A stretch of DNA of 39,693 bases from Asaia bogorensis (GTDB lineage: Bacteria > Pseudomonadota > Alphaproteobacteria > Acetobacterales > Acetobacteraceae). The position numbers and the translations under genes are program-made. Shown in pieces: positions 1 through 39,693 of this stretch (its first letter is position 1; the number at the start of each line of letters is the position of its first letter). A model generated the notes under the pieces. That model was not told the origin of the DNA and searched no databases. It was given only the letters and a program-made list of their open reading frames with translations. The stretch is from the NCBI GenBank assembly GCA_945897825.1, contig CAMDGX010000041.1:1-39693 (forward strand), given 5' to 3'.

Positions 1-222
1 GCCGTGCTGAACCTGCTGCAAGACCTGCAGGACCGCACCGGCGTCGCCTACCTCCTGATCTCCCACGACCTCGCCGTGGTCCGCGCCATCGCCCGCACCG
101 TCGCCATCATGGAGGCCGGCCGCATCGCCGAACACGGCCCGGTCGCCGAAATCTTCGCCCACCCGCGCTCCGAAACCACGCGCCGCCTCCTGGCCGCCGT
201 CCCGCGCCTGACCCTGGCATGA
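1..222 (+). CDS. ABC transporter ATP-binding protein, C-terminal end (partial)
   Basis: This is the last 73 codons of a nucleotide-binding subunit whose start lies before the window. The visible part has the H-loop (SHDLAVV, histidine near residue 22 of the visible frame) followed by the usual beta-strand and the tail pattern G-R-I-x-E-x-G, then a C-terminal TRRLLAAVP ending. That tail is typical of the oligopeptide/dipeptide/nickel (DppF/GsiA) ATPase family. It reads toward the minus-strand transporter operon that ends at 762, so it belongs to a different operon. Substrate cannot be told from this fragment. Confidence 0.85.
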   Translation, partial: AVLNLLQDLQDRTGVAYLLISHDLAVVRAIARTVAIMEAGRIAEHGPVAEIFAHPRSETTRRLLAAVPRLTLA

Positions 223-257
223 TGCCAACCCCTGGCGCGATCGAGCCTTTGGACAGA

Positions 258-316
258 AAGAAAAGGCGAGGGCTCTGCCCTCGACCCGCTGGGGCCTGAG
301 GCCCCAGACCCCCCAT
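258..316 (+). repeat. Double-hairpin intergenic repeat, probable terminator (copy 1)
   Basis: Two perfect hairpins sit 35 bases after the stop at 222. The first has 7-bp arms at 267-273 and 277-283 around a TCT loop. The second has arms at 289-297 and 299-307, physically 8 bp with a 3-nt loop. The string AAAAGGC, then the first hairpin, then GACCC, recurs in two further copies at 26291-26440, so this is a dispersed REP-like element. There is no T-run, so intrinsic termination is possible but unproven. Confidence 0.6.
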
Positions 317-761
317 CATTCTCAAGAGAACGAGGTCCAGGGGCATGGACACCGCTTTGCCGAACGACGTTGGGTGGAGATGAGCGGGATCGTCTCACGG
401 GCGCGGTGGGCCTGATGCTGTGCCGCTCGAGGGGGCGGACAACATGAGAAGTGCGTCGTCTCTCGATGACGACCCAGGCTGCAATGGGAGATCGAGCAAG
501 GCGCGAAGGCATGAAACACTGCTTTGATGAGGCATAGGCGCAGATCGGGCCGATAATTCCGCCAGCGAGTCGCGACGGCAACAAGCGGACGGTGAACGTT
601 CGCGGGGGTCGACGGCGTGACGGATATGCTGAGCACTGGCTGCCAGCGGGTTGGCCTGGCCGAAGGATCTGCCGCCGCGCAACCCGGTCAACCACGCGTT
701 CCGGCCCTGGGATTGATGCGGCACGGTGGCGCACAAGCCCACCACGCGGCTGACGTTTGGA
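317..761. other. Intergenic stretch without a recognisable gene
   Basis: About 445 bases between the repeat and the end of the minus-strand operon. Base composition is visibly less GC-biased than the genes around it, and open frames on both strands lack the C/G third-position preference of the neighbours. I recognise no protein family in any frame. It may be a decayed gene or insertion-sequence remnant, but I cannot show this. Confidence 0.4.
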
Positions 762-2351
762 TCAGGCCGGCACCGGCTCCGGCCTCGCCAAACGACGCGG
801 TATCGCGGACACCAGCGCCTGCGCATAGGGTGTCGCCGGCGCCTGAAGCACCTGTTCCGCCAGCCCGCTTTCGACGATCCGCCCATCCTTCATCACCGCC
901 ACCTGCTCCGCCACCGCGCCCACGGCCTCCAGGTCGTGGCCGATGAACAGCAACGCCAGGCCCCGCTCGTGCCGGATCCGGCCAAGCAGGTCCAGCACCT
1001 GCGCGGCGACGGTGCGATCCAGCGCCGACACCGGCTCGTCGCACACCAGCAGCTGCGGATCGACCGCCAGCGCCCGGGCGATCGCCACGCGCTGGCGCTG
1101 GCCGCCGGAGAGCTGGTGCGGGTAGCGGTCCAGATGCGCCGGCACCAGCCCCACCTCCGCCAGCAGGCCCGCCGCGCGATCGCGCCGCTCACCCGGCGGG
1201 CAAAGCGCGTGCACCGCCAGCGGCTCGGCGAGGATGGCGGCGACTTTCAGGCGCGGGTTCAGGCTGCCCGCCGCGTCCTGGAACACCATCTGCACCTGCC
1301 GTGCCATCGCCTTGCTGCCGCCCGCCATCACGGGATCGAGGCCGAACACGCGCAGACGGCCGGCATCCGGCCGCACCAGGCCGACGGCCGCGCGCGCCAG
1401 GGTGCTCTTGCCCGAGCCGCTCTCGCCCACCAGCCCCAGCGCCGCGCCCGGCGCCAGCATGAACGAGACGCCGCCCACCGCGCGAATGCCCGGGCCGCCG
1501 CGGCGATGCGGACGGAACGTCACCTCCAGGTCGCGCACCTCCAGAGCGGCCGGGCCGGCGGCCAGGACGGGGGCGGCGGGGCGGGCCACCGGCCGGCTGG
1601 CCAGCAGCGCCGCGGTGTAGGGATGGGCGGGGGCCGCGAACACGCGCGCGGTCGGCCCCGCCTCCACGATCCGGCCGGCGCGCATCACCGCAACGTCGTG
1701 AGCGAGCCCGGCCACCACCGCGAGATCGTGCGACACGAACAGCATCGCCAGCCCGCGCCGCGCCTGAAGCTCGGCCAGCAGCGCCAGGATCTGCGCCTGC
1801 ACCGTGGTGTCCAGCGCCGTGGTCGGCTCGTCGGCGATCAGCAGGTCGGGGTCGGCGGCCAGCGCCATGGCGATCATCGCGCGCTGCTGCTGGCCGCCCG
1901 AAAGCTGGTGCGGAAAGGCGGCGGCCTTGCCCGCGGGATCGGGCAGCCCGACCTCCGCCAGCGCCCCCAGCACCTTCGCCATCACCGCCGCGTGGCCGAG
2001 CGGCAGATGCGTGCGGACCGTCTCGGCGATCTGGTCGCCAATGCGCATGGACGGGTTCAGGCTACCCAGCGCCTCCTGGAACACCACGCCGATGCGCCCG
2101 CCGCGCAGCGCCCGCCAGTCCCGCTCCGGCGCGCCCAGCATCTCCCGCCCGCCGATGCGCAGGCTGCCCGACAGACGCGCCGCCGGCGGGAACAGCCCGG
2201 CGATGCCCAGCGCGGTCAGCGACTTGCCCGAGCCGCTCTCGCCCACCAGCGCCAGCGTGCGGCCCCGGTGCAACGACAGCGACACGCCGTCCACCGCCAC
2301 GGCCGCGCCGAAGCGCACCGTGAGGTCGCGCAGTTCCACCAGCGCCGTCAT
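762..2351 (-). CDS. Oligopeptide-type ABC transporter, fused double ATPase (DppD-DppF type)
   Basis: This 529-residue protein carries two complete ABC cassettes that power uptake through the two permeases encoded just upstream. Cassette 1 has Walker A GESGSGKS (about residues 36-43), signature LSGGQQQR, Walker B LLIADE and the H-loop SHDLAVV. Cassette 2 has [23 protein letters not shown] and an H-loop written GHDLEAV, with Gly where Ser is usual but the His kept. In most systems these are two polypeptides; the fused form is known in GsiA/YejF-like proteins. The ATG at 2351 overlaps the permease stop by four bases (ATGA), which fixes the start; the longer open frame upstream is an antisense-like extension. 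It is the last gene of the minus-strand operon running 7319 to 762. Confidence 0.92.
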   Translation of the reverse strand: MTALVELRDLTVRFGAAVAVDGVSLSLHRGRTLALVGESGSGKSLTALGIAGLFPPAARLSGSLRIGGREMLGAPERDWRALRGGRIGVVFQEALGSLNPSMRIGDQIAETVRTHLPLGHAAVMAKVLGALAEVGLPDPAGKAAAFPHQLSGGQQQRAMIAMALAADPDLLIADEPTTALDTTVQAQILALLAELQARRGLAMLFVSHDLAVVAGLAHDVAVMRAGRIVEAGPTARVFAAPAHPYTAALLASRPVARPAAPVLAAGPAALEVRDLEVTFRPHRRGGPGIRAVGGVSFMLAPGAALGLVGESGSGKSTLARAAVGLVRPDAGRLRVFGLDPVMAGGSKAMARQVQMVFQDAAGSLNPRLKVAAILAEPLAVHALCPPGERRDRAAGLLAEVGLVPAHLDRYPHQLSGGQRQRVAIARALAVDPQLLVCDEPVSALDRTVAAQVLDLLGRIRHERGLALLFIGHDLEAVGAVAEQVAVMKDGRIVESGLAEQVLQAPATPYAQALVSAIPRRLARPEPVPA

Positions 2352-3262
2352 CGCCGCAACCGCGGATCGAGCAGCCGCTGCGCCTGGTCGGCCACCAGGT
2401 TCATCGCCACGACCCCGGTCGCGAACACCATCACCACCGCCTGGATCACCGGATAGTCGCGGCCCGACACCGCCTGGTAGGCCAGCGTCCCCAGGCCCGG
2501 CAGGCCAAACAGCACCTCCATGGTCAGCGCCCCGCCGACCAGCCCGGCGAGCATCATCCCGCCCAGCGCCACCACCGTGGTCATGGCGTTCGGCAGCAGG
2601 TGGCGCAGCACGATGCGCGCCGGCGACAGCCCCTTGGCCCGCGCCGTGCGGATATGCGCGGCCGTCGCCGCCTCCTTCAGGTCCTCGTGCAGCGGCTTGG
2701 CGATCTGCCCGGCATTGTCGATGCCCAGGATCAGCACCGGCAGCAGCATCTGCCCGATCACCGGCAGCCAGCCGAGCCAGACCGAGAACACCAGGATCCC
2801 CGCCAGCCCGACGCAGAAGGTCGGCAGTGCGATCGACCACAGGTTCACCCCCTCCACCAGTGCGGGAAACACCGAGCGCGGCCACAGCACGGCGGCCGTC
2901 GGCAGCGCGATTCCGATCGCCAGCCCCACCGCCAGGGCCATCGCCCCGAGCGCCAGCGTGGTCGGCAGCGCCGCCAGGATCAACTCCGCCACCGGCCGGT
3001 CGAATCGCAGCGACAGGCCGAGGTCGCCGCCGAGCGCGCGCACAACCCAGATGCGCAACTGCTCCAGCACACCGGCATCGAGGCCGAGATCGGCGCGCAA
3101 TGCGGCCACCGCATCCTCGTCCAGGCTGCCTTCCATCGCCATCGCATCCACCACGTCGCCCGGCACCACGCGCATCAGCGCGAACACCGCCACCGTGATC
3201 GCGGCCAGCAGCAGCAGCTGGCGCAGCACCGCCAACCCGGCATCGGCCATCCGTCCGCTCAT
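2348..3262 (-). CDS. Oligopeptide-type ABC transporter permease, DppB type
   Basis: This 304-residue inner-membrane protein has an N-terminal membrane helix ending in the hallmark VVPGD-like segment (MRVVPGDVVDAMA), about five further membrane segments and the cytoplasmic coupling loop around EAATAAHIRTARAKGL with the RHLLPNA motif. These are standard DppB/OppB features. It pairs with the DppC-type permease encoded directly before it, and both ends overlap neighbours by ATGA junctions (3259-3262 and 2348-2351), so translation is probably coupled. The start at 3262 is chosen for that overlap. The substrate is not readable from the sequence; the family moves peptides but also nickel, sugars and other solutes. 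Confidence 0.93.
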   Translation of the reverse strand: MSGRMADAGLAVLRQLLLLAAITVAVFALMRVVPGDVVDAMAMEGSLDEDAVAALRADLGLDAGVLEQLRIWVVRALGGDLGLSLRFDRPVAELILAALPTTLALGAMALAVGLAIGIALPTAAVLWPRSVFPALVEGVNLWSIALPTFCVGLAGILVFSVWLGWLPVIGQMLLPVLILGIDNAGQIAKPLHEDLKEAATAAHIRTARAKGLSPARIVLRHLLPNAMTTVVALGGMMLAGLVGGALTMEVLFGLPGLGTLAYQAVSGRDYPVIQAVVMVFATGVVAMNLVADQAQRLLDPRLRR

Positions 3263-4107
3263 CGTCCGCGCTCCCGCAGCGGGTCCAGCGCCAGCCGCAG
3301 CCGGTCGCCCACCAGCGCGAAACCCAGTGTCACCAGGCACAGTGCAGCCACCGGCGCCAGCACCGCATGCGGCGCCGTCTCGGCAAACCGCGCCGCGCCC
3401 GAGATCATCCGCCCCCAGCTCGGTGTTTCCGGCGCCAGGCCGAGGCCGAAGAACGACAGCACGCTCTCGGTGGTGATCGCCCGTGGCACCACGATCGCCG
3501 CCTGCGTCACCAGCGCGCCGGCGATGTTCGGCAGGATGTGGCGTCCCAGCGTGGCCAGCGGCGGTGCCCCCATCACGCGCGCCGCCGCCACGTAACCGGA
3601 CGCCGTCTCGCGCCGCCACGCCGCGCGCGCCACCATCGCCATGTGCGGTGCGAAGGCGATGCCGAGCGCCAGCACCAGCGGCGCCGTTCCCACGCCCAGC
3701 GCCACCATCAGCGTCAGCGCCAGCAGGATCGACGGCAGGGCGCGCACCATGTCGAAGACGCCGAACACCGCGAGGGAGGCCCAGCGGCCCGTCGCCTCCG
3801 CCACCAGCCCCAGCCCGGCCCCCAGCACCACCGACAGCCCCGTGGCCCCAAGCGCCACCAGCAGCGAGATGCGCGTGCCCGCCGCCAGCCGTGCCGCGAT
3901 GTCGCGGCCGAGATGGTCGCGCCCGAGCCAGTGCGCCGCGTCGGGCGAGGCGTTGCGCGCGGCCAGCGCCTGCGCCAGCGGGTCGTGCGGCACCAGCGAC
4001 GGCCCTAGCACCGCCACCAGCACCGCCACCGTCAGGATGGCGATCCCGACGCTGAAGCCTGCGGAGCCCCGCCCCGCGCCGAGACTGCCGGCAACAGTGG
4101 CCGACAC
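3259..4107 (-). CDS. Oligopeptide-type ABC transporter permease, DppC type
   Basis: This 282-residue permease has the DppC/OppC layout: an N-terminal helix, the periplasmic motif HPLGRDHLGRD-like (here HWLGRDHLGRDIAARL), then five membrane helices with the coupling-loop sequence ESGYVAAARVMGA-like and RHILPNIAG. It is the partner of the DppB-type permease whose ATG overlaps its stop. Its own ATG at 4107 lies 9 bases after the stop of the binding-protein gene. The gene order binding protein, DppC, DppB, fused ATPase departs from the common DppB-before-DppC order, which is a small oddity. Confidence 0.92.
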   Translation of the reverse strand: MSATVAGSLGAGRGSAGFSVGIAILTVAVLVAVLGPSLVPHDPLAQALAARNASPDAAHWLGRDHLGRDIAARLAAGTRISLLVALGATGLSVVLGAGLGLVAEATGRWASLAVFGVFDMVRALPSILLALTLMVALGVGTAPLVLALGIAFAPHMAMVARAAWRRETASGYVAAARVMGAPPLATLGRHILPNIAGALVTQAAIVVPRAITTESVLSFFGLGLAPETPSWGRMISGAARFAETAPHAVLAPVAALCLVTLGFALVGDRLRLALDPLRERGR

Positions 4108-4116
4108 GACGCGGTC

Positions 4117-5673
4117 CTAGCTGCGCGCCGCGAACGTCGCGTGCGCCAGGCCGCCATCCACGCGGTGCTGCCCCCAGGTGAAGCCGGGCGAATACCCGCT
4201 CACCGCGCGGCGGTTGGCGATCGGCTCCGGCGCATGGCCGATCACCACGGTGTAGTAGTTGTCGATCGCCCGCTGCCACGCAGCCAGGTAGAAGCGGCGC
4301 CGCGCGGCCAGGTCCACCGCCGCCACCGCCTGCTTCACCAGCGCGTCGAACTCGGCATCGCGCGTGCCGCCCCACAGGCCGACATTCGGGCCGTCCGAAA
4401 TCAGCCGGATGAAGCGCAGGAAGATGTCGGCGCGCGGGCCGGAAGCGAAGGGGGCCAGGTCCCAGTCATACTGGCCCAGCCGCCGCTGCGCGCCGATGTC
4501 GTCGAGCGCTAGGTGCTCCACCTGGAAGCCGAGCGTGCGCATCGCCTGCACCGCGATCTCGGGATAGGTGCTCTGCCACGACACGATGCGGCAGGGCGTG
4601 CGCGCCGGGTCCACCCCGGCCTCGGCCAGCAGGGCGCGGGCGCGCGCCTCGTTCGGCCCGGCATGCTTGTCGGCGTCATGCATCGCCTTGTCCCAGAAGA
4701 ACTGGCCGGGGGCGGCCATCTGGTTGGTCACCACGCCCGCGTCGCCGGCGACGAAGCGCATGAAGGCAGTCTTGTCGAGCATGTAGGCCACCGCGCGGCG
4801 CACCCGCAGATCGTCGAACGGCTTGCGCGGCGCGCGGTTGTTGAAGGACCAGAACCACCACGTGGTGTCCTTCATGAACTGCACCTCGAGGTTCGGGTCC
4901 GCCTTCACCGAGGCGAGCTTGTCGTAGCCGATGCGGGCGATGTGCAGGTCCCCCGCCCGCAGCGGCAGCGACAGGTCGCTGTCATCGCGCAGCGAGAACT
5001 CCACCGCCTCGGCGCGCGGCAGCCCGTCCTGCCAGTACTGCTCGAAGGCCGGGGCGTGGAAGCTGACATTCGGCGTCCAGCGGCCGAAGCGGAACGGGCC
5101 GGTGCCGATCGGCGTGCGGATGGTCTGCGCCCAGCCCTCGCTCTCGGGGGCGACGATCCACAGCTCCGACAGCAGGTTCAGCAGCGGGCCATACGGCTCC
5201 TTCATCGTCATCACGAAGGTGCGCGCGTCCGGCGCCTCCAAGCTCTCCACCAGCTTCATCGGCGCCGACAGCCAGCCGCCGCGCACCTGGTCGCGCACCC
5301 GCACGGCATTGGCGCGCACATCCTCCGCGGTCATCACCCGGCCGTTGTGGAAGCGCACGCCCTCGCGGATGGTGAAGCTGTAGCGCCGCCCGTCCGGGCT
5401 CACCTCCCACGCCGTCGCCAGGAACGGCTTCACCGTGCCGTCATCGGCGATCGAGGTCAGCGTCTCGACATAGACCTGCTGCACCGCGATCGAGCCGGTG
5501 TGGCGATGCGGGTCGGCGGTGTCGAGCCCGAGCACCGCGATCTTCACCGTGCCGCTGCGCGCGCCCTGGGCGCGGGCGCCGCTGCCGGGCAAATGGTCGA
5601 GCAGGCCGAGGCCGGCCATCGCGGCGGCGCCGCCGAGCAGGGTGCGGCGCGAGGCGTGGAAGGGGCTGGACAT
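4117..5673 (-). CDS. Extracellular solute-binding protein, family 5
   Basis: This 518-residue periplasmic protein delivers substrate to a Dpp-type importer. It starts with a twin-arginine-type signal (SRRTLLGGAA at about residues 8-17, hydrophobic core, cleavage near the ARAQG segment). The mature part has the family-5 pattern: VYETLTSI-like segment near the start, a tripartite body with FTIREGVRFHNGRVMTAEDV and the GTGPFRFGRW motif. The ATG at 5673 is chosen because it places the signal peptide correctly; the longer frame adds 44 residues that do not look like a signal. It is the second gene of the operon, 71 bases after the first binding protein and 9 bases before DppC. Two different family-5 binding proteins in one operon suggest a broad or dual ligand range. 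Confidence 0.92.
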   Translation of the reverse strand: MSSPFHASRRTLLGGAAAMAGLGLLDHLPGSGARAQGARSGTVKIAVLGLDTADPHRHTGSIAVQQVYVETLTSIADDGTVKPFLATAWEVSPDGRRYSFTIREGVRFHNGRVMTAEDVRANAVRVRDQVRGGWLSAPMKLVESLEAPDARTFVMTMKEPYGPLLNLLSELWIVAPESEGWAQTIRTPIGTGPFRFGRWTPNVSFHAPAFEQYWQDGLPRAEAVEFSLRDDSDLSLPLRAGDLHIARIGYDKLASVKADPNLEVQFMKDTTWWFWSFNNRAPRKPFDDLRVRRAVAYMLDKTAFMRFVAGDAGVVTNQMAAPGQFFWDKAMHDADKHAGPNEARARALLAEAGVDPARTPCRIVSWQSTYPEIAVQAMRTLGFQVEHLALDDIGAQRRLGQYDWDLAPFASGPRADIFLRFIRLISDGPNVGLWGGTRDAEFDALVKQAVAAVDLAARRRFYLAAWQRAIDNYYTVVIGHAPEPIANRRAVSGYSPGFTWGQHRVDGGLAHATFAARS

Positions 5674-5744
5674 TGGCGGTCGCTCCTGGAGGGGCGGCCG
5701 GCGCGCGGGCCGGTCCGCCGGTTGTCGCGATGGATGGACGGCGC

Positions 5745-7319
5745 TCAGCCGAAGCTGAGGTTGTAGGCCCGCAGGTCCATGTAGAAGAACGAATACGGCT
5801 GCCATTTCAGGGACTTGCGCACGCCATACGTCTCAAGCGGCAAATAGAGGATGGTGGCCGGCGCCTCCGTCTCCCATTCGTCGAGCATGCGCGCGAACAG
5901 CGCCTTGCGCTTGGCCGGGTCGGACTCGACCTCCAGCGCGCGGCCGGCCGCGTTGAACGCCGCCGCACTCTCCTTGGCCCACATGCCGCGCACCTGGAAC
6001 GAGGTGTTCGGCCCCCAGGAGGTCCAGATCGCGCCCAGCGGATCCGGCAGGCGGGTGGAGTTGGAGGTGTTGCCGATCTGCTGCCCCTGCCCCTGCATCT
6101 GGGCAAAGCTCTCCACCACCTGCAACTCGGCGTTGATGCCCACGGCCTTCCACATCTCGACCAGGATTTCCGCCGCCGCCAGCGCGTTGGTGTAGTAGTT
6201 CGGCATGGTGCGATAGGTGATCTTCTGCCCGCGATAGCCGGCCTCGCGCAGCAGCTTCTTCGCCCGCTCGGGGTCGAAGGCGAGCGCCCTTCCCTCCAGG
6301 AACATCGGTCCGTATTCAGGATAGTTGTGGCCCGGCGGCACCACCGCCTGGCCGTTCCACAGCGTCTCCACCAGCAACGTGCGGTCGATCGCCAACCCCA
6401 GCGCCTGGCGGACGCGCTTGTCGGCCATCACCGGGTCGCGCATGTCGAACACCAGCAGGTGCGCGTTGGCGAGCACCACCGAGCGCGCCTCGACATTCGC
6501 GTAGCGGTTCAGCGTGGCGATCTGGTCGGGCGGCAGGTTGGTCACGATGTCGAACTCGCCCGCCACCAGCCCGGCCACCCGCGTCGCCACTTCCGGCACC
6601 TTGCGGAACTCGACCGCGGAGAAATTCGGCCGGCCCATCCAATACTCGTCGAACGCCTCGAACTGCGCCGACGTGTCGCGGGTGAAGCTGCGGAACTTCA
6701 TCGGCCCGGTGCCGACCGGGTTGCGCGCGAAGCCGTCGATGCCCACCGCCTGGTAGTGGCGCTTGTTCACGATCCACGACGCCCACGAGGCCAGCCGCAT
6801 CTCCAGCAGCACGTCCGGCCCGCGGGTGCGGAAGCGCACCGTCTTGTCGTCCAGCGCCTCCACGTGGGTCAGCACGCCGAAATAGTTGCGCGCATCCGGG
6901 ATCATCGGCTTCTCGCCCCACATCCGCTCGGCGGAGAAGGTGAAAGCCACGTCGTCCGCATGCAGCCTGTCGCCGTTGTGGAAGCGCACGCCCTCGCGCA
7001 GCGTCACCACCAGCTCCGACGGCGATTCCCGCTTCCAGGACGCCGCCAGCCCCGGCTCCAGCTTCGAGCCGCCGCCGCCCGGCATCGACAGGAAGTCGCG
7101 GCGGATCAGCGTGTCATACAGCGTGTAGGAGATGCGCGTGCCGACATTGCCCATGTCGCGCGCCGGCTCAAGCCCGGGCGGCAGGTCGGCCACCGCCACG
7201 GTCAGCTTCGGCCGCGCCGCCTGGGCGAAACCGGCGCGCGGCAGGGCGGCGGCCAGCGGCGGCAGGGCGGCGGCGGCCAGCAGGGCGCGGCGGCCGATGG
7301 GTCGGATGGATACGGTCAT
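5745..7319 (-). CDS. Extracellular solute-binding protein, family 5
   Basis: This 524-residue periplasmic binding protein has a Tat-like signal (GRRALLAAAAL near residues 9-19, likely cut after GFAQA). Family-5 marks include LYDTLIRRD, the VVTLREGVRFHNGDRLHADDV stretch and the NPVGTGPMKF motif. It is only distantly similar to its neighbour at 4117-5673. The ATG at 7319 places the signal at the amino end. It heads the minus-strand operon and is divergent from a second importer (7579 onward) that has no binding-protein gene of its own, so it may serve that importer, this operon's importer, or both. The ligand is unknown. Confidence 0.92.
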   Translation of the reverse strand: MTVSIRPIGRRALLAAAALPPLAAALPRAGFAQAARPKLTVAVADLPPGLEPARDMGNVGTRISYTLYDTLIRRDFLSMPGGGGSKLEPGLAASWKRESPSELVVTLREGVRFHNGDRLHADDVAFTFSAERMWGEKPMIPDARNYFGVLTHVEALDDKTVRFRTRGPDVLLEMRLASWASWIVNKRHYQAVGIDGFARNPVGTGPMKFRSFTRDTSAQFEAFDEYWMGRPNFSAVEFRKVPEVATRVAGLVAGEFDIVTNLPPDQIATLNRYANVEARSVVLANAHLLVFDMRDPVMADKRVRQALGLAIDRTLLVETLWNGQAVVPPGHNYPEYGPMFLEGRALAFDPERAKKLLREAGYRGQKITYRTMPNYYTNALAAAEILVEMWKAVGINAELQVVESFAQMQGQGQQIGNTSNSTRLPDPLGAIWTSWGPNTSFQVRGMWAKESAAAFNAAGRALEVESDPAKRKALFARMLDEWETEAPATILYLPLETYGVRKSLKWQPYSFFYMDLRAYNLSFG

Positions 7320-7463
7320 GGCGGATTCCTGGCTCCGGCCCCGGCGGGCCTTCGGCGTGGAACATGCGCGCCGCACCGGGGCACGCCGATGACCAACCTG
7401 TTGCCGTTCAGTGAAGTTTGCGCTGGCAACAGCAATCTCGCCAACCGTGGGAAAGGTCATCCG

Positions 7464-7479
7464 AACATTCGGCAATGTT
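7464..7479. promoter_or_regulatory. Perfect palindrome, operator candidate
   Basis: AACATT at 7464-7469 and AATGTT at 7474-7479 form a perfect inverted repeat around CGGC in the divergent promoter region between the binding protein gene (start 7319) and the second importer operon (start 7579). It is AT-rich in a GC-rich background. It could be the binding site of a dimeric repressor or part of a promoter. No cognate regulator is encoded nearby. Confidence 0.35.
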
Positions 7480-7496
7480 GTCGGCATGAAACAGAA

Positions 7497-7514
7497 CTGT
7501 CACGCCAGTGTCTT
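7497..7514 (+). promoter_or_regulatory. Pho-box-like site upstream of the second oligopeptide-type importer
   Basis: Two 7-bp units, CTGTCAC (7497-7503) and GTGTCTT (7508-7514), are spaced exactly 11 bp apart. This matches the layout of the Escherichia coli PhoB site, two CTGTCAT-like repeats separated by 4 bp. The site ends 64 bases before the GTG at 7579. It matters because it places an oligopeptide-type transporter under likely phosphate control. Only two units are convincing here, so it is a moderate match. Confidence 0.5.
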
Positions 7515-7578
7515 GCCCCCGTGCTGTTTGCCGCCGCGCCGCCGCGTCATCGTCGCGCCCGACCGCCAAGGGGTGCCC

Positions 7579-8595
7579 GTGCCACTCGATCTCAATCCCC
7601 CGTCCGTCGCATCGCCCCGCGTCGCCGGAAGCACCGATGCGCTGCTCGCCGTCAGCGCGCTGCGCGTGGGCATCGACGGGCCGCTCGGCCATGTCGTGCC
7701 GGTCGATGGCGTGGACCTCGCCATCGGCGCCGGCCGCACACTGTGCCTGGTCGGCGAATCCGGCTGCGGCAAAAGCCTCACCTGCTTCGCCATCACCGGC
7801 CTGCTGCCGCCCGGCGGGCGCATCCTCTCAGGCTCGGTCCGCCTCGACGGCCGCGAGATCGCCGGCCTGCCGCAGCACGACCTGGTCCGCCTGCGCGGCC
7901 GCCAGGTGGCGATGGTCTACCAGGACCCGCACGCGGCCCTGAACCCGGTGATGACCATCGGCGCCCAGATCGCCGAAAGCCTGACCCTGCACGGCCATCA
8001 CCGTGACGCCGCCTGGGTCGAGGCCCGCCGCCTGCTCGACCGCGTCGGCATGCCCGCCGCCGGCCAGCGCCTGCGCGACTATCCGCACCAGCTCTCCGGC
8101 GGCATGAACCAGCGCGCCGTCATCGCCATGGCGCTGGCCTGCCGCCCCCGCCTGCTGATCGCCGACGAACCCACCACGGCGCTGGACGTCACCATCCAGG
8201 CGCAGATCCTCGCTTTGCTGCGCGAGGTGCAGGCCGAGCTCGGCATGGCGCTGCTGCTGGTCACCCACGACCTCGGCGTGGTGGCCGAGATGGCCGACGA
8301 TGTGGCGGTGATGTACGCCGGCCGCGTGGTGGAACAGGGCGACGCCGCCGCGCTGTTCGCCGCCCCCGCCCATCCCTACACCGCCGGCCTGCTCGCCTGC
8401 CTGCCGCGCATCTCCGGCCGCACCGCGCTGCACGCCATCGAAGGCACCGTCCCCAGCCTGGCCAACCTGCCGCCCGGCTGCGCCTTCGCCCCGCGCTGCC
8501 ACGCCGCCACCGCGCGCTGCACCGAAGCCCGACCCAACCCCCACACCCTGTCCGACGGGCGCCGCGTCGCCTGCCACCACCCGCTCGCGGCATGA
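7579..8595 (+). CDS. Oligopeptide-type ABC transporter ATP-binding protein, DppD type
   Basis: This 338-residue ATPase energises uptake through the permeases at 9575-11358. It has Walker A GESGCGKS (about 59-66), signature LSGGMNQR (172-179), Walker B LLIADE (192-197), H-loop His230 and the C-terminal oligopeptide/dipeptide region with spaced cysteines (CAFAPRC, ARC) found in DppD/OppD proteins. I chose the GTG at 7579 because AAGGGG lies 5 bases upstream and because the Pho-box-like site would otherwise fall inside the coding region; an ATG at 7486 in the same frame is the alternative. It is the first gene of a six-gene plus-strand operon and overlaps the next gene by ATGA at 8592-8595. Confidence 0.9.
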
Positions 8596-9569
8596 CCGGA
8601 CCGACGCCGCTGCTTGAAGCCGAGGCGCTCGGCCGCAGCTTCCCCGTGCGCCGCCACCTCCCGTGGCAGCCCCGCCGCCACCTTCGCGCCGTCACCGGCG
8701 TCGACCTCACCCTGGCCGCCGGCGAAACCCTCGGCCTCGTCGGCGAATCCGGTTCCGGCAAGTCCACCCTCGGCCGCATGGTCGCCGGCATCCTGCCGCC
8801 CAGCGAAGGCCAGGTGCGCTTCGCCGGCCACCCCCTCGCCGACCCGCGCGACACCCGGGCGCGCCGCGCCCAGGCCCGCCGCCTGCAACTGGTGTTCCAG
8901 GACGCGCTCGGCGCGCTCAACCCCCGCCTGACCATCGGCCACCAGGTGGCCGAGGTGCTCGACATCCACGCCATCGCCGCCCCCGCCGACCGCCCCGCCC
9001 ACGCCATCGCCGCCCTCGCCCAGGTCGGGCTGTCCTCGGAGCTGTTCCACCGCTACCCGCACGAGATCAGTGGCGGCCAGCGCCAGCGCGTGGTGATCGC
9101 CCGCGCGCTCGCCACCGGGCCCGACCTGCTGGTCTGCGACGAACCGGTCTCCGCACTCGACGTCTCGGTCCAGGCCCAGGTGGTTCAGGTGCTGCGCGCC
9201 CTGCAGCGCGAACGCGCCATCGCCTACCTGTTCATCTCCCACGACCTGCGCGTCGTCCGCCAGGTCTGCGACCGCATCGCGGTGATGTATCTCGGCCGCC
9301 TCGTCGAGGAAGCGCCCGCCGAGGCGCTGTTCGCCACCCCGCGCCACCCCTACACCCAGGCGCTGATCGCCGCCGTGCCGGTGGACGACCCCCGCCACCG
9401 CCGCACGCGCACCCTGCTGGCCGGCGAACCGCCCAGCCCGATCGCCCCGCCGCCCGGCTGCGCCTTCCACCCGCGCTGCGCCCTGGTCGAGCCCCGCTGC
9501 CGCACCGAGGCACCAAGCCCGCGCACCGTGGCACCGGGCCACCGCGTCGCCTGCCACGTGGCGGCCTGA
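8592..9569 (+). CDS. Oligopeptide-type ABC transporter ATP-binding protein, DppF type
   Basis: This 325-residue ATPase is the partner of the DppD-type subunit just upstream. It has Walker [10 protein letters not shown] (about 51-59), signature ISGGQRQR (159-166), Walker B LLVCDE, an SHDLRVV H-loop and the C-terminal cysteine-bearing oligopeptide region ([14 protein letters not shown]). Length and motif order fit DppF/OppF. Its ATG overlaps the preceding stop by four bases, so the two halves are probably made in equal amounts. The permease gene follows after 5 bases. Confidence 0.92.
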
Positions 9570-9574
9570 CCGCG

Positions 9575-10498
9575 ATGCTCGTCCTCCTCCTGCTCAAAAC
9601 CGGCCGCGCCCTGCTCACGGTGCTGCTCTGCGTCACCTTCGTCTTCGTCGTGCTGCGCCTGTCCGGCGACCCAGCCGAAACCCTGCTGCCCGACAACACG
9701 CCGCCGGCCACGGTCGACGAATACCGCGCCCGCTGGGGCCTCGACCGGCCGTTGCCGGAGCAATACGTGCTCTACCTCGCCGCCGTCGCCCGCGGCGATT
9801 TCGGCCGCTCCTTCGGCGACAACCGCGACGCGCTGGAGGTGGTGCTGGAACGCGTGCCGGCCACCCTGCTGCTCGGCGGCGCCACCTTCCTGCTCGCACT
9901 CGCCATCGGCATCCCGCTCGGCATCCTCGCCGCCATCCGCCGCAACACCGCCGTCGACCGCGCGGTGATGGGCTTCGCCGTATTCGGCTTCTCCACGCCC
10001 AATTTCTTCCTCGGCATCCTGCTGATCCTGCTGTTCACCATGCAGCTGCGCTGGCTGCCCTCCTCCGGCAGCGAGACCTGGCAGCACATGGTGATGCCCG
10101 TCTTCACCCTCGGCACCGCCGCGGCCGGCACGCTGGCGCGCTTCACCCGCACCGCGATGCTCGAAGTGATGGGCCAGCCCTTCCTGCGCACCGCGCGCGG
10201 CAAGGGCGCCACCGAGGCGATCGCCATCCGCCGCCACGCCTTGCCCAACGCCGCCATCCCCGTCGTCACGGTGGTCGGCTTCCAGCTTGGCGGCCTGATC
10301 GGCGGCGCGCTCGTCACCGAGACGGTGTTCGCCTGGCCCGGCGTCGGCCGGTTGCTGGTCTCGGCGGTCTCGGGGCGGGACCTCGCGGTGGTGCAGGCCA
10401 TCGTCCTGCTGGTCGCCGCCACCATGGTCACCGCCAACTACCTGGTCGACCTCGCCTACGGCCTGCTCGACCCGCGCATCCGCGACGCAAGAAGATGA
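9575..10498 (+). CDS. Oligopeptide-type ABC transporter permease, DppB type
   Basis: This 307-residue membrane protein has the DppB pattern: an N-terminal helix leading to VLRLSGDPAETLLPDNTPP, the segment YRARWGLDRPLPEQYVLYL, about five more helices and the coupling region TARGKGATEAIAIRRHALPNA. It forms the membrane pore with the DppC-type protein whose ATG overlaps its stop (10495-10498). The ATG at 9575 lies 5 bases after the ATPase stop. It is more like standard DppB than the minus-strand permease at 2348-3262, so the two importers are separate lineages rather than a recent duplication. Confidence 0.93.
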   Translation: MLVLLLLKTGRALLTVLLCVTFVFVVLRLSGDPAETLLPDNTPPATVDEYRARWGLDRPLPEQYVLYLAAVARGDFGRSFGDNRDALEVVLERVPATLLLGGATFLLALAIGIPLGILAAIRRNTAVDRAVMGFAVFGFSTPNFFLGILLILLFTMQLRWLPSSGSETWQHMVMPVFTLGTAAAGTLARFTRTAMLEVMGQPFLRTARGKGATEAIAIRRHALPNAAIPVVTVVGFQLGGLIGGALVTETVFAWPGVGRLLVSAVSGRDLAVVQAIVLLVAATMVTANYLVDLAYGLLDPRIRDARR

Positions 10499-11358
10499 GC
10501 GCCACGACTTTCCCCACCGGCCGCCGCCGCGCCCCCATCCCGCCGGCGATCCTGCTTGCCATCGGCTGGATCGCGCTGATGGTGCTGGTCGCCATCCTCG
10601 CCGACCTGATCGCCCCCACCCACTACGCCACCCAGAACCTGCGCGCGCGCCTCCAGCCGCCGGTGTTCTGGGGCGGCACCTGGGCCTATCCGCTCGGCAC
10701 CGACGCGATCGGCCGCGACATGCTCTCCCGCCTGATCTACGGCATCCGCTTCTCGATCATGATCGCCGTCATCGGCACTCTGATCGGCGCCGTGCTCGGC
10801 ACCCTGCTGGGCATCCTCGCCGCCTGGCGCCGCGGCCTCGTCGAGGAGGCGATCATGATGCTGGTCGATGTGCAGGCCGCCCTCCCCTTCGTCATCCTGG
10901 CGCTGGCCGTGCTCGCCTTCTTCGGCAACTCCTTCGTCCTGTTCGTCATCATCGTCGGCCTCGACGGCTGGGAACGCTACGCCCGGCTCGCCCGCGGCCT
11001 CGTGCTGTCGGCGCAGGAAAGCGGCTACGCGGTCGCCATCCGCACCCTCAGCGCCGGCCCGCTGCGCACCTATGGCGGCCACATCCTGCCCAACATCGCC
11101 AGCGCCCTGGTCGTGCAGATGACGCTGAACTTCCCCGGCACCATCCTGCTGGAAACCTCGCTCTCCTTCCTCGGCCTCGGCATCCAACCCCCACTTACCA
11201 GCCTCGGCCTCCTGCTCGGCAGCGGCCGTGCGTTGCTGCTGAACGCCTGGTGGATCGCCGTCCTGCCCGGCGTGGTGATCTTCCTGACCACCCTGTCCAT
11301 GAGCCTGTTCGGCGACTGGCTGCGCGACCGCCTCGACCCCACCCTGGCCGACCACTGA
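10495..11358 (+). CDS. Oligopeptide-type ABC transporter permease, DppC type
   Basis: This 287-residue permease carries the DppC mark PLGTDAIGRDMLSRLIYGIR after its first helix, further membrane segments and the coupling-loop region around AQESGYAVAIRTLSAGPLR with GGHILPNIAS. It completes the second importer (two ATPases, two permeases) but no binding protein lies on this strand; the nearest candidates are divergently encoded at 4117-7319. The next gene, a TIM-barrel protein, starts 11 bases after its stop, which ties metabolism of the ligand to its uptake. Confidence 0.93.
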   Translation: MSATTFPTGRRRAPIPPAILLAIGWIALMVLVAILADLIAPTHYATQNLRARLQPPVFWGGTWAYPLGTDAIGRDMLSRLIYGIRFSIMIAVIGTLIGAVLGTLLGILAAWRRGLVEEAIMMLVDVQAALPFVILALAVLAFFGNSFVLFVIIVGLDGWERYARLARGLVLSAQESGYAVAIRTLSAGPLRTYGGHILPNIASALVVQMTLNFPGTILLETSLSFLGLGIQPPLTSLGLLLGSGRALLLNAWWIAVLPGVVIFLTTLSMSLFGDWLRDRLDPTLADH

Positions 11359-11369
11359 GGAACCCATCC

Positions 11370-12308
11370 ATGATCCAGACCCAAGCCACCCACCCGAAGG
11401 TCGCCGGCCATGGCGCCGCCGCCGGCGGCAACTTCGCCACGCTGGACCGCAATCTCGCCCGCCTCGTCGCCGCCGGCTGCACCCACGCCGAACTCTCCGC
11501 CACCGCCCTGTTCGTCACCATCGCCGGCCAGGACAACGCCCCCCGCGTCGCCGCCCTCGCCGAGATCTGCGCCCGCCACGCGCTGCGCTATTCCGTCCAC
11601 GCGCCCATCGCCATCAACCTCATGGACGAAACCCATCTCGACCTGCACCGCGCGGTGCTCGCCAGCTCCCTGCGCTTCGCCGCCCGCATCGGCGCCCGCG
11701 CCGTCGTGATCCATCCTGGCCGCGTCCACCCGCAGGCCGACCTCGCTGCCCGAACCCGCCTGCTTTCCGTGGAGCGCGACGCCGTGCTGCGCGCCGCCGA
11801 CCAGGCCGGGGCAGGGGGCCAGATGATCGCCATGGAGAACCTCAACCCCAACCGCAACATGATGGCCGGCACCATGACCAGCTACGCGCTCGACCCGCGC
11901 GCCCTGGCCGACCAGATCGCCGCCATCGCCCACCCCGCCGTCTGCGGCACGCTCGATTTCGGCCATGGCTGGCTCGCCGCCGGCCGCCTCGGCTTCGACT
12001 ACGCAGCCGCCATCCGCGCCTTCGCCCCCGTCGTCGGCCACCTGCACGTCACCGACAATTGCGGCGTGCCGATCACCTATGTCGACGCCACCGACGAGGA
12101 ACACGTGGCCTACGGGATGGGCGACCTGCATCTGCCGATCGGCTGGGGCAGCGTCCCCTACGACACCCTGCTCGCGGACTTGCCCATCCGCCCCGGCTGT
12201 GCCGCCATCCTCGAACTCGCCAGCCGCCACGAAACCGAGCTGGAGTCCACCCTCGCCCGCGTCGCCGGCCTCGCCGCCCGGCTGAACGCCACCTCCCCCC
12301 AAGGCTGA
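11370..12308 (+). CDS. Sugar phosphate isomerase/epimerase-like TIM-barrel protein
   Basis: This 312-residue protein looks like the xylose-isomerase-like TIM-barrel superfamily (AP endonuclease 2 type fold), which includes isomerases and epimerases for sugars and polyols. Putative metal-site residues are Glu156 (AMENLNPN), Asp196 and His199 (TLDFGHGW), His226 (HLHVTDN) and Glu282 (ILELASRHE), with His115 (VIHPGRVHP) nearby. There is no signal peptide, so it should be cytoplasmic. The ATG at 11370 has GAGGA about 8 bases upstream. Lying between a transporter and a phosphodiesterase, it probably handles the organic part of the imported compound, but the reaction cannot be named. Confidence 0.8.
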   Translation: MIQTQATHPKVAGHGAAAGGNFATLDRNLARLVAAGCTHAELSATALFVTIAGQDNAPRVAALAEICARHALRYSVHAPIAINLMDETHLDLHRAVLASSLRFAARIGARAVVIHPGRVHPQADLAARTRLLSVERDAVLRAADQAGAGGQMIAMENLNPNRNMMAGTMTSYALDPRALADQIAAIAHPAVCGTLDFGHGWLAAGRLGFDYAAAIRAFAPVVGHLHVTDNCGVPITYVDATDEEHVAYGMGDLHLPIGWGSVPYDTLLADLPIRPGCAAILELASRHETELESTLARVAGLAARLNATSPQG

Positions 12309-12320
12309 AGGAAAACCGCC

Positions 12321-13562
12321 ATGCGCCGCGCCGTTCTCGTCGTGCTCGACGGTCTCCGCCGCGACTTCGTCACCGCCGGGCTCACCCCCCGCCTGCACGA
12401 CTTCGCCGCCCGGGCGCAGCGCTTCGGCGCGCACCGCTCGGTCTTCCCCTCGGCCACCCGCGTCGTGTCCTCCTCGCTCGCCACCGGCTGCTACCCTAAC
12501 CGCCACGGCATGCAGGGCAACTCGTTCGCCCTGATGGAAGCAGGCGCGCTGGTCGCCCACGACGCCGGCCTGCCCGACTTCCTGCAGCACAAGCGCGAAG
12601 TCACCGGCGCCTCCCTGGCCATGCCCACCATGGCCCAGCGCCTGGCACCGCATGGCGGCGCCTGGGTGTTCAGCAACGTCTCCCCCGGCGCCGCCTACGC
12701 CCACGACCCCGACGGCTGGGGCCACGTCTACCACCGCGCCGGCTCCTTCGGCCCCGGCCGCGTTCCGGTGGCCGACCCGCTGCAGGTCTCGCTCGACGCC
12801 GCCGGCGACCGCGCCATGACCCAGCGCTTCGTCGCCGAGGTCCTCCCCCGCAAGCCCGCCCTCGCGGTGTTGTGGCTGGGCGAGCCCGACCACATCCAGC
12901 ACGAGGCCGGCGTCGGCCACCCCGACATGCTGCACGTCCTCGCCGAGGCCGACCGCAACGCCGGCATGGTCATCGACGCCATCGGCGACGACCCGGAAAT
13001 CCTCCTGCTGCTCGCCTCCGACCACGGCCACCAGACCGTCACCGAAGTGATCGACATCGATGCCGCCCTGGTCGCGGCCGGCCTGAAGGACACACGCGAC
13101 AGCGGCGACGTCGTCACCGTCTCGAACGGTACCTCCGTGCTCGTCTACCTCCACCCCAGCCAGGTCGCGCGCCGCGCCGCACTGGGGGCGTTCCTGCGCG
13201 CCCAGCCCTGGGCCGGCGAGGTGCTGGAAGGCGACAGCCTGGCCGCTGTCGGCCAGTCCCACGCCAACGCGCTGGCCTATGCCGTGGCCATGCGCTGCAC
13301 CGATGCACCGAACGCCCACGGCTTCCCGGGCACCGCCTTCGCCGCCCTGCCGCGCGCCGGCAAGCCGGACCGCCTCGGCTGCGGCCAGCATGGCGGCCTC
13401 GGCACCTATGAGCAGATGCCCTTCCTGCTCGCCGCCGGCCCCGGCTTCGCCCCCGGCGCCACCAGCACCGCGCCAACCAGCGCGGTCGACATCGCCCCCA
13501 CCGTGCTGGCCCATCTCGGCCTCCCCGGCCATGGCATGGACGGCCGCCCGCTCCAGTCCTGA
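12321..13562 (+). CDS. Alkaline phosphatase superfamily phosphodiesterase (nucleotide pyrophosphatase type)
   Basis: This 413-residue protein belongs to the type I phosphodiesterase/nucleotide pyrophosphatase branch of the alkaline phosphatase superfamily, two-zinc enzymes that cleave phosphodiesters and sometimes phosphonates. The full set of expected residues can be read: Asp10 (VVLDGLRRD), nucleophile Thr46 (FPSATRVV), Asp190 and His194 (GEPDHIQHEAG), Asp234-His235 (ASDHGH) and His357 (GCGQHGG). The YPNRHG motif after the nucleophile is also present. It has no signal peptide, so unlike most relatives it should act in the cytoplasm, after import. It starts 12 bases after the TIM-barrel gene and ends the operon, with a hairpin at 13574. 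The natural substrate is unknown; phosphonoacetate hydrolase is a related activity and cannot be excluded. Confidence 0.85.
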   Translation: MRRAVLVVLDGLRRDFVTAGLTPRLHDFAARAQRFGAHRSVFPSATRVVSSSLATGCYPNRHGMQGNSFALMEAGALVAHDAGLPDFLQHKREVTGASLAMPTMAQRLAPHGGAWVFSNVSPGAAYAHDPDGWGHVYHRAGSFGPGRVPVADPLQVSLDAAGDRAMTQRFVAEVLPRKPALAVLWLGEPDHIQHEAGVGHPDMLHVLAEADRNAGMVIDAIGDDPEILLLLASDHGHQTVTEVIDIDAALVAAGLKDTRDSGDVVTVSNGTSVLVYLHPSQVARRAALGAFLRAQPWAGEVLEGDSLAAVGQSHANALAYAVAMRCTDAPNAHGFPGTAFAALPRAGKPDRLGCGQHGGLGTYEQMPFLLAAGPGFAPGATSTAPTSAVDIAPTVLAHLGLPGHGMDGRPLQS

Positions 13563-13573
13563 CCTGCCAACCG

Positions 13574-13593
13574 GCCCGGGCCACGCCCCGGGC
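13574..13593 (+). terminator. GC-rich hairpin after the phosphodiesterase gene
   Basis: GCCCGGG at 13574-13580 pairs with CCCGGGC at 13587-13593 around a 6-nt loop, 11 bases past the stop codon. There is no T-run after it. It separates the first plus-strand operon from the Pho-box-like array at 13607, so a new transcription unit probably begins beyond it. Confidence 0.45.
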
Positions 13594-13606
13594 GACAATC
13601 ATCGAT

Positions 13607-13635
13607 CTGTCACACCCCTCACATCACGACGTCAT
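13607..13635 (+). promoter_or_regulatory. Three-unit Pho-box-like array upstream of the first ugp-like operon
   Basis: Units CTGTCAC (13607-13613), CTCACAT (13618-13624) and ACGTCAT (13629-13635) follow each other in strict 11-bp register, the spacing of PhoB sites. Against CTGTCAT they match 6, 5 and 5 of 7 positions. The array ends 44 bases before the GTG start of the ATPase at 13680, which fits activation of a promoter just downstream. Confidence 0.6.
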
Positions 13636-13679
13636 CGAGAGCGACGATACAGGCGGCCATTGTACTGGAGTCTTTGACA

Positions 13680-14819
13680 GTGGCCGGAATCACCATCGAG
13701 GGAGCCACGCGCCGTTTCGGCACCGTCACGGCGCTGGACGGCGTCTCGCTCCAGGTCGCCGCCGGCGAGTTCGTCGCCCTCGTCGGCCCCTCCGGCTGCG
13801 GCAAGACCACCCTGATGCGCATCGTCGCCGGCATCGAAACCGCCGATGCCGGAACCATCGTCATCAACGACCGCGACGTCACCCGCCTGCGCGCCGCCGA
13901 ACGCAACGTCGCCATGGTGTTCCAGTCCTACGCGCTCTACCCCCACCTCACTGCGCGCCAGAACATCGCCGTGCCGCTCTCGATGAAGCGGCTGTCCGCG
14001 GCCCAGCGCCTGCCGCTGTTCGGCCGCTTCTGGCCCGGCGCGCAGGACGCCCATCGCGGCATCGCCGCCGACGTGGCCAAGGTTGCCGAATCGCTCGGCC
14101 TCGCCGCCCTGCTCGACCGCCGCCCCGGCCAGCTCTCCGGCGGCCAGCGCCAGCGCGTCGCCCTCGCCCGCGCCATCGTCCGTCGCCCCGCCGCCTTCCT
14201 GATGGACGAACCGCTCTCCAACCTCGACGCCGCCCTGCGCGTGCAAACAAGGCGCGAGATCGTCGACATCCACCGCCAGAGCGGTGCGGCCACCCTCTAC
14301 GTCACCCACGACCAGGCCGAGGCACTCACCATGGCCGACCGCGTCGCGGTGATGCAGGCCGGCCAGATCCTCCAGGTCGGCACGCCCGAGGAGATCTACG
14401 CCGACCCCGCCGACCTGCGCGTCGCCACCTTCATCGGCAGCCCGCGCATCAACACCTTCCCGGCCGAAGCCGGCCCCGACGGCCTGGTGCGCATCGGGGC
14501 CACACCGATCGGCCTGCACGCCGCGCCGGGCCGCTTCACCTTCGCGATCCGCCCGGAGGATTGCCGCATCGCCGCCGCCGGCATCCCCGTCCAGGCCCAG
14601 GGTGCCGAATTCCTCGGCGAAAGCCTCCTGCTGCACGCCCACCACGCGCCAAGCGACAGTGCCGCGATCCTCCGCCTCGCCCCGGACGCGCCGCGCCCAC
14701 GCCCCGGGGAAGCCCTGCACATCGCCTTCGACCCCTCCCGCGCCCTGCTGTTCGACGCCGCCGGCCGCCGCCTGTCCCGCACCGCCATCGCCCAGGTGCC
14801 GGAGCACGCCCTTGTCTGA
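13680..14819 (+). CDS. ugpC: ABC transporter ATP-binding protein, UgpC/MalK type
   Basis: This 379-residue ATPase drives the importer encoded by the next four genes. Walker A GPSGCGKT lies at about 36-43, signature LSGGQRQR at 152-159, Walker B AFLMDE and the H-loop THDQAEAL follow, and a C-terminal TOBE-like regulatory domain begins near residue 240. The distance from Walker A to signature is 18 residues longer than in the paralogue at 29064-30152, caused by an insertion around residues 110-128 (LPLFGRFWPGAQDAHRG) in the helical subdomain. The GTG at 13680 has GGAG 9 bases upstream; a TTG two codons earlier is too close to that site. It follows a Pho-box-like array, which supports a glycerol-3-phosphate or glycerophosphodiester role, but sugar transport cannot be excluded. 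Confidence 0.88.
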   Translation: MAGITIEGATRRFGTVTALDGVSLQVAAGEFVALVGPSGCGKTTLMRIVAGIETADAGTIVINDRDVTRLRAAERNVAMVFQSYALYPHLTARQNIAVPLSMKRLSAAQRLPLFGRFWPGAQDAHRGIAADVAKVAESLGLAALLDRRPGQLSGGQRQRVALARAIVRRPAAFLMDEPLSNLDAALRVQTRREIVDIHRQSGAATLYVTHDQAEALTMADRVAVMQAGQILQVGTPEEIYADPADLRVATFIGSPRINTFPAEAGPDGLVRIGATPIGLHAAPGRFTFAIRPEDCRIAAAGIPVQAQGAEFLGESLLLHAHHAPSDSAAILRLAPDAPRPRPGEALHIAFDPSRALLFDAAGRRLSRTAIAQVPEHALV

Positions 14820-15726
14820 AGCCCTCGCCATGGCACCTGCCCGGCGCCGCGCCCCGGTCGGCGAGGCGCTGGCGGGCCTCATGCTCACCCTGCCCGCCGC
14901 CATCGCCTTCCTGCTGCTCCTGCTGCTGCCGACATTGGCCGCCATCGTGCTCGCCTTCACCGACTACGAACTCGGCGCGCCTTCCCTGGCCTGGATCGGC
15001 CTCGGCAACTTCGCGGAACTCTGGGACGACCGCGGCTTCCGCCAATCCCTGCGCAACACCCTCGTCTACACCGCCATCGTCGTCCCCGCCTCCATCGGCG
15101 GCGCCCTCGGATTGGCCCTGCTGATCGAGGCCCTGACCAAGGGCCGCGCCCTCTACCGCGCCGTGTTCTTCCTGCCGGTGGTCTCGCTCCCAGTGGCCAT
15201 GGCGACCGCCTGGCAATACCTGCTCCACCCCACCATCGGCCCGCTGAACGCCATGCTGCGCGAAGCCGGCGTCAACGGCCCCGCCTGGCTCACCTCGTCG
15301 GACACGGTGCTGGTCTCGCTCGCGGTGATCGGCGTGTGGGAGGCGATCGGCTTCAACCTCGTCCTGTTCCTCGCCGGCCTCACCGCCATTCCGCGCGAAC
15401 TGCACCAGGCCGCCGAGACCGACGGCGTCGCCTCTTCCTGGGAGCGCTTCCGCCTCGTCACCTGGCCGCTGCTCGGACCCACCACGCTGTTCGTGGTCAC
15501 CATCACCATGATCCGCGGCGTGCGCACCTTCGACAGCGTGGCCGTGCTCACCCAGGGCGGCCCGAACCGCGCCTCGGAGGTCCTGCTCTACACGATGTAC
15601 ACCGAGGGCTTCACCTACTTCCGCCTCGGCTATTCCGCCGCGATCACGCTGGTGTTCCTGCTGATCGTGCTCGCCCTGATGCTGCTGCAGACACGCATTC
15701 TCGACAGGCGGGTGCACTATGGCTGA
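14812..15726 (+). CDS. ugpA: ABC transporter permease, UgpA/MalF type
   Basis: This membrane protein (304 residues from the TTG) has six predicted helices, the first at about residues 19-44 (LMLTLPAAIAFLLLLLLPTL), and the binding-protein-dependent permease loop around ELHQAAETDGVASSWERFRLVTWPLLGPT. It is the first of two membrane subunits. The TTG at 14812 overlaps the end of the ATPase gene and has GGAG 7 bases upstream; an ATG at 14830 is a fair alternative that would remove six residues. The stop overlaps the next permease by 8 bases, indicating a tight operon. Confidence 0.88.
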   Translation: MSEALAMAPARRRAPVGEALAGLMLTLPAAIAFLLLLLLPTLAAIVLAFTDYELGAPSLAWIGLGNFAELWDDRGFRQSLRNTLVYTAIVVPASIGGALGLALLIEALTKGRALYRAVFFLPVVSLPVAMATAWQYLLHPTIGPLNAMLREAGVNGPAWLTSSDTVLVSLAVIGVWEAIGFNLVLFLAGLTAIPRELHQAAETDGVASSWERFRLVTWPLLGPTTLFVVTITMIRGVRTFDSVAVLTQGGPNRASEVLLYTMYTEGFTYFRLGYSAAITLVFLLIVLALMLLQTRILDRRVHYG

Positions 15727-16555
15727 GCCCCGCGACCACGCCTGGCAGGCCGCCCGCTGGCTGGTCCTCGCCGCCCTCGGGCTGCTGTTCCTGATGCCCT
15801 ACATCTGGATGGTCTCGGCCTCGCTGAAGCCGCTCGACGAGATCTTCCGCGCCTCGCTGTCGCTCATCCCCGAAGGCGGCGGCACCATCTCGAACTACGC
15901 CCGCGTGCTGTCCGAAGTCCCGGTCGGCCGCTACCTGTGGAACGGCGCCGTGGTCTGCGCCGGCATCCTGTTCTTCCAGCTCCTCTTCGCCGTGCCCGCC
16001 GGCTACGCCATCGCCAAGCTGAACTTCCCCGGCCGCGACTGGGTGTTCGGCGCCATCATGCTCGGCCTGCTGGTGCCCTACCACGTCCCGGCCCTGCCGC
16101 TCTATGTCGGCTTCAGCGCGCTCGGCCTGCTGAACACCTACGCCGCCCTCATCCTGCCCTTCGTCATCTCCGTCTTCGCCATCTTCCTGTTCCGCCAGTT
16201 CTTCAAGGCGCTGCCGGACGAGCTGATCCACGCGGCCAGGCTCGACGGCATGGGCGAACTCTCGGTGGTCTGGCGCGTCATCCTGCCGAACGCCATGCCC
16301 GCCGCCACCGCCTTCGCCATCTTCTCCGTCGTCGCCCACTGGAACGACCTGTTCTGGCCGCTGATCGTCATCAGCGGTCCCGACCGCGCCACCCCCGCGC
16401 TGGGCGTCCTCTACTTCCGCACCGAGGAAGCCGGCGACGATTTCGGCGCGCTGATGGCCGCCTCCGTGGTGATGACCACCCCCCTCGTCCTCGCCTTCCT
16501 CGTCGCCCAGCGCCGCTTCGTCGAAGGCATCGCCACCACCGGCCTCAAGGGCTGA
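15719..16555 (+). CDS. ugpE: ABC transporter permease, UgpE/MalG type
   Basis: This 278-residue permease has the MalG/UgpE layout: an N-terminal helix ending in PYIWMVSASLKP, six helices in all, and the coupling loop ELIHAARLDGMGELSVVWRVILPNAMPA. It pairs with the UgpA-type subunit whose 3' end it overlaps. The first binding-protein gene follows 25 bases later. The C-terminal QRRFVEGIATTGLKG is a strongly conserved family ending, so the gene is intact. Confidence 0.92.
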   Translation: MAEPRDHAWQAARWLVLAALGLLFLMPYIWMVSASLKPLDEIFRASLSLIPEGGGTISNYARVLSEVPVGRYLWNGAVVCAGILFFQLLFAVPAGYAIAKLNFPGRDWVFGAIMLGLLVPYHVPALPLYVGFSALGLLNTYAALILPFVISVFAIFLFRQFFKALPDELIHAARLDGMGELSVVWRVILPNAMPAATAFAIFSVVAHWNDLFWPLIVISGPDRATPALGVLYFRTEEAGDDFGALMAASVVMTTPLVLAFLVAQRRFVEGIATTGLKG

Positions 16556-16580
16556 CCCCGAGCCAAAGGAACTCCCGCCC

Positions 16581-17852
16581 ATGCCGCGCCTCACCCGCCG
16601 CGCCGCCCTCGCCCTGCCCCTCGCCTTGGCCGCGCCAAGCATTCCGCGCGCGCAAGGGTCGACGGAGATCACCGTCCACTACGCCCAGCCCTTCATCTTC
16701 AAACCCTCCTACGACGCCATCACCGAAGCCTTCGCCCGCGCCGAACCCGCCATCCGCATCAATTACGTCACCACGCCGAACTACCAGGAAGGCACCCAGC
16801 TCCTCCTGCGCCAGGCCGCCACCAACCAGCTCCCCGACCTTTCCTTCCAGGGCCTCAACCTGCTGCGCGTCTTCGCCGAGCGCGGCATCGCCCAGGATCT
16901 CGGCCCCCTGCTCGCCCGCGACGGCGACCCCAAGGCGCACGGCTACACCCCGTCCCTGCTCGGCCTCGCCCGCCACAACAACTACCAGGCCGGCCTGCCC
17001 TTCGCCGCCTCGACGGCCATCAGCTTCATCAACGCCGACCTCGTCCGCCGCGCCGGCTTCGATCCCGACAACCTGCCGAAGGACTGGGACGGCCATCTCC
17101 GCCTCGCCGCCGCCGTCAAGGCCCGCACCGACGGGCCGGACGGCATGTGGTTCGCCTGGAGCGAGTGGATGTTCCAGACCCTCGTGCTCGGCCACGGCGG
17201 CGCCATGATGAAGCCCGACGAAAGCGACATCGCCTTCGACGGCCGCGAAGGCCTCGCCACCCTGAAACTGCACGAGCGCATGGTGTCCGAAACCGCCATG
17301 CCCGCGCTGAACGCCAACACCGCCTCCCAGGCCTTCGCCGCCGGCCGCCTCGGCGCCTTCTACTGGACCACCGCCGTGGTGCGGAACTTCATCAACAGCG
17401 TCGGCCAGAACTTCGATTTCCGCACCTACCCGCTCCCCGTCGTCGCCGGCGTGCCGAACGGAACCCTGGCCACCGGCGGCGCCGCCGGCATGATCACCGC
17501 GCGCGACCCCGCCAAGCGCGAGGCCGCCTGGAAGTTCCTCCGCTTCGCCACCTCAGCCCAGGGCCAGGCGCTGATGGCCATGAACAGCGGCTACGTCCCC
17601 TGCAACCAGCTCGCCATCGACGAGCCGCGCTGGCTCGCCGACTTCTACCGCGAGAACCCCCGCTTCCAGGCCGCGGTCGCCCAGATGCCGGCCATGGCCC
17701 CCTGGTTCGCCTTCCCCGGCGCCAACGGCGTGCGCATCACCGAGGCGATCAACAACAACACCTCGCGCGTCATCGAGCGCCGCGCCACCCCCGAACTCGC
17801 CCTGGCCGACATGGCCGGCGAAGTCCGCCGCCTGCTGCCGCGCCGCGGCTGA
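16581..17852 (+). CDS. Extracellular solute-binding protein, family 1 (UgpB type), first of a tandem pair
   Basis: This 423-residue periplasmic protein has a twin-arginine-like signal (LTRRAALALPLALAAPSIPRA) and the family-1 binding-protein body, with ITVHYAQPFIFKPSYDAI at the mature start and the GGAAGMITARDPAKREAAWKFLRF motif common in UgpB proteins. It is clearly a duplicate of the next gene: long blocks such as NQLPDLS and LLLRQAATNQLPDL are shared. AAGGA precedes the ATG by 9 bases. In the Ugp family the ligand is sn-glycerol 3-phosphate or glycerophosphocholine; here that is inferred from context only. Confidence 0.9.
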   Translation: MPRLTRRAALALPLALAAPSIPRAQGSTEITVHYAQPFIFKPSYDAITEAFARAEPAIRINYVTTPNYQEGTQLLLRQAATNQLPDLSFQGLNLLRVFAERGIAQDLGPLLARDGDPKAHGYTPSLLGLARHNNYQAGLPFAASTAISFINADLVRRAGFDPDNLPKDWDGHLRLAAAVKARTDGPDGMWFAWSEWMFQTLVLGHGGAMMKPDESDIAFDGREGLATLKLHERMVSETAMPALNANTASQAFAAGRLGAFYWTTAVVRNFINSVGQNFDFRTYPLPVVAGVPNGTLATGGAAGMITARDPAKREAAWKFLRFATSAQGQALMAMNSGYVPCNQLAIDEPRWLADFYRENPRFQAAVAQMPAMAPWFAFPGANGVRITEAINNNTSRVIERRATPELALADMAGEVRRLLPRRG

Positions 17853-17877
17853 CCGCGCCCACTCCCGGAGACGAAGC

Positions 17878-19152
17878 ATGACAAGCCTCACCCGCCGCGC
17901 CGCCCTGGCGCTCCCCGCCGCCCTCGCCCTGCCCTCCCTGGCCCGTGCCCAGGCGCCGGTCGAGATCACCGTCCACTACGCCCAGCCCGCCATCTTCAAG
18001 GCCTCCTACGACGCCATCATCGCCCGCTTCGCCCAGCTCGAACCGGCGATCCGCGTCACCGTCGTCACCACGCCGAACTACGAGGAAGGCGCGCAGCTCC
18101 TCCTGCGCCAGGCCGCCACCAACCAGCTGCCCGACCTCTCCTACCAGGGCTTCAACCGCCTGCGCATCTTCGCCGAGCGCGGCACCGCCCGCGACCTCGC
18201 CCCGTACCTCACGCGCGACGGCAACCCCGCAGCCGCCGGCTACACCCCCAACATCCTGGCGCTGGGCCGCTTCGGCGGCATCCAGGCCGGCATGCCATAT
18301 GCCGCCTCGAACCCGATCAGCTTCTACAACGCCGACCTGTTCCGCCGCGCCGGCCTGAACCCCGATGCCTTCCCCACCGACTGGAACGGCGTGATCGCCG
18401 CCGCCCGCGCCATCCGCGCCCTGGGCGACGGCACCGAGGGCCTCTACTACAACTGGGGCGGCGACGACTGGATGTTCTCCGCCCTGCTGTTCGGCCATGG
18501 CGGCACCATGCTGAACGCGGACGAGAGCGACATCGCCTTCGCCGGCCCCGAGGGCCTCGCCGCCCTGCAGCTGTTCGACCGCATGGTGAAGGAGGGCGGC
18601 ATGCCCAACTTCAACGCCGCCTCCAGCCAGCAGGCCTTCGTCGCCGGCAAGCTCGGCATGACCTTCCGCTCCACCGCCACGCTGCGCAACGTCATCAACG
18701 GCACCGGCAACAGCTTCGTCCTGCGCACCACCGCCATGCCGGTCATCGACGCGGCGAAGGGCCGCCTGCCCACCGGGGGTGCCGCCGGCATGATCACCGC
18801 GCGCGACCCCGCCCGCGCCGAGGCCGCCTGGAAATTCCTGCGCTTCTCCACCAGCGCCGAGGGCCAGGCGCTCATGGTCATCAACACCGGCTACGTGCCG
18901 ATGAACCAGATCGCCATCGACGACCCGCGCTGGCTCGGCGCCTTCTACCGCGACAATCCCCTCTTCCTCGCCGCCGTCCGCCAGCTGCCGATCTCGGTGC
19001 CCTGGTATGCCTTCCCCGGCGCCAACAGCGTGCGCGTCACCCAGGCCATGGTGAACAACCTCGCGCGCATCGCCGAACAGCGCGCCACCCCCGAAGCCGT
19101 CCTGGCCGACATGGCCACCGAAGTGCGGCGCATGCTGCCCCGCCGGAGCTGA
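17878..19152 (+). CDS. Extracellular solute-binding protein, family 1 (UgpB type), second of a tandem pair
   Basis: This 424-residue protein has the same design as its upstream neighbour: Tat-like signal (LTRRAALALPAALALPSLARA), ITVHYAQPAIFKASYDAI at the mature start and GGAAGMITARDPARAEAAWKFLRF. The two are tandem paralogues with many local differences, so both are probably kept for different ligands. The ATG has GGAG 8 bases upstream. It is followed after 5 bases by a metallophosphoesterase, which suggests that the ligand contains a phosphoester. Confidence 0.9.
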   Translation: MTSLTRRAALALPAALALPSLARAQAPVEITVHYAQPAIFKASYDAIIARFAQLEPAIRVTVVTTPNYEEGAQLLLRQAATNQLPDLSYQGFNRLRIFAERGTARDLAPYLTRDGNPAAAGYTPNILALGRFGGIQAGMPYAASNPISFYNADLFRRAGLNPDAFPTDWNGVIAAARAIRALGDGTEGLYYNWGGDDWMFSALLFGHGGTMLNADESDIAFAGPEGLAALQLFDRMVKEGGMPNFNAASSQQAFVAGKLGMTFRSTATLRNVINGTGNSFVLRTTAMPVIDAAKGRLPTGGAAGMITARDPARAEAAWKFLRFSTSAEGQALMVINTGYVPMNQIAIDDPRWLGAFYRDNPLFLAAVRQLPISVPWYAFPGANSVRVTQAMVNNLARIAEQRATPEAVLADMATEVRRMLPRRS

Positions 19153-19157
19153 ACGAC

Positions 19158-19982
19158 ATGCCGACGATCCTGCAACTCTCCGACGCCCATCTCTCGCCGC
19201 GAAACGAGCTGTTCCGCGCCAATTTCGCGCTCATCCGCCAGGCCGCCACCGCAACCCCCCTCGACCTCGTGGTGGCCAGCGGCGACCTCTCGCTCGACGG
19301 CGCGGACCGCGACGAGGACCTCGCCCTCGCCGCCGCCATGCACCGCGAGTTCCCCGCCCCGCTGCTCGCCCTGCCCGGCAACCACGATGTCGGCAGCCAC
19401 GCCCACACCATGCCGCGCCAGCCCTTCGACACCGCGCGGCTGGACCGCTTCCGCACCCATCTGGGCGCCGGCCGCGGCCTCGTCGAGCTGCCCGGCTGGC
19501 TCGTGGTCGGGCTGAACACCGAAGTGATGGGCACCGGCCACCCCGAGGAAGCGGCCCAGGCCGCCTTCATCGCCGAGGCCGCCGCGCAAGCCGGCGCGCG
19601 CCGCATCGCCCTGTTCCTGCACAAGCCGGTCTTCGTCACCGAACCGAACGACCCGACCTTCGACTACTGGTCGGTCCCGCCGCACGCCCGCGCCTCGCTC
19701 GCCCCGCTGCTGCACCACCCCGCCCTGCGGCTGGTCGCCTCCGGCCACCTGCATGTGCACCACCACGCCATGCGCGGCCAGGTCGCCTATGCCTGGGCGC
19801 CGCCGCTCTCCTTCGTGGTGCGGCCGGAGGAGCAGGTCGGCCTGCCCGGGGCCCGCTGCACCGGCGCGCTGCTCCACCACCTGCACGAAGACCATGTGGA
19901 AACGGTGCTGCTGTCGCCGGAGGGCATGGAGATGCCCTACATCCACGACATCCGCCCCCTGACCTACCCGGCCGCGGGCTGA
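19158..19982 (+). CDS. Cytoplasmic metallophosphoesterase, GpdQ/CpdA-like
   Basis: This 274-residue protein has all motifs of the calcineurin-like class III phosphodiesterases: Asp9-x-His11 (SDAHLS), Asp43 (SGDLSLDG), Asn75-His76 (GNHD), His155 (FLHKP) and His197-x-His199 (GHLHVH). Known members hydrolyse glycerophosphodiesters (GpdQ) or cyclic AMP (CpdA). No signal peptide is present, so it should act after uptake. As last gene of the Ugp-like operon it takes the place that a glycerophosphodiester phosphodiesterase (GlpQ/UgpQ) holds in enteric bacteria. Cleavage of imported glycerophosphodiesters is therefore my preferred role; cyclic-nucleotide hydrolysis is the alternative. Confidence 0.82.
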   Translation: MPTILQLSDAHLSPRNELFRANFALIRQAATATPLDLVVASGDLSLDGADRDEDLALAAAMHREFPAPLLALPGNHDVGSHAHTMPRQPFDTARLDRFRTHLGAGRGLVELPGWLVVGLNTEVMGTGHPEEAAQAAFIAEAAAQAGARRIALFLHKPVFVTEPNDPTFDYWSVPPHARASLAPLLHHPALRLVASGHLHVHHHAMRGQVAYAWAPPLSFVVRPEEQVGLPGARCTGALLHHLHEDHVETVLLSPEGMEMPYIHDIRPLTYPAAG

Positions 19983-20031
19983 CCGCACGACCGGCATCGA
20001 CCGCACGCCACGGCTTGCCGCATGTCGGCAC

Positions 20032-20061
20032 GAGGCAGGGAGCAAGCCGTCTCCCTGCCTC
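20032..20061 (+). terminator. 11-bp stem hairpin after the metallophosphoesterase operon
   Basis: GAGGCAGGGAG at 20032-20042 pairs perfectly with CTCCCTGCCTC at 20051-20061 around an 8-nt loop, about 50 bases past the stop at 19982. No T-run follows, so it could end or merely stabilise the operon transcript. Confidence 0.5.
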
Positions 20062-20126
20062 TCCGCCCCGTCATGGATGCTGCCGTCGCGGCGCCGCCAT
20101 GCGCGGCCGATGCATGCGGAAAACAC

Positions 20127-20155
20127 TTGCATCCGCTGCGGCAGTTAGTTATATT
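20127..20155 (+). promoter_or_regulatory. Sigma70-like promoter for the small gene at 20163
   Basis: TTGCAT (20127-20132) and TATATT (20150-20155) are separated by 17 bp. The -10 matches 5 of 6 consensus positions; the -35 only 3 of 6. The surrounding bases are the most AT-rich in the region. Transcription would begin around 20162, at or next to the ATG at 20163, giving a leaderless mRNA; no Shine-Dalgarno sequence is present. Confidence 0.45.
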
Positions 20156-20162
20156 CTCCTAA

Positions 20163-20606
20163 ATGTTATTTTTTATCCCATCCCCTGCCAGGGACCCCGC
20201 CGCCGCGCGCCCCGCCCCCCGGGGCGAGGCTGCGCATGCGCGCCTGCACCGCGCCATCGAGGCCCTGCTCCTCTGCCTCCTCGCTGCCCTCCTCCCCCGG
20301 CAGGTGCGCCACGACGGCGCCTGGCACCCCCTCTCCCTCCCGTCGCACAATGCACCCGCCCCCACCACGCCCGACCTGCGCGGCCCCCACGACGGCACCC
20401 ATCTCGTCTGCGAGTCCCCGCTCCTCTATGTCATCGGCCCCGGTCCCAACCGCGGCCTGCGCCCGCGCCCGCGCGCCCTCCCCGTCCCCCGCCCCCGCAT
20501 CGCGCGCGCCCCGCCCGCCCCGCCATGCGCCCCATCCGTCGCGAATCCCTCCCCCAGGGGAGCGTCGACTCACGCCCTCTATCCTTCCGAATATTTATTG
20601 AATTGA
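20163..20606 (+). CDS. Small protein of unknown function, possibly from a leaderless mRNA
   Basis: I do not recognise this 147-residue protein. Its N-terminal third has a hydrophobic stretch (AIEALLLCLLAALLP, about residues 31-45) that could be a membrane anchor. The rest is rich in Pro and Arg, with short patches such as RHDGAWHPLSLPSH and CESPLLYVIGPGPN. Codon third positions follow the C/G bias of real genes here until about the last ten codons, which favours genuine coding. A promoter with a good -10 lies directly before the ATG and there is no ribosome binding site. The gene is convergent with the phosphonate permease ending at 20640. It may also be an unselected frame in GC-rich DNA. 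Confidence 0.45.
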   Translation: MLFFIPSPARDPAAARPAPRGEAAHARLHRAIEALLLCLLAALLPRQVRHDGAWHPLSLPSHNAPAPTTPDLRGPHDGTHLVCESPLLYVIGPGPNRGLRPRPRALPVPRPRIARAPPAPPCAPSVANPSPRGASTHALYPSEYLLN

Positions 20607-20639
20607 TACAGGCCACAGCGCGCCGCTCGACAGCAGGGC

Positions 20640-22349
20640 TCAGCGCCGCCGCCAGGCCTGCGTCAGCCGGTCCACCGCCACGCCGACGCCAAGCTGCGCC
20701 AGCTTCGCCGCCGTCGTCGCGGCCAGCAGCACGCAGGCCATCGCGGCGGCCGCACTCGATTGCCCGGCCTCGTCCATGTGCACCACCGCCACGGAGGCCG
20801 GCTTGGTGTCCGGGCCATACAGGAAGATCACGGCACTCACCGTCGTCATCGCATTGACGAACAGGAACACCCAGATCTCCAGCAGCGCCGGCAGGCAGAT
20901 CGGCACCGTCACCCGCCCGAAGGTCAGCCAGGCCGGCACCTTCAGGCTCGCCCCCACCGCCTCGAACTCGGGATCGAGCTGGCGAATGGCGGTCGCCGCC
21001 GTCAGGTGCGCCACGGTGTAGAAATGCACCAGGCTGTTCAGCACCAGGATTGCCAGCGTGCCATAGAAGAAGCCCAGCGGATTGGCCGGGTGGTTGAAGA
21101 ACAGGATGTAGGCCAGGCCCAGCACCAGCCCGGGAATCGCCAGCGGCGCCGTGGCGAACAGCCCGACAATGGTGCGCAGCCAGCGCGCAACCGCCGTCGT
21201 GCGCGGCCCCCGCTCCAGCAGCCAGGCGATGACGAACACCAGCACCACCCCCAGCGTCGCCGCCCACAGCGCCATCCGCAGCGAGGCCAGGAAACTCCCC
21301 CAGCCGCCCGTGTCGAACCGGCCGAATTCGTAGTTGTCCAATGTCAGCGTCAGGTCATACGGCCAGAACCGGATCAGCGAGCCCCACGCCGCCACGGCCA
21401 CGATGCCCAGCAGCAGGAAGGCCACCGCGATGCACAACGCCAGCAGCGGCCCATCCCGCCCCCGCCGCGGCCGCGGCACATATGGCACCGCCCGCCCGCT
21501 CAGCGTCGCCGCCCGCTTGCCCTCCGCCCAGCGCTGCAACCCGAACGCGCCAAGCGCGGGCAGCAGCAGCACCATGCCGACCACAGCGCCCATGTTGAAG
21601 TTCTGCAGGCCGACCACCTGCTTGTACACATCGGTCGCCAGCACCTGGAACTGCCCGCCGATCACCTTCGGAATGCCGAAATCCGTCACCACCAGCGTGA
21701 ACACCACCACCGAGGCCGACACCAGCCCATAGCGCGCACCGGGCAACGTCACGCTGGCGAAGATCCGCGCGCGCGACGCCTTCAAGGCCTCGGCCGCCTC
21801 GTAGAGCCGCGCATCGGCGGTCGCCAGCGCCACGCTCAGGATGATCGCCGCCGACGGAAAGCAGTAGAACACCTGGGCGGCGATGATGCCCCACGGCCCG
21901 TAGATGTTCTCGCCGAACAGCAGCCCGCGCAGCAGGCCCTGGTTGCCGAACAGCGTGATCAGCGACAGCGCCGGCAGCAGCGAGGGTGCCAGGATCGGCA
22001 GCACCATCACCGCGCGGAACAGCGTCTTGAACGGGATGCAACTGCGCGCCAGCGCATAGGCGTAGAAGAACGCCAGCGGTACGACGAACAGCGTCGTCAC
22101 GCCGGCAACCCAGAAGCTGTTCCACACCGAAGCCACCAGCGACGGCGTGGTGACGTAGGTCGCGAAATTCGCCAGCCCGACGAAGCCGCCCTCGGCATCC
22201 TGGAAGGCGCGGACCAGCAGGAACGCCATCGGCAACGCCAGCGCCGCCAGCAGGAAGGCCAGCGCGAGCCAAAGCCCCCCCTGCATCAGCCGCTCATCCG
22301 CCGACAGGCGCACCGGCACCCTCGGCCCGGCCAGCACGGCCTCAGCCAT
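20640..22349 (-). CDS. phnU: 2-aminoethylphosphonate-type ABC transporter, fused permease
   Basis: This 569-residue inner-membrane protein contains two permease halves of about six helices each in one chain, as in the putative 2-aminoethylphosphonate importer permease family (PhnU2/AepW type). Half 1 has the coupling region ALKASRARIFASVTLPGARYGL; half 2 has FEAVGASLKVPAWLTFGRVTVPICLPA. The ferric-iron permease FbpB has a similar two-half plan, but the neighbouring ATPase and binding protein fit the phosphonate family. Its ATG overlaps the ATPase stop by 8 bases. It is the last gene of the minus-strand series that begins at 30152. Confidence 0.85.
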   Translation of the reverse strand: MAEAVLAGPRVPVRLSADERLMQGGLWLALAFLLAALALPMAFLLVRAFQDAEGGFVGLANFATYVTTPSLVASVWNSFWVAGVTTLFVVPLAFFYAYALARSCIPFKTLFRAVMVLPILAPSLLPALSLITLFGNQGLLRGLLFGENIYGPWGIIAAQVFYCFPSAAIILSVALATADARLYEAAEALKASRARIFASVTLPGARYGLVSASVVVFTLVVTDFGIPKVIGGQFQVLATDVYKQVVGLQNFNMGAVVGMVLLLPALGAFGLQRWAEGKRAATLSGRAVPYVPRPRRGRDGPLLALCIAVAFLLLGIVAVAAWGSLIRFWPYDLTLTLDNYEFGRFDTGGWGSFLASLRMALWAATLGVVLVFVIAWLLERGPRTTAVARWLRTIVGLFATAPLAIPGLVLGLAYILFFNHPANPLGFFYGTLAILVLNSLVHFYTVAHLTAATAIRQLDPEFEAVGASLKVPAWLTFGRVTVPICLPALLEIWVFLFVNAMTTVSAVIFLYGPDTKPASVAVVHMDEAGQSSAAAAMACVLLAATTAAKLAQLGVGVAVDRLTQAWRRR

Positions 22350-23448
22350 CGGCCGGGAACACCATCACCGAAGCCGCCGGCACCGCCACCGGCACGCGCG
22401 CGCCGGGCAATGCGCCCGCCTCACGCAACGCCTCCATCGAGGCATCCGCATCCAGCCGCAACCTGCCATGCTCCAGCGACACCCGGCAGGTCGCGCCAAG
22501 GAACTCCAGATGCGCCACCTCCATCTCCACCGCCCCCGGCAGCGCCAGCGCGGCGGCCCCCAGGCGCACATCCTCCGGCCGCACGAAGGCCCGCACCGCC
22601 ATGCCGTCCGCAAGTCCACGGGCCTGCTCGGCCGGCAGCCCATGCCCCGCCACACGCAGCATTCCGGCCTCCACCTGCGCATCGAAGGCCGCCGAGCGGC
22701 CGACGAACCCGGCGACGAAGGCGCTCGCCGGGCGGCGATACACCGCCTCCGGCGTGCCGACCTGCTCCACCCGCCCGCGCGACATCACCACGATCCGGTC
22801 CGAGACCGCCATCGCCTCCTCCTGGTCGTGCGTCACCAGGATCGTCGTCACCCCCAGCCGGCGCTGCAGGGCGCGGATCTCCTGGCGCAGATGCAGGCGC
22901 ACGATGGCATCGAGTGCGGAGAGCGGCTCGTCCAGCAGCAGCAATCCGGGCTCCGGCGCCAGCGCCCGGGCCAGTGCCACGCGCTGCTGCTGCCCGCCGG
23001 ACAGCTGCGCCGGATACTTGTGGACATGCTCGTCCAGCCCGACCAGCCGCACCAGCTCCTCCACGCGCCCGGCGATCCGCGCGCGCGGCCACGCCGTGCC
23101 GCGCAGCCCGTAGCCGATGTTTCGCGCCACGGTGAGGTTCGGGAACAGCGCGTAGGACTGGAACACGATGCCGAAATCGCGCGCGGCCGGCGGCAGGCCG
23201 GTGATCTCCCGCCCCGCCTGGCGGATCACCCCCGCACTCGCCGGATCGAGCCCGGCGATGGCGCGCAGCAGCGTGGTCTTGCCGCAGCCCGACGGGCCGA
23301 CGAAGGACACCAGTTCGCCCTCGGCGATGGCGAGGTTCACGTCCGCAAGCGCGGTGAAGGCGCCGAAGCGCTTGCCGACGGCGCTGATCTCCAGATAGGG
23401 CGGCCGCACCGGCGCAGCGACGGTGCTTTGCGCCAGTGCGACCGACAC
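22342..23448 (-). CDS. phnT: 2-aminoethylphosphonate-type ABC transporter ATP-binding protein
   Basis: This 368-residue ATPase has Walker A GPSGCGKT (about 51-58), Q-loop VFQSYALFPNL, signature LSGGQQQR (149-156), Walker B LLLLDE (169-174), H-loop His207 and a C-terminal TOBE-like domain (ending near PADG). Length and layout fit the PhnT2-type subunit of the aminoethylphosphonate importer. The start appears to be a GTG at 23448, one base beyond the stop of the binding-protein gene, with GAG directly before it; this start is the least certain part. It overlaps the permease gene by 8 bases. Confidence 0.85.
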   Translation of the reverse strand: MSVALAQSTVAAPVRPPYLEISAVGKRFGAFTALADVNLAIAEGELVSFVGPSGCGKTTLLRAIAGLDPASAGVIRQAGREITGLPPAARDFGIVFQSYALFPNLTVARNIGYGLRGTAWPRARIAGRVEELVRLVGLDEHVHKYPAQLSGGQQQRVALARALAPEPGLLLLDEPLSALDAIVRLHLRQEIRALQRRLGVTTILVTHDQEEAMAVSDRIVVMSRGRVEQVGTPEAVYRRPASAFVAGFVGRSAAFDAQVEAGMLRVAGHGLPAEQARGLADGMAVRAFVRPEDVRLGAAALALPGAVEMEVAHLEFLGATCRVSLEHGRLRLDADASMEALREAGALPGARVPVAVPAASVMVFPADG

Positions 23449-23449
23449 C

Positions 23450-24475
23450 TCAGCGCGGCGCAGACTTGCCGTCGAAGCGCTGCGCCCACTCCTTCAGGAT
23501 CCGGTCGCGGTTGCCGGCGATCTCCCGGAAGTCGGCGCTCACCAGGCGGGCGGCGAAGTCGGCGGGGTAGCCCTTCACGGTCGGCTCCACGCCCGGCATC
23601 GCCAGCAGCGCGTAGTAGCGGCCATACAGCTCCATCGCCGGGCGCGACACGGCGAAGTCGGCCAGGCGCTTGGCGGCATCGAGGTTGCGCGTGCCACGGA
23701 CGATCGCGGTGGCTTCGAGGTCGAAGCCGACGCCGTCGGTCGGCACGATGATGTCGATCGGCGCGCCCTGGTTCTTCAGCGCCACCGAGCGCATGTCGAA
23801 CGACAGGCCCACCGCGTATTCGCCGCGCGCGGCGTTGTTGCAGGGGGCGCTGCCGGAATGGGTGTAGACCTGGATGTTCTCGTGCAGGCGCGTCATGTAG
23901 TCCCACGCCTTGGCCTCGCCCTGGGTGCCGATCCAGCCGGCGAGCGTGAGGAAGCCGGTGCCGCTGCTGCTGGGGTTCGGCATGGCGATCTGGCCGCGGA
24001 ATCGCGGGTCGAGCAGGTCGGCCCAGGTGGTCGGGCGCGGCAGATTGCGCTGCTTTGCGACGGCGGTGTTGAAGCAGACGGCGGAGACGAAGGCATCCAT
24101 CCCCGTCCAGGTCATCGGGCTGCGGTCGCTGCGCATGTTCGCGCGCAGCGCATCGGCGCCGGCCGGCGTGTAGGCCTCCAGCATATCCATTGCCTCAAGC
24201 TGCAACAGCGAGAACACCGACAGGCCCCACACGATGTCGGCGCGCGGGTTGGCGCGCTCGGCGACCAGGCGCGCGGTCATCACGCCGGTCGAGTCGCGCA
24301 CCCAGGCGATTTCGATGCCTGGCACCGCCGCCTCGGCGGCCTGCTTGAACGGCGCGAGCTGCTCGTTCTCCAGCGCCGTGTAGACGGTCAGCCGGGTGCG
24401 CTGCTGCGCCTCGGCCATCGTGGCGGTGCCGAGGATGCCGATGGCCAGACCGGCGAGCATGAGGCTGCGACGCAT
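23450..24475 (-). CDS. phnS: 2-aminoethylphosphonate-type periplasmic binding protein
   Basis: This 341-residue protein has a signal peptide (MRRSLMLAGLAIGILGTATMAEAQ) and a mature start TRLTVYTALENEQLAPFKQAAE, the pattern of the PhnS2/AepX binding proteins, a branch of the iron-type (AfuA/FbpA) fold that binds 2-aminoethylphosphonate. Further family-like segments are IVWGLSVFSLLQLE and PNPSSSGTGFLTLAGW. The ATG at 24475 is chosen to begin at the signal peptide; 30 upstream residues in the same frame are rejected. It leads the three-gene importer and lies 106 bases after the Ugp-like permease. An iron or polyamine ligand is possible but less likely in this setting. Confidence 0.85.
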   Translation of the reverse strand: MRRSLMLAGLAIGILGTATMAEAQQRTRLTVYTALENEQLAPFKQAAEAAVPGIEIAWVRDSTGVMTARLVAERANPRADIVWGLSVFSLLQLEAMDMLEAYTPAGADALRANMRSDRSPMTWTGMDAFVSAVCFNTAVAKQRNLPRPTTWADLLDPRFRGQIAMPNPSSSGTGFLTLAGWIGTQGEAKAWDYMTRLHENIQVYTHSGSAPCNNAARGEYAVGLSFDMRSVALKNQGAPIDIIVPTDGVGFDLEATAIVRGTRNLDAAKRLADFAVSRPAMELYGRYYALLAMPGVEPTVKGYPADFAARLVSADFREIAGNRDRILKEWAQRFDGKSAPR

Positions 24476-24497
24476 TGCGCTGAATCCCTGTGAGTTG

Positions 24498-24517
24498 CGG
24501 GCGCAGAATAACGCCCG
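24498..24517 (-). terminator. Small hairpin between the ugp-like and phosphonate genes
   Basis: CGGGCG (24498-24503) and CGCCCG (24512-24517) form a 6-bp stem with an AT-rich 8-nt loop in the 106-base gap before the binding-protein gene at 24475. It could dampen read-through from the upstream genes or adjust their ratio. No T-run accompanies it. Confidence 0.3.
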
Positions 24518-24581
24518 TCTGCGTCGTGGCCGTGACGGTTGTGTTGCGGTTCCATGTCGGTTCATCCTGCCCGCCGCCGGT

Positions 24582-25400
24582 TCAGCGGATGCCGGCGCGC
24601 ATGAACGACTGCACGAACTGGCGCTGGAACAGCAGGAAGCCGAGCAGCAGTGGCGCCGAGGTCATCAGCGTGGCTGCCGAGATGATCGCCCAGTCGATGC
24701 CCTGGTCGGTGGAGGCGAACACCGAGAGCCCGACGGTCAGCGGGCGCGCCTCGACGCGGTTGGTGATGACCAGCGGCCAGAGGAAGTTGTTCCAGTGATA
24801 CGAGACCGAGGTGAGCCCGTAGGCGAGATAGACCGGCTTGGCGAGCGGCACATACACCCGCCACAGGATGGCCAGCGTGCCGCAGCCTTCGACGCGCGCG
24901 GCCTCCTCCAGCTCGCGCGGCACCTGGCGGAAGGCCTGGCGCAGCAGGAAGATGCCGAAGCCGGACGCCATGTAGGGCAGGCCGATCGCCAGGATGGTAT
25001 CGACCAGCCCAAGCGTGCGCATGGTGCGGTAGTTCTCGACGATCAGGATGTCGGGCATGATCATCAGCTGCATCAGCACCAGCGCGAACAGCACCGTTGA
25101 TCCCGGGAAGGCGGCGCGGGCGAAGGCGAAGGCGGCCAGGGTGCACAGCACGAGCTGGGCCGCGAGCGTCATCGTCACCAGGGCGAAGGTGTTGAGGAAG
25201 TAGCGCGCGAAGGGTGCGGCCTCCCAGGCGGCGGCGAAGTTCTCCAGCGTGAGCGGCGCGAACAGTTCGAACCGCGTGGCGTAGCCGGTGGGGTGGAAGG
25301 CGGCCCAGACGGCGTAGAGCAGCGGGGCGATCCAGACCAGGCCGAGCAGCCAGGCGGCGGCGGTCTCCAGCCAGCGCCCGAACATGGATGCCGCACTCAT
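24582..25400 (-). CDS. ABC transporter permease, UgpE/MalG type
   Basis: This 272-residue permease has six helices, the early segment WIAPLLYAVWAAFHPTGYAT and the coupling loop ELEEAARVEGCGTLAILWRVYVPLAKP, all standard for UgpE/MalG. Its ATG at 25400 overlaps the stop of the UgpA-type gene by four bases (ATGA). It ends with FQRQFVQSFMRAGIR, typical for the family. It is part of the second Ugp-like importer and has diverged clearly from the UgpE-type protein at 15719-16555. Confidence 0.92.
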   Translation of the reverse strand: MSAASMFGRWLETAAAWLLGLVWIAPLLYAVWAAFHPTGYATRFELFAPLTLENFAAAWEAAPFARYFLNTFALVTMTLAAQLVLCTLAAFAFARAAFPGSTVLFALVLMQLMIMPDILIVENYRTMRTLGLVDTILAIGLPYMASGFGIFLLRQAFRQVPRELEEAARVEGCGTLAILWRVYVPLAKPVYLAYGLTSVSYHWNNFLWPLVITNRVEARPLTVGLSVFASTDQGIDWAIISAATLMTSAPLLLGFLLFQRQFVQSFMRAGIR

Positions 25401-26269
25401 CGGTAGTGGGTCCGCTTCTCGAGCACCAGGAACTGCACCGCGGCCAGCACGGCGAGAATCGCCAGCAGCACCATCGTCAGCGCCGAGGCCGTCGCGGTGT
25501 CCCAGAAGCGGAAGCCGACCTCGTAGATGTAGGTGAGCAGCAGGGCCGTCGCGTTGTCCGGGCCGCCGCGGGTCATGACGATGATGTGGTCGACCAGGCG
25601 GAAGCCGTTGATGACGGCGTTGACCAGGATGAACAGCGTGGTCGGGCCGAGCAGCGGCAGCGTGACGCGCAGGAAGGTGCGCAGGCGCGAGGCGCCCTCG
25701 ACAGACGCGGCCTCGTGCAGCGATGGCGGGATCGCCTGCAGCGCTGCGAGGTAGAAGATCATGAAGAATCCAGCCTCTTTCCATACCGCGACCACGATCA
25801 TCGCGCCAAGGGCGGTCTCGCGCGAGCCGATCCAGTTGGTCGGCCCCCAGCCGAACAGGGCCGCGGTGATGCGGTCGATCAGGCCGTAATCGGGCGTGTA
25901 GAAGAACAGCCACAAATTCGCCACCGCAATCATCGGCAGCACCGTCGGCGTGAAATAGGCCATGCGCAGCGCGGTGCGCCCGGCAATGCGGCCGTTCACC
26001 CACAGCGCCATGGCCAGCGCCAACCCGATCGAGAGCGGAATGGTCGCCGCGGCATAGATCGCGTTGTTGGTCAGCGCCTGCCAGAACACCGGGTCTTCGA
26101 CCAGTGCCTGGTAGTTGTCCATGCCGACGAAGCGCGCGGGCCGGTTGGCCCGGGGCGTGGAGAATAGCGAGTGCCAGAGCGTTGCGATCGCCGGGTAGTG
26201 GGTGAAGGCAACCAGCAACACCATCGCCGGCATCAGCATCAGCCAGGAATGCAGGGTGGATCGGTTCAT
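25397..26269 (-). CDS. ABC transporter permease, UgpA/MalF type
   Basis: This 290-residue permease has an N-terminal helix (LMLMPAMVLLVAFTHYPAI), the periplasmic VGMDNYQALVEDPVFWQAL segment and the coupling loop SLHEAASVEGASRLRTFLRVTLPLLGPT. The HYPAIATLWHSLFST stretch and NYQ-Lx-D-P motif are typical for UgpA. The ATG at 26269 begins just before the first helix; a repeat of about 150 bases separates it from the binding-protein gene upstream. Confidence 0.92.
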   Translation of the reverse strand: MNRSTLHSWLMLMPAMVLLVAFTHYPAIATLWHSLFSTPRANRPARFVGMDNYQALVEDPVFWQALTNNAIYAAATIPLSIGLALAMALWVNGRIAGRTALRMAYFTPTVLPMIAVANLWLFFYTPDYGLIDRITAALFGWGPTNWIGSRETALGAMIVVAVWKEAGFFMIFYLAALQAIPPSLHEAASVEGASRLRTFLRVTLPLLGPTTLFILVNAVINGFRLVDHIIVMTRGGPDNATALLLTYIYEVGFRFWDTATASALTMVLLAILAVLAAVQFLVLEKRTHYR

Positions 26270-26290
26270 GCAATCTCCTGGTCGGTGCGA

Positions 26291-26440
26291 AAAGGCAAGG
26301 CCAGGGCTTTGCCCTGGACCCACCAAGGGCCGGCGGCCCTTGGATCCCCATTCCTTAAGTGGGAGGTCTAGGGGCTCGGCCCGTCGCGCGAAGGCGCGCG
26401 CCGGACCAGGCGGGTCTGGGCAGAGCCCAGCCTTGCCTTT
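26291..26440. repeat. Two inverted copies of the double-hairpin repeat
   Basis: The gap between the second binding-protein gene and the permease is filled by a palindromic composite. Its outer ends AAAGGCAAGG (26291-26300) and CCTTGCCTTT (26431-26440) are perfect inverted repeats. The plus-strand copy has hairpins 26301-26317 (7-bp stem, TTT loop) and 26323-26343 (9-bp stem). The minus-strand copy has a hairpin at 26416-26430 (6-bp stem, AGA loop) followed by the same GACCC-type continuation. The same design occurs at 258-316. Within an operon it may stabilise the upstream binding-protein mRNA and lower permease expression, as REP elements do. Confidence 0.65.
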
Positions 26441-26448
26441 CGTCTCAA

Positions 26449-27735
26449 TCAAGCCCGGCGGAACGGGCGCAGCACGCGTTCGGCTTCGGCTTGCGCGTCG
26501 GCCATCGCTTGCGGCGCCGTCTTGGCGCCGGTGAGCAGCGCCTGGAGGTTGTCGTTCAGCGCCTTGTAGACGCGCTGGTTCTCGTAGGTGGAGAGTTCGC
26601 CAGTGGCGACCGGGAGCTGGTCGCGGGCGACCAGGGCGGCGGGGAACTCGGCGGTGTAGCGGCGCAGCGCCTCGGTTTCCCACGCATCGGGGCGCACGGC
26701 GAGGTAGCCGGTGGCCACGCACCAGTCCGCGGCGCGCTCGGCGGTGGTGAGGAAGCGTGCGAAGCGCAGGGCGGCGGCGCGCTCGTCGGGGTTGGCGTTC
26801 TTGAAGATGTAGAGGTTGCCGCCGCCGACGACGGTGCGCGGGCCGTCCTTGCCCGGCAGGCCGGCGACGCCGAACGGGAAGCGGGCGTTGGTGCGGATGT
26901 TGGTGAGGTTGCCGGTGGTGTTCCAGATCATCGCGGCCGAACCCTGCATGAAGTTCGGCGCCAGGGTGGACCATTCGGTGACGCCCTGCGGCGTGATGCG
27001 GTGCTCGTAGGCCAGGGCGCGCCAGAACTCGGCGGCCTCGATGGCGCGCGGGTGGTTGAAGGCGACCTCGGTGCCGGCGGGGTTCATCAGCAGGTGGCCG
27101 ACCTGGTTGGCCAGCGCGCCGAAGGTCCACTGCGCGGTGCCGGCGTTGGTGGCCAGCTGTACGCCCCAGCGCGCGTCCGCACCGGTGCGCGTCAGCTTCT
27201 TGCCGGCCTCGACCAGCTGCGCCCAGGTGGCGGGCGGCGCTTCCGGGTCGAGTCCGGCGCTGCGAAAGGCGTCCTTGTTATAGTAGTACACCGAGGTCGA
27301 GCGCTGGAACGGCACCGACCAGGTCTTCTGGTCCGCCAGGCTGTTGGCCATGAAGGCGGGGTAGAAGCCGGCGAGCCAGGCCTTGGTCTCGGCATCGGCC
27401 GCGATGTCCTCGACCGGGGCCAGGATGTCCATGTCGCGCAGGCTGTGCAGTTCGGCGGCGAGCAGTACGGAGAAATGCGGCCCGCTGCCGCCGCGGATGG
27501 CGGTGACCGCCTTGGTCAGCGTCTCGCCGTAGCTGCCGGCATAGACCGGGTTCACCTTGATGCCGGTCTCGCGCAGGAAGGCCTCGCAGTAGCCGTCGAT
27601 GATGCGCGGCACCGGGCCGCCGATGGCGATCGGGTAGTAGAAGCTGAGTTCGCGCACCGCGCTTGTCTGCGCGATCGCCGGGGCTGCCAGCAGCGCGGTG
27701 CCACCGGCCAACAGGGCACGTCGAGTGGTCTTCAT
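26449..27735 (-). CDS. Extracellular solute-binding protein, family 1 (UgpB type), second of a tandem pair
   Basis: This 428-residue periplasmic protein has a signal peptide with a twin-arginine-like start (MKTTRRALLAGGTALLAAPAIAQ). The mature part has LSFYYPIAIGGPVPRIIDGYCEAF, VPFQRSTSVYYYNKDAF and GNLTNIRTNARFPFGVAGLP, which mark a UgpB-like subgroup. The downstream end YENQRVYKALNDNLQAL is shared with the gene at 27758-29041, showing duplication. AGGAG precedes the ATG by 7 bases. It is followed by the inverted repeat and then the permeases, an order (ATPase, two binding proteins, permeases) unlike classical ugpBAEC. Confidence 0.9.
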   Translation of the reverse strand: MKTTRRALLAGGTALLAAPAIAQTSAVRELSFYYPIAIGGPVPRIIDGYCEAFLRETGIKVNPVYAGSYGETLTKAVTAIRGGSGPHFSVLLAAELHSLRDMDILAPVEDIAADAETKAWLAGFYPAFMANSLADQKTWSVPFQRSTSVYYYNKDAFRSAGLDPEAPPATWAQLVEAGKKLTRTGADARWGVQLATNAGTAQWTFGALANQVGHLLMNPAGTEVAFNHPRAIEAAEFWRALAYEHRITPQGVTEWSTLAPNFMQGSAAMIWNTTGNLTNIRTNARFPFGVAGLPGKDGPRTVVGGGNLYIFKNANPDERAAALRFARFLTTAERAADWCVATGYLAVRPDAWETEALRRYTAEFPAALVARDQLPVATGELSTYENQRVYKALNDNLQALLTGAKTAPQAMADAQAEAERVLRPFRRA

Positions 27736-27757
27736 GGGGATGCTCCTGGGGTGCGGA

Positions 27758-29041
27758 TCAGCGATAGGGGCGCAGGATGCGCTCGGCCTCGGCCTGGGCG
27801 TCGGCCATGGCGGGGGCGGCCGGCTTGCGGCCGGTGAGTGCCGCCTGGAGGTTGTCGTTCAGCGCCTTGGTGACGCGCTGGTTCTCATGCGTCGACAGCT
27901 CGGCGACCGCATGCGGCAGCTGGTCGCGCGCAACCGCGGCGGCGGGGAACTCGGCGACATAGGCGCGCATCGCCGGCGTGTCGAAGGCCGCCGGGGTGAC
28001 GGCGACGTAGCCGGTGTCGATGCCCCACTGCGCGGCGCGCTCCGGCGTGGTGAGGAAGCGGGCGAACTTCACCGCGGCCTCGCGCTGGGCGGGATTGGCG
28101 CTGCGCATGACATAGAGGTTGCCGCCGCCGGTCGGGCTGCCGCGGCGGCGGCCGGCGGGGAGCATCGCCACGCCGAAGGGGAAGGGCGCGTTGCGGCGCA
28201 CGTTGGTCAGGTTGCCGGTGGTGGTCCACATCATCGCCGTCTTGCGCTCGAAGAAGTCGCGCGGGGTGGTGCCCCATTCGACGATGCCGGCGGGGTGGAC
28301 GCGGTGGCGGGTGGACAGGTCCATCCAGTATTGCAGCGCCTCGGCCACCTTCGGGTCGGCGAAGAAGGTCTGGTTGCCCTCGGGGTTCATCAGGCGGACA
28401 TCGGCCTGGGTGGTGAGGCCCTGGAACAGCCAGTAGGGGAAGCCGGAGGAGGGGATCTGCAGGCCCCAGCGCGCGGTCTGGCCGCCATCCTGGCGGGTGA
28501 GCTTTTGCGCGAAATCGACCTGCTCGGCCCAGGTGGCGGGCGGGGTTTCGGGGTTGAGGCCGGCCTCGCGGAAGGCCTCCTTGTTCCAGTAGAGCACCAC
28601 GGTGGAGCGCTGGAACGGCACGCCCCAGGTCTTGCCCCCGGTGCGGCTGTTCTCGAGGAAGCCGGGATAGAAGCCGTCGAGCCAGGGGCGGTCGACGCCG
28701 GGCAGGTCGTCCCACGCGACGATGGCGTTTTCGCCGATGAGGGTGAAGATATCCACCGAGAGCAGGCAGGCGAGTTCCGGCGCGTCGCCGCCGCGCAGGG
28801 CGGTCAGGGTTTTGGTCAGGGTGTCCTGGTAGGAGCCGGCATAGATCGGCTCCACGCGCAGGCCGGGATTCTCGCGGGCGAAGTCCGCGCAATAGCCGTC
28901 GATGATCTTGGTGATCGGTCCGCCCACCGCGATCGGGTAGTTGAAGCGGATCGTCACCGGCGCCTGGGCGCGCACGGCGGGGGCGGCGAGCAGCGGGGCT
29001 GCGGCAAGGGCGCCGATGGTGGCGCGTCGCGAAAGGGTCAT
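27758..29041 (-). CDS. Extracellular solute-binding protein, family 1 (UgpB type), first of a tandem pair
   Basis: This 427-residue protein has a Tat-like signal (LSRRATIGALAAAPLLAAPAV), a mature start TIRFNYPIAVGGPITKIIDGYC and the VPFQRSTVVLYWNKEAFREAG segment. It is a clear paralogue of the following gene: both have AGSYxxTLTK, TTGNLTNxR and ENQRV-KALNDNLQA. Motifs are closer to each other than to the pair at 16581-19152, so each importer duplicated its own binding protein. AGGGAG lies 7 bases before the ATG at 29041. Ligand unknown; a glycerophosphodiester or sugar phosphate is inferred from the Pho-box-like site upstream of the operon. Confidence 0.9.
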   Translation of the reverse strand: MTLSRRATIGALAAAPLLAAPAVRAQAPVTIRFNYPIAVGGPITKIIDGYCADFARENPGLRVEPIYAGSYQDTLTKTLTALRGGDAPELACLLSVDIFTLIGENAIVAWDDLPGVDRPWLDGFYPGFLENSRTGGKTWGVPFQRSTVVLYWNKEAFREAGLNPETPPATWAEQVDFAQKLTRQDGGQTARWGLQIPSSGFPYWLFQGLTTQADVRLMNPEGNQTFFADPKVAEALQYWMDLSTRHRVHPAGIVEWGTTPRDFFERKTAMMWTTTGNLTNVRRNAPFPFGVAMLPAGRRRGSPTGGGNLYVMRSANPAQREAAVKFARFLTTPERAAQWGIDTGYVAVTPAAFDTPAMRAYVAEFPAAAVARDQLPHAVAELSTHENQRVTKALNDNLQAALTGRKPAAPAMADAQAEAERILRPYR

Positions 29042-29063
29042 GCGGGGTCTCCCTGGAGGATCG

Positions 29064-30152
29064 TCAGGCGTGGATTGCCGTGCGGCACGGCGCGGGTTCG
29101 GGCAGGCGGCGGCCGGTGGCGGCGTCGAACAGATGCAGGGCCGGCGGCAGCCGCAGGCGCAGGGTGGCGCCCGGGGCGAGCAGGTGGTGGCCGGGAATGC
29201 GCGCCTGGATCGTCTCGGTGCCGGCAAGGCCGGTGAGCACGGTTTCCGCACCGAGGAACTCGGCCGAGATCACGCGCAGCGGCAGCCCCGCGCCGTCGGT
29301 CGGCACGACCTCTTCCGGCCGGATGCCGAGGATCGCGCCGGACGCGGCGGAAGATGCCACCACGGGCCCGTCGGTGCCGGCCACCACCGCGCCGCCCTCG
29401 CCGGTGACCAGATGCAGCAGCGACATCGGCGGCGTGCCGATGAACCCGGCGGCGAACACGGAGGCCGGTCGCGCGTAGAGGTCGGCCGGGGTCGCGTCCT
29501 GCTCGATGCGGCCGTCCCGCATCAGCACGACCTGGTCGGCCATGCTCATCGCCTCGGACTGGTCGTGGGTGACGTAGACCATGGTGATGCCGAGCCGCTG
29601 CTGCAGCGTGCGGATTTCGCGGCGCATCTCGGCGCGCAGCTTCGCGTCGAGGTTCGACAGCGGCTCGTCCATCAGGCACACCGGCGCCTGCGCCACGACG
29701 GCGCGGGCCAGGGCGACGCGCTGCTGCTGGCCGCCGGAAAGCTGCGACGGGCGGCGGGCCAGCAACCCCGCCAGCCCGAGCATCGATGCGGTGTCCGCCA
29801 GCCGCTTCTCCCGCTCCGCGCGGGCCACGCTGCGGGCGCGCAGGCCGAAGACGATGTTCTCGGCCACGCTGAGATGCGGGAACAGCGCGTAGGACTGGAA
29901 CACCATCGCGATGCCGCGGGCGGCCGGCGGGAGTTCCGAGACGTCGCGCCCGGCGATCTCGACGCGGCCGGCATCGGCGCGTTCCAGCCCGGCGATGACG
30001 CGCAGCAGCGTGGACTTGCCGCAGCCCGAGGGGCCGAGCAGGACAAGGAAGGTCCCGGGCCGTGCGGACAGGCACAGATCGGCAAGGGCTGCCGTGCTGC
30101 CGAAGGACTTCGCGACGCCCGTCAGGCACACCGCGTCGGGGGAGGACTCCAT
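29064..30152 (-). CDS. ugpC: ABC transporter ATP-binding protein, UgpC/MalK type
   Basis: This 362-residue ATPase has Walker A GPSGCGKST (about 40-48), Q-loop VFQSYALFPHL, signature LSGGQQQR (138-145), Walker B VCLMDE, H-loop THDQSEAM and a C-terminal TOBE-type domain with GIRPEEVVP. It lacks the 18-residue helical-domain insertion of the paralogue at 13680. It is the first gene of the long minus-strand series 30152 to 20640, with a four-unit Pho-box-like array beginning 24 bases before its ATG. It probably energises the permeases at 24582-26269. Confidence 0.9.
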   Translation of the reverse strand: MESSPDAVCLTGVAKSFGSTAALADLCLSARPGTFLVLLGPSGCGKSTLLRVIAGLERADAGRVEIAGRDVSELPPAARGIAMVFQSYALFPHLSVAENIVFGLRARSVARAEREKRLADTASMLGLAGLLARRPSQLSGGQQQRVALARAVVAQAPVCLMDEPLSNLDAKLRAEMRREIRTLQQRLGITMVYVTHDQSEAMSMADQVVLMRDGRIEQDATPADLYARPASVFAAGFIGTPPMSLLHLVTGEGGAVVAGTDGPVVASSAASGAILGIRPEEVVPTDGAGLPLRVISAEFLGAETVLTGLAGTETIQARIPGHHLLAPGATLRLRLPPALHLFDAATGRRLPEPAPCRTAIHA

Positions 30153-30175
30153 GCGGCGAAACCTATCGGCGGTCG

Positions 30176-30215
30176 GCGACAGGGGGATTTCAGTTCCATG
30201 ACCGTGGCATGAAGC
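30176..30215 (-). promoter_or_regulatory. Four-unit Pho-box-like array upstream of the minus-strand ugp/phosphonate operon
   Basis: Read on the minus strand, units GCTTCAT (30215-30209), CGGTCAT (30204-30198), CTGAAAT (30193-30187) and CTGTCGC (30182-30176) recur exactly every 11 bp. Against CTGTCAT they match 4, 5, 5 and 5 of 7 positions. The array lies 24-63 bases before the ATPase start at 30152, so it overlaps or abuts the expected promoter. It is back to back with another array at 30262 on the opposite strand. Confidence 0.6.
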
Positions 30216-30261
30216 TGCGCCATGCCGCGCGCCATCCGCGGCCGCGGTTGCCGCCGCGACG

Positions 30262-30302
30262 GTGTCACCGAATTGTCGCGGAAACGGTCGATCAAGTGTC
30301 AC
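30262..30302 (+). promoter_or_regulatory. Pho-box-like sites upstream of phnDCE
   Basis: GTGTCAC (30262-30268) and TTGTCGC (30273-30279) form one box with 11-bp spacing. CGGTCGA (30285-30291) and GTGTCAC (30296-30302) form a second with the same spacing; the two boxes are offset by 12 bp. Three of the four units contain an intact TGTC core. The sites lie about 100-140 bases before the phnD ATG at 30402. Confidence 0.6.
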
Positions 30303-30401
30303 GCTTCCCTGGCTATGGAAAACCTTCTGGTCCGGTTCGCAGAACCAAAGCCGGGCCGCTCGCCATCGCCCTGCCGGGCCTGCCCGAACTGGAGCCCCCC
30401 A

Positions 30402-31283
30402 ATGCTGTTGTCCCGTCGCCCGGCCATTGCCGCGGCCTTCGCCATGACCCTGGCTGCGGCATCGCGCGCCCAGGCGCAGGCGCAGGACCTGAAGCTTGCC
30501 GTCACCGACGTCGTCGGGCTGGAAAACCTCCAGCGCGAATACGCGCCGTTCCAGAAGCTGCTGTCGGACAAGGCCGGTATCCGGTTCGAGCTCTTCCCCG
30601 TCCCCAACCGCACCGCCGCGGTCGAGGCGCTGAATGCCAGGAAGGTGGACCTCGTCCTGACCGGGCCGGCCGAATACGTGGTGTTCAAGAAGCGCACCAA
30701 CGCCAAGCTGGTCGTCGGCCTCGCGCGCAACGAGTATTTCGGCACCATCGTCACCCTCGCCGGCGCCGGCATCGACAGCGTCCAGGACCTCAAGGGCCGC
30801 AAGGTGGCCTTCGGCGATGTCGGCTCCACCTCGCGCCATCTCGCGCCGATGCAACTCCTGGCCGATCTCGGCCTCGACCCGCGCAAGGACATCCAGGCCC
30901 TGCACATCAACCGCAATGTCGGTGTCGAGGCGATGCGCCGCGGCGACGTGGCGGCGATCGGCGTCAACCGCTCCGACATGGCCGGCCTGCAGCGCCGCTT
31001 TCCCGACGCGGTGTTCAAGGTCATCGCCCGCGGCCGCGACCTGCCCAACGACATGATCCTGGCCGGCGCCCATGTTCCGGACGACACGGTGGCGAAGCTG
31101 CGCGCCGTGTTCGCCGGGAACTCCGATGCCCTAATCGCCGCCATCCTGCTCGGCCCGGACGAGAACCAGAAATTCCAGGGCATGCGCTTCGTCCCGGGCA
31201 TCACCGACCGCGACTACAACTACGTCCGCACGATGTACGCCACGATCGGCCAGCCGCAGTTCGCCGATTTCGTGGGCAACTAG
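30402..31283 (+). CDS. phnD: Phosphonate/phosphate-type periplasmic binding protein, PhnD family
   Basis: This 293-residue protein has a signal peptide (about residues 1-27, cut after the AQAQA region) and the PhnD-type body: LKLAVTDVVGLENLQREYAPFQKLLS, VDLVLTGPAEYVVF, the LKGRKVAFGDVGSTSRHL motif and a late VPDDTVAKLRAVF. The GSTSRH/S motif contacts the phosphonate group in this family. It is the first gene of phnDCE and has GGAG about 7 bases before the ATG. The alternative longer frame upstream has no signal sequence. Family members bind phosphonates, phosphite or phosphate, so the exact ligand is open. Confidence 0.88.
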   Translation: MLLSRRPAIAAAFAMTLAAASRAQAQAQDLKLAVTDVVGLENLQREYAPFQKLLSDKAGIRFELFPVPNRTAAVEALNARKVDLVLTGPAEYVVFKKRTNAKLVVGLARNEYFGTIVTLAGAGIDSVQDLKGRKVAFGDVGSTSRHLAPMQLLADLGLDPRKDIQALHINRNVGVEAMRRGDVAAIGVNRSDMAGLQRRFPDAVFKVIARGRDLPNDMILAGAHVPDDTVAKLRAVFAGNSDALIAAILLGPDENQKFQGMRFVPGITDRDYNYVRTMYATIGQPQFADFVGN

Positions 31284-31286
31284 AGG

Positions 31287-32051
31287 ATGGATGCACTGCC
31301 CGCCACCATGGCGGGTATCGATCTCGCCGTCGGCGGCGTGGCCAAGAGCTTCGGCACCACCCAGGTGCTCGGCGGCGTCTCCTTCGCCGTGCCCGCCGGC
31401 CAGGCCGTGGCGCTGATCGGCGCCAACGGCGCCGGCAAGTCCACCCTGCTGCGCTGTTGCCTGCGCCTGATCGAACCCGACTCGGGCACGGTCCGCCTGC
31501 TCGGCCGCGACGTCCGCGCGCTCGACGCCGCCGGCCTGCGCGGATTGCGCACCGAGATCGGCTTCGTGTTCCAGAAGCACAACCTCGTCGGCCGCCTTTC
31601 CGCCCTGAGCAACGTGCTGCATGGCGCGCTTGGCCGCGCCCCGCTCGGCCGTGCCTGGTTCCAGTCCTTCGCACCTGCCGCCCTGCGCGCCGAGGCGATG
31701 GAATGCCTCGCCCGCGTCGGCCTGGACGCCATCGCCGCCCGCCGCGCCGATCGCCTGTCAGGCGGCCAGTCCCAGCGCGTCGCCATCGCCCGCGCGCTGA
31801 TGCAGCGGCCGCGCATGATCTTCGCCGACGAGCCGGTCGCCAGCCTCGACCCCGCTGCCGGGGAGGAAGTGATGGCGCTGTTCCTCGACCTCATCCGCCG
31901 CCAGGGCCTGACCCTGCTGTTCACCTCGCACGACCTCGCCCACGCCATCGCCTTCGCCGACCGCGTCATCGCGCTGCGCGGCGGCGCCATCGTGCTCGAC
32001 GCGCCGGCCGCGGGGCTGACGGTGGCCGGGCTGCGGACGCTCTATGACTGA
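31287..32051 (+). CDS. phnC: Phosphonate-type ABC transporter ATP-binding protein, PhnC family
   Basis: This 254-residue ATPase has Walker A GANGAGKST (about 45-53), VFQKHNLVGRLSALSNVLHGALGR (a hallmark stretch of PhnC), signature LSGGQSQR (157-164), Walker B MIFADE and an SHDLAHA H-loop. The PhnC-type Q-loop context makes the assignment firm. I give the ATG at 31287, 3 bases after the phnD stop; an internal ATG at 31308 is possible since the first has its AGAGG directly adjacent. It overlaps phnE by 8 bases. Confidence 0.9.
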   Translation: MDALPATMAGIDLAVGGVAKSFGTTQVLGGVSFAVPAGQAVALIGANGAGKSTLLRCCLRLIEPDSGTVRLLGRDVRALDAAGLRGLRTEIGFVFQKHNLVGRLSALSNVLHGALGRAPLGRAWFQSFAPAALRAEAMECLARVGLDAIAARRADRLSGGQSQRVAIARALMQRPRMIFADEPVASLDPAAGEEVMALFLDLIRRQGLTLLFTSHDLAHAIAFADRVIALRGGAIVLDAPAAGLTVAGLRTLYD

Positions 32052-32835
32052 CACACCCCGCCCGCCGCCGCGTTTCGAGCAACCGGGCCTGCTGGCGTTT
32101 GCCGCCTATCTCGCGGTGGTCGTCTTCTTCGTGGTGGCGCTGTCGGGCACCCAGGCTTCGCTCGGCGACCTCGCCTCCGGCCTGCCCCAGATGGCGCGCC
32201 TGGTCGGCGAGATGCTGCCGCCCTCCACCGCCCGGCTCGGCCCGGTCGCCTGGGCGCTGCTCGAAACCTTCCAGATGGCCTTTGTCGGCACGGCCATCGG
32301 CGTGCTGCTCAGCGTTCCGCTTGCCGTGCTGGCCACGCCCCATCTCTCGCCGCACCCGGCGATCTACCACGCCGCGCGCACCCTCATCGCCTTCTTCCGC
32401 ACCGTGCCGGACCTCGTCTGGGCGCTGCTGTTCGTGGTCTCGGTCGGCCTCGGCCCCTTCGCCGGCACGCTGGCGATCATCGTCGACAAGCTCGGCTTCT
32501 GCGGCCGCTTCTTCGCCGAGGCGATGGAGGAGTCCGAGCGCGGTCCGCAGGAAGCGCTGGCAGCCATCGGTGCGCGCCGCAGCGCCATCGTGGCCTGCGC
32601 CGTGCTGCCTGCCGCCATGCCGTCCTTCGTCGCCACCTCGCTGTTCAGCCTGGAGAAAGCCACCCGCTCTTCGGTCGTGCTCGGGCTGGTCGGCGCCGGC
32701 GGCATCGGCATCGAGCTGAAGGTGGCCATGGACCTGTTCAGCTACGACGAGGCGGCCACCATCATCCTGGCAATCTTCGCCCTCGTCCTGCTGGTCGAAC
32801 GCGCCAGCGCCTGGCTGCGGGCGCGCATGCTCTAG
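32044..32835 (+). CDS. phnE: Phosphonate-type ABC transporter permease, PhnE family
   Basis: This 263-residue inner-membrane protein has about six helices and the PhnE signatures ETFQMAFVGTAIGVLLSVPLAVLA, FFRTVPDLVWALLFV and LPAAMPSFVATSLFSLEKATRSSVVLGLVGAGGIG. Only one PhnE is encoded, so the pore should be a homodimer. Its TAG stop at 32833-32835 overlaps the TAG stop of the opposite-strand HD-oxygenase gene at 32832-32834, both using the palindrome CTAG. No catabolic gene follows on this strand. Confidence 0.9.
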   Translation: MTDTPRPPPRFEQPGLLAFAAYLAVVVFFVVALSGTQASLGDLASGLPQMARLVGEMLPPSTARLGPVAWALLETFQMAFVGTAIGVLLSVPLAVLATPHLSPHPAIYHAARTLIAFFRTVPDLVWALLFVVSVGLGPFAGTLAIIVDKLGFCGRFFAEAMEESERGPQEALAAIGARRSAIVACAVLPAAMPSFVATSLFSLEKATRSSVVLGLVGAGGIGIELKVAMDLFSYDEAATIILAIFALVLLVERASAWLRARML

Positions 32836-33401
32836 GCTCCCGCGCGCCGCCCCAGGCAGCGCTCCACCGCCGGCATGAAATGCGACACCGGCGGCGTCTC
32901 CAGCCCCTTCACCTTGGCCTGCTCGTCATAGCGCCGCAGCTGCACCGCATCCTGGCAGAACGGCACCGCCTCGAACGCCGCCACCTCCTCGGCCGACATC
33001 GGCCCGCCCTGCAACGCCAGGCTCTTCACGCTATCCTCGGACAGCTTGGCGAAGTAGTCGCCCTCCACCGCGCAAAGATACCGCTTCGCCGCGACATGCA
33101 GCCGCACCGGCGTGGTCACCTCCGGCCCGAAATGGTGCTCGAGCCAGGCATGCCCCAGCTCCTCGTGCCGGTCATCGATCCCCGCGTCGGCCGGGTTCTC
33201 GCCGAGGTCATGCACCATGTGGCCGATATCGTGCAGCAGCGCCGCGACGACCAGGGCATCGCCCTTGTCCTGCCGCTCCGCCAGCCACGCGGCCTGCAAC
33301 GCATGCTGCTGCTGGTTGATCAGGCTCAGGCCATAGCGGCCGCTGGCCTTCTGCTCCAGCAGGCGCCGGATTTCGGCCAGGATGTCGGGTGATTCGCTCA
33401 T
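32832..33401 (-). CDS. HD-domain oxygenase, PhnZ-like, phosphonate degradation
   Basis: This 189-residue protein belongs to the mixed-valent diiron HD oxygenases (PhnZ, TmpB), which cleave the C-P bond of 1-hydroxy-phosphonates. The metal ligands of PhnZ can be lined up: His33, His57-Asp58 (LLHDIGH), His79, His102 (HVAAKRYL) and Asp159, with Lys106 and Tyr23 also kept. The block YF-x-LS-x-x-S to QGGPM is shared with PhnZ. The position of PhnZ Glu27, which helps shape the substrate site, is Ser26 here, so substrate preference may differ from 2-amino-1-hydroxyethylphosphonate. The partner hydroxylase (PhnY or TmpA) is not in the window. It lies 57 bases after the fabF paralogue, and I use the ATG at 33401 rather than a TTG at 33416. 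Confidence 0.85.
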   Translation of the reverse strand: MSESPDILAEIRRLLEQKASGRYGLSLINQQQHALQAAWLAERQDKGDALVVAALLHDIGHMVHDLGENPADAGIDDRHEELGHAWLEHHFGPEVTTPVRLHVAAKRYLCAVEGDYFAKLSEDSVKSLALQGGPMSAEEVAAFEAVPFCQDAVQLRRYDEQAKVKGLETPPVSHFMPAVERCLGRRAGA

Positions 33402-33458
33402 GGGAGTCCGTTCCAATCGTCCAGCGCGGCCAGCCGCCCGCCCGCCAGCATAGTCGCC

Positions 33459-34670
33459 TCACGCCGCACGGAACACCAGGCTGGCATTGGTGCCGCCGAA
33501 GCCGAAGCTGTTCGACATCGCCACCCGCACCCGCCGCTCCTGCGCACTGTGCGCCACGCGGTCGATCACCGTCTCGCGGCTCGGCGAGTCGAGGTTCAGG
33601 GTTGGCGGCACCACGCCGTCGCGCATCGCCAGCACCGAGAAGATCGCCTCCACCGCCCCCGCCGCGCCAAGCAGGTGCCCCGTGGCCGACTTGGTAGAGG
33701 ACATCGCCAACTGCCGCGCCGCCGTGCCGAACAGCCGCTCCACGGCGGCCAGCTCGATGTCGTCGCCCAGCGGCGTGGAGGTGCCGTGGGCATTCACATA
33801 CTGCACCGCCTCCGCCGGCAGCCCCGCGCGGCGCAGCGCGTTGCGCATCGCCCGCCACGCCCCGTCGCCGCTCTCGCTGGGCGAGGTGATGTGCCAGGCA
33901 TCGCCGGACAGGCCGTAGCCAACCAGCTCGGCATGGATGCGCGCCCCGCGCGCCCGGGCGTGGTCGAACGATTCCAGCACCACCATGCCGGCCCCCTCGC
34001 CCATCACGAAGCCGTCGCGGTCGCGGTCCCAGGGGCGGGAGGCGCGCAGCGGAGTGTCGTTGAAGCCGGTGGACATGGCCCGCGCCGCCGCGAACCCGGC
34101 CATGCCAAGCTCGTTCACCGCCGCCTCGGTCCCGCCCGCCAGCATCACCTCCGCATCCCCCGTCGCGACCAGCCGCGCGGCATCGCCGATGGCGTGGGCG
34201 CCGGACGAGCACGCGGTGGAAACCGCGCGGCGCGGCCCGAGCAGGGCGAAGCGGTGGGCGAGGTTGGTGGCAAGCTGGTGGATCATGCCGCGGACGATGA
34301 ACGGATCCTTGGCCTCGCCGAGCCGGCCCGCCCCCTCGGCCAGGATCTCCAGCCCGCCGCAGCCGGACCCGATGCTCACCCCGGCCAGCGCCTGCGCCTC
34401 GGGGTCGTCGGCCTGCCACCCCGCGTCCTGGAACGCCTCCGCGGCCGCGAGTTCGGCCAGCCGCGCCGCGCGTTCCGACCGGGTCGGCGCCGGCGGCACC
34501 CCCGTGGCGGCGAAGCGCACCTGCCCGGCCACGCGGCAGGGCAGGTCGGCGTTGAAGTTGGTGATCGTGCGGATGCCCGAGCGCCCGTTCAGCAGGCGGC
34601 GCCAGACGGTCTCAAGCCCATGGCCCAGCGGGCAGACAACCCCCATGCCGGTGATCACGACGCGCCGCAT
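33459..34670 (-). CDS. fabF: Beta-ketoacyl-ACP synthase II, FabF paralogue
   Basis: This 403-residue condensing enzyme extends acyl chains on acyl carrier protein. The catalytic triad is intact: Cys154 (STACSSGAHA), His295 (VNAHGTSTPLGD) and His332 (KSATGHLLGAAG), with Lys327 and the glycine-rich end FGFGGTNASLVF. It starts MRRVVITGMGVVCPLG, typical of FabF. The usual genome copy sits beside acpP or fabG; here it is in a lipid-remodelling cluster, 97 bases after pmtA, and so is probably a paralogue for special acyl chains (for example longer or hydroxylated chains). That role is inference. Confidence 0.9.
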   Translation of the reverse strand: MRRVVITGMGVVCPLGHGLETVWRRLLNGRSGIRTITNFNADLPCRVAGQVRFAATGVPPAPTRSERAARLAELAAAEAFQDAGWQADDPEAQALAGVSIGSGCGGLEILAEGAGRLGEAKDPFIVRGMIHQLATNLAHRFALLGPRRAVSTACSSGAHAIGDAARLVATGDAEVMLAGGTEAAVNELGMAGFAAARAMSTGFNDTPLRASRPWDRDRDGFVMGEGAGMVVLESFDHARARGARIHAELVGYGLSGDAWHITSPSESGDGAWRAMRNALRRAGLPAEAVQYVNAHGTSTPLGDDIELAAVERLFGTAARQLAMSSTKSATGHLLGAAGAVEAIFSVLAMRDGVVPPTLNLDSPSRETVIDRVAHSAQERRVRVAMSNSFGFGGTNASLVFRAA

Positions 34671-34766
34671 CCGATGGCGTTCCTTTACGAGGTCTACGGA
34701 CAGAACGGCATTTCGCGAGTCGGCGGGATGAAGCTTGCATGAAATGCGGCGGCCGGCCGCTTCCGC

Positions 34767-35417
34767 TCACCCCGCCCCGTGCGCAGCCCCGTCCCCCGCC
34801 TCGGCCGGGGCCGCATGGCGCAGCCGGTAGTGCCACACGCTGGCCGGCGGGAAGTTCCGCGGCGTCCAGGCCAGCCGCCGCGCCGTCAGACCCAGCTTGC
34901 TGGGCGAAAGCGGCGAGGTGATGCAGTAGCTGTAGTGCAGGAACCCGCAGCCCGGCGCGACCGCCGCCATCGCACCGATGAACTGCAACTGCTGCTCGCG
35001 CGACAACAGCACCAACGGCACGCCGCAGATCACCGCGCCGATCCGCGCATCGAGATCGTGCAGCAGCGCCGGCAGGTCCCGCGCATCGCCCTGCACCACG
35101 CGCGCGCCCGGCAGCACCTGCCGCAGGTGCTCGGCCATGTCGGGCACGATCTCCACCACCACCAGCCGCCGCGCCGGCAGCCCGGCATCGAGCAGGGCGC
35201 GCGAGATGACGCCGGTGCCCGCGCCCAGCTCCAGCACCATCCCGTCCGGCGTCGCGGCATGCTTCACCAGCAGCCGGCACAGCGACGGCGACGACGGCAC
35301 GATGGAACCCATCTGCAACGGGTTGGCCAGCCAGCGGCGGAAGAACAGCCCCGCATTGGCAATCGCGGTTGGCACCTGTGGCGCCAGGGCGCGCTCGGTT
35401 CCGGCCTGTTGGGACAT
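34767..35417 (-). CDS. pmtA: Phospholipid N-methyltransferase, PmtA type
   Basis: This 216-residue SAM-dependent methyltransferase matches the Sinorhizobium/Rhodobacter PmtA family, which turns phosphatidylethanolamine into phosphatidylcholine. It has the membrane-interaction start FFRRWLANPLQMGSIVPSSP, motif I ELGAGTGVIS (63-72), an acidic VVEIVPDMAEHL motif II, then GDARDL and a GVPLV motif IV. It begins 12 bases after the glycosyltransferase stop, so it should be cotranscribed with plcP and agt. A PC-making gene in a phospholipid-degrading operon is unusual; it may supply the substrate of PlcP or another acceptor. Some members of this class methylate ornithine lipids or other amines. Confidence 0.85.
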   Translation of the reverse strand: MSQQAGTERALAPQVPTAIANAGLFFRRWLANPLQMGSIVPSSPSLCRLLVKHAATPDGMVLELGAGTGVISRALLDAGLPARRLVVVEIVPDMAEHLRQVLPGARVVQGDARDLPALLHDLDARIGAVICGVPLVLLSREQQLQFIGAMAAVAPGCGFLHYSYCITSPLSPSKLGLTARRLAWTPRNFPPASVWHYRLRHAAPAEAGDGAAHGAG

Positions 35418-35429
35418 GTCAGCCTCCGG

Positions 35430-36461
35430 TCAAGGACGATGCCCGCCAAGGGGCACCAGATGGGTCAGGAAGGTTTCCGCGCAGGCCCGCCAACTGAAAC
35501 GTTCGGCATGGGCGCGGCAGGCGGCCCGGTCGGCATCCAGCGCCGCCAGGGCCGCCCGGCGAAGGTCGGGCCCCACGGCCCCGACGCGCCCCGCCGCACC
35601 GGCCAGGATGTCGCGCGGCCCGGTGACGTCGAAGGCGGCCACCGGCGTGCCGCAGGCCAGCGCCTCCAGCACCACCAGCCCGAACGTGTCGGTCAGGCTC
35701 GGGAACACGAACACGTCGCTGCCGGCATAGGCGGACGCGAGCTCCGCGCCGAACAGCGGGCCGGCGAAGTGCACGTCCGGATACCGGCGCCGCAGCGCGG
35801 CCAGCTGCGGCCCGGCGCCCACCACCACCTTGGACCCCGGCAGATCGAGGTCGAGGAACGCCGCGATGTTCTTCTCCACCGCCACCCGCCCGACATAGGC
35901 GAACACCGGCCGCGGCAGCCCCCAGTCCCGCGCCGGCGCCGGGCGGAACAGCGCGAGGTCGACCCCGCGCGACCAGTCGCGCAGCGCCCGGAACCCGCGC
36001 TGCGCCAGCTCCGCGCGCAGGCTGGCGGTCGCCACCATCATGCCCTGCCCGGCATTGTGGAACCGGCGCATCCAGGCATACAGCCAGCCGGCCGGCACCC
36101 CGATGCGCGCGTTGACGTATTCGGGAAACCGCGTGTGGAACGCCGTGGTGAAGGCGCAGCCGCGCCGCAGCGCCCAGGCCCGCGCCGCCATCCCCAGCGA
36201 CCCCTCGGTGGCGATGTGCAGCGCCTCCGGGGCGAACGCCTCGATCATCCGGTTCAGCCGCCGCGCCGGCAGCAGGCTCAGCCGGATGTCGGGATAAGTC
36301 GGGCAGGGGATGGTGACGAACCGGTCCGGCCCCACGACCTCCACCACATGCCCCATCGCGCGCAACTCGGCCGATACGGCCTGCAACGTCCGCACCACGC
36401 CATTGACCTGCGGCTGCCAAGCATCGGACACGATCAGGATGCGCGCGGGCAAAGGACCCAT
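35430..36461 (-). CDS. agt: GT4 glycosyltransferase, Agt-like, glycolipid synthesis
   Basis: This 343-residue retaining glycosyltransferase has the GT-B fold motifs of family GT4: an N-terminal ILIVSDAWQPQVNGVVRTL, donor-site VGRVAVEKNIAAFL and the DTFGLVVLEA version of the E-x7-E motif (Asp at the first position). It is a close companion of plcP, 73 bases downstream. In marine and soil alphaproteobacteria the plcP-agt pair replaces phospholipids with glycolipids when phosphate is short: PlcP frees diacylglycerol and Agt adds glucose or glucuronic acid. The ATG at 36461 is preferred over a TTG at 36467. Sugar donor cannot be read from sequence. Confidence 0.82.
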   Translation of the reverse strand: MGPLPARILIVSDAWQPQVNGVVRTLQAVSAELRAMGHVVEVVGPDRFVTIPCPTYPDIRLSLLPARRLNRMIEAFAPEALHIATEGSLGMAARAWALRRGCAFTTAFHTRFPEYVNARIGVPAGWLYAWMRRFHNAGQGMMVATASLRAELAQRGFRALRDWSRGVDLALFRPAPARDWGLPRPVFAYVGRVAVEKNIAAFLDLDLPGSKVVVGAGPQLAALRRRYPDVHFAGPLFGAELASAYAGSDVFVFPSLTDTFGLVVLEALACGTPVAAFDVTGPRDILAGAAGRVGAVGPDLRRAALAALDADRAACRAHAERFSWRACAETFLTHLVPLGGHRP

Positions 36462-36534
36462 CCGCAACAGCCGATGCCAGTGGCCGGACTGATCGGCGCC
36501 ATATGAAGGGGAGAGGGCCAGGTGGGCCGCATCG

Positions 36535-37359
36535 TCAGGCGGGATGAGCCACCTCCGCCCCGTGCGGCATGGCGAAGGACAGCCGGTTCAGCGCCGCCCA
36601 GTCCAGTAGTTCCAGGCGCCCGTCATGATGCTCCACCAGCGCGGTGCAGCTTTCCACCCAGTCGCCGTCGTTCACGTACAGCACGCCGTCGACCATGCGC
36701 ATCTCGGCATGGTGGATATGGCCGCACACCACCCCGTTCAGCCCGCGCCGCCGCGCCTCGCCGGCCAGCGCGGTCTCGTAGCGGTCGATCGCCTTGACCG
36801 CGCCCTTCACCTGCCGCTTGAGCCAGGCCGACAGCGACCAGTAGGGATAGCCCAGCCGTCGGCGTGCCGAGTTGAACCAGCGGTTGACCACCAGTGCCGC
36901 GGTATAGGCACCGTCGCCCAGCAGCGCGATCACCTTGGCGTAGCGCACCACGCTGTCGAACTCGTCGCCATGGATGATCAGCAGCCGCCGCCCGTCCGCC
37001 GTCTCGTGTACCGCCTCGCTGCGCAGGCGGATGCCGCACACGTCCAGCCCCATCGGCAGCCAGGTGCGGAACATCTCGTCGTGGTTGCCCGGGATGTAGG
37101 TGACCTCGGTGCCGTTGCGCGCCTTGCGCAGGATCAGCTTCAGCACCTCGTCGTGCGCGGCATCCCAGTACCAGGACTTGCGAAGGCGCCAGCCGTCGAT
37201 GATGTCGCCGACGAGGTAGAGCCGCTCGCTGCTGGTGCGGCGAAGGAAATCGGCCAGGAAATCGCTGCGGCAGCCCCGCGTGCCGAGATGCAGGTCCGAG
37301 ATGAAGATGGTGCGATAGTGCGCCGTCGACGTGGCTGGCTCCGGCAACAAGGCATTCAT
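36535..37359 (-). CDS. plcP: PlcP-type phospholipase C, metallophosphoesterase
   Basis: This 274-residue calcineurin-like enzyme matches PlcP of Sinorhizobium meliloti, which hydrolyses phosphatidylcholine to diacylglycerol and phosphocholine under phosphate limitation. Motifs are Asp22-x-His24 (ISDLHLGTRG), Asp52 (VGDIIDGW), Asn92-His93 (IPGNHDE), a later IIHGDEFD and CGHIHHA. The segment LRKSWYWDAAHDEVLK and the shared GTRG are typical for PlcP and distinguish it from LpxH, to which the family is often misassigned. No signal peptide, so it acts from the cytoplasmic side of the inner membrane. The ATG at 37359 (MNALLPEP) is chosen; the open frame upstream is not conserved-looking. It starts the five-gene minus-strand cluster, with a divergent Pho-box-like array upstream. 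Confidence 0.88.
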   Translation of the reverse strand: MNALLPEPATSTAHYRTIFISDLHLGTRGCRSDFLADFLRRTSSERLYLVGDIIDGWRLRKSWYWDAAHDEVLKLILRKARNGTEVTYIPGNHDEMFRTWLPMGLDVCGIRLRSEAVHETADGRRLLIIHGDEFDSVVRYAKVIALLGDGAYTAALVVNRWFNSARRRLGYPYWSLSAWLKRQVKGAVKAIDRYETALAGEARRRGLNGVVCGHIHHAEMRMVDGVLYVNDGDWVESCTALVEHHDGRLELLDWAALNRLSFAMPHGAEVAHPA

Positions 37360-37415
37360 GCGCACAAAATCCAATGTGTGCGGGCAACACACACAGACGC
37401 TCCGTATTCGTGCAC

Positions 37416-37433
37416 GTGAATATTCGATGAATC
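37416..37433 (-). promoter_or_regulatory. Weak two-unit Pho-box-like site upstream of plcP
   Basis: On the minus strand GATTCAT (37433-37427) and TATTCAC (37422-37416) are 11 bp apart. Each matches only 3-4 of 7 positions of CTGTCAT. It lies 57-74 bases before the plcP start, an expected distance, but the match is weak and the region is AT-rich. Confidence 0.3.
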
Positions 37434-37458
37434 GAGACGGCGGCGAAACCGGCGGCAA

Positions 37459-37498
37459 ATGTCACCAGAATGCCCGCGATCATTCATTGGTATGTCAT
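37459..37498 (+). promoter_or_regulatory. Four-unit Pho-box-like array between plcP and the DAG kinase gene
   Basis: Units ATGTCAC (37459-37465), ATGCCCG (37470-37476), CATTCAT (37481-37487) and ATGTCAT (37492-37498) are in strict 11-bp register. The outer two contain TGTCA, the third matches CTGTCAT at 5 of 7, the second is weak. The array ends 66 bases before the ATG at 37565 and 100-139 bases upstream of plcP on the other side, so it may serve both. Confidence 0.55.
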
Positions 37499-37564
37499 CT
37501 CGCGCGACGATACTGGGTGCTTGGCCCGAATTGACCGGGAAGGGGCCTGCACAGGTCATCTGCC

Positions 37565-38461
37565 ATGCTTGTTGTCTACAACCCCACCGCCGGACGGCAC
37601 CGGGTCGGCCGGCTCTGGCGGGTGCTTGATCGCCTGGTCATGTCGGGCATCCGCGTGGAACTGGCGGAGACGCACTGGCCCGGCCATGCCATCTTGCTGG
37701 CGCGCCAGGCCGCCGAACGGGGCCAGGCCCTCGTGGTGGCGGCCGGCGGCGACGGCACCATCGCGGAGGTCGCGGTGGGCATCGAGGGCACCGATGCGCG
37801 CCTGGGCATCATTCCGCTCGGTACCGCCAACGTGCTCGCCCATGAGCTCCGACTGCCCTTCGCACCCGATGCAATCGCAGCCGCGCTCGGCCTGGGCCGG
37901 ACCTGCGGAATCTGGCCTGGCCACATGCATGGCGCCAGCGGGGGCGCTGACGGCGTTGCCATGCCGCGCAACGGCCTGTTCGTGCAGATGCTGGGCGCCG
38001 GCTTCGACGCACAGGTGGTGCATCACATGCACCTGCCCATCAAGCGCGGCCTGGGGGCCATGGCCTACGTGCTTCAGGCAGCGCGCGAGCTCTGGCGCTA
38101 CCCCTTCCGCCCGATCCGTGTGCTGGTCGACGGAACGCCGCACGACGTCGCCAGCGTGATCGTCACCAAGGGGCGGCTCTATGGCGGCCGCCACCTGCTG
38201 GCGCCCGGCATGGCGCCGACCCATCATGGCTTCACGGTGGCGCTGTTCGACCGGTCCGGGCCGCTTCAGGCGCTGCGCTACGCCGCCGCTCTGCCGCTGG
38301 GAATGCTGCCGCGGCTCTCGGGTGTCCGGCTGCTGCCGGCGCACACCGTGTCGATCGAGGGCCAGGCGGTGCCCGTTCAGACCGACGGCGACATTGGCGG
38401 CTGCACCCCGCTGCATGTCACGGAGGCGGTGCGGCCGATCCCTGTGGTGATCGCCAGGTGA
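37565..38461 (+). CDS. Diacylglycerol kinase family protein (DgkB/YegS type)
   Basis: This 298-residue lipid kinase phosphorylates diacylglycerol or related lipids. It shows the family motifs LVVYNPTAG (start), GGDGT (61-65) with AEV, PLGTANVLA and the late DG(D)I segment with TDGDIGG. It is divergent from plcP and shares its control region, and next to a PlcP it can recycle the freed diacylglycerol to phosphatidic acid, competing with Agt. Sphingosine-type substrates are also known in this family. The ATG at 37565 has no strong ribosome site (AGG about 10 bases upstream). Confidence 0.85.
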   Translation: MLVVYNPTAGRHRVGRLWRVLDRLVMSGIRVELAETHWPGHAILLARQAAERGQALVVAAGGDGTIAEVAVGIEGTDARLGIIPLGTANVLAHELRLPFAPDAIAAALGLGRTCGIWPGHMHGASGGADGVAMPRNGLFVQMLGAGFDAQVVHHMHLPIKRGLGAMAYVLQAARELWRYPFRPIRVLVDGTPHDVASVIVTKGRLYGGRHLLAPGMAPTHHGFTVALFDRSGPLQALRYAAALPLGMLPRLSGVRLLPAHTVSIEGQAVPVQTDGDIGGCTPLHVTEAVRPIPVVIAR

Positions 38462-38504
38462 AGTATGAGCGCAGTGGCTCGCTCGGTGGCCGTCCCCGAC
38501 GCGT

Positions 38505-39224
38505 TCACCCGATCAGGTCGTCCAGCACATAGCCGGCGCCGCGCACGGTGCGGATCAGCCCGGGGGCGGGGTGGTCGCCGAGGGCCTTGCGCGGTCGCCC
38601 GACATGCACGTCGAGCGTGCGCGGGTCGGTGTTCGCGCGACGGCCCCACAGCGCGTCGATCACCTCGCAGCGCGCGAAGACGCGGCCGGGATGGGTCATC
38701 AGGAACTGCAGCAGCCGGAACTCGGTCGGCCCGAGATGCACCGGCTGGCCGTTGCGGGTGACGCGGTGGTCGGCGAGATCCATGACGATGTCGCTATGCG
38801 TCAGCCGAGCCGGTGCCGGCAGGCGGTGCGCGCGCCGGAGCAGAGACTGCATCCGCGCCGTCAGGTTGGCCAGAGTGAATAGCTTGGTCATGAAGTCGTC
38901 CGCACCCGCGTCGAGCGCATCGACCACATCGTGCGGATCGCTGCGCACGGTTATCACGATGATCGGGACGCGGCGGCCGCGCGGGTCCTGGCGGATCTGG
39001 CGGCACACCTGGAGGCCGGACAGGGTGGGTAGCCTCCAGTCGAGCAGCACGATCTGCGGCGGGCCTTCGGCGAAGCTGTCGAGCGCTTCGGGACCGTCGC
39101 CTGCGGCCACGACACGAAAGCCCTGCTCCTCCAGGTGATAGCGCATCAGCGTTGCCAGCGCCGCGTCGTCTTCGACCAGCAAGGCAACGGGGAGGTCGTC
39201 GACAGGGCCGGTGCCGCCCGCCAT
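38505..39224 (-). CDS. PhoB-like response regulator with atypical residues
   Basis: This 239-residue OmpR/PhoB-family regulator has a receiver domain (residues 12-130) and a winged-helix DNA-binding domain (140-236). The acidic pocket (Glu18-Asp19-Asp20), phospho-acceptor Asp62 (LLDWRLP), Thr92 and Lys114 are present. Two conserved positions are changed: the proline after Lys114 is Leu115 (TKLF instead of TKPF), and the recognition-helix HVGRLRKAL is HVGRPRKAL with Pro211. The Asp62 pattern DW-x-LP and PTEFRLLQFLMTHPGRVF point to PhoB. No sensor kinase is near. The changes may weaken signalling or DNA contact, so it could be a paralogue drifting toward loss rather than the main PhoB. It is convergent with the DAG kinase, 43 bases apart. 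Confidence 0.85.
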   Translation of the reverse strand: MAGGTGPVDDLPVALLVEDDAALATLMRYHLEEQGFRVVAAGDGPEALDSFAEGPPQIVLLDWRLPTLSGLQVCRQIRQDPRGRRVPIIVITVRSDPHDVVDALDAGADDFMTKLFTLANLTARMQSLLRRAHRLPAPARLTHSDIVMDLADHRVTRNGQPVHLGPTEFRLLQFLMTHPGRVFARCEVIDALWGRRANTDPRTLDVHVGRPRKALGDHPAPGLIRTVRGAGYVLDDLIG

Positions 39225-39260
39225 CCCGCGCTCAGCCCCGGGTCATCAAGGACGGCGCGG

Positions 39261-39368
39261 TCAGGGCCGCTGCCACATGATCACGCCGGCCTCGATATCG
39301 GCGCGCAGCCGGGCGCGCTGGGCCGTTTCCAGCGGCACCAGCCCGATCCCGGCGATGTTGATTTCCAT
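39261..39368 (-). pseudogene. Short open frame cut at the insertion-sequence edge
   Basis: A 35-codon frame begins with an ATG that touches the insertion-sequence end at 39368/39369 and stops 36 bases before the PhoB-like gene. It encodes a peptide starting MEINIAGIGLV and ending VIMWQRP. Either it is a tiny gene or, more likely, the tail of a gene that was upstream of the regulator and was cut by the insertion. I do not recognise the peptide. Confidence 0.3.
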
Positions 39369-39693
39369 TGAGATCTGACCCGTTCAGGTCGGATTTTTCC
39401 ACCGAGATTTGACCCATGTCTGAACCTCCCCCTGCTGCAAACAGCGGGGGTCCATGGAGTGATCGACATGGCGTTGTTGAGCGTTATCCGGCGCTGGGCT
39501 CTGCGCGAACGGGTATCGATCCGGGCGATTTCGCGGCGCACTGGGCTGTCGCGGAATACCATCCGCAAATACCTGCGCTCCGGCGCGGTGGAGCCGAAGT
39601 TCAAGGTTCCCGAGCGGCTGAGCAAGCTGGACCGGTTTGCTGACAAGCTGGCGCACTGGCTGAAGGTCGAAGCCGGCAGGTCGCGCAAGCACA
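39369..39693 (+). mobile_element. IS21-family insertion sequence, left end (continues beyond the window)
   Basis: The start of istA at 39468 and a pair of imperfect direct repeats before it, GAGATCTGACCC (39370-39381) and GAGATTTGACCC (39404-39415, one difference), mark the left end of an IS21-type element; such elements carry multiple transposase-binding repeats at their ends. The exact boundary at about 39369, with a TG start, is inferred. The right end lies outside the window, so completeness and target duplication cannot be checked. Confidence 0.7.
39468..39693 (+). CDS. istA: IS21-family transposase IstA, N-terminal part (partial)
   Basis: Seventy-five codons are visible before the window ends. 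They start MALLSVIRRWALRERVSI and continue with a helix-turn-helix, RAISRRTGLSRNTIRKYLRSG, followed by the lysine-rich segment KFKVPERLSKLD and a DKLAHWLKVEAG stretch. This matches the N-terminal DNA-binding part of IstA, the DDE transposase of IS21; IstB should follow outside. A GTG three codons earlier (39459) is an alternative start. Codon use is less GC-biased at several places than the host genes. Confidence 0.85.
   Translation, partial: MALLSVIRRWALRERVSIRAISRRTGLSRNTIRKYLRSGAVEPKFKVPERLSKLDRFADKLAHWLKVEAGRSRKH

Follow-up and report, generated by a model that had tools for sequence, protein, structure and literature searches.

Does a stretch of DNA in which short CTGTCAT-like repeats precede most of the operons behave as a single phosphate-starvation unit? 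The window (the whole 39,693 bp stretch of Asaia bogorensis DNA analysed here) raises this question, as a sequence-only reading had placed such repeats, at exact 11 bp steps, in front of five operons and had taken them for Pho boxes. The available parts of two reports on the PhoB box describe two 7 nt CTGTCAT units with a 4 nt spacer (PMC3131613, PMC4415409).

Pho-box-like arrays in the window

All five repeat sequences are present where they had been placed, and 11 bp steps are exact in four of them but not in 30262–30302, whose steps are 11, 11 and 12. The repeats described as starting at 7497 and 13607 are real but start at 7475 and 13596, with four units each. Five operons was too low a count, since we find eight boxes in front of about seven or eight transcription units. 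The eight boxes are:

7389–7417, minus strand: pair of Pho-box-like units 22 nt apart with a weak middle unit, facing sbp5/Dpp (ATG at 7319); 11.9 bits for 3 units
7475–7514, plus strand: four-unit array facing the oppD operon (oppD GTG at 7573 or 7579); 21.6 bits, 0 equals in 400 kb of its own genome
13596–13635, plus strand: four-unit array facing ugp1 (start at 13680); 28.7 bits, the window's best
30176–30215, minus strand: four-unit array facing ugp2-phnS2T2U2 (ugpC2 ATG at 30152); 25.5 bits
30262–30302, plus strand: Pho-box units facing phnDCE (phnD ATG at 30402), recognised by congener conservation
34728–34745, minus strand: plcP-type Pho box facing fabF-phnHD (fabF ATG at 34670); exact match to KTCATNNAANNTTCAY
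37416–37433, minus strand: Pho box facing plcP (ATG at 37359); 18.5 bits, only two exact matches in the genome
37459–37498, plus strand: four-unit array facing dagK (ATG at 37565); 23.0 bits

The boxes facing sbp5, plcP and fabF were absent from the sequence-only reading. From array end to start codon the distance is 23–99 nt for all eight boxes, well inside the "about 140 bases" that had been estimated. The 37459–37498 array is ruled out as the plcP operator, as it points towards dagK, and a separate box on the minus strand precedes plcP.

Units were scored with a 7 nt matrix trained solely outside the host genome, on 20 units from the pstS arrays of five congeners and on 74 units taken from 37 dimers that face dagK at loci in other relatives. 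The top four 4-unit matches at an 11 nt step in the window are four of the previously described arrays, all intergenic, and four arrays have the complete Pho-box form (direct repeats of a CTGTCAT-like 7-mer, 11 nt step, upstream of a gene). Twenty stretches of the same genome totalling 400 kb, and 440 kb of reversed sequence, contain no 4-unit match that reaches 21.6 bits, and Markov sequence gives 3 such matches per 10 Mb, or 0.0022 expected in the window's intergenic DNA against 4 found; the intergenic DNA was counted as 3618 bases, and its true length is somewhat smaller because 2886–3258 was included although it is a coding part of a permease. The comparison of matrix scores with background that had been proposed earlier was thus run on the window, the 400 kb and simulated intergenic DNA, and four of the five arrays passed it alone. 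The phnD box is not significant alone: its two in-phase units score 12.7 bits, a value with 12 matches per 400 kb of its own genome and 0.33 expected in intergenic DNA. Nor is the sbp5 box significant by matrix alone, with 5 matches as good per 400 kb. A consensus search of the whole genome with up to 3 mismatches gave 99 places, 5 of them in the window (0.8% of the genome), versus 30 for the reversed pattern; as this control is not zero, a lone two-unit hit with 3 mismatches is weak evidence.

The plcP and fabF boxes have a narrower form. An unseeded motif search that took in 73 of the 80 plcP/dagK intergenic regions returned GTCATgnAAgnTTCAC, at about 22 bits, whereas letter-shuffled regions, which served as the control, gave 8.7 bits or less (reversed regions were dropped as a control because the reversed motif appears there, at 18.6 bits). 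After GTCATgnAAgnTTCAC was masked, TGTCATn6GTCAT ranked second in the same regions at 13.3 bits; the best remaining motif (14.1 bits) was rejected as a Pho box and is read as the conserved start of the dagK coding region. The matrix used for the plcP box was built from 73 regions, with the six loci nearest the window left out. Exact KTCATNNAANNTTCAY matches number only two in the genome, the fabF box being one.

Recurrence in relatives and elsewhere in the genome

The same kind of 4-unit array lies upstream of pstS, the canonical Pho target, in all five congeners looked at, and the unit order of the ugp2 array (CTGAAAT third, GTCGC within the fourth unit, CGACC after it) is also seen in the arrays before pstS in G006 and G004. 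Recurrence before orthologous operons extends to the phnD box, kept in 5/5 congeners that have an orthologous phnD; to the last two units of the oppD array (7497–7514), kept in 4/4 orthologous intergenic regions (L170–L173); and to both outer units of the sbp5 box, seen by eye in 4/4 congener intergenic regions. In G003, where the ugp1 orthologue is 94% identical, all four units of the ugp1 array are kept (23.7 bits); the dagK array has a similar place and orientation in relatives, and 9/9 phnS2 orthologues have a box upstream. TGTCACGCAAGCTTCACC or a close variant stands 57 nt upstream of fabF in G001, G002, G004, G006 and G008, and is weak in G003. The matrix ranks, the pstS arrays of congeners and these recurring boxes together support the Pho-regulon reading.

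A threshold scan of the congeners flagged the phnD array at only one of five phnD loci (G008), with nothing flagged in G006:C55, G004:C42, G003:C94 and G002:C253, and left the dagK array of G004:C95 unflagged. At loci from other relatives, where the homologues share 40–71% identity, 3-unit arrays precede only 1/4 ugpC1-like, 1/11 ugpC2-like, 0/3 oppD-like and 0/1 sbp5-like genes. The ugp1 array is absent 3' of the phosphodiesterase gene from eight loci (L120–L127, with only 40 bases in L121) because ugp1 does not adjoin the phosphodiesterase there. A further 4-unit match (19.1 bits) lies in L204.

In the part of the genome scored outside the window, the best 4-unit array (C47, 33.1 bits) precedes the gene for a phosphoester hydrolase of the PehA type (895.5 bits against a cut-off of 900); the site at C6:13523 precedes phnC-phnD, and the site at C4 a PhnD-type binding protein. 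Other arrays precede a PEP-utilizer-domain protein (C92, 25.4 bits for 3 units) and a glycosyltransferase (C43:4194), both of no clear phosphorus role, and a protein without a family match (C8). The C6:10303 site lies between SpoIIE-type and M20-type genes that are both on the opposite strand, and the C5 site scores 22.0 bits for 3 units. Additional sites were seen at C82, C121 and C55, and a tandem site at C31. Because the genes downstream are so mixed, we claim no clean genome-wide regulon.

The operons behind the boxes

The transcription units and the regulator gene are:

762–7319, minus strand: dipeptide-type ABC importer operon (Pfam/NCBIfam), with family-5 binding proteins (5745–7319 and 4117–5805), permeases (3259–4107 and another ending at 2348) and a double ATPase (762–2885)
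7573–13562, plus strand: Opp-type ABC importer (oppD, oppF, two permeases; oppDF-dppBC) with a TIM-barrel protein (ending at 12308) and a type I phosphodiesterase (12321–13562), all by Pfam
13680–19982, plus strand: Ugp-like importer ugpC-A-E with two UgpB-like binding proteins (all below Ugp equivalog cut-offs), ending in a calcineurin-type metallophosphoesterase (19158–19982)
20640–30152, minus strand: Ugp-like importer (ugpC2, two UgpB-like proteins, two permeases), then the 2-aminoethylphosphonate importer genes phnS2 (23450–24565, TIGR03261 over cut-off), phnT2 (22342–23448, TIGR03265 at 453.7 versus a cut-off of 457.7) and phnU2 (20640–22349, TIGR03262 over cut-off)
30402–32835, plus strand: phnD, phnC, phnE phosphonate-type importer (profile searches)
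32832–34670, minus strand: fabF, ketosynthase II (33459–34670, TIGR03150 over cut-off), and an HD-domain phosphonate oxygenase-like protein (32832–33416, TIGR03276 at 222.5, over 214.6)
34767–37359, minus strand: plcP (36535–37359) and Agt-like GT4 (35430–36467), both by family and neighbourhood, and a PmtA-like methyltransferase (34767–35417)
37565–38461, plus strand: dagK, YegS-type diacylglycerol kinase
38505–39224, minus strand: phoB-like response regulator, island-type paralogue, the best PhoB match in the genome

Profile searches bear out the earlier names Ugp-like, aminoethylphosphonate, PhnDCE and DAG kinase, and the substrates so implied are predictions. PhnE is over the cut-off of TIGR01097; the PhnD-like protein scores 110.4 versus 112.05 for TIGR01098, and the PhnC-like protein 248 versus 266.1. 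For the dipeptide and Opp importers a phosphorus role is putative. The HD-domain protein scores 179.8 against the TmpB model NF049941 (cut-off 300), and no 2-oxoglutarate dioxygenase that could be a PhnY/TmpA partner matched among the window proteins searched with Pfam. PlcP and Agt are so named from family and neighbourhood because no curated model of either matched; the PlcP protein is far under the cut-offs of LpxH models (38.5 versus 134 and 34 versus 190.35). Its neighbourhood is that of plcP-agt, a metallophosphoesterase gene followed by a GT4 gene under a Pho box, and agrees with the earlier name; a dagK homologue lies on the opposite strand in 69/80 plcP loci.

The predicted regulator and its relatives

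From the sequence evidence we judge that the arrays are very probably PhoB operators (Pho boxes) of a phosphorus island serving glycolipid remodelling and the use of phosphonates and organic phosphorus, and, because PhoB-type repeats start most of its operons, that the 40 kb stretch is most likely induced as a single unit once phosphate is exhausted. In the proposed mechanism, phosphate starvation would lead phosphorylated PhoB to bind head-to-tail on the 11 nt direct repeats, and transcription would rise, so that the Ugp, dipeptide/Opp, 2-aminoethylphosphonate and PhnDCE-type importers would be turned on jointly. Phosphodiesterases and the HD-type phosphonate oxygenase would be induced together with the importers, as would a PlcP-Agt pathway by which phospholipids would lose their phosphate and glycolipids take their place, with the PmtA-like methyltransferase, FabF and DAG kinase acting alongside.

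Which PhoB would act is likewise a prediction. The PhoB model matches 46 times in the genome. No PhoB other than the island copy was found in the assembly, and this copy scores 249.5–249.9 bits against TIGR02154 (curated cut-off 296.2); it groups with the congeners' PhoB and not with five further regulators encoded in the same genome (tree support 82/94). In both the window and G002 an island-type copy adjoins dagK, with no Pho box upstream of phoB in either (window scan at most 4.8 bits); in G003 an array-ugpCAEB-metallophosphoesterase operon ends in an island-type PhoB.

The operators could be real by descent and the circuit changed or decaying, with Pst-PhoU-PhoB lost and the island PhoB degenerate. 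No PhoU, no core PhoB and no PstB over cut-off was found in the 96.7%-complete assembly, and the island PhoB sits on a longer branch of the tree and carries two unusual substitutions at sites otherwise conserved in the congeners' core PhoB (TKPF to TKLF, and leucine to proline in RRLR/GRLR). However, a locus of some kilobases can drop into a gap of a 208-contig assembly. PhoU and a PstB over cut-off are likewise missing from congener G001, where the core PhoB gene lies at the start of a contig, so the Pst-PhoU-PhoB locus may assemble badly. In addition, the window arrays are intact and high-ranking and the genome encodes a PhoR-like kinase (297.9 bits against a cut-off of 334.2); we therefore consider a changed or decaying circuit unlikely. 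A little more doubtful again is a reading in which island-type PhoB proteins, which share an Arg-to-Gly change in the recognition helix, would form a subfamily that evolves fast and moves with Pho-box operons and that here has replaced or outlived the core Pst-PhoU-PhoB, giving a self-regulated scavenging island uncoupled from Pst signalling.

Head-to-tail repeats are common to OmpR/PhoB-family members, and with 46 PhoB-model matches in the genome another response regulator of that family with a similar direct-repeat habit might own these operators. This is very improbable, as a 4-unit array of the same units precedes pstS in five congeners, the genes behind the arrays are mostly phosphorus genes, and the unit is PhoB's CTGTCAT, so far as the accessible text of PMC4415409 and PMC3131613 goes. 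That the repeats are chance occurrences picked by eye in a GC-rich window is next to impossible: the phnD and sbp5 units are within chance reach by matrix alone, but the excess over expectation and the recurrence in congeners (phnD 5/5, oppD/sbp5 4/4, pstS 5/5) rule chance out for the array set as a whole.

The PhoB operators predicted here resemble those of the proteobacterial Pho regulon (E. coli, Sinorhizobium meliloti, Rhizobium leguminosarum, Caulobacter) in their 7 nt CTGTCAT-like units, 4 nt spacers and 11 nt step and in their position upstream of phosphorus-acquisition operons, as given in the parts of PMC4415409, PMC3131613 and PMC11208175 available; they differ in that eight boxes are packed into about 30 kb of one contig and in the narrower GTCATgnAAgnTTCAC form of the plcP/fabF box. 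Excerpts on marine bacteria (PMC4796936) and Methylosinus (PMC9239053) describe, respectively, plcP adjoining a GT4 glycosyltransferase with a Pho box upstream, and the plcP-agt pair; unlike known plcP-agt clusters, the window adds a divergent DAG kinase with its own array, a PmtA-like methyltransferase, and fabF with its own Pho box. On a Roseomonas mucosa plasmid the plcP-agt pair was found but not the whole island. Marine HIMB59 Alphaproteobacteria also cluster phosphorus genes in flexible islands, the longest version measuring 18.5 kb, with PhoR-PhoB, according to the portion of PMC10734472 seen, where a figure legend also names DGK, LpxH and RfaG, which may be the dagK-plcP-agt trio under other names. 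Those islands, in that account, carry pst and phoR, both missing from the window, whereas the window joins lipid remodelling to importers of the Ugp-like, Opp-like and phosphonate types in a single stretch, and belongs to a different order of bacteria.

Our literature search found no paper naming both "Pho box" and "Acetobacteraceae". The window would place organic phosphorus and phosphonate uptake and membrane-lipid replacement under one predicted regulator in an Acetobacteraceae-related lineage, with operators predicted base by base for that group. FabF and the HD-type oxygenase become candidates for lipid and phosphonate metabolism in phosphate starvation, and the island PhoB paralogues raise the question of whether a moving regulon can carry its own regulator.

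Operons of the contig and their relatives

The assembly is 4.93 Mb long in 208 contigs (96.7% complete), and the window, contig C41 positions 1-39693, has a GC content of 71%. Homology and reading were used to place gene starts, and a GC3 rule, instead of a gene finder, to call coding regions. The gene order is as follows:

Operons and genes of the window, left to right, with strand
First (-): dipeptide-type ABC importer with two family-5 binding proteins
Second (+): Opp-type importer, TIM-barrel protein, type I phosphodiesterase
Third (+): Ugp-like importer (ugp1), two binding proteins, metallophosphoesterase
Fourth (-): second Ugp-like importer (ugp2), then 2-aminoethylphosphonate importer (phnS2 and phnU2 above the NCBIfam cut-offs, phnT2 slightly below)
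Fifth (+): PhnDCE
Sixth (-): HD-domain phosphonate oxygenase-like protein and FabF
Seventh (-): PmtA-like methyltransferase, Agt-like GT4, PlcP-like metallophosphoesterase
Eighth (+): DAG kinase
Rightmost (-): PhoB-family regulator

A phosphorus role is plausible for about two-thirds of the 33 window proteins listed; none is evident by sequence for the dipeptide and Opp importers. The HD-domain protein (32832-33416, -) scores over the TIGR03276 cut-off, and in the searched set of window proteins no PhnY/TmpA partner for it is evident. The last stretch of the contig (39459-39693, +) is an open frame that gives weak helix-turn-helix matches and may, judged by eye, be the start of an IS21-type transposase.

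Comparison with relatives indicates that pieces of this gene set move within the genus. In congener G003, phnDCE comes immediately after the ugp1-metallophosphoesterase operon, at 86-98% identity, with sbp5 and oppD next to them, and in G008 the Dpp/Opp/phosphodiesterase block lies on a separate contig. In several relatives the plcP-agt-pmtA-fabF block holds one more binding protein, placed between pmtA and fabF; in loci L256, L041 and L101 it is a family-5 protein 36% identical to sbp5a and absent from the window. When the window PlcP is compared with named genomes, most of its best matches come from metagenome assemblies of Rhodospirillales and Acetobacteraceae; Limobrevibacterium, Rhodopila and Roseomonas are among them, which suggests that the window belongs to a relative of the Acetobacteraceae. 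Plasmid records with plcP relatives number 32, of which 11 are Roseomonas plasmids of ~360-440 kb; in the one plasmid inspected, Roseomonas mucosa p1 (L287, 358 kb), plcP has only a GT gene beside it.

Pho-box arrays against chance and among congeners

A sequence-only reading had listed five arrays of CTGTCAT-like units in exact 11-bp steps, and all five repeat sequences are where it placed them. Are they more than chance would give? Across the whole genome the pattern CTGTCATN4CTGTCAT with up to three mismatches occurs at 99 places, compared with 30 for the reversed pattern, and the window, 0.8% of the genome, holds five of the 99. A unit matrix was then trained on other genomes only, taking 20 units from the pstS arrays of five congeners and a further 74 from 37 dagK-facing dimers (36 of 73 regions were dropped because they had no usable dimer at a limit of four mismatches), and was scanned as four units in 11-nt step. 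The top four window places, 13596-13635 (+), 30176-30215 (-), 37459-37498 (+) and 7475-7514 (+), score from 28.7 to 21.6. Nothing scores 21.6 or more in 400 kb of the same genome, taken as 20 pieces of 20 kb, nor in 440 kb of reversed sequence. Under a Markov model of intergenic DNA from the window, such scores are expected three times in 10 Mb, which amounts to 0.0022 for the 3,618 intergenic bases, counting both strands. Four of the five listed arrays rank at the top; the fifth, 30262-30302, is unexceptional at 12.7 bits (two units, 12 per 400 kb). This array, which faces phnD, does not keep exact 11-bp steps either: its conserved units step 11, 11 and 12.

Eight congeners were searched, and footprints in their orthologous regions, where present, were judged by alignment and by eye. 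The phnD units are kept at these steps in all five congeners with an orthologue, whose upstream sequence is unlike the window's. Between oppD and sbp5 a GTCAC-NNNA-NCGTCAT-like pair is kept in 4/4 orthologous regions. So is another pair, which faces sbp5, has its units 22 nt apart and was overlooked by the earlier reading; neither pair was seen in L174, a 42-43%-identical paralogue. All four ugp1 units are retained before the G003 operon (94% identical). A strong 3-unit array lies upstream of phnS2 homologues in 9/9 other loci, versus 10 of 180 random segments of those loci; in the window phnS2 itself lacks a box and is placed behind ugp2. Such a 3-unit array also lies upstream of 46 of 69 dagK homologues, part of whose regions trained the matrix, and of 1/4 ugpC1-like, 1/11 ugpC2-like, 0/3 oppD-like and 0/1 sbp5-like genes, most of them distant homologues.

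The form of the window arrays is that of the Pho box in passages of PMC3131613 and PMC4415409. Five congeners have a 4-unit array upstream of pstS, e.g. TTGTCATGATAGTGTCATCAAACTGAAATGGCCGAGTCGC in G006; the 30176-30215 array has the same unusual third unit, and its fourth carries the same GTCGC. Putative -10 elements (GATACA, GATACT and GATAGG) lie 8-10 nt past three of the arrays. Elsewhere in the genome the targets are mixed. The best 4-unit array in the 0.69 Mb scored (33.1 bits; L216 on contig C47, 4799-4838) lies in a further cluster of dipeptide-type importer genes, after a family-5 binding protein and in front of a PehA-type phosphoester hydrolase. Other arrays stand before phnC-phnD and before a PhnD-type binding protein, and further good matches precede genes with no clear phosphorus role.

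A narrower box before plcP and fabF

The plcP/dagK intergenic region was compared in 80 loci. Upstream of plcP the best two-unit match had at most three mismatches in 28 of them, versus 4 of 80 with the regions reversed. In a random-start motif search on 73 of these regions (the six nearest to the window excluded, one dropped for Ns), 10 of 12 unseeded starts reached GTCATgnAAgnTTCAC facing plcP at 20.9-22.3 bits, while six starts on shuffled regions gave at most 8.7. After masking of this motif the two-unit Pho form emerged, ranked second at ~13 bits; the top motif then, at 14.1 bits, was read as the coding start of dagK and not a Pho box.

plcP-type boxes of the window
37416-37433: before plcP
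34728-34745: before fabF

These are the sole two exact matches to KTCATNNAANNTTCAY in the genome. The ketosynthase gene fabF has its own box 57 nt upstream (gene and box together 33459-34745, -), and TGTCACGCAAGCTTCACC or a near variant stands at that distance in G001, G002, G004, G006 and G008; the G003 box is weak. Past fabF, three congener loci (L259 on contig C16 of G001, L257 on C43 of G006 and L258 on C305 of G008) have another strong 4-unit array (23.5-26.8 bits); in the direction it faces, no window homologue lies within 400 nt.

The island PhoB and the system as a whole

The window regulator (38505-39224, -) is the genome's best PhoB; it scores 249.5 bits, less than the curated cut-off of 296.2, and the next regulator scores 193. 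It is 53-55% identical to the core PhoB proteins of congeners, which in G002, G003, G004, G005 and G006 occur together with PstB and PhoU. Its nearest relative is a G002 protein (64-66% identical), likewise convergent with dagK, and a third island-type PhoB is the last gene of an array-ugpCAEB-metallophosphoesterase operon in G003; these two paralogues, on contigs C72 and C167, adjoin Pho-box operons. All three have glycine where the core has arginine (IRRLR to xGRxR), and the window protein alone among them has proline for leucine (VGRPR) and TKLF for TKPF. In the tree seven core PhoBs cluster on short branches with support of 85/95, below the tool's star, and the three island PhoBs lie on longer branches in no resolved order.

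In this assembly a PhoR-like kinase was found and the sole PhoB found is the island-type paralogue; no core PhoB, PhoU or PstB over its cut-off was found, the latter two each being present in 6/9 genus genomes. The missing PstB, PhoU and core PhoB may reflect a gap or a loss. For PstB and PhoU a gap in the assembly would explain this reasonably well, because G001 also lacks PhoU and a PstB over cut-off though its core PhoB is present at a contig start.

Our literature search found no paper combining 'Pho box' with 'Acetobacteraceae' or joining 'fabF', 'plcP' and 'phosphate limitation'. Passages of PMC4796936 describe plcP clusters bearing a Pho box, passages of PMC9239053 plcP-agt in methanotrophs, and passages of PMC10734472 islands for phosphate and phosphonates that include PhoR-PhoB, in marine HIMB59. 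PhoB binding, induction at low phosphate and the transport substrates of the window operons are predictions; the type of system is already known, and judged by its sequence the window is a new, dense example of it.
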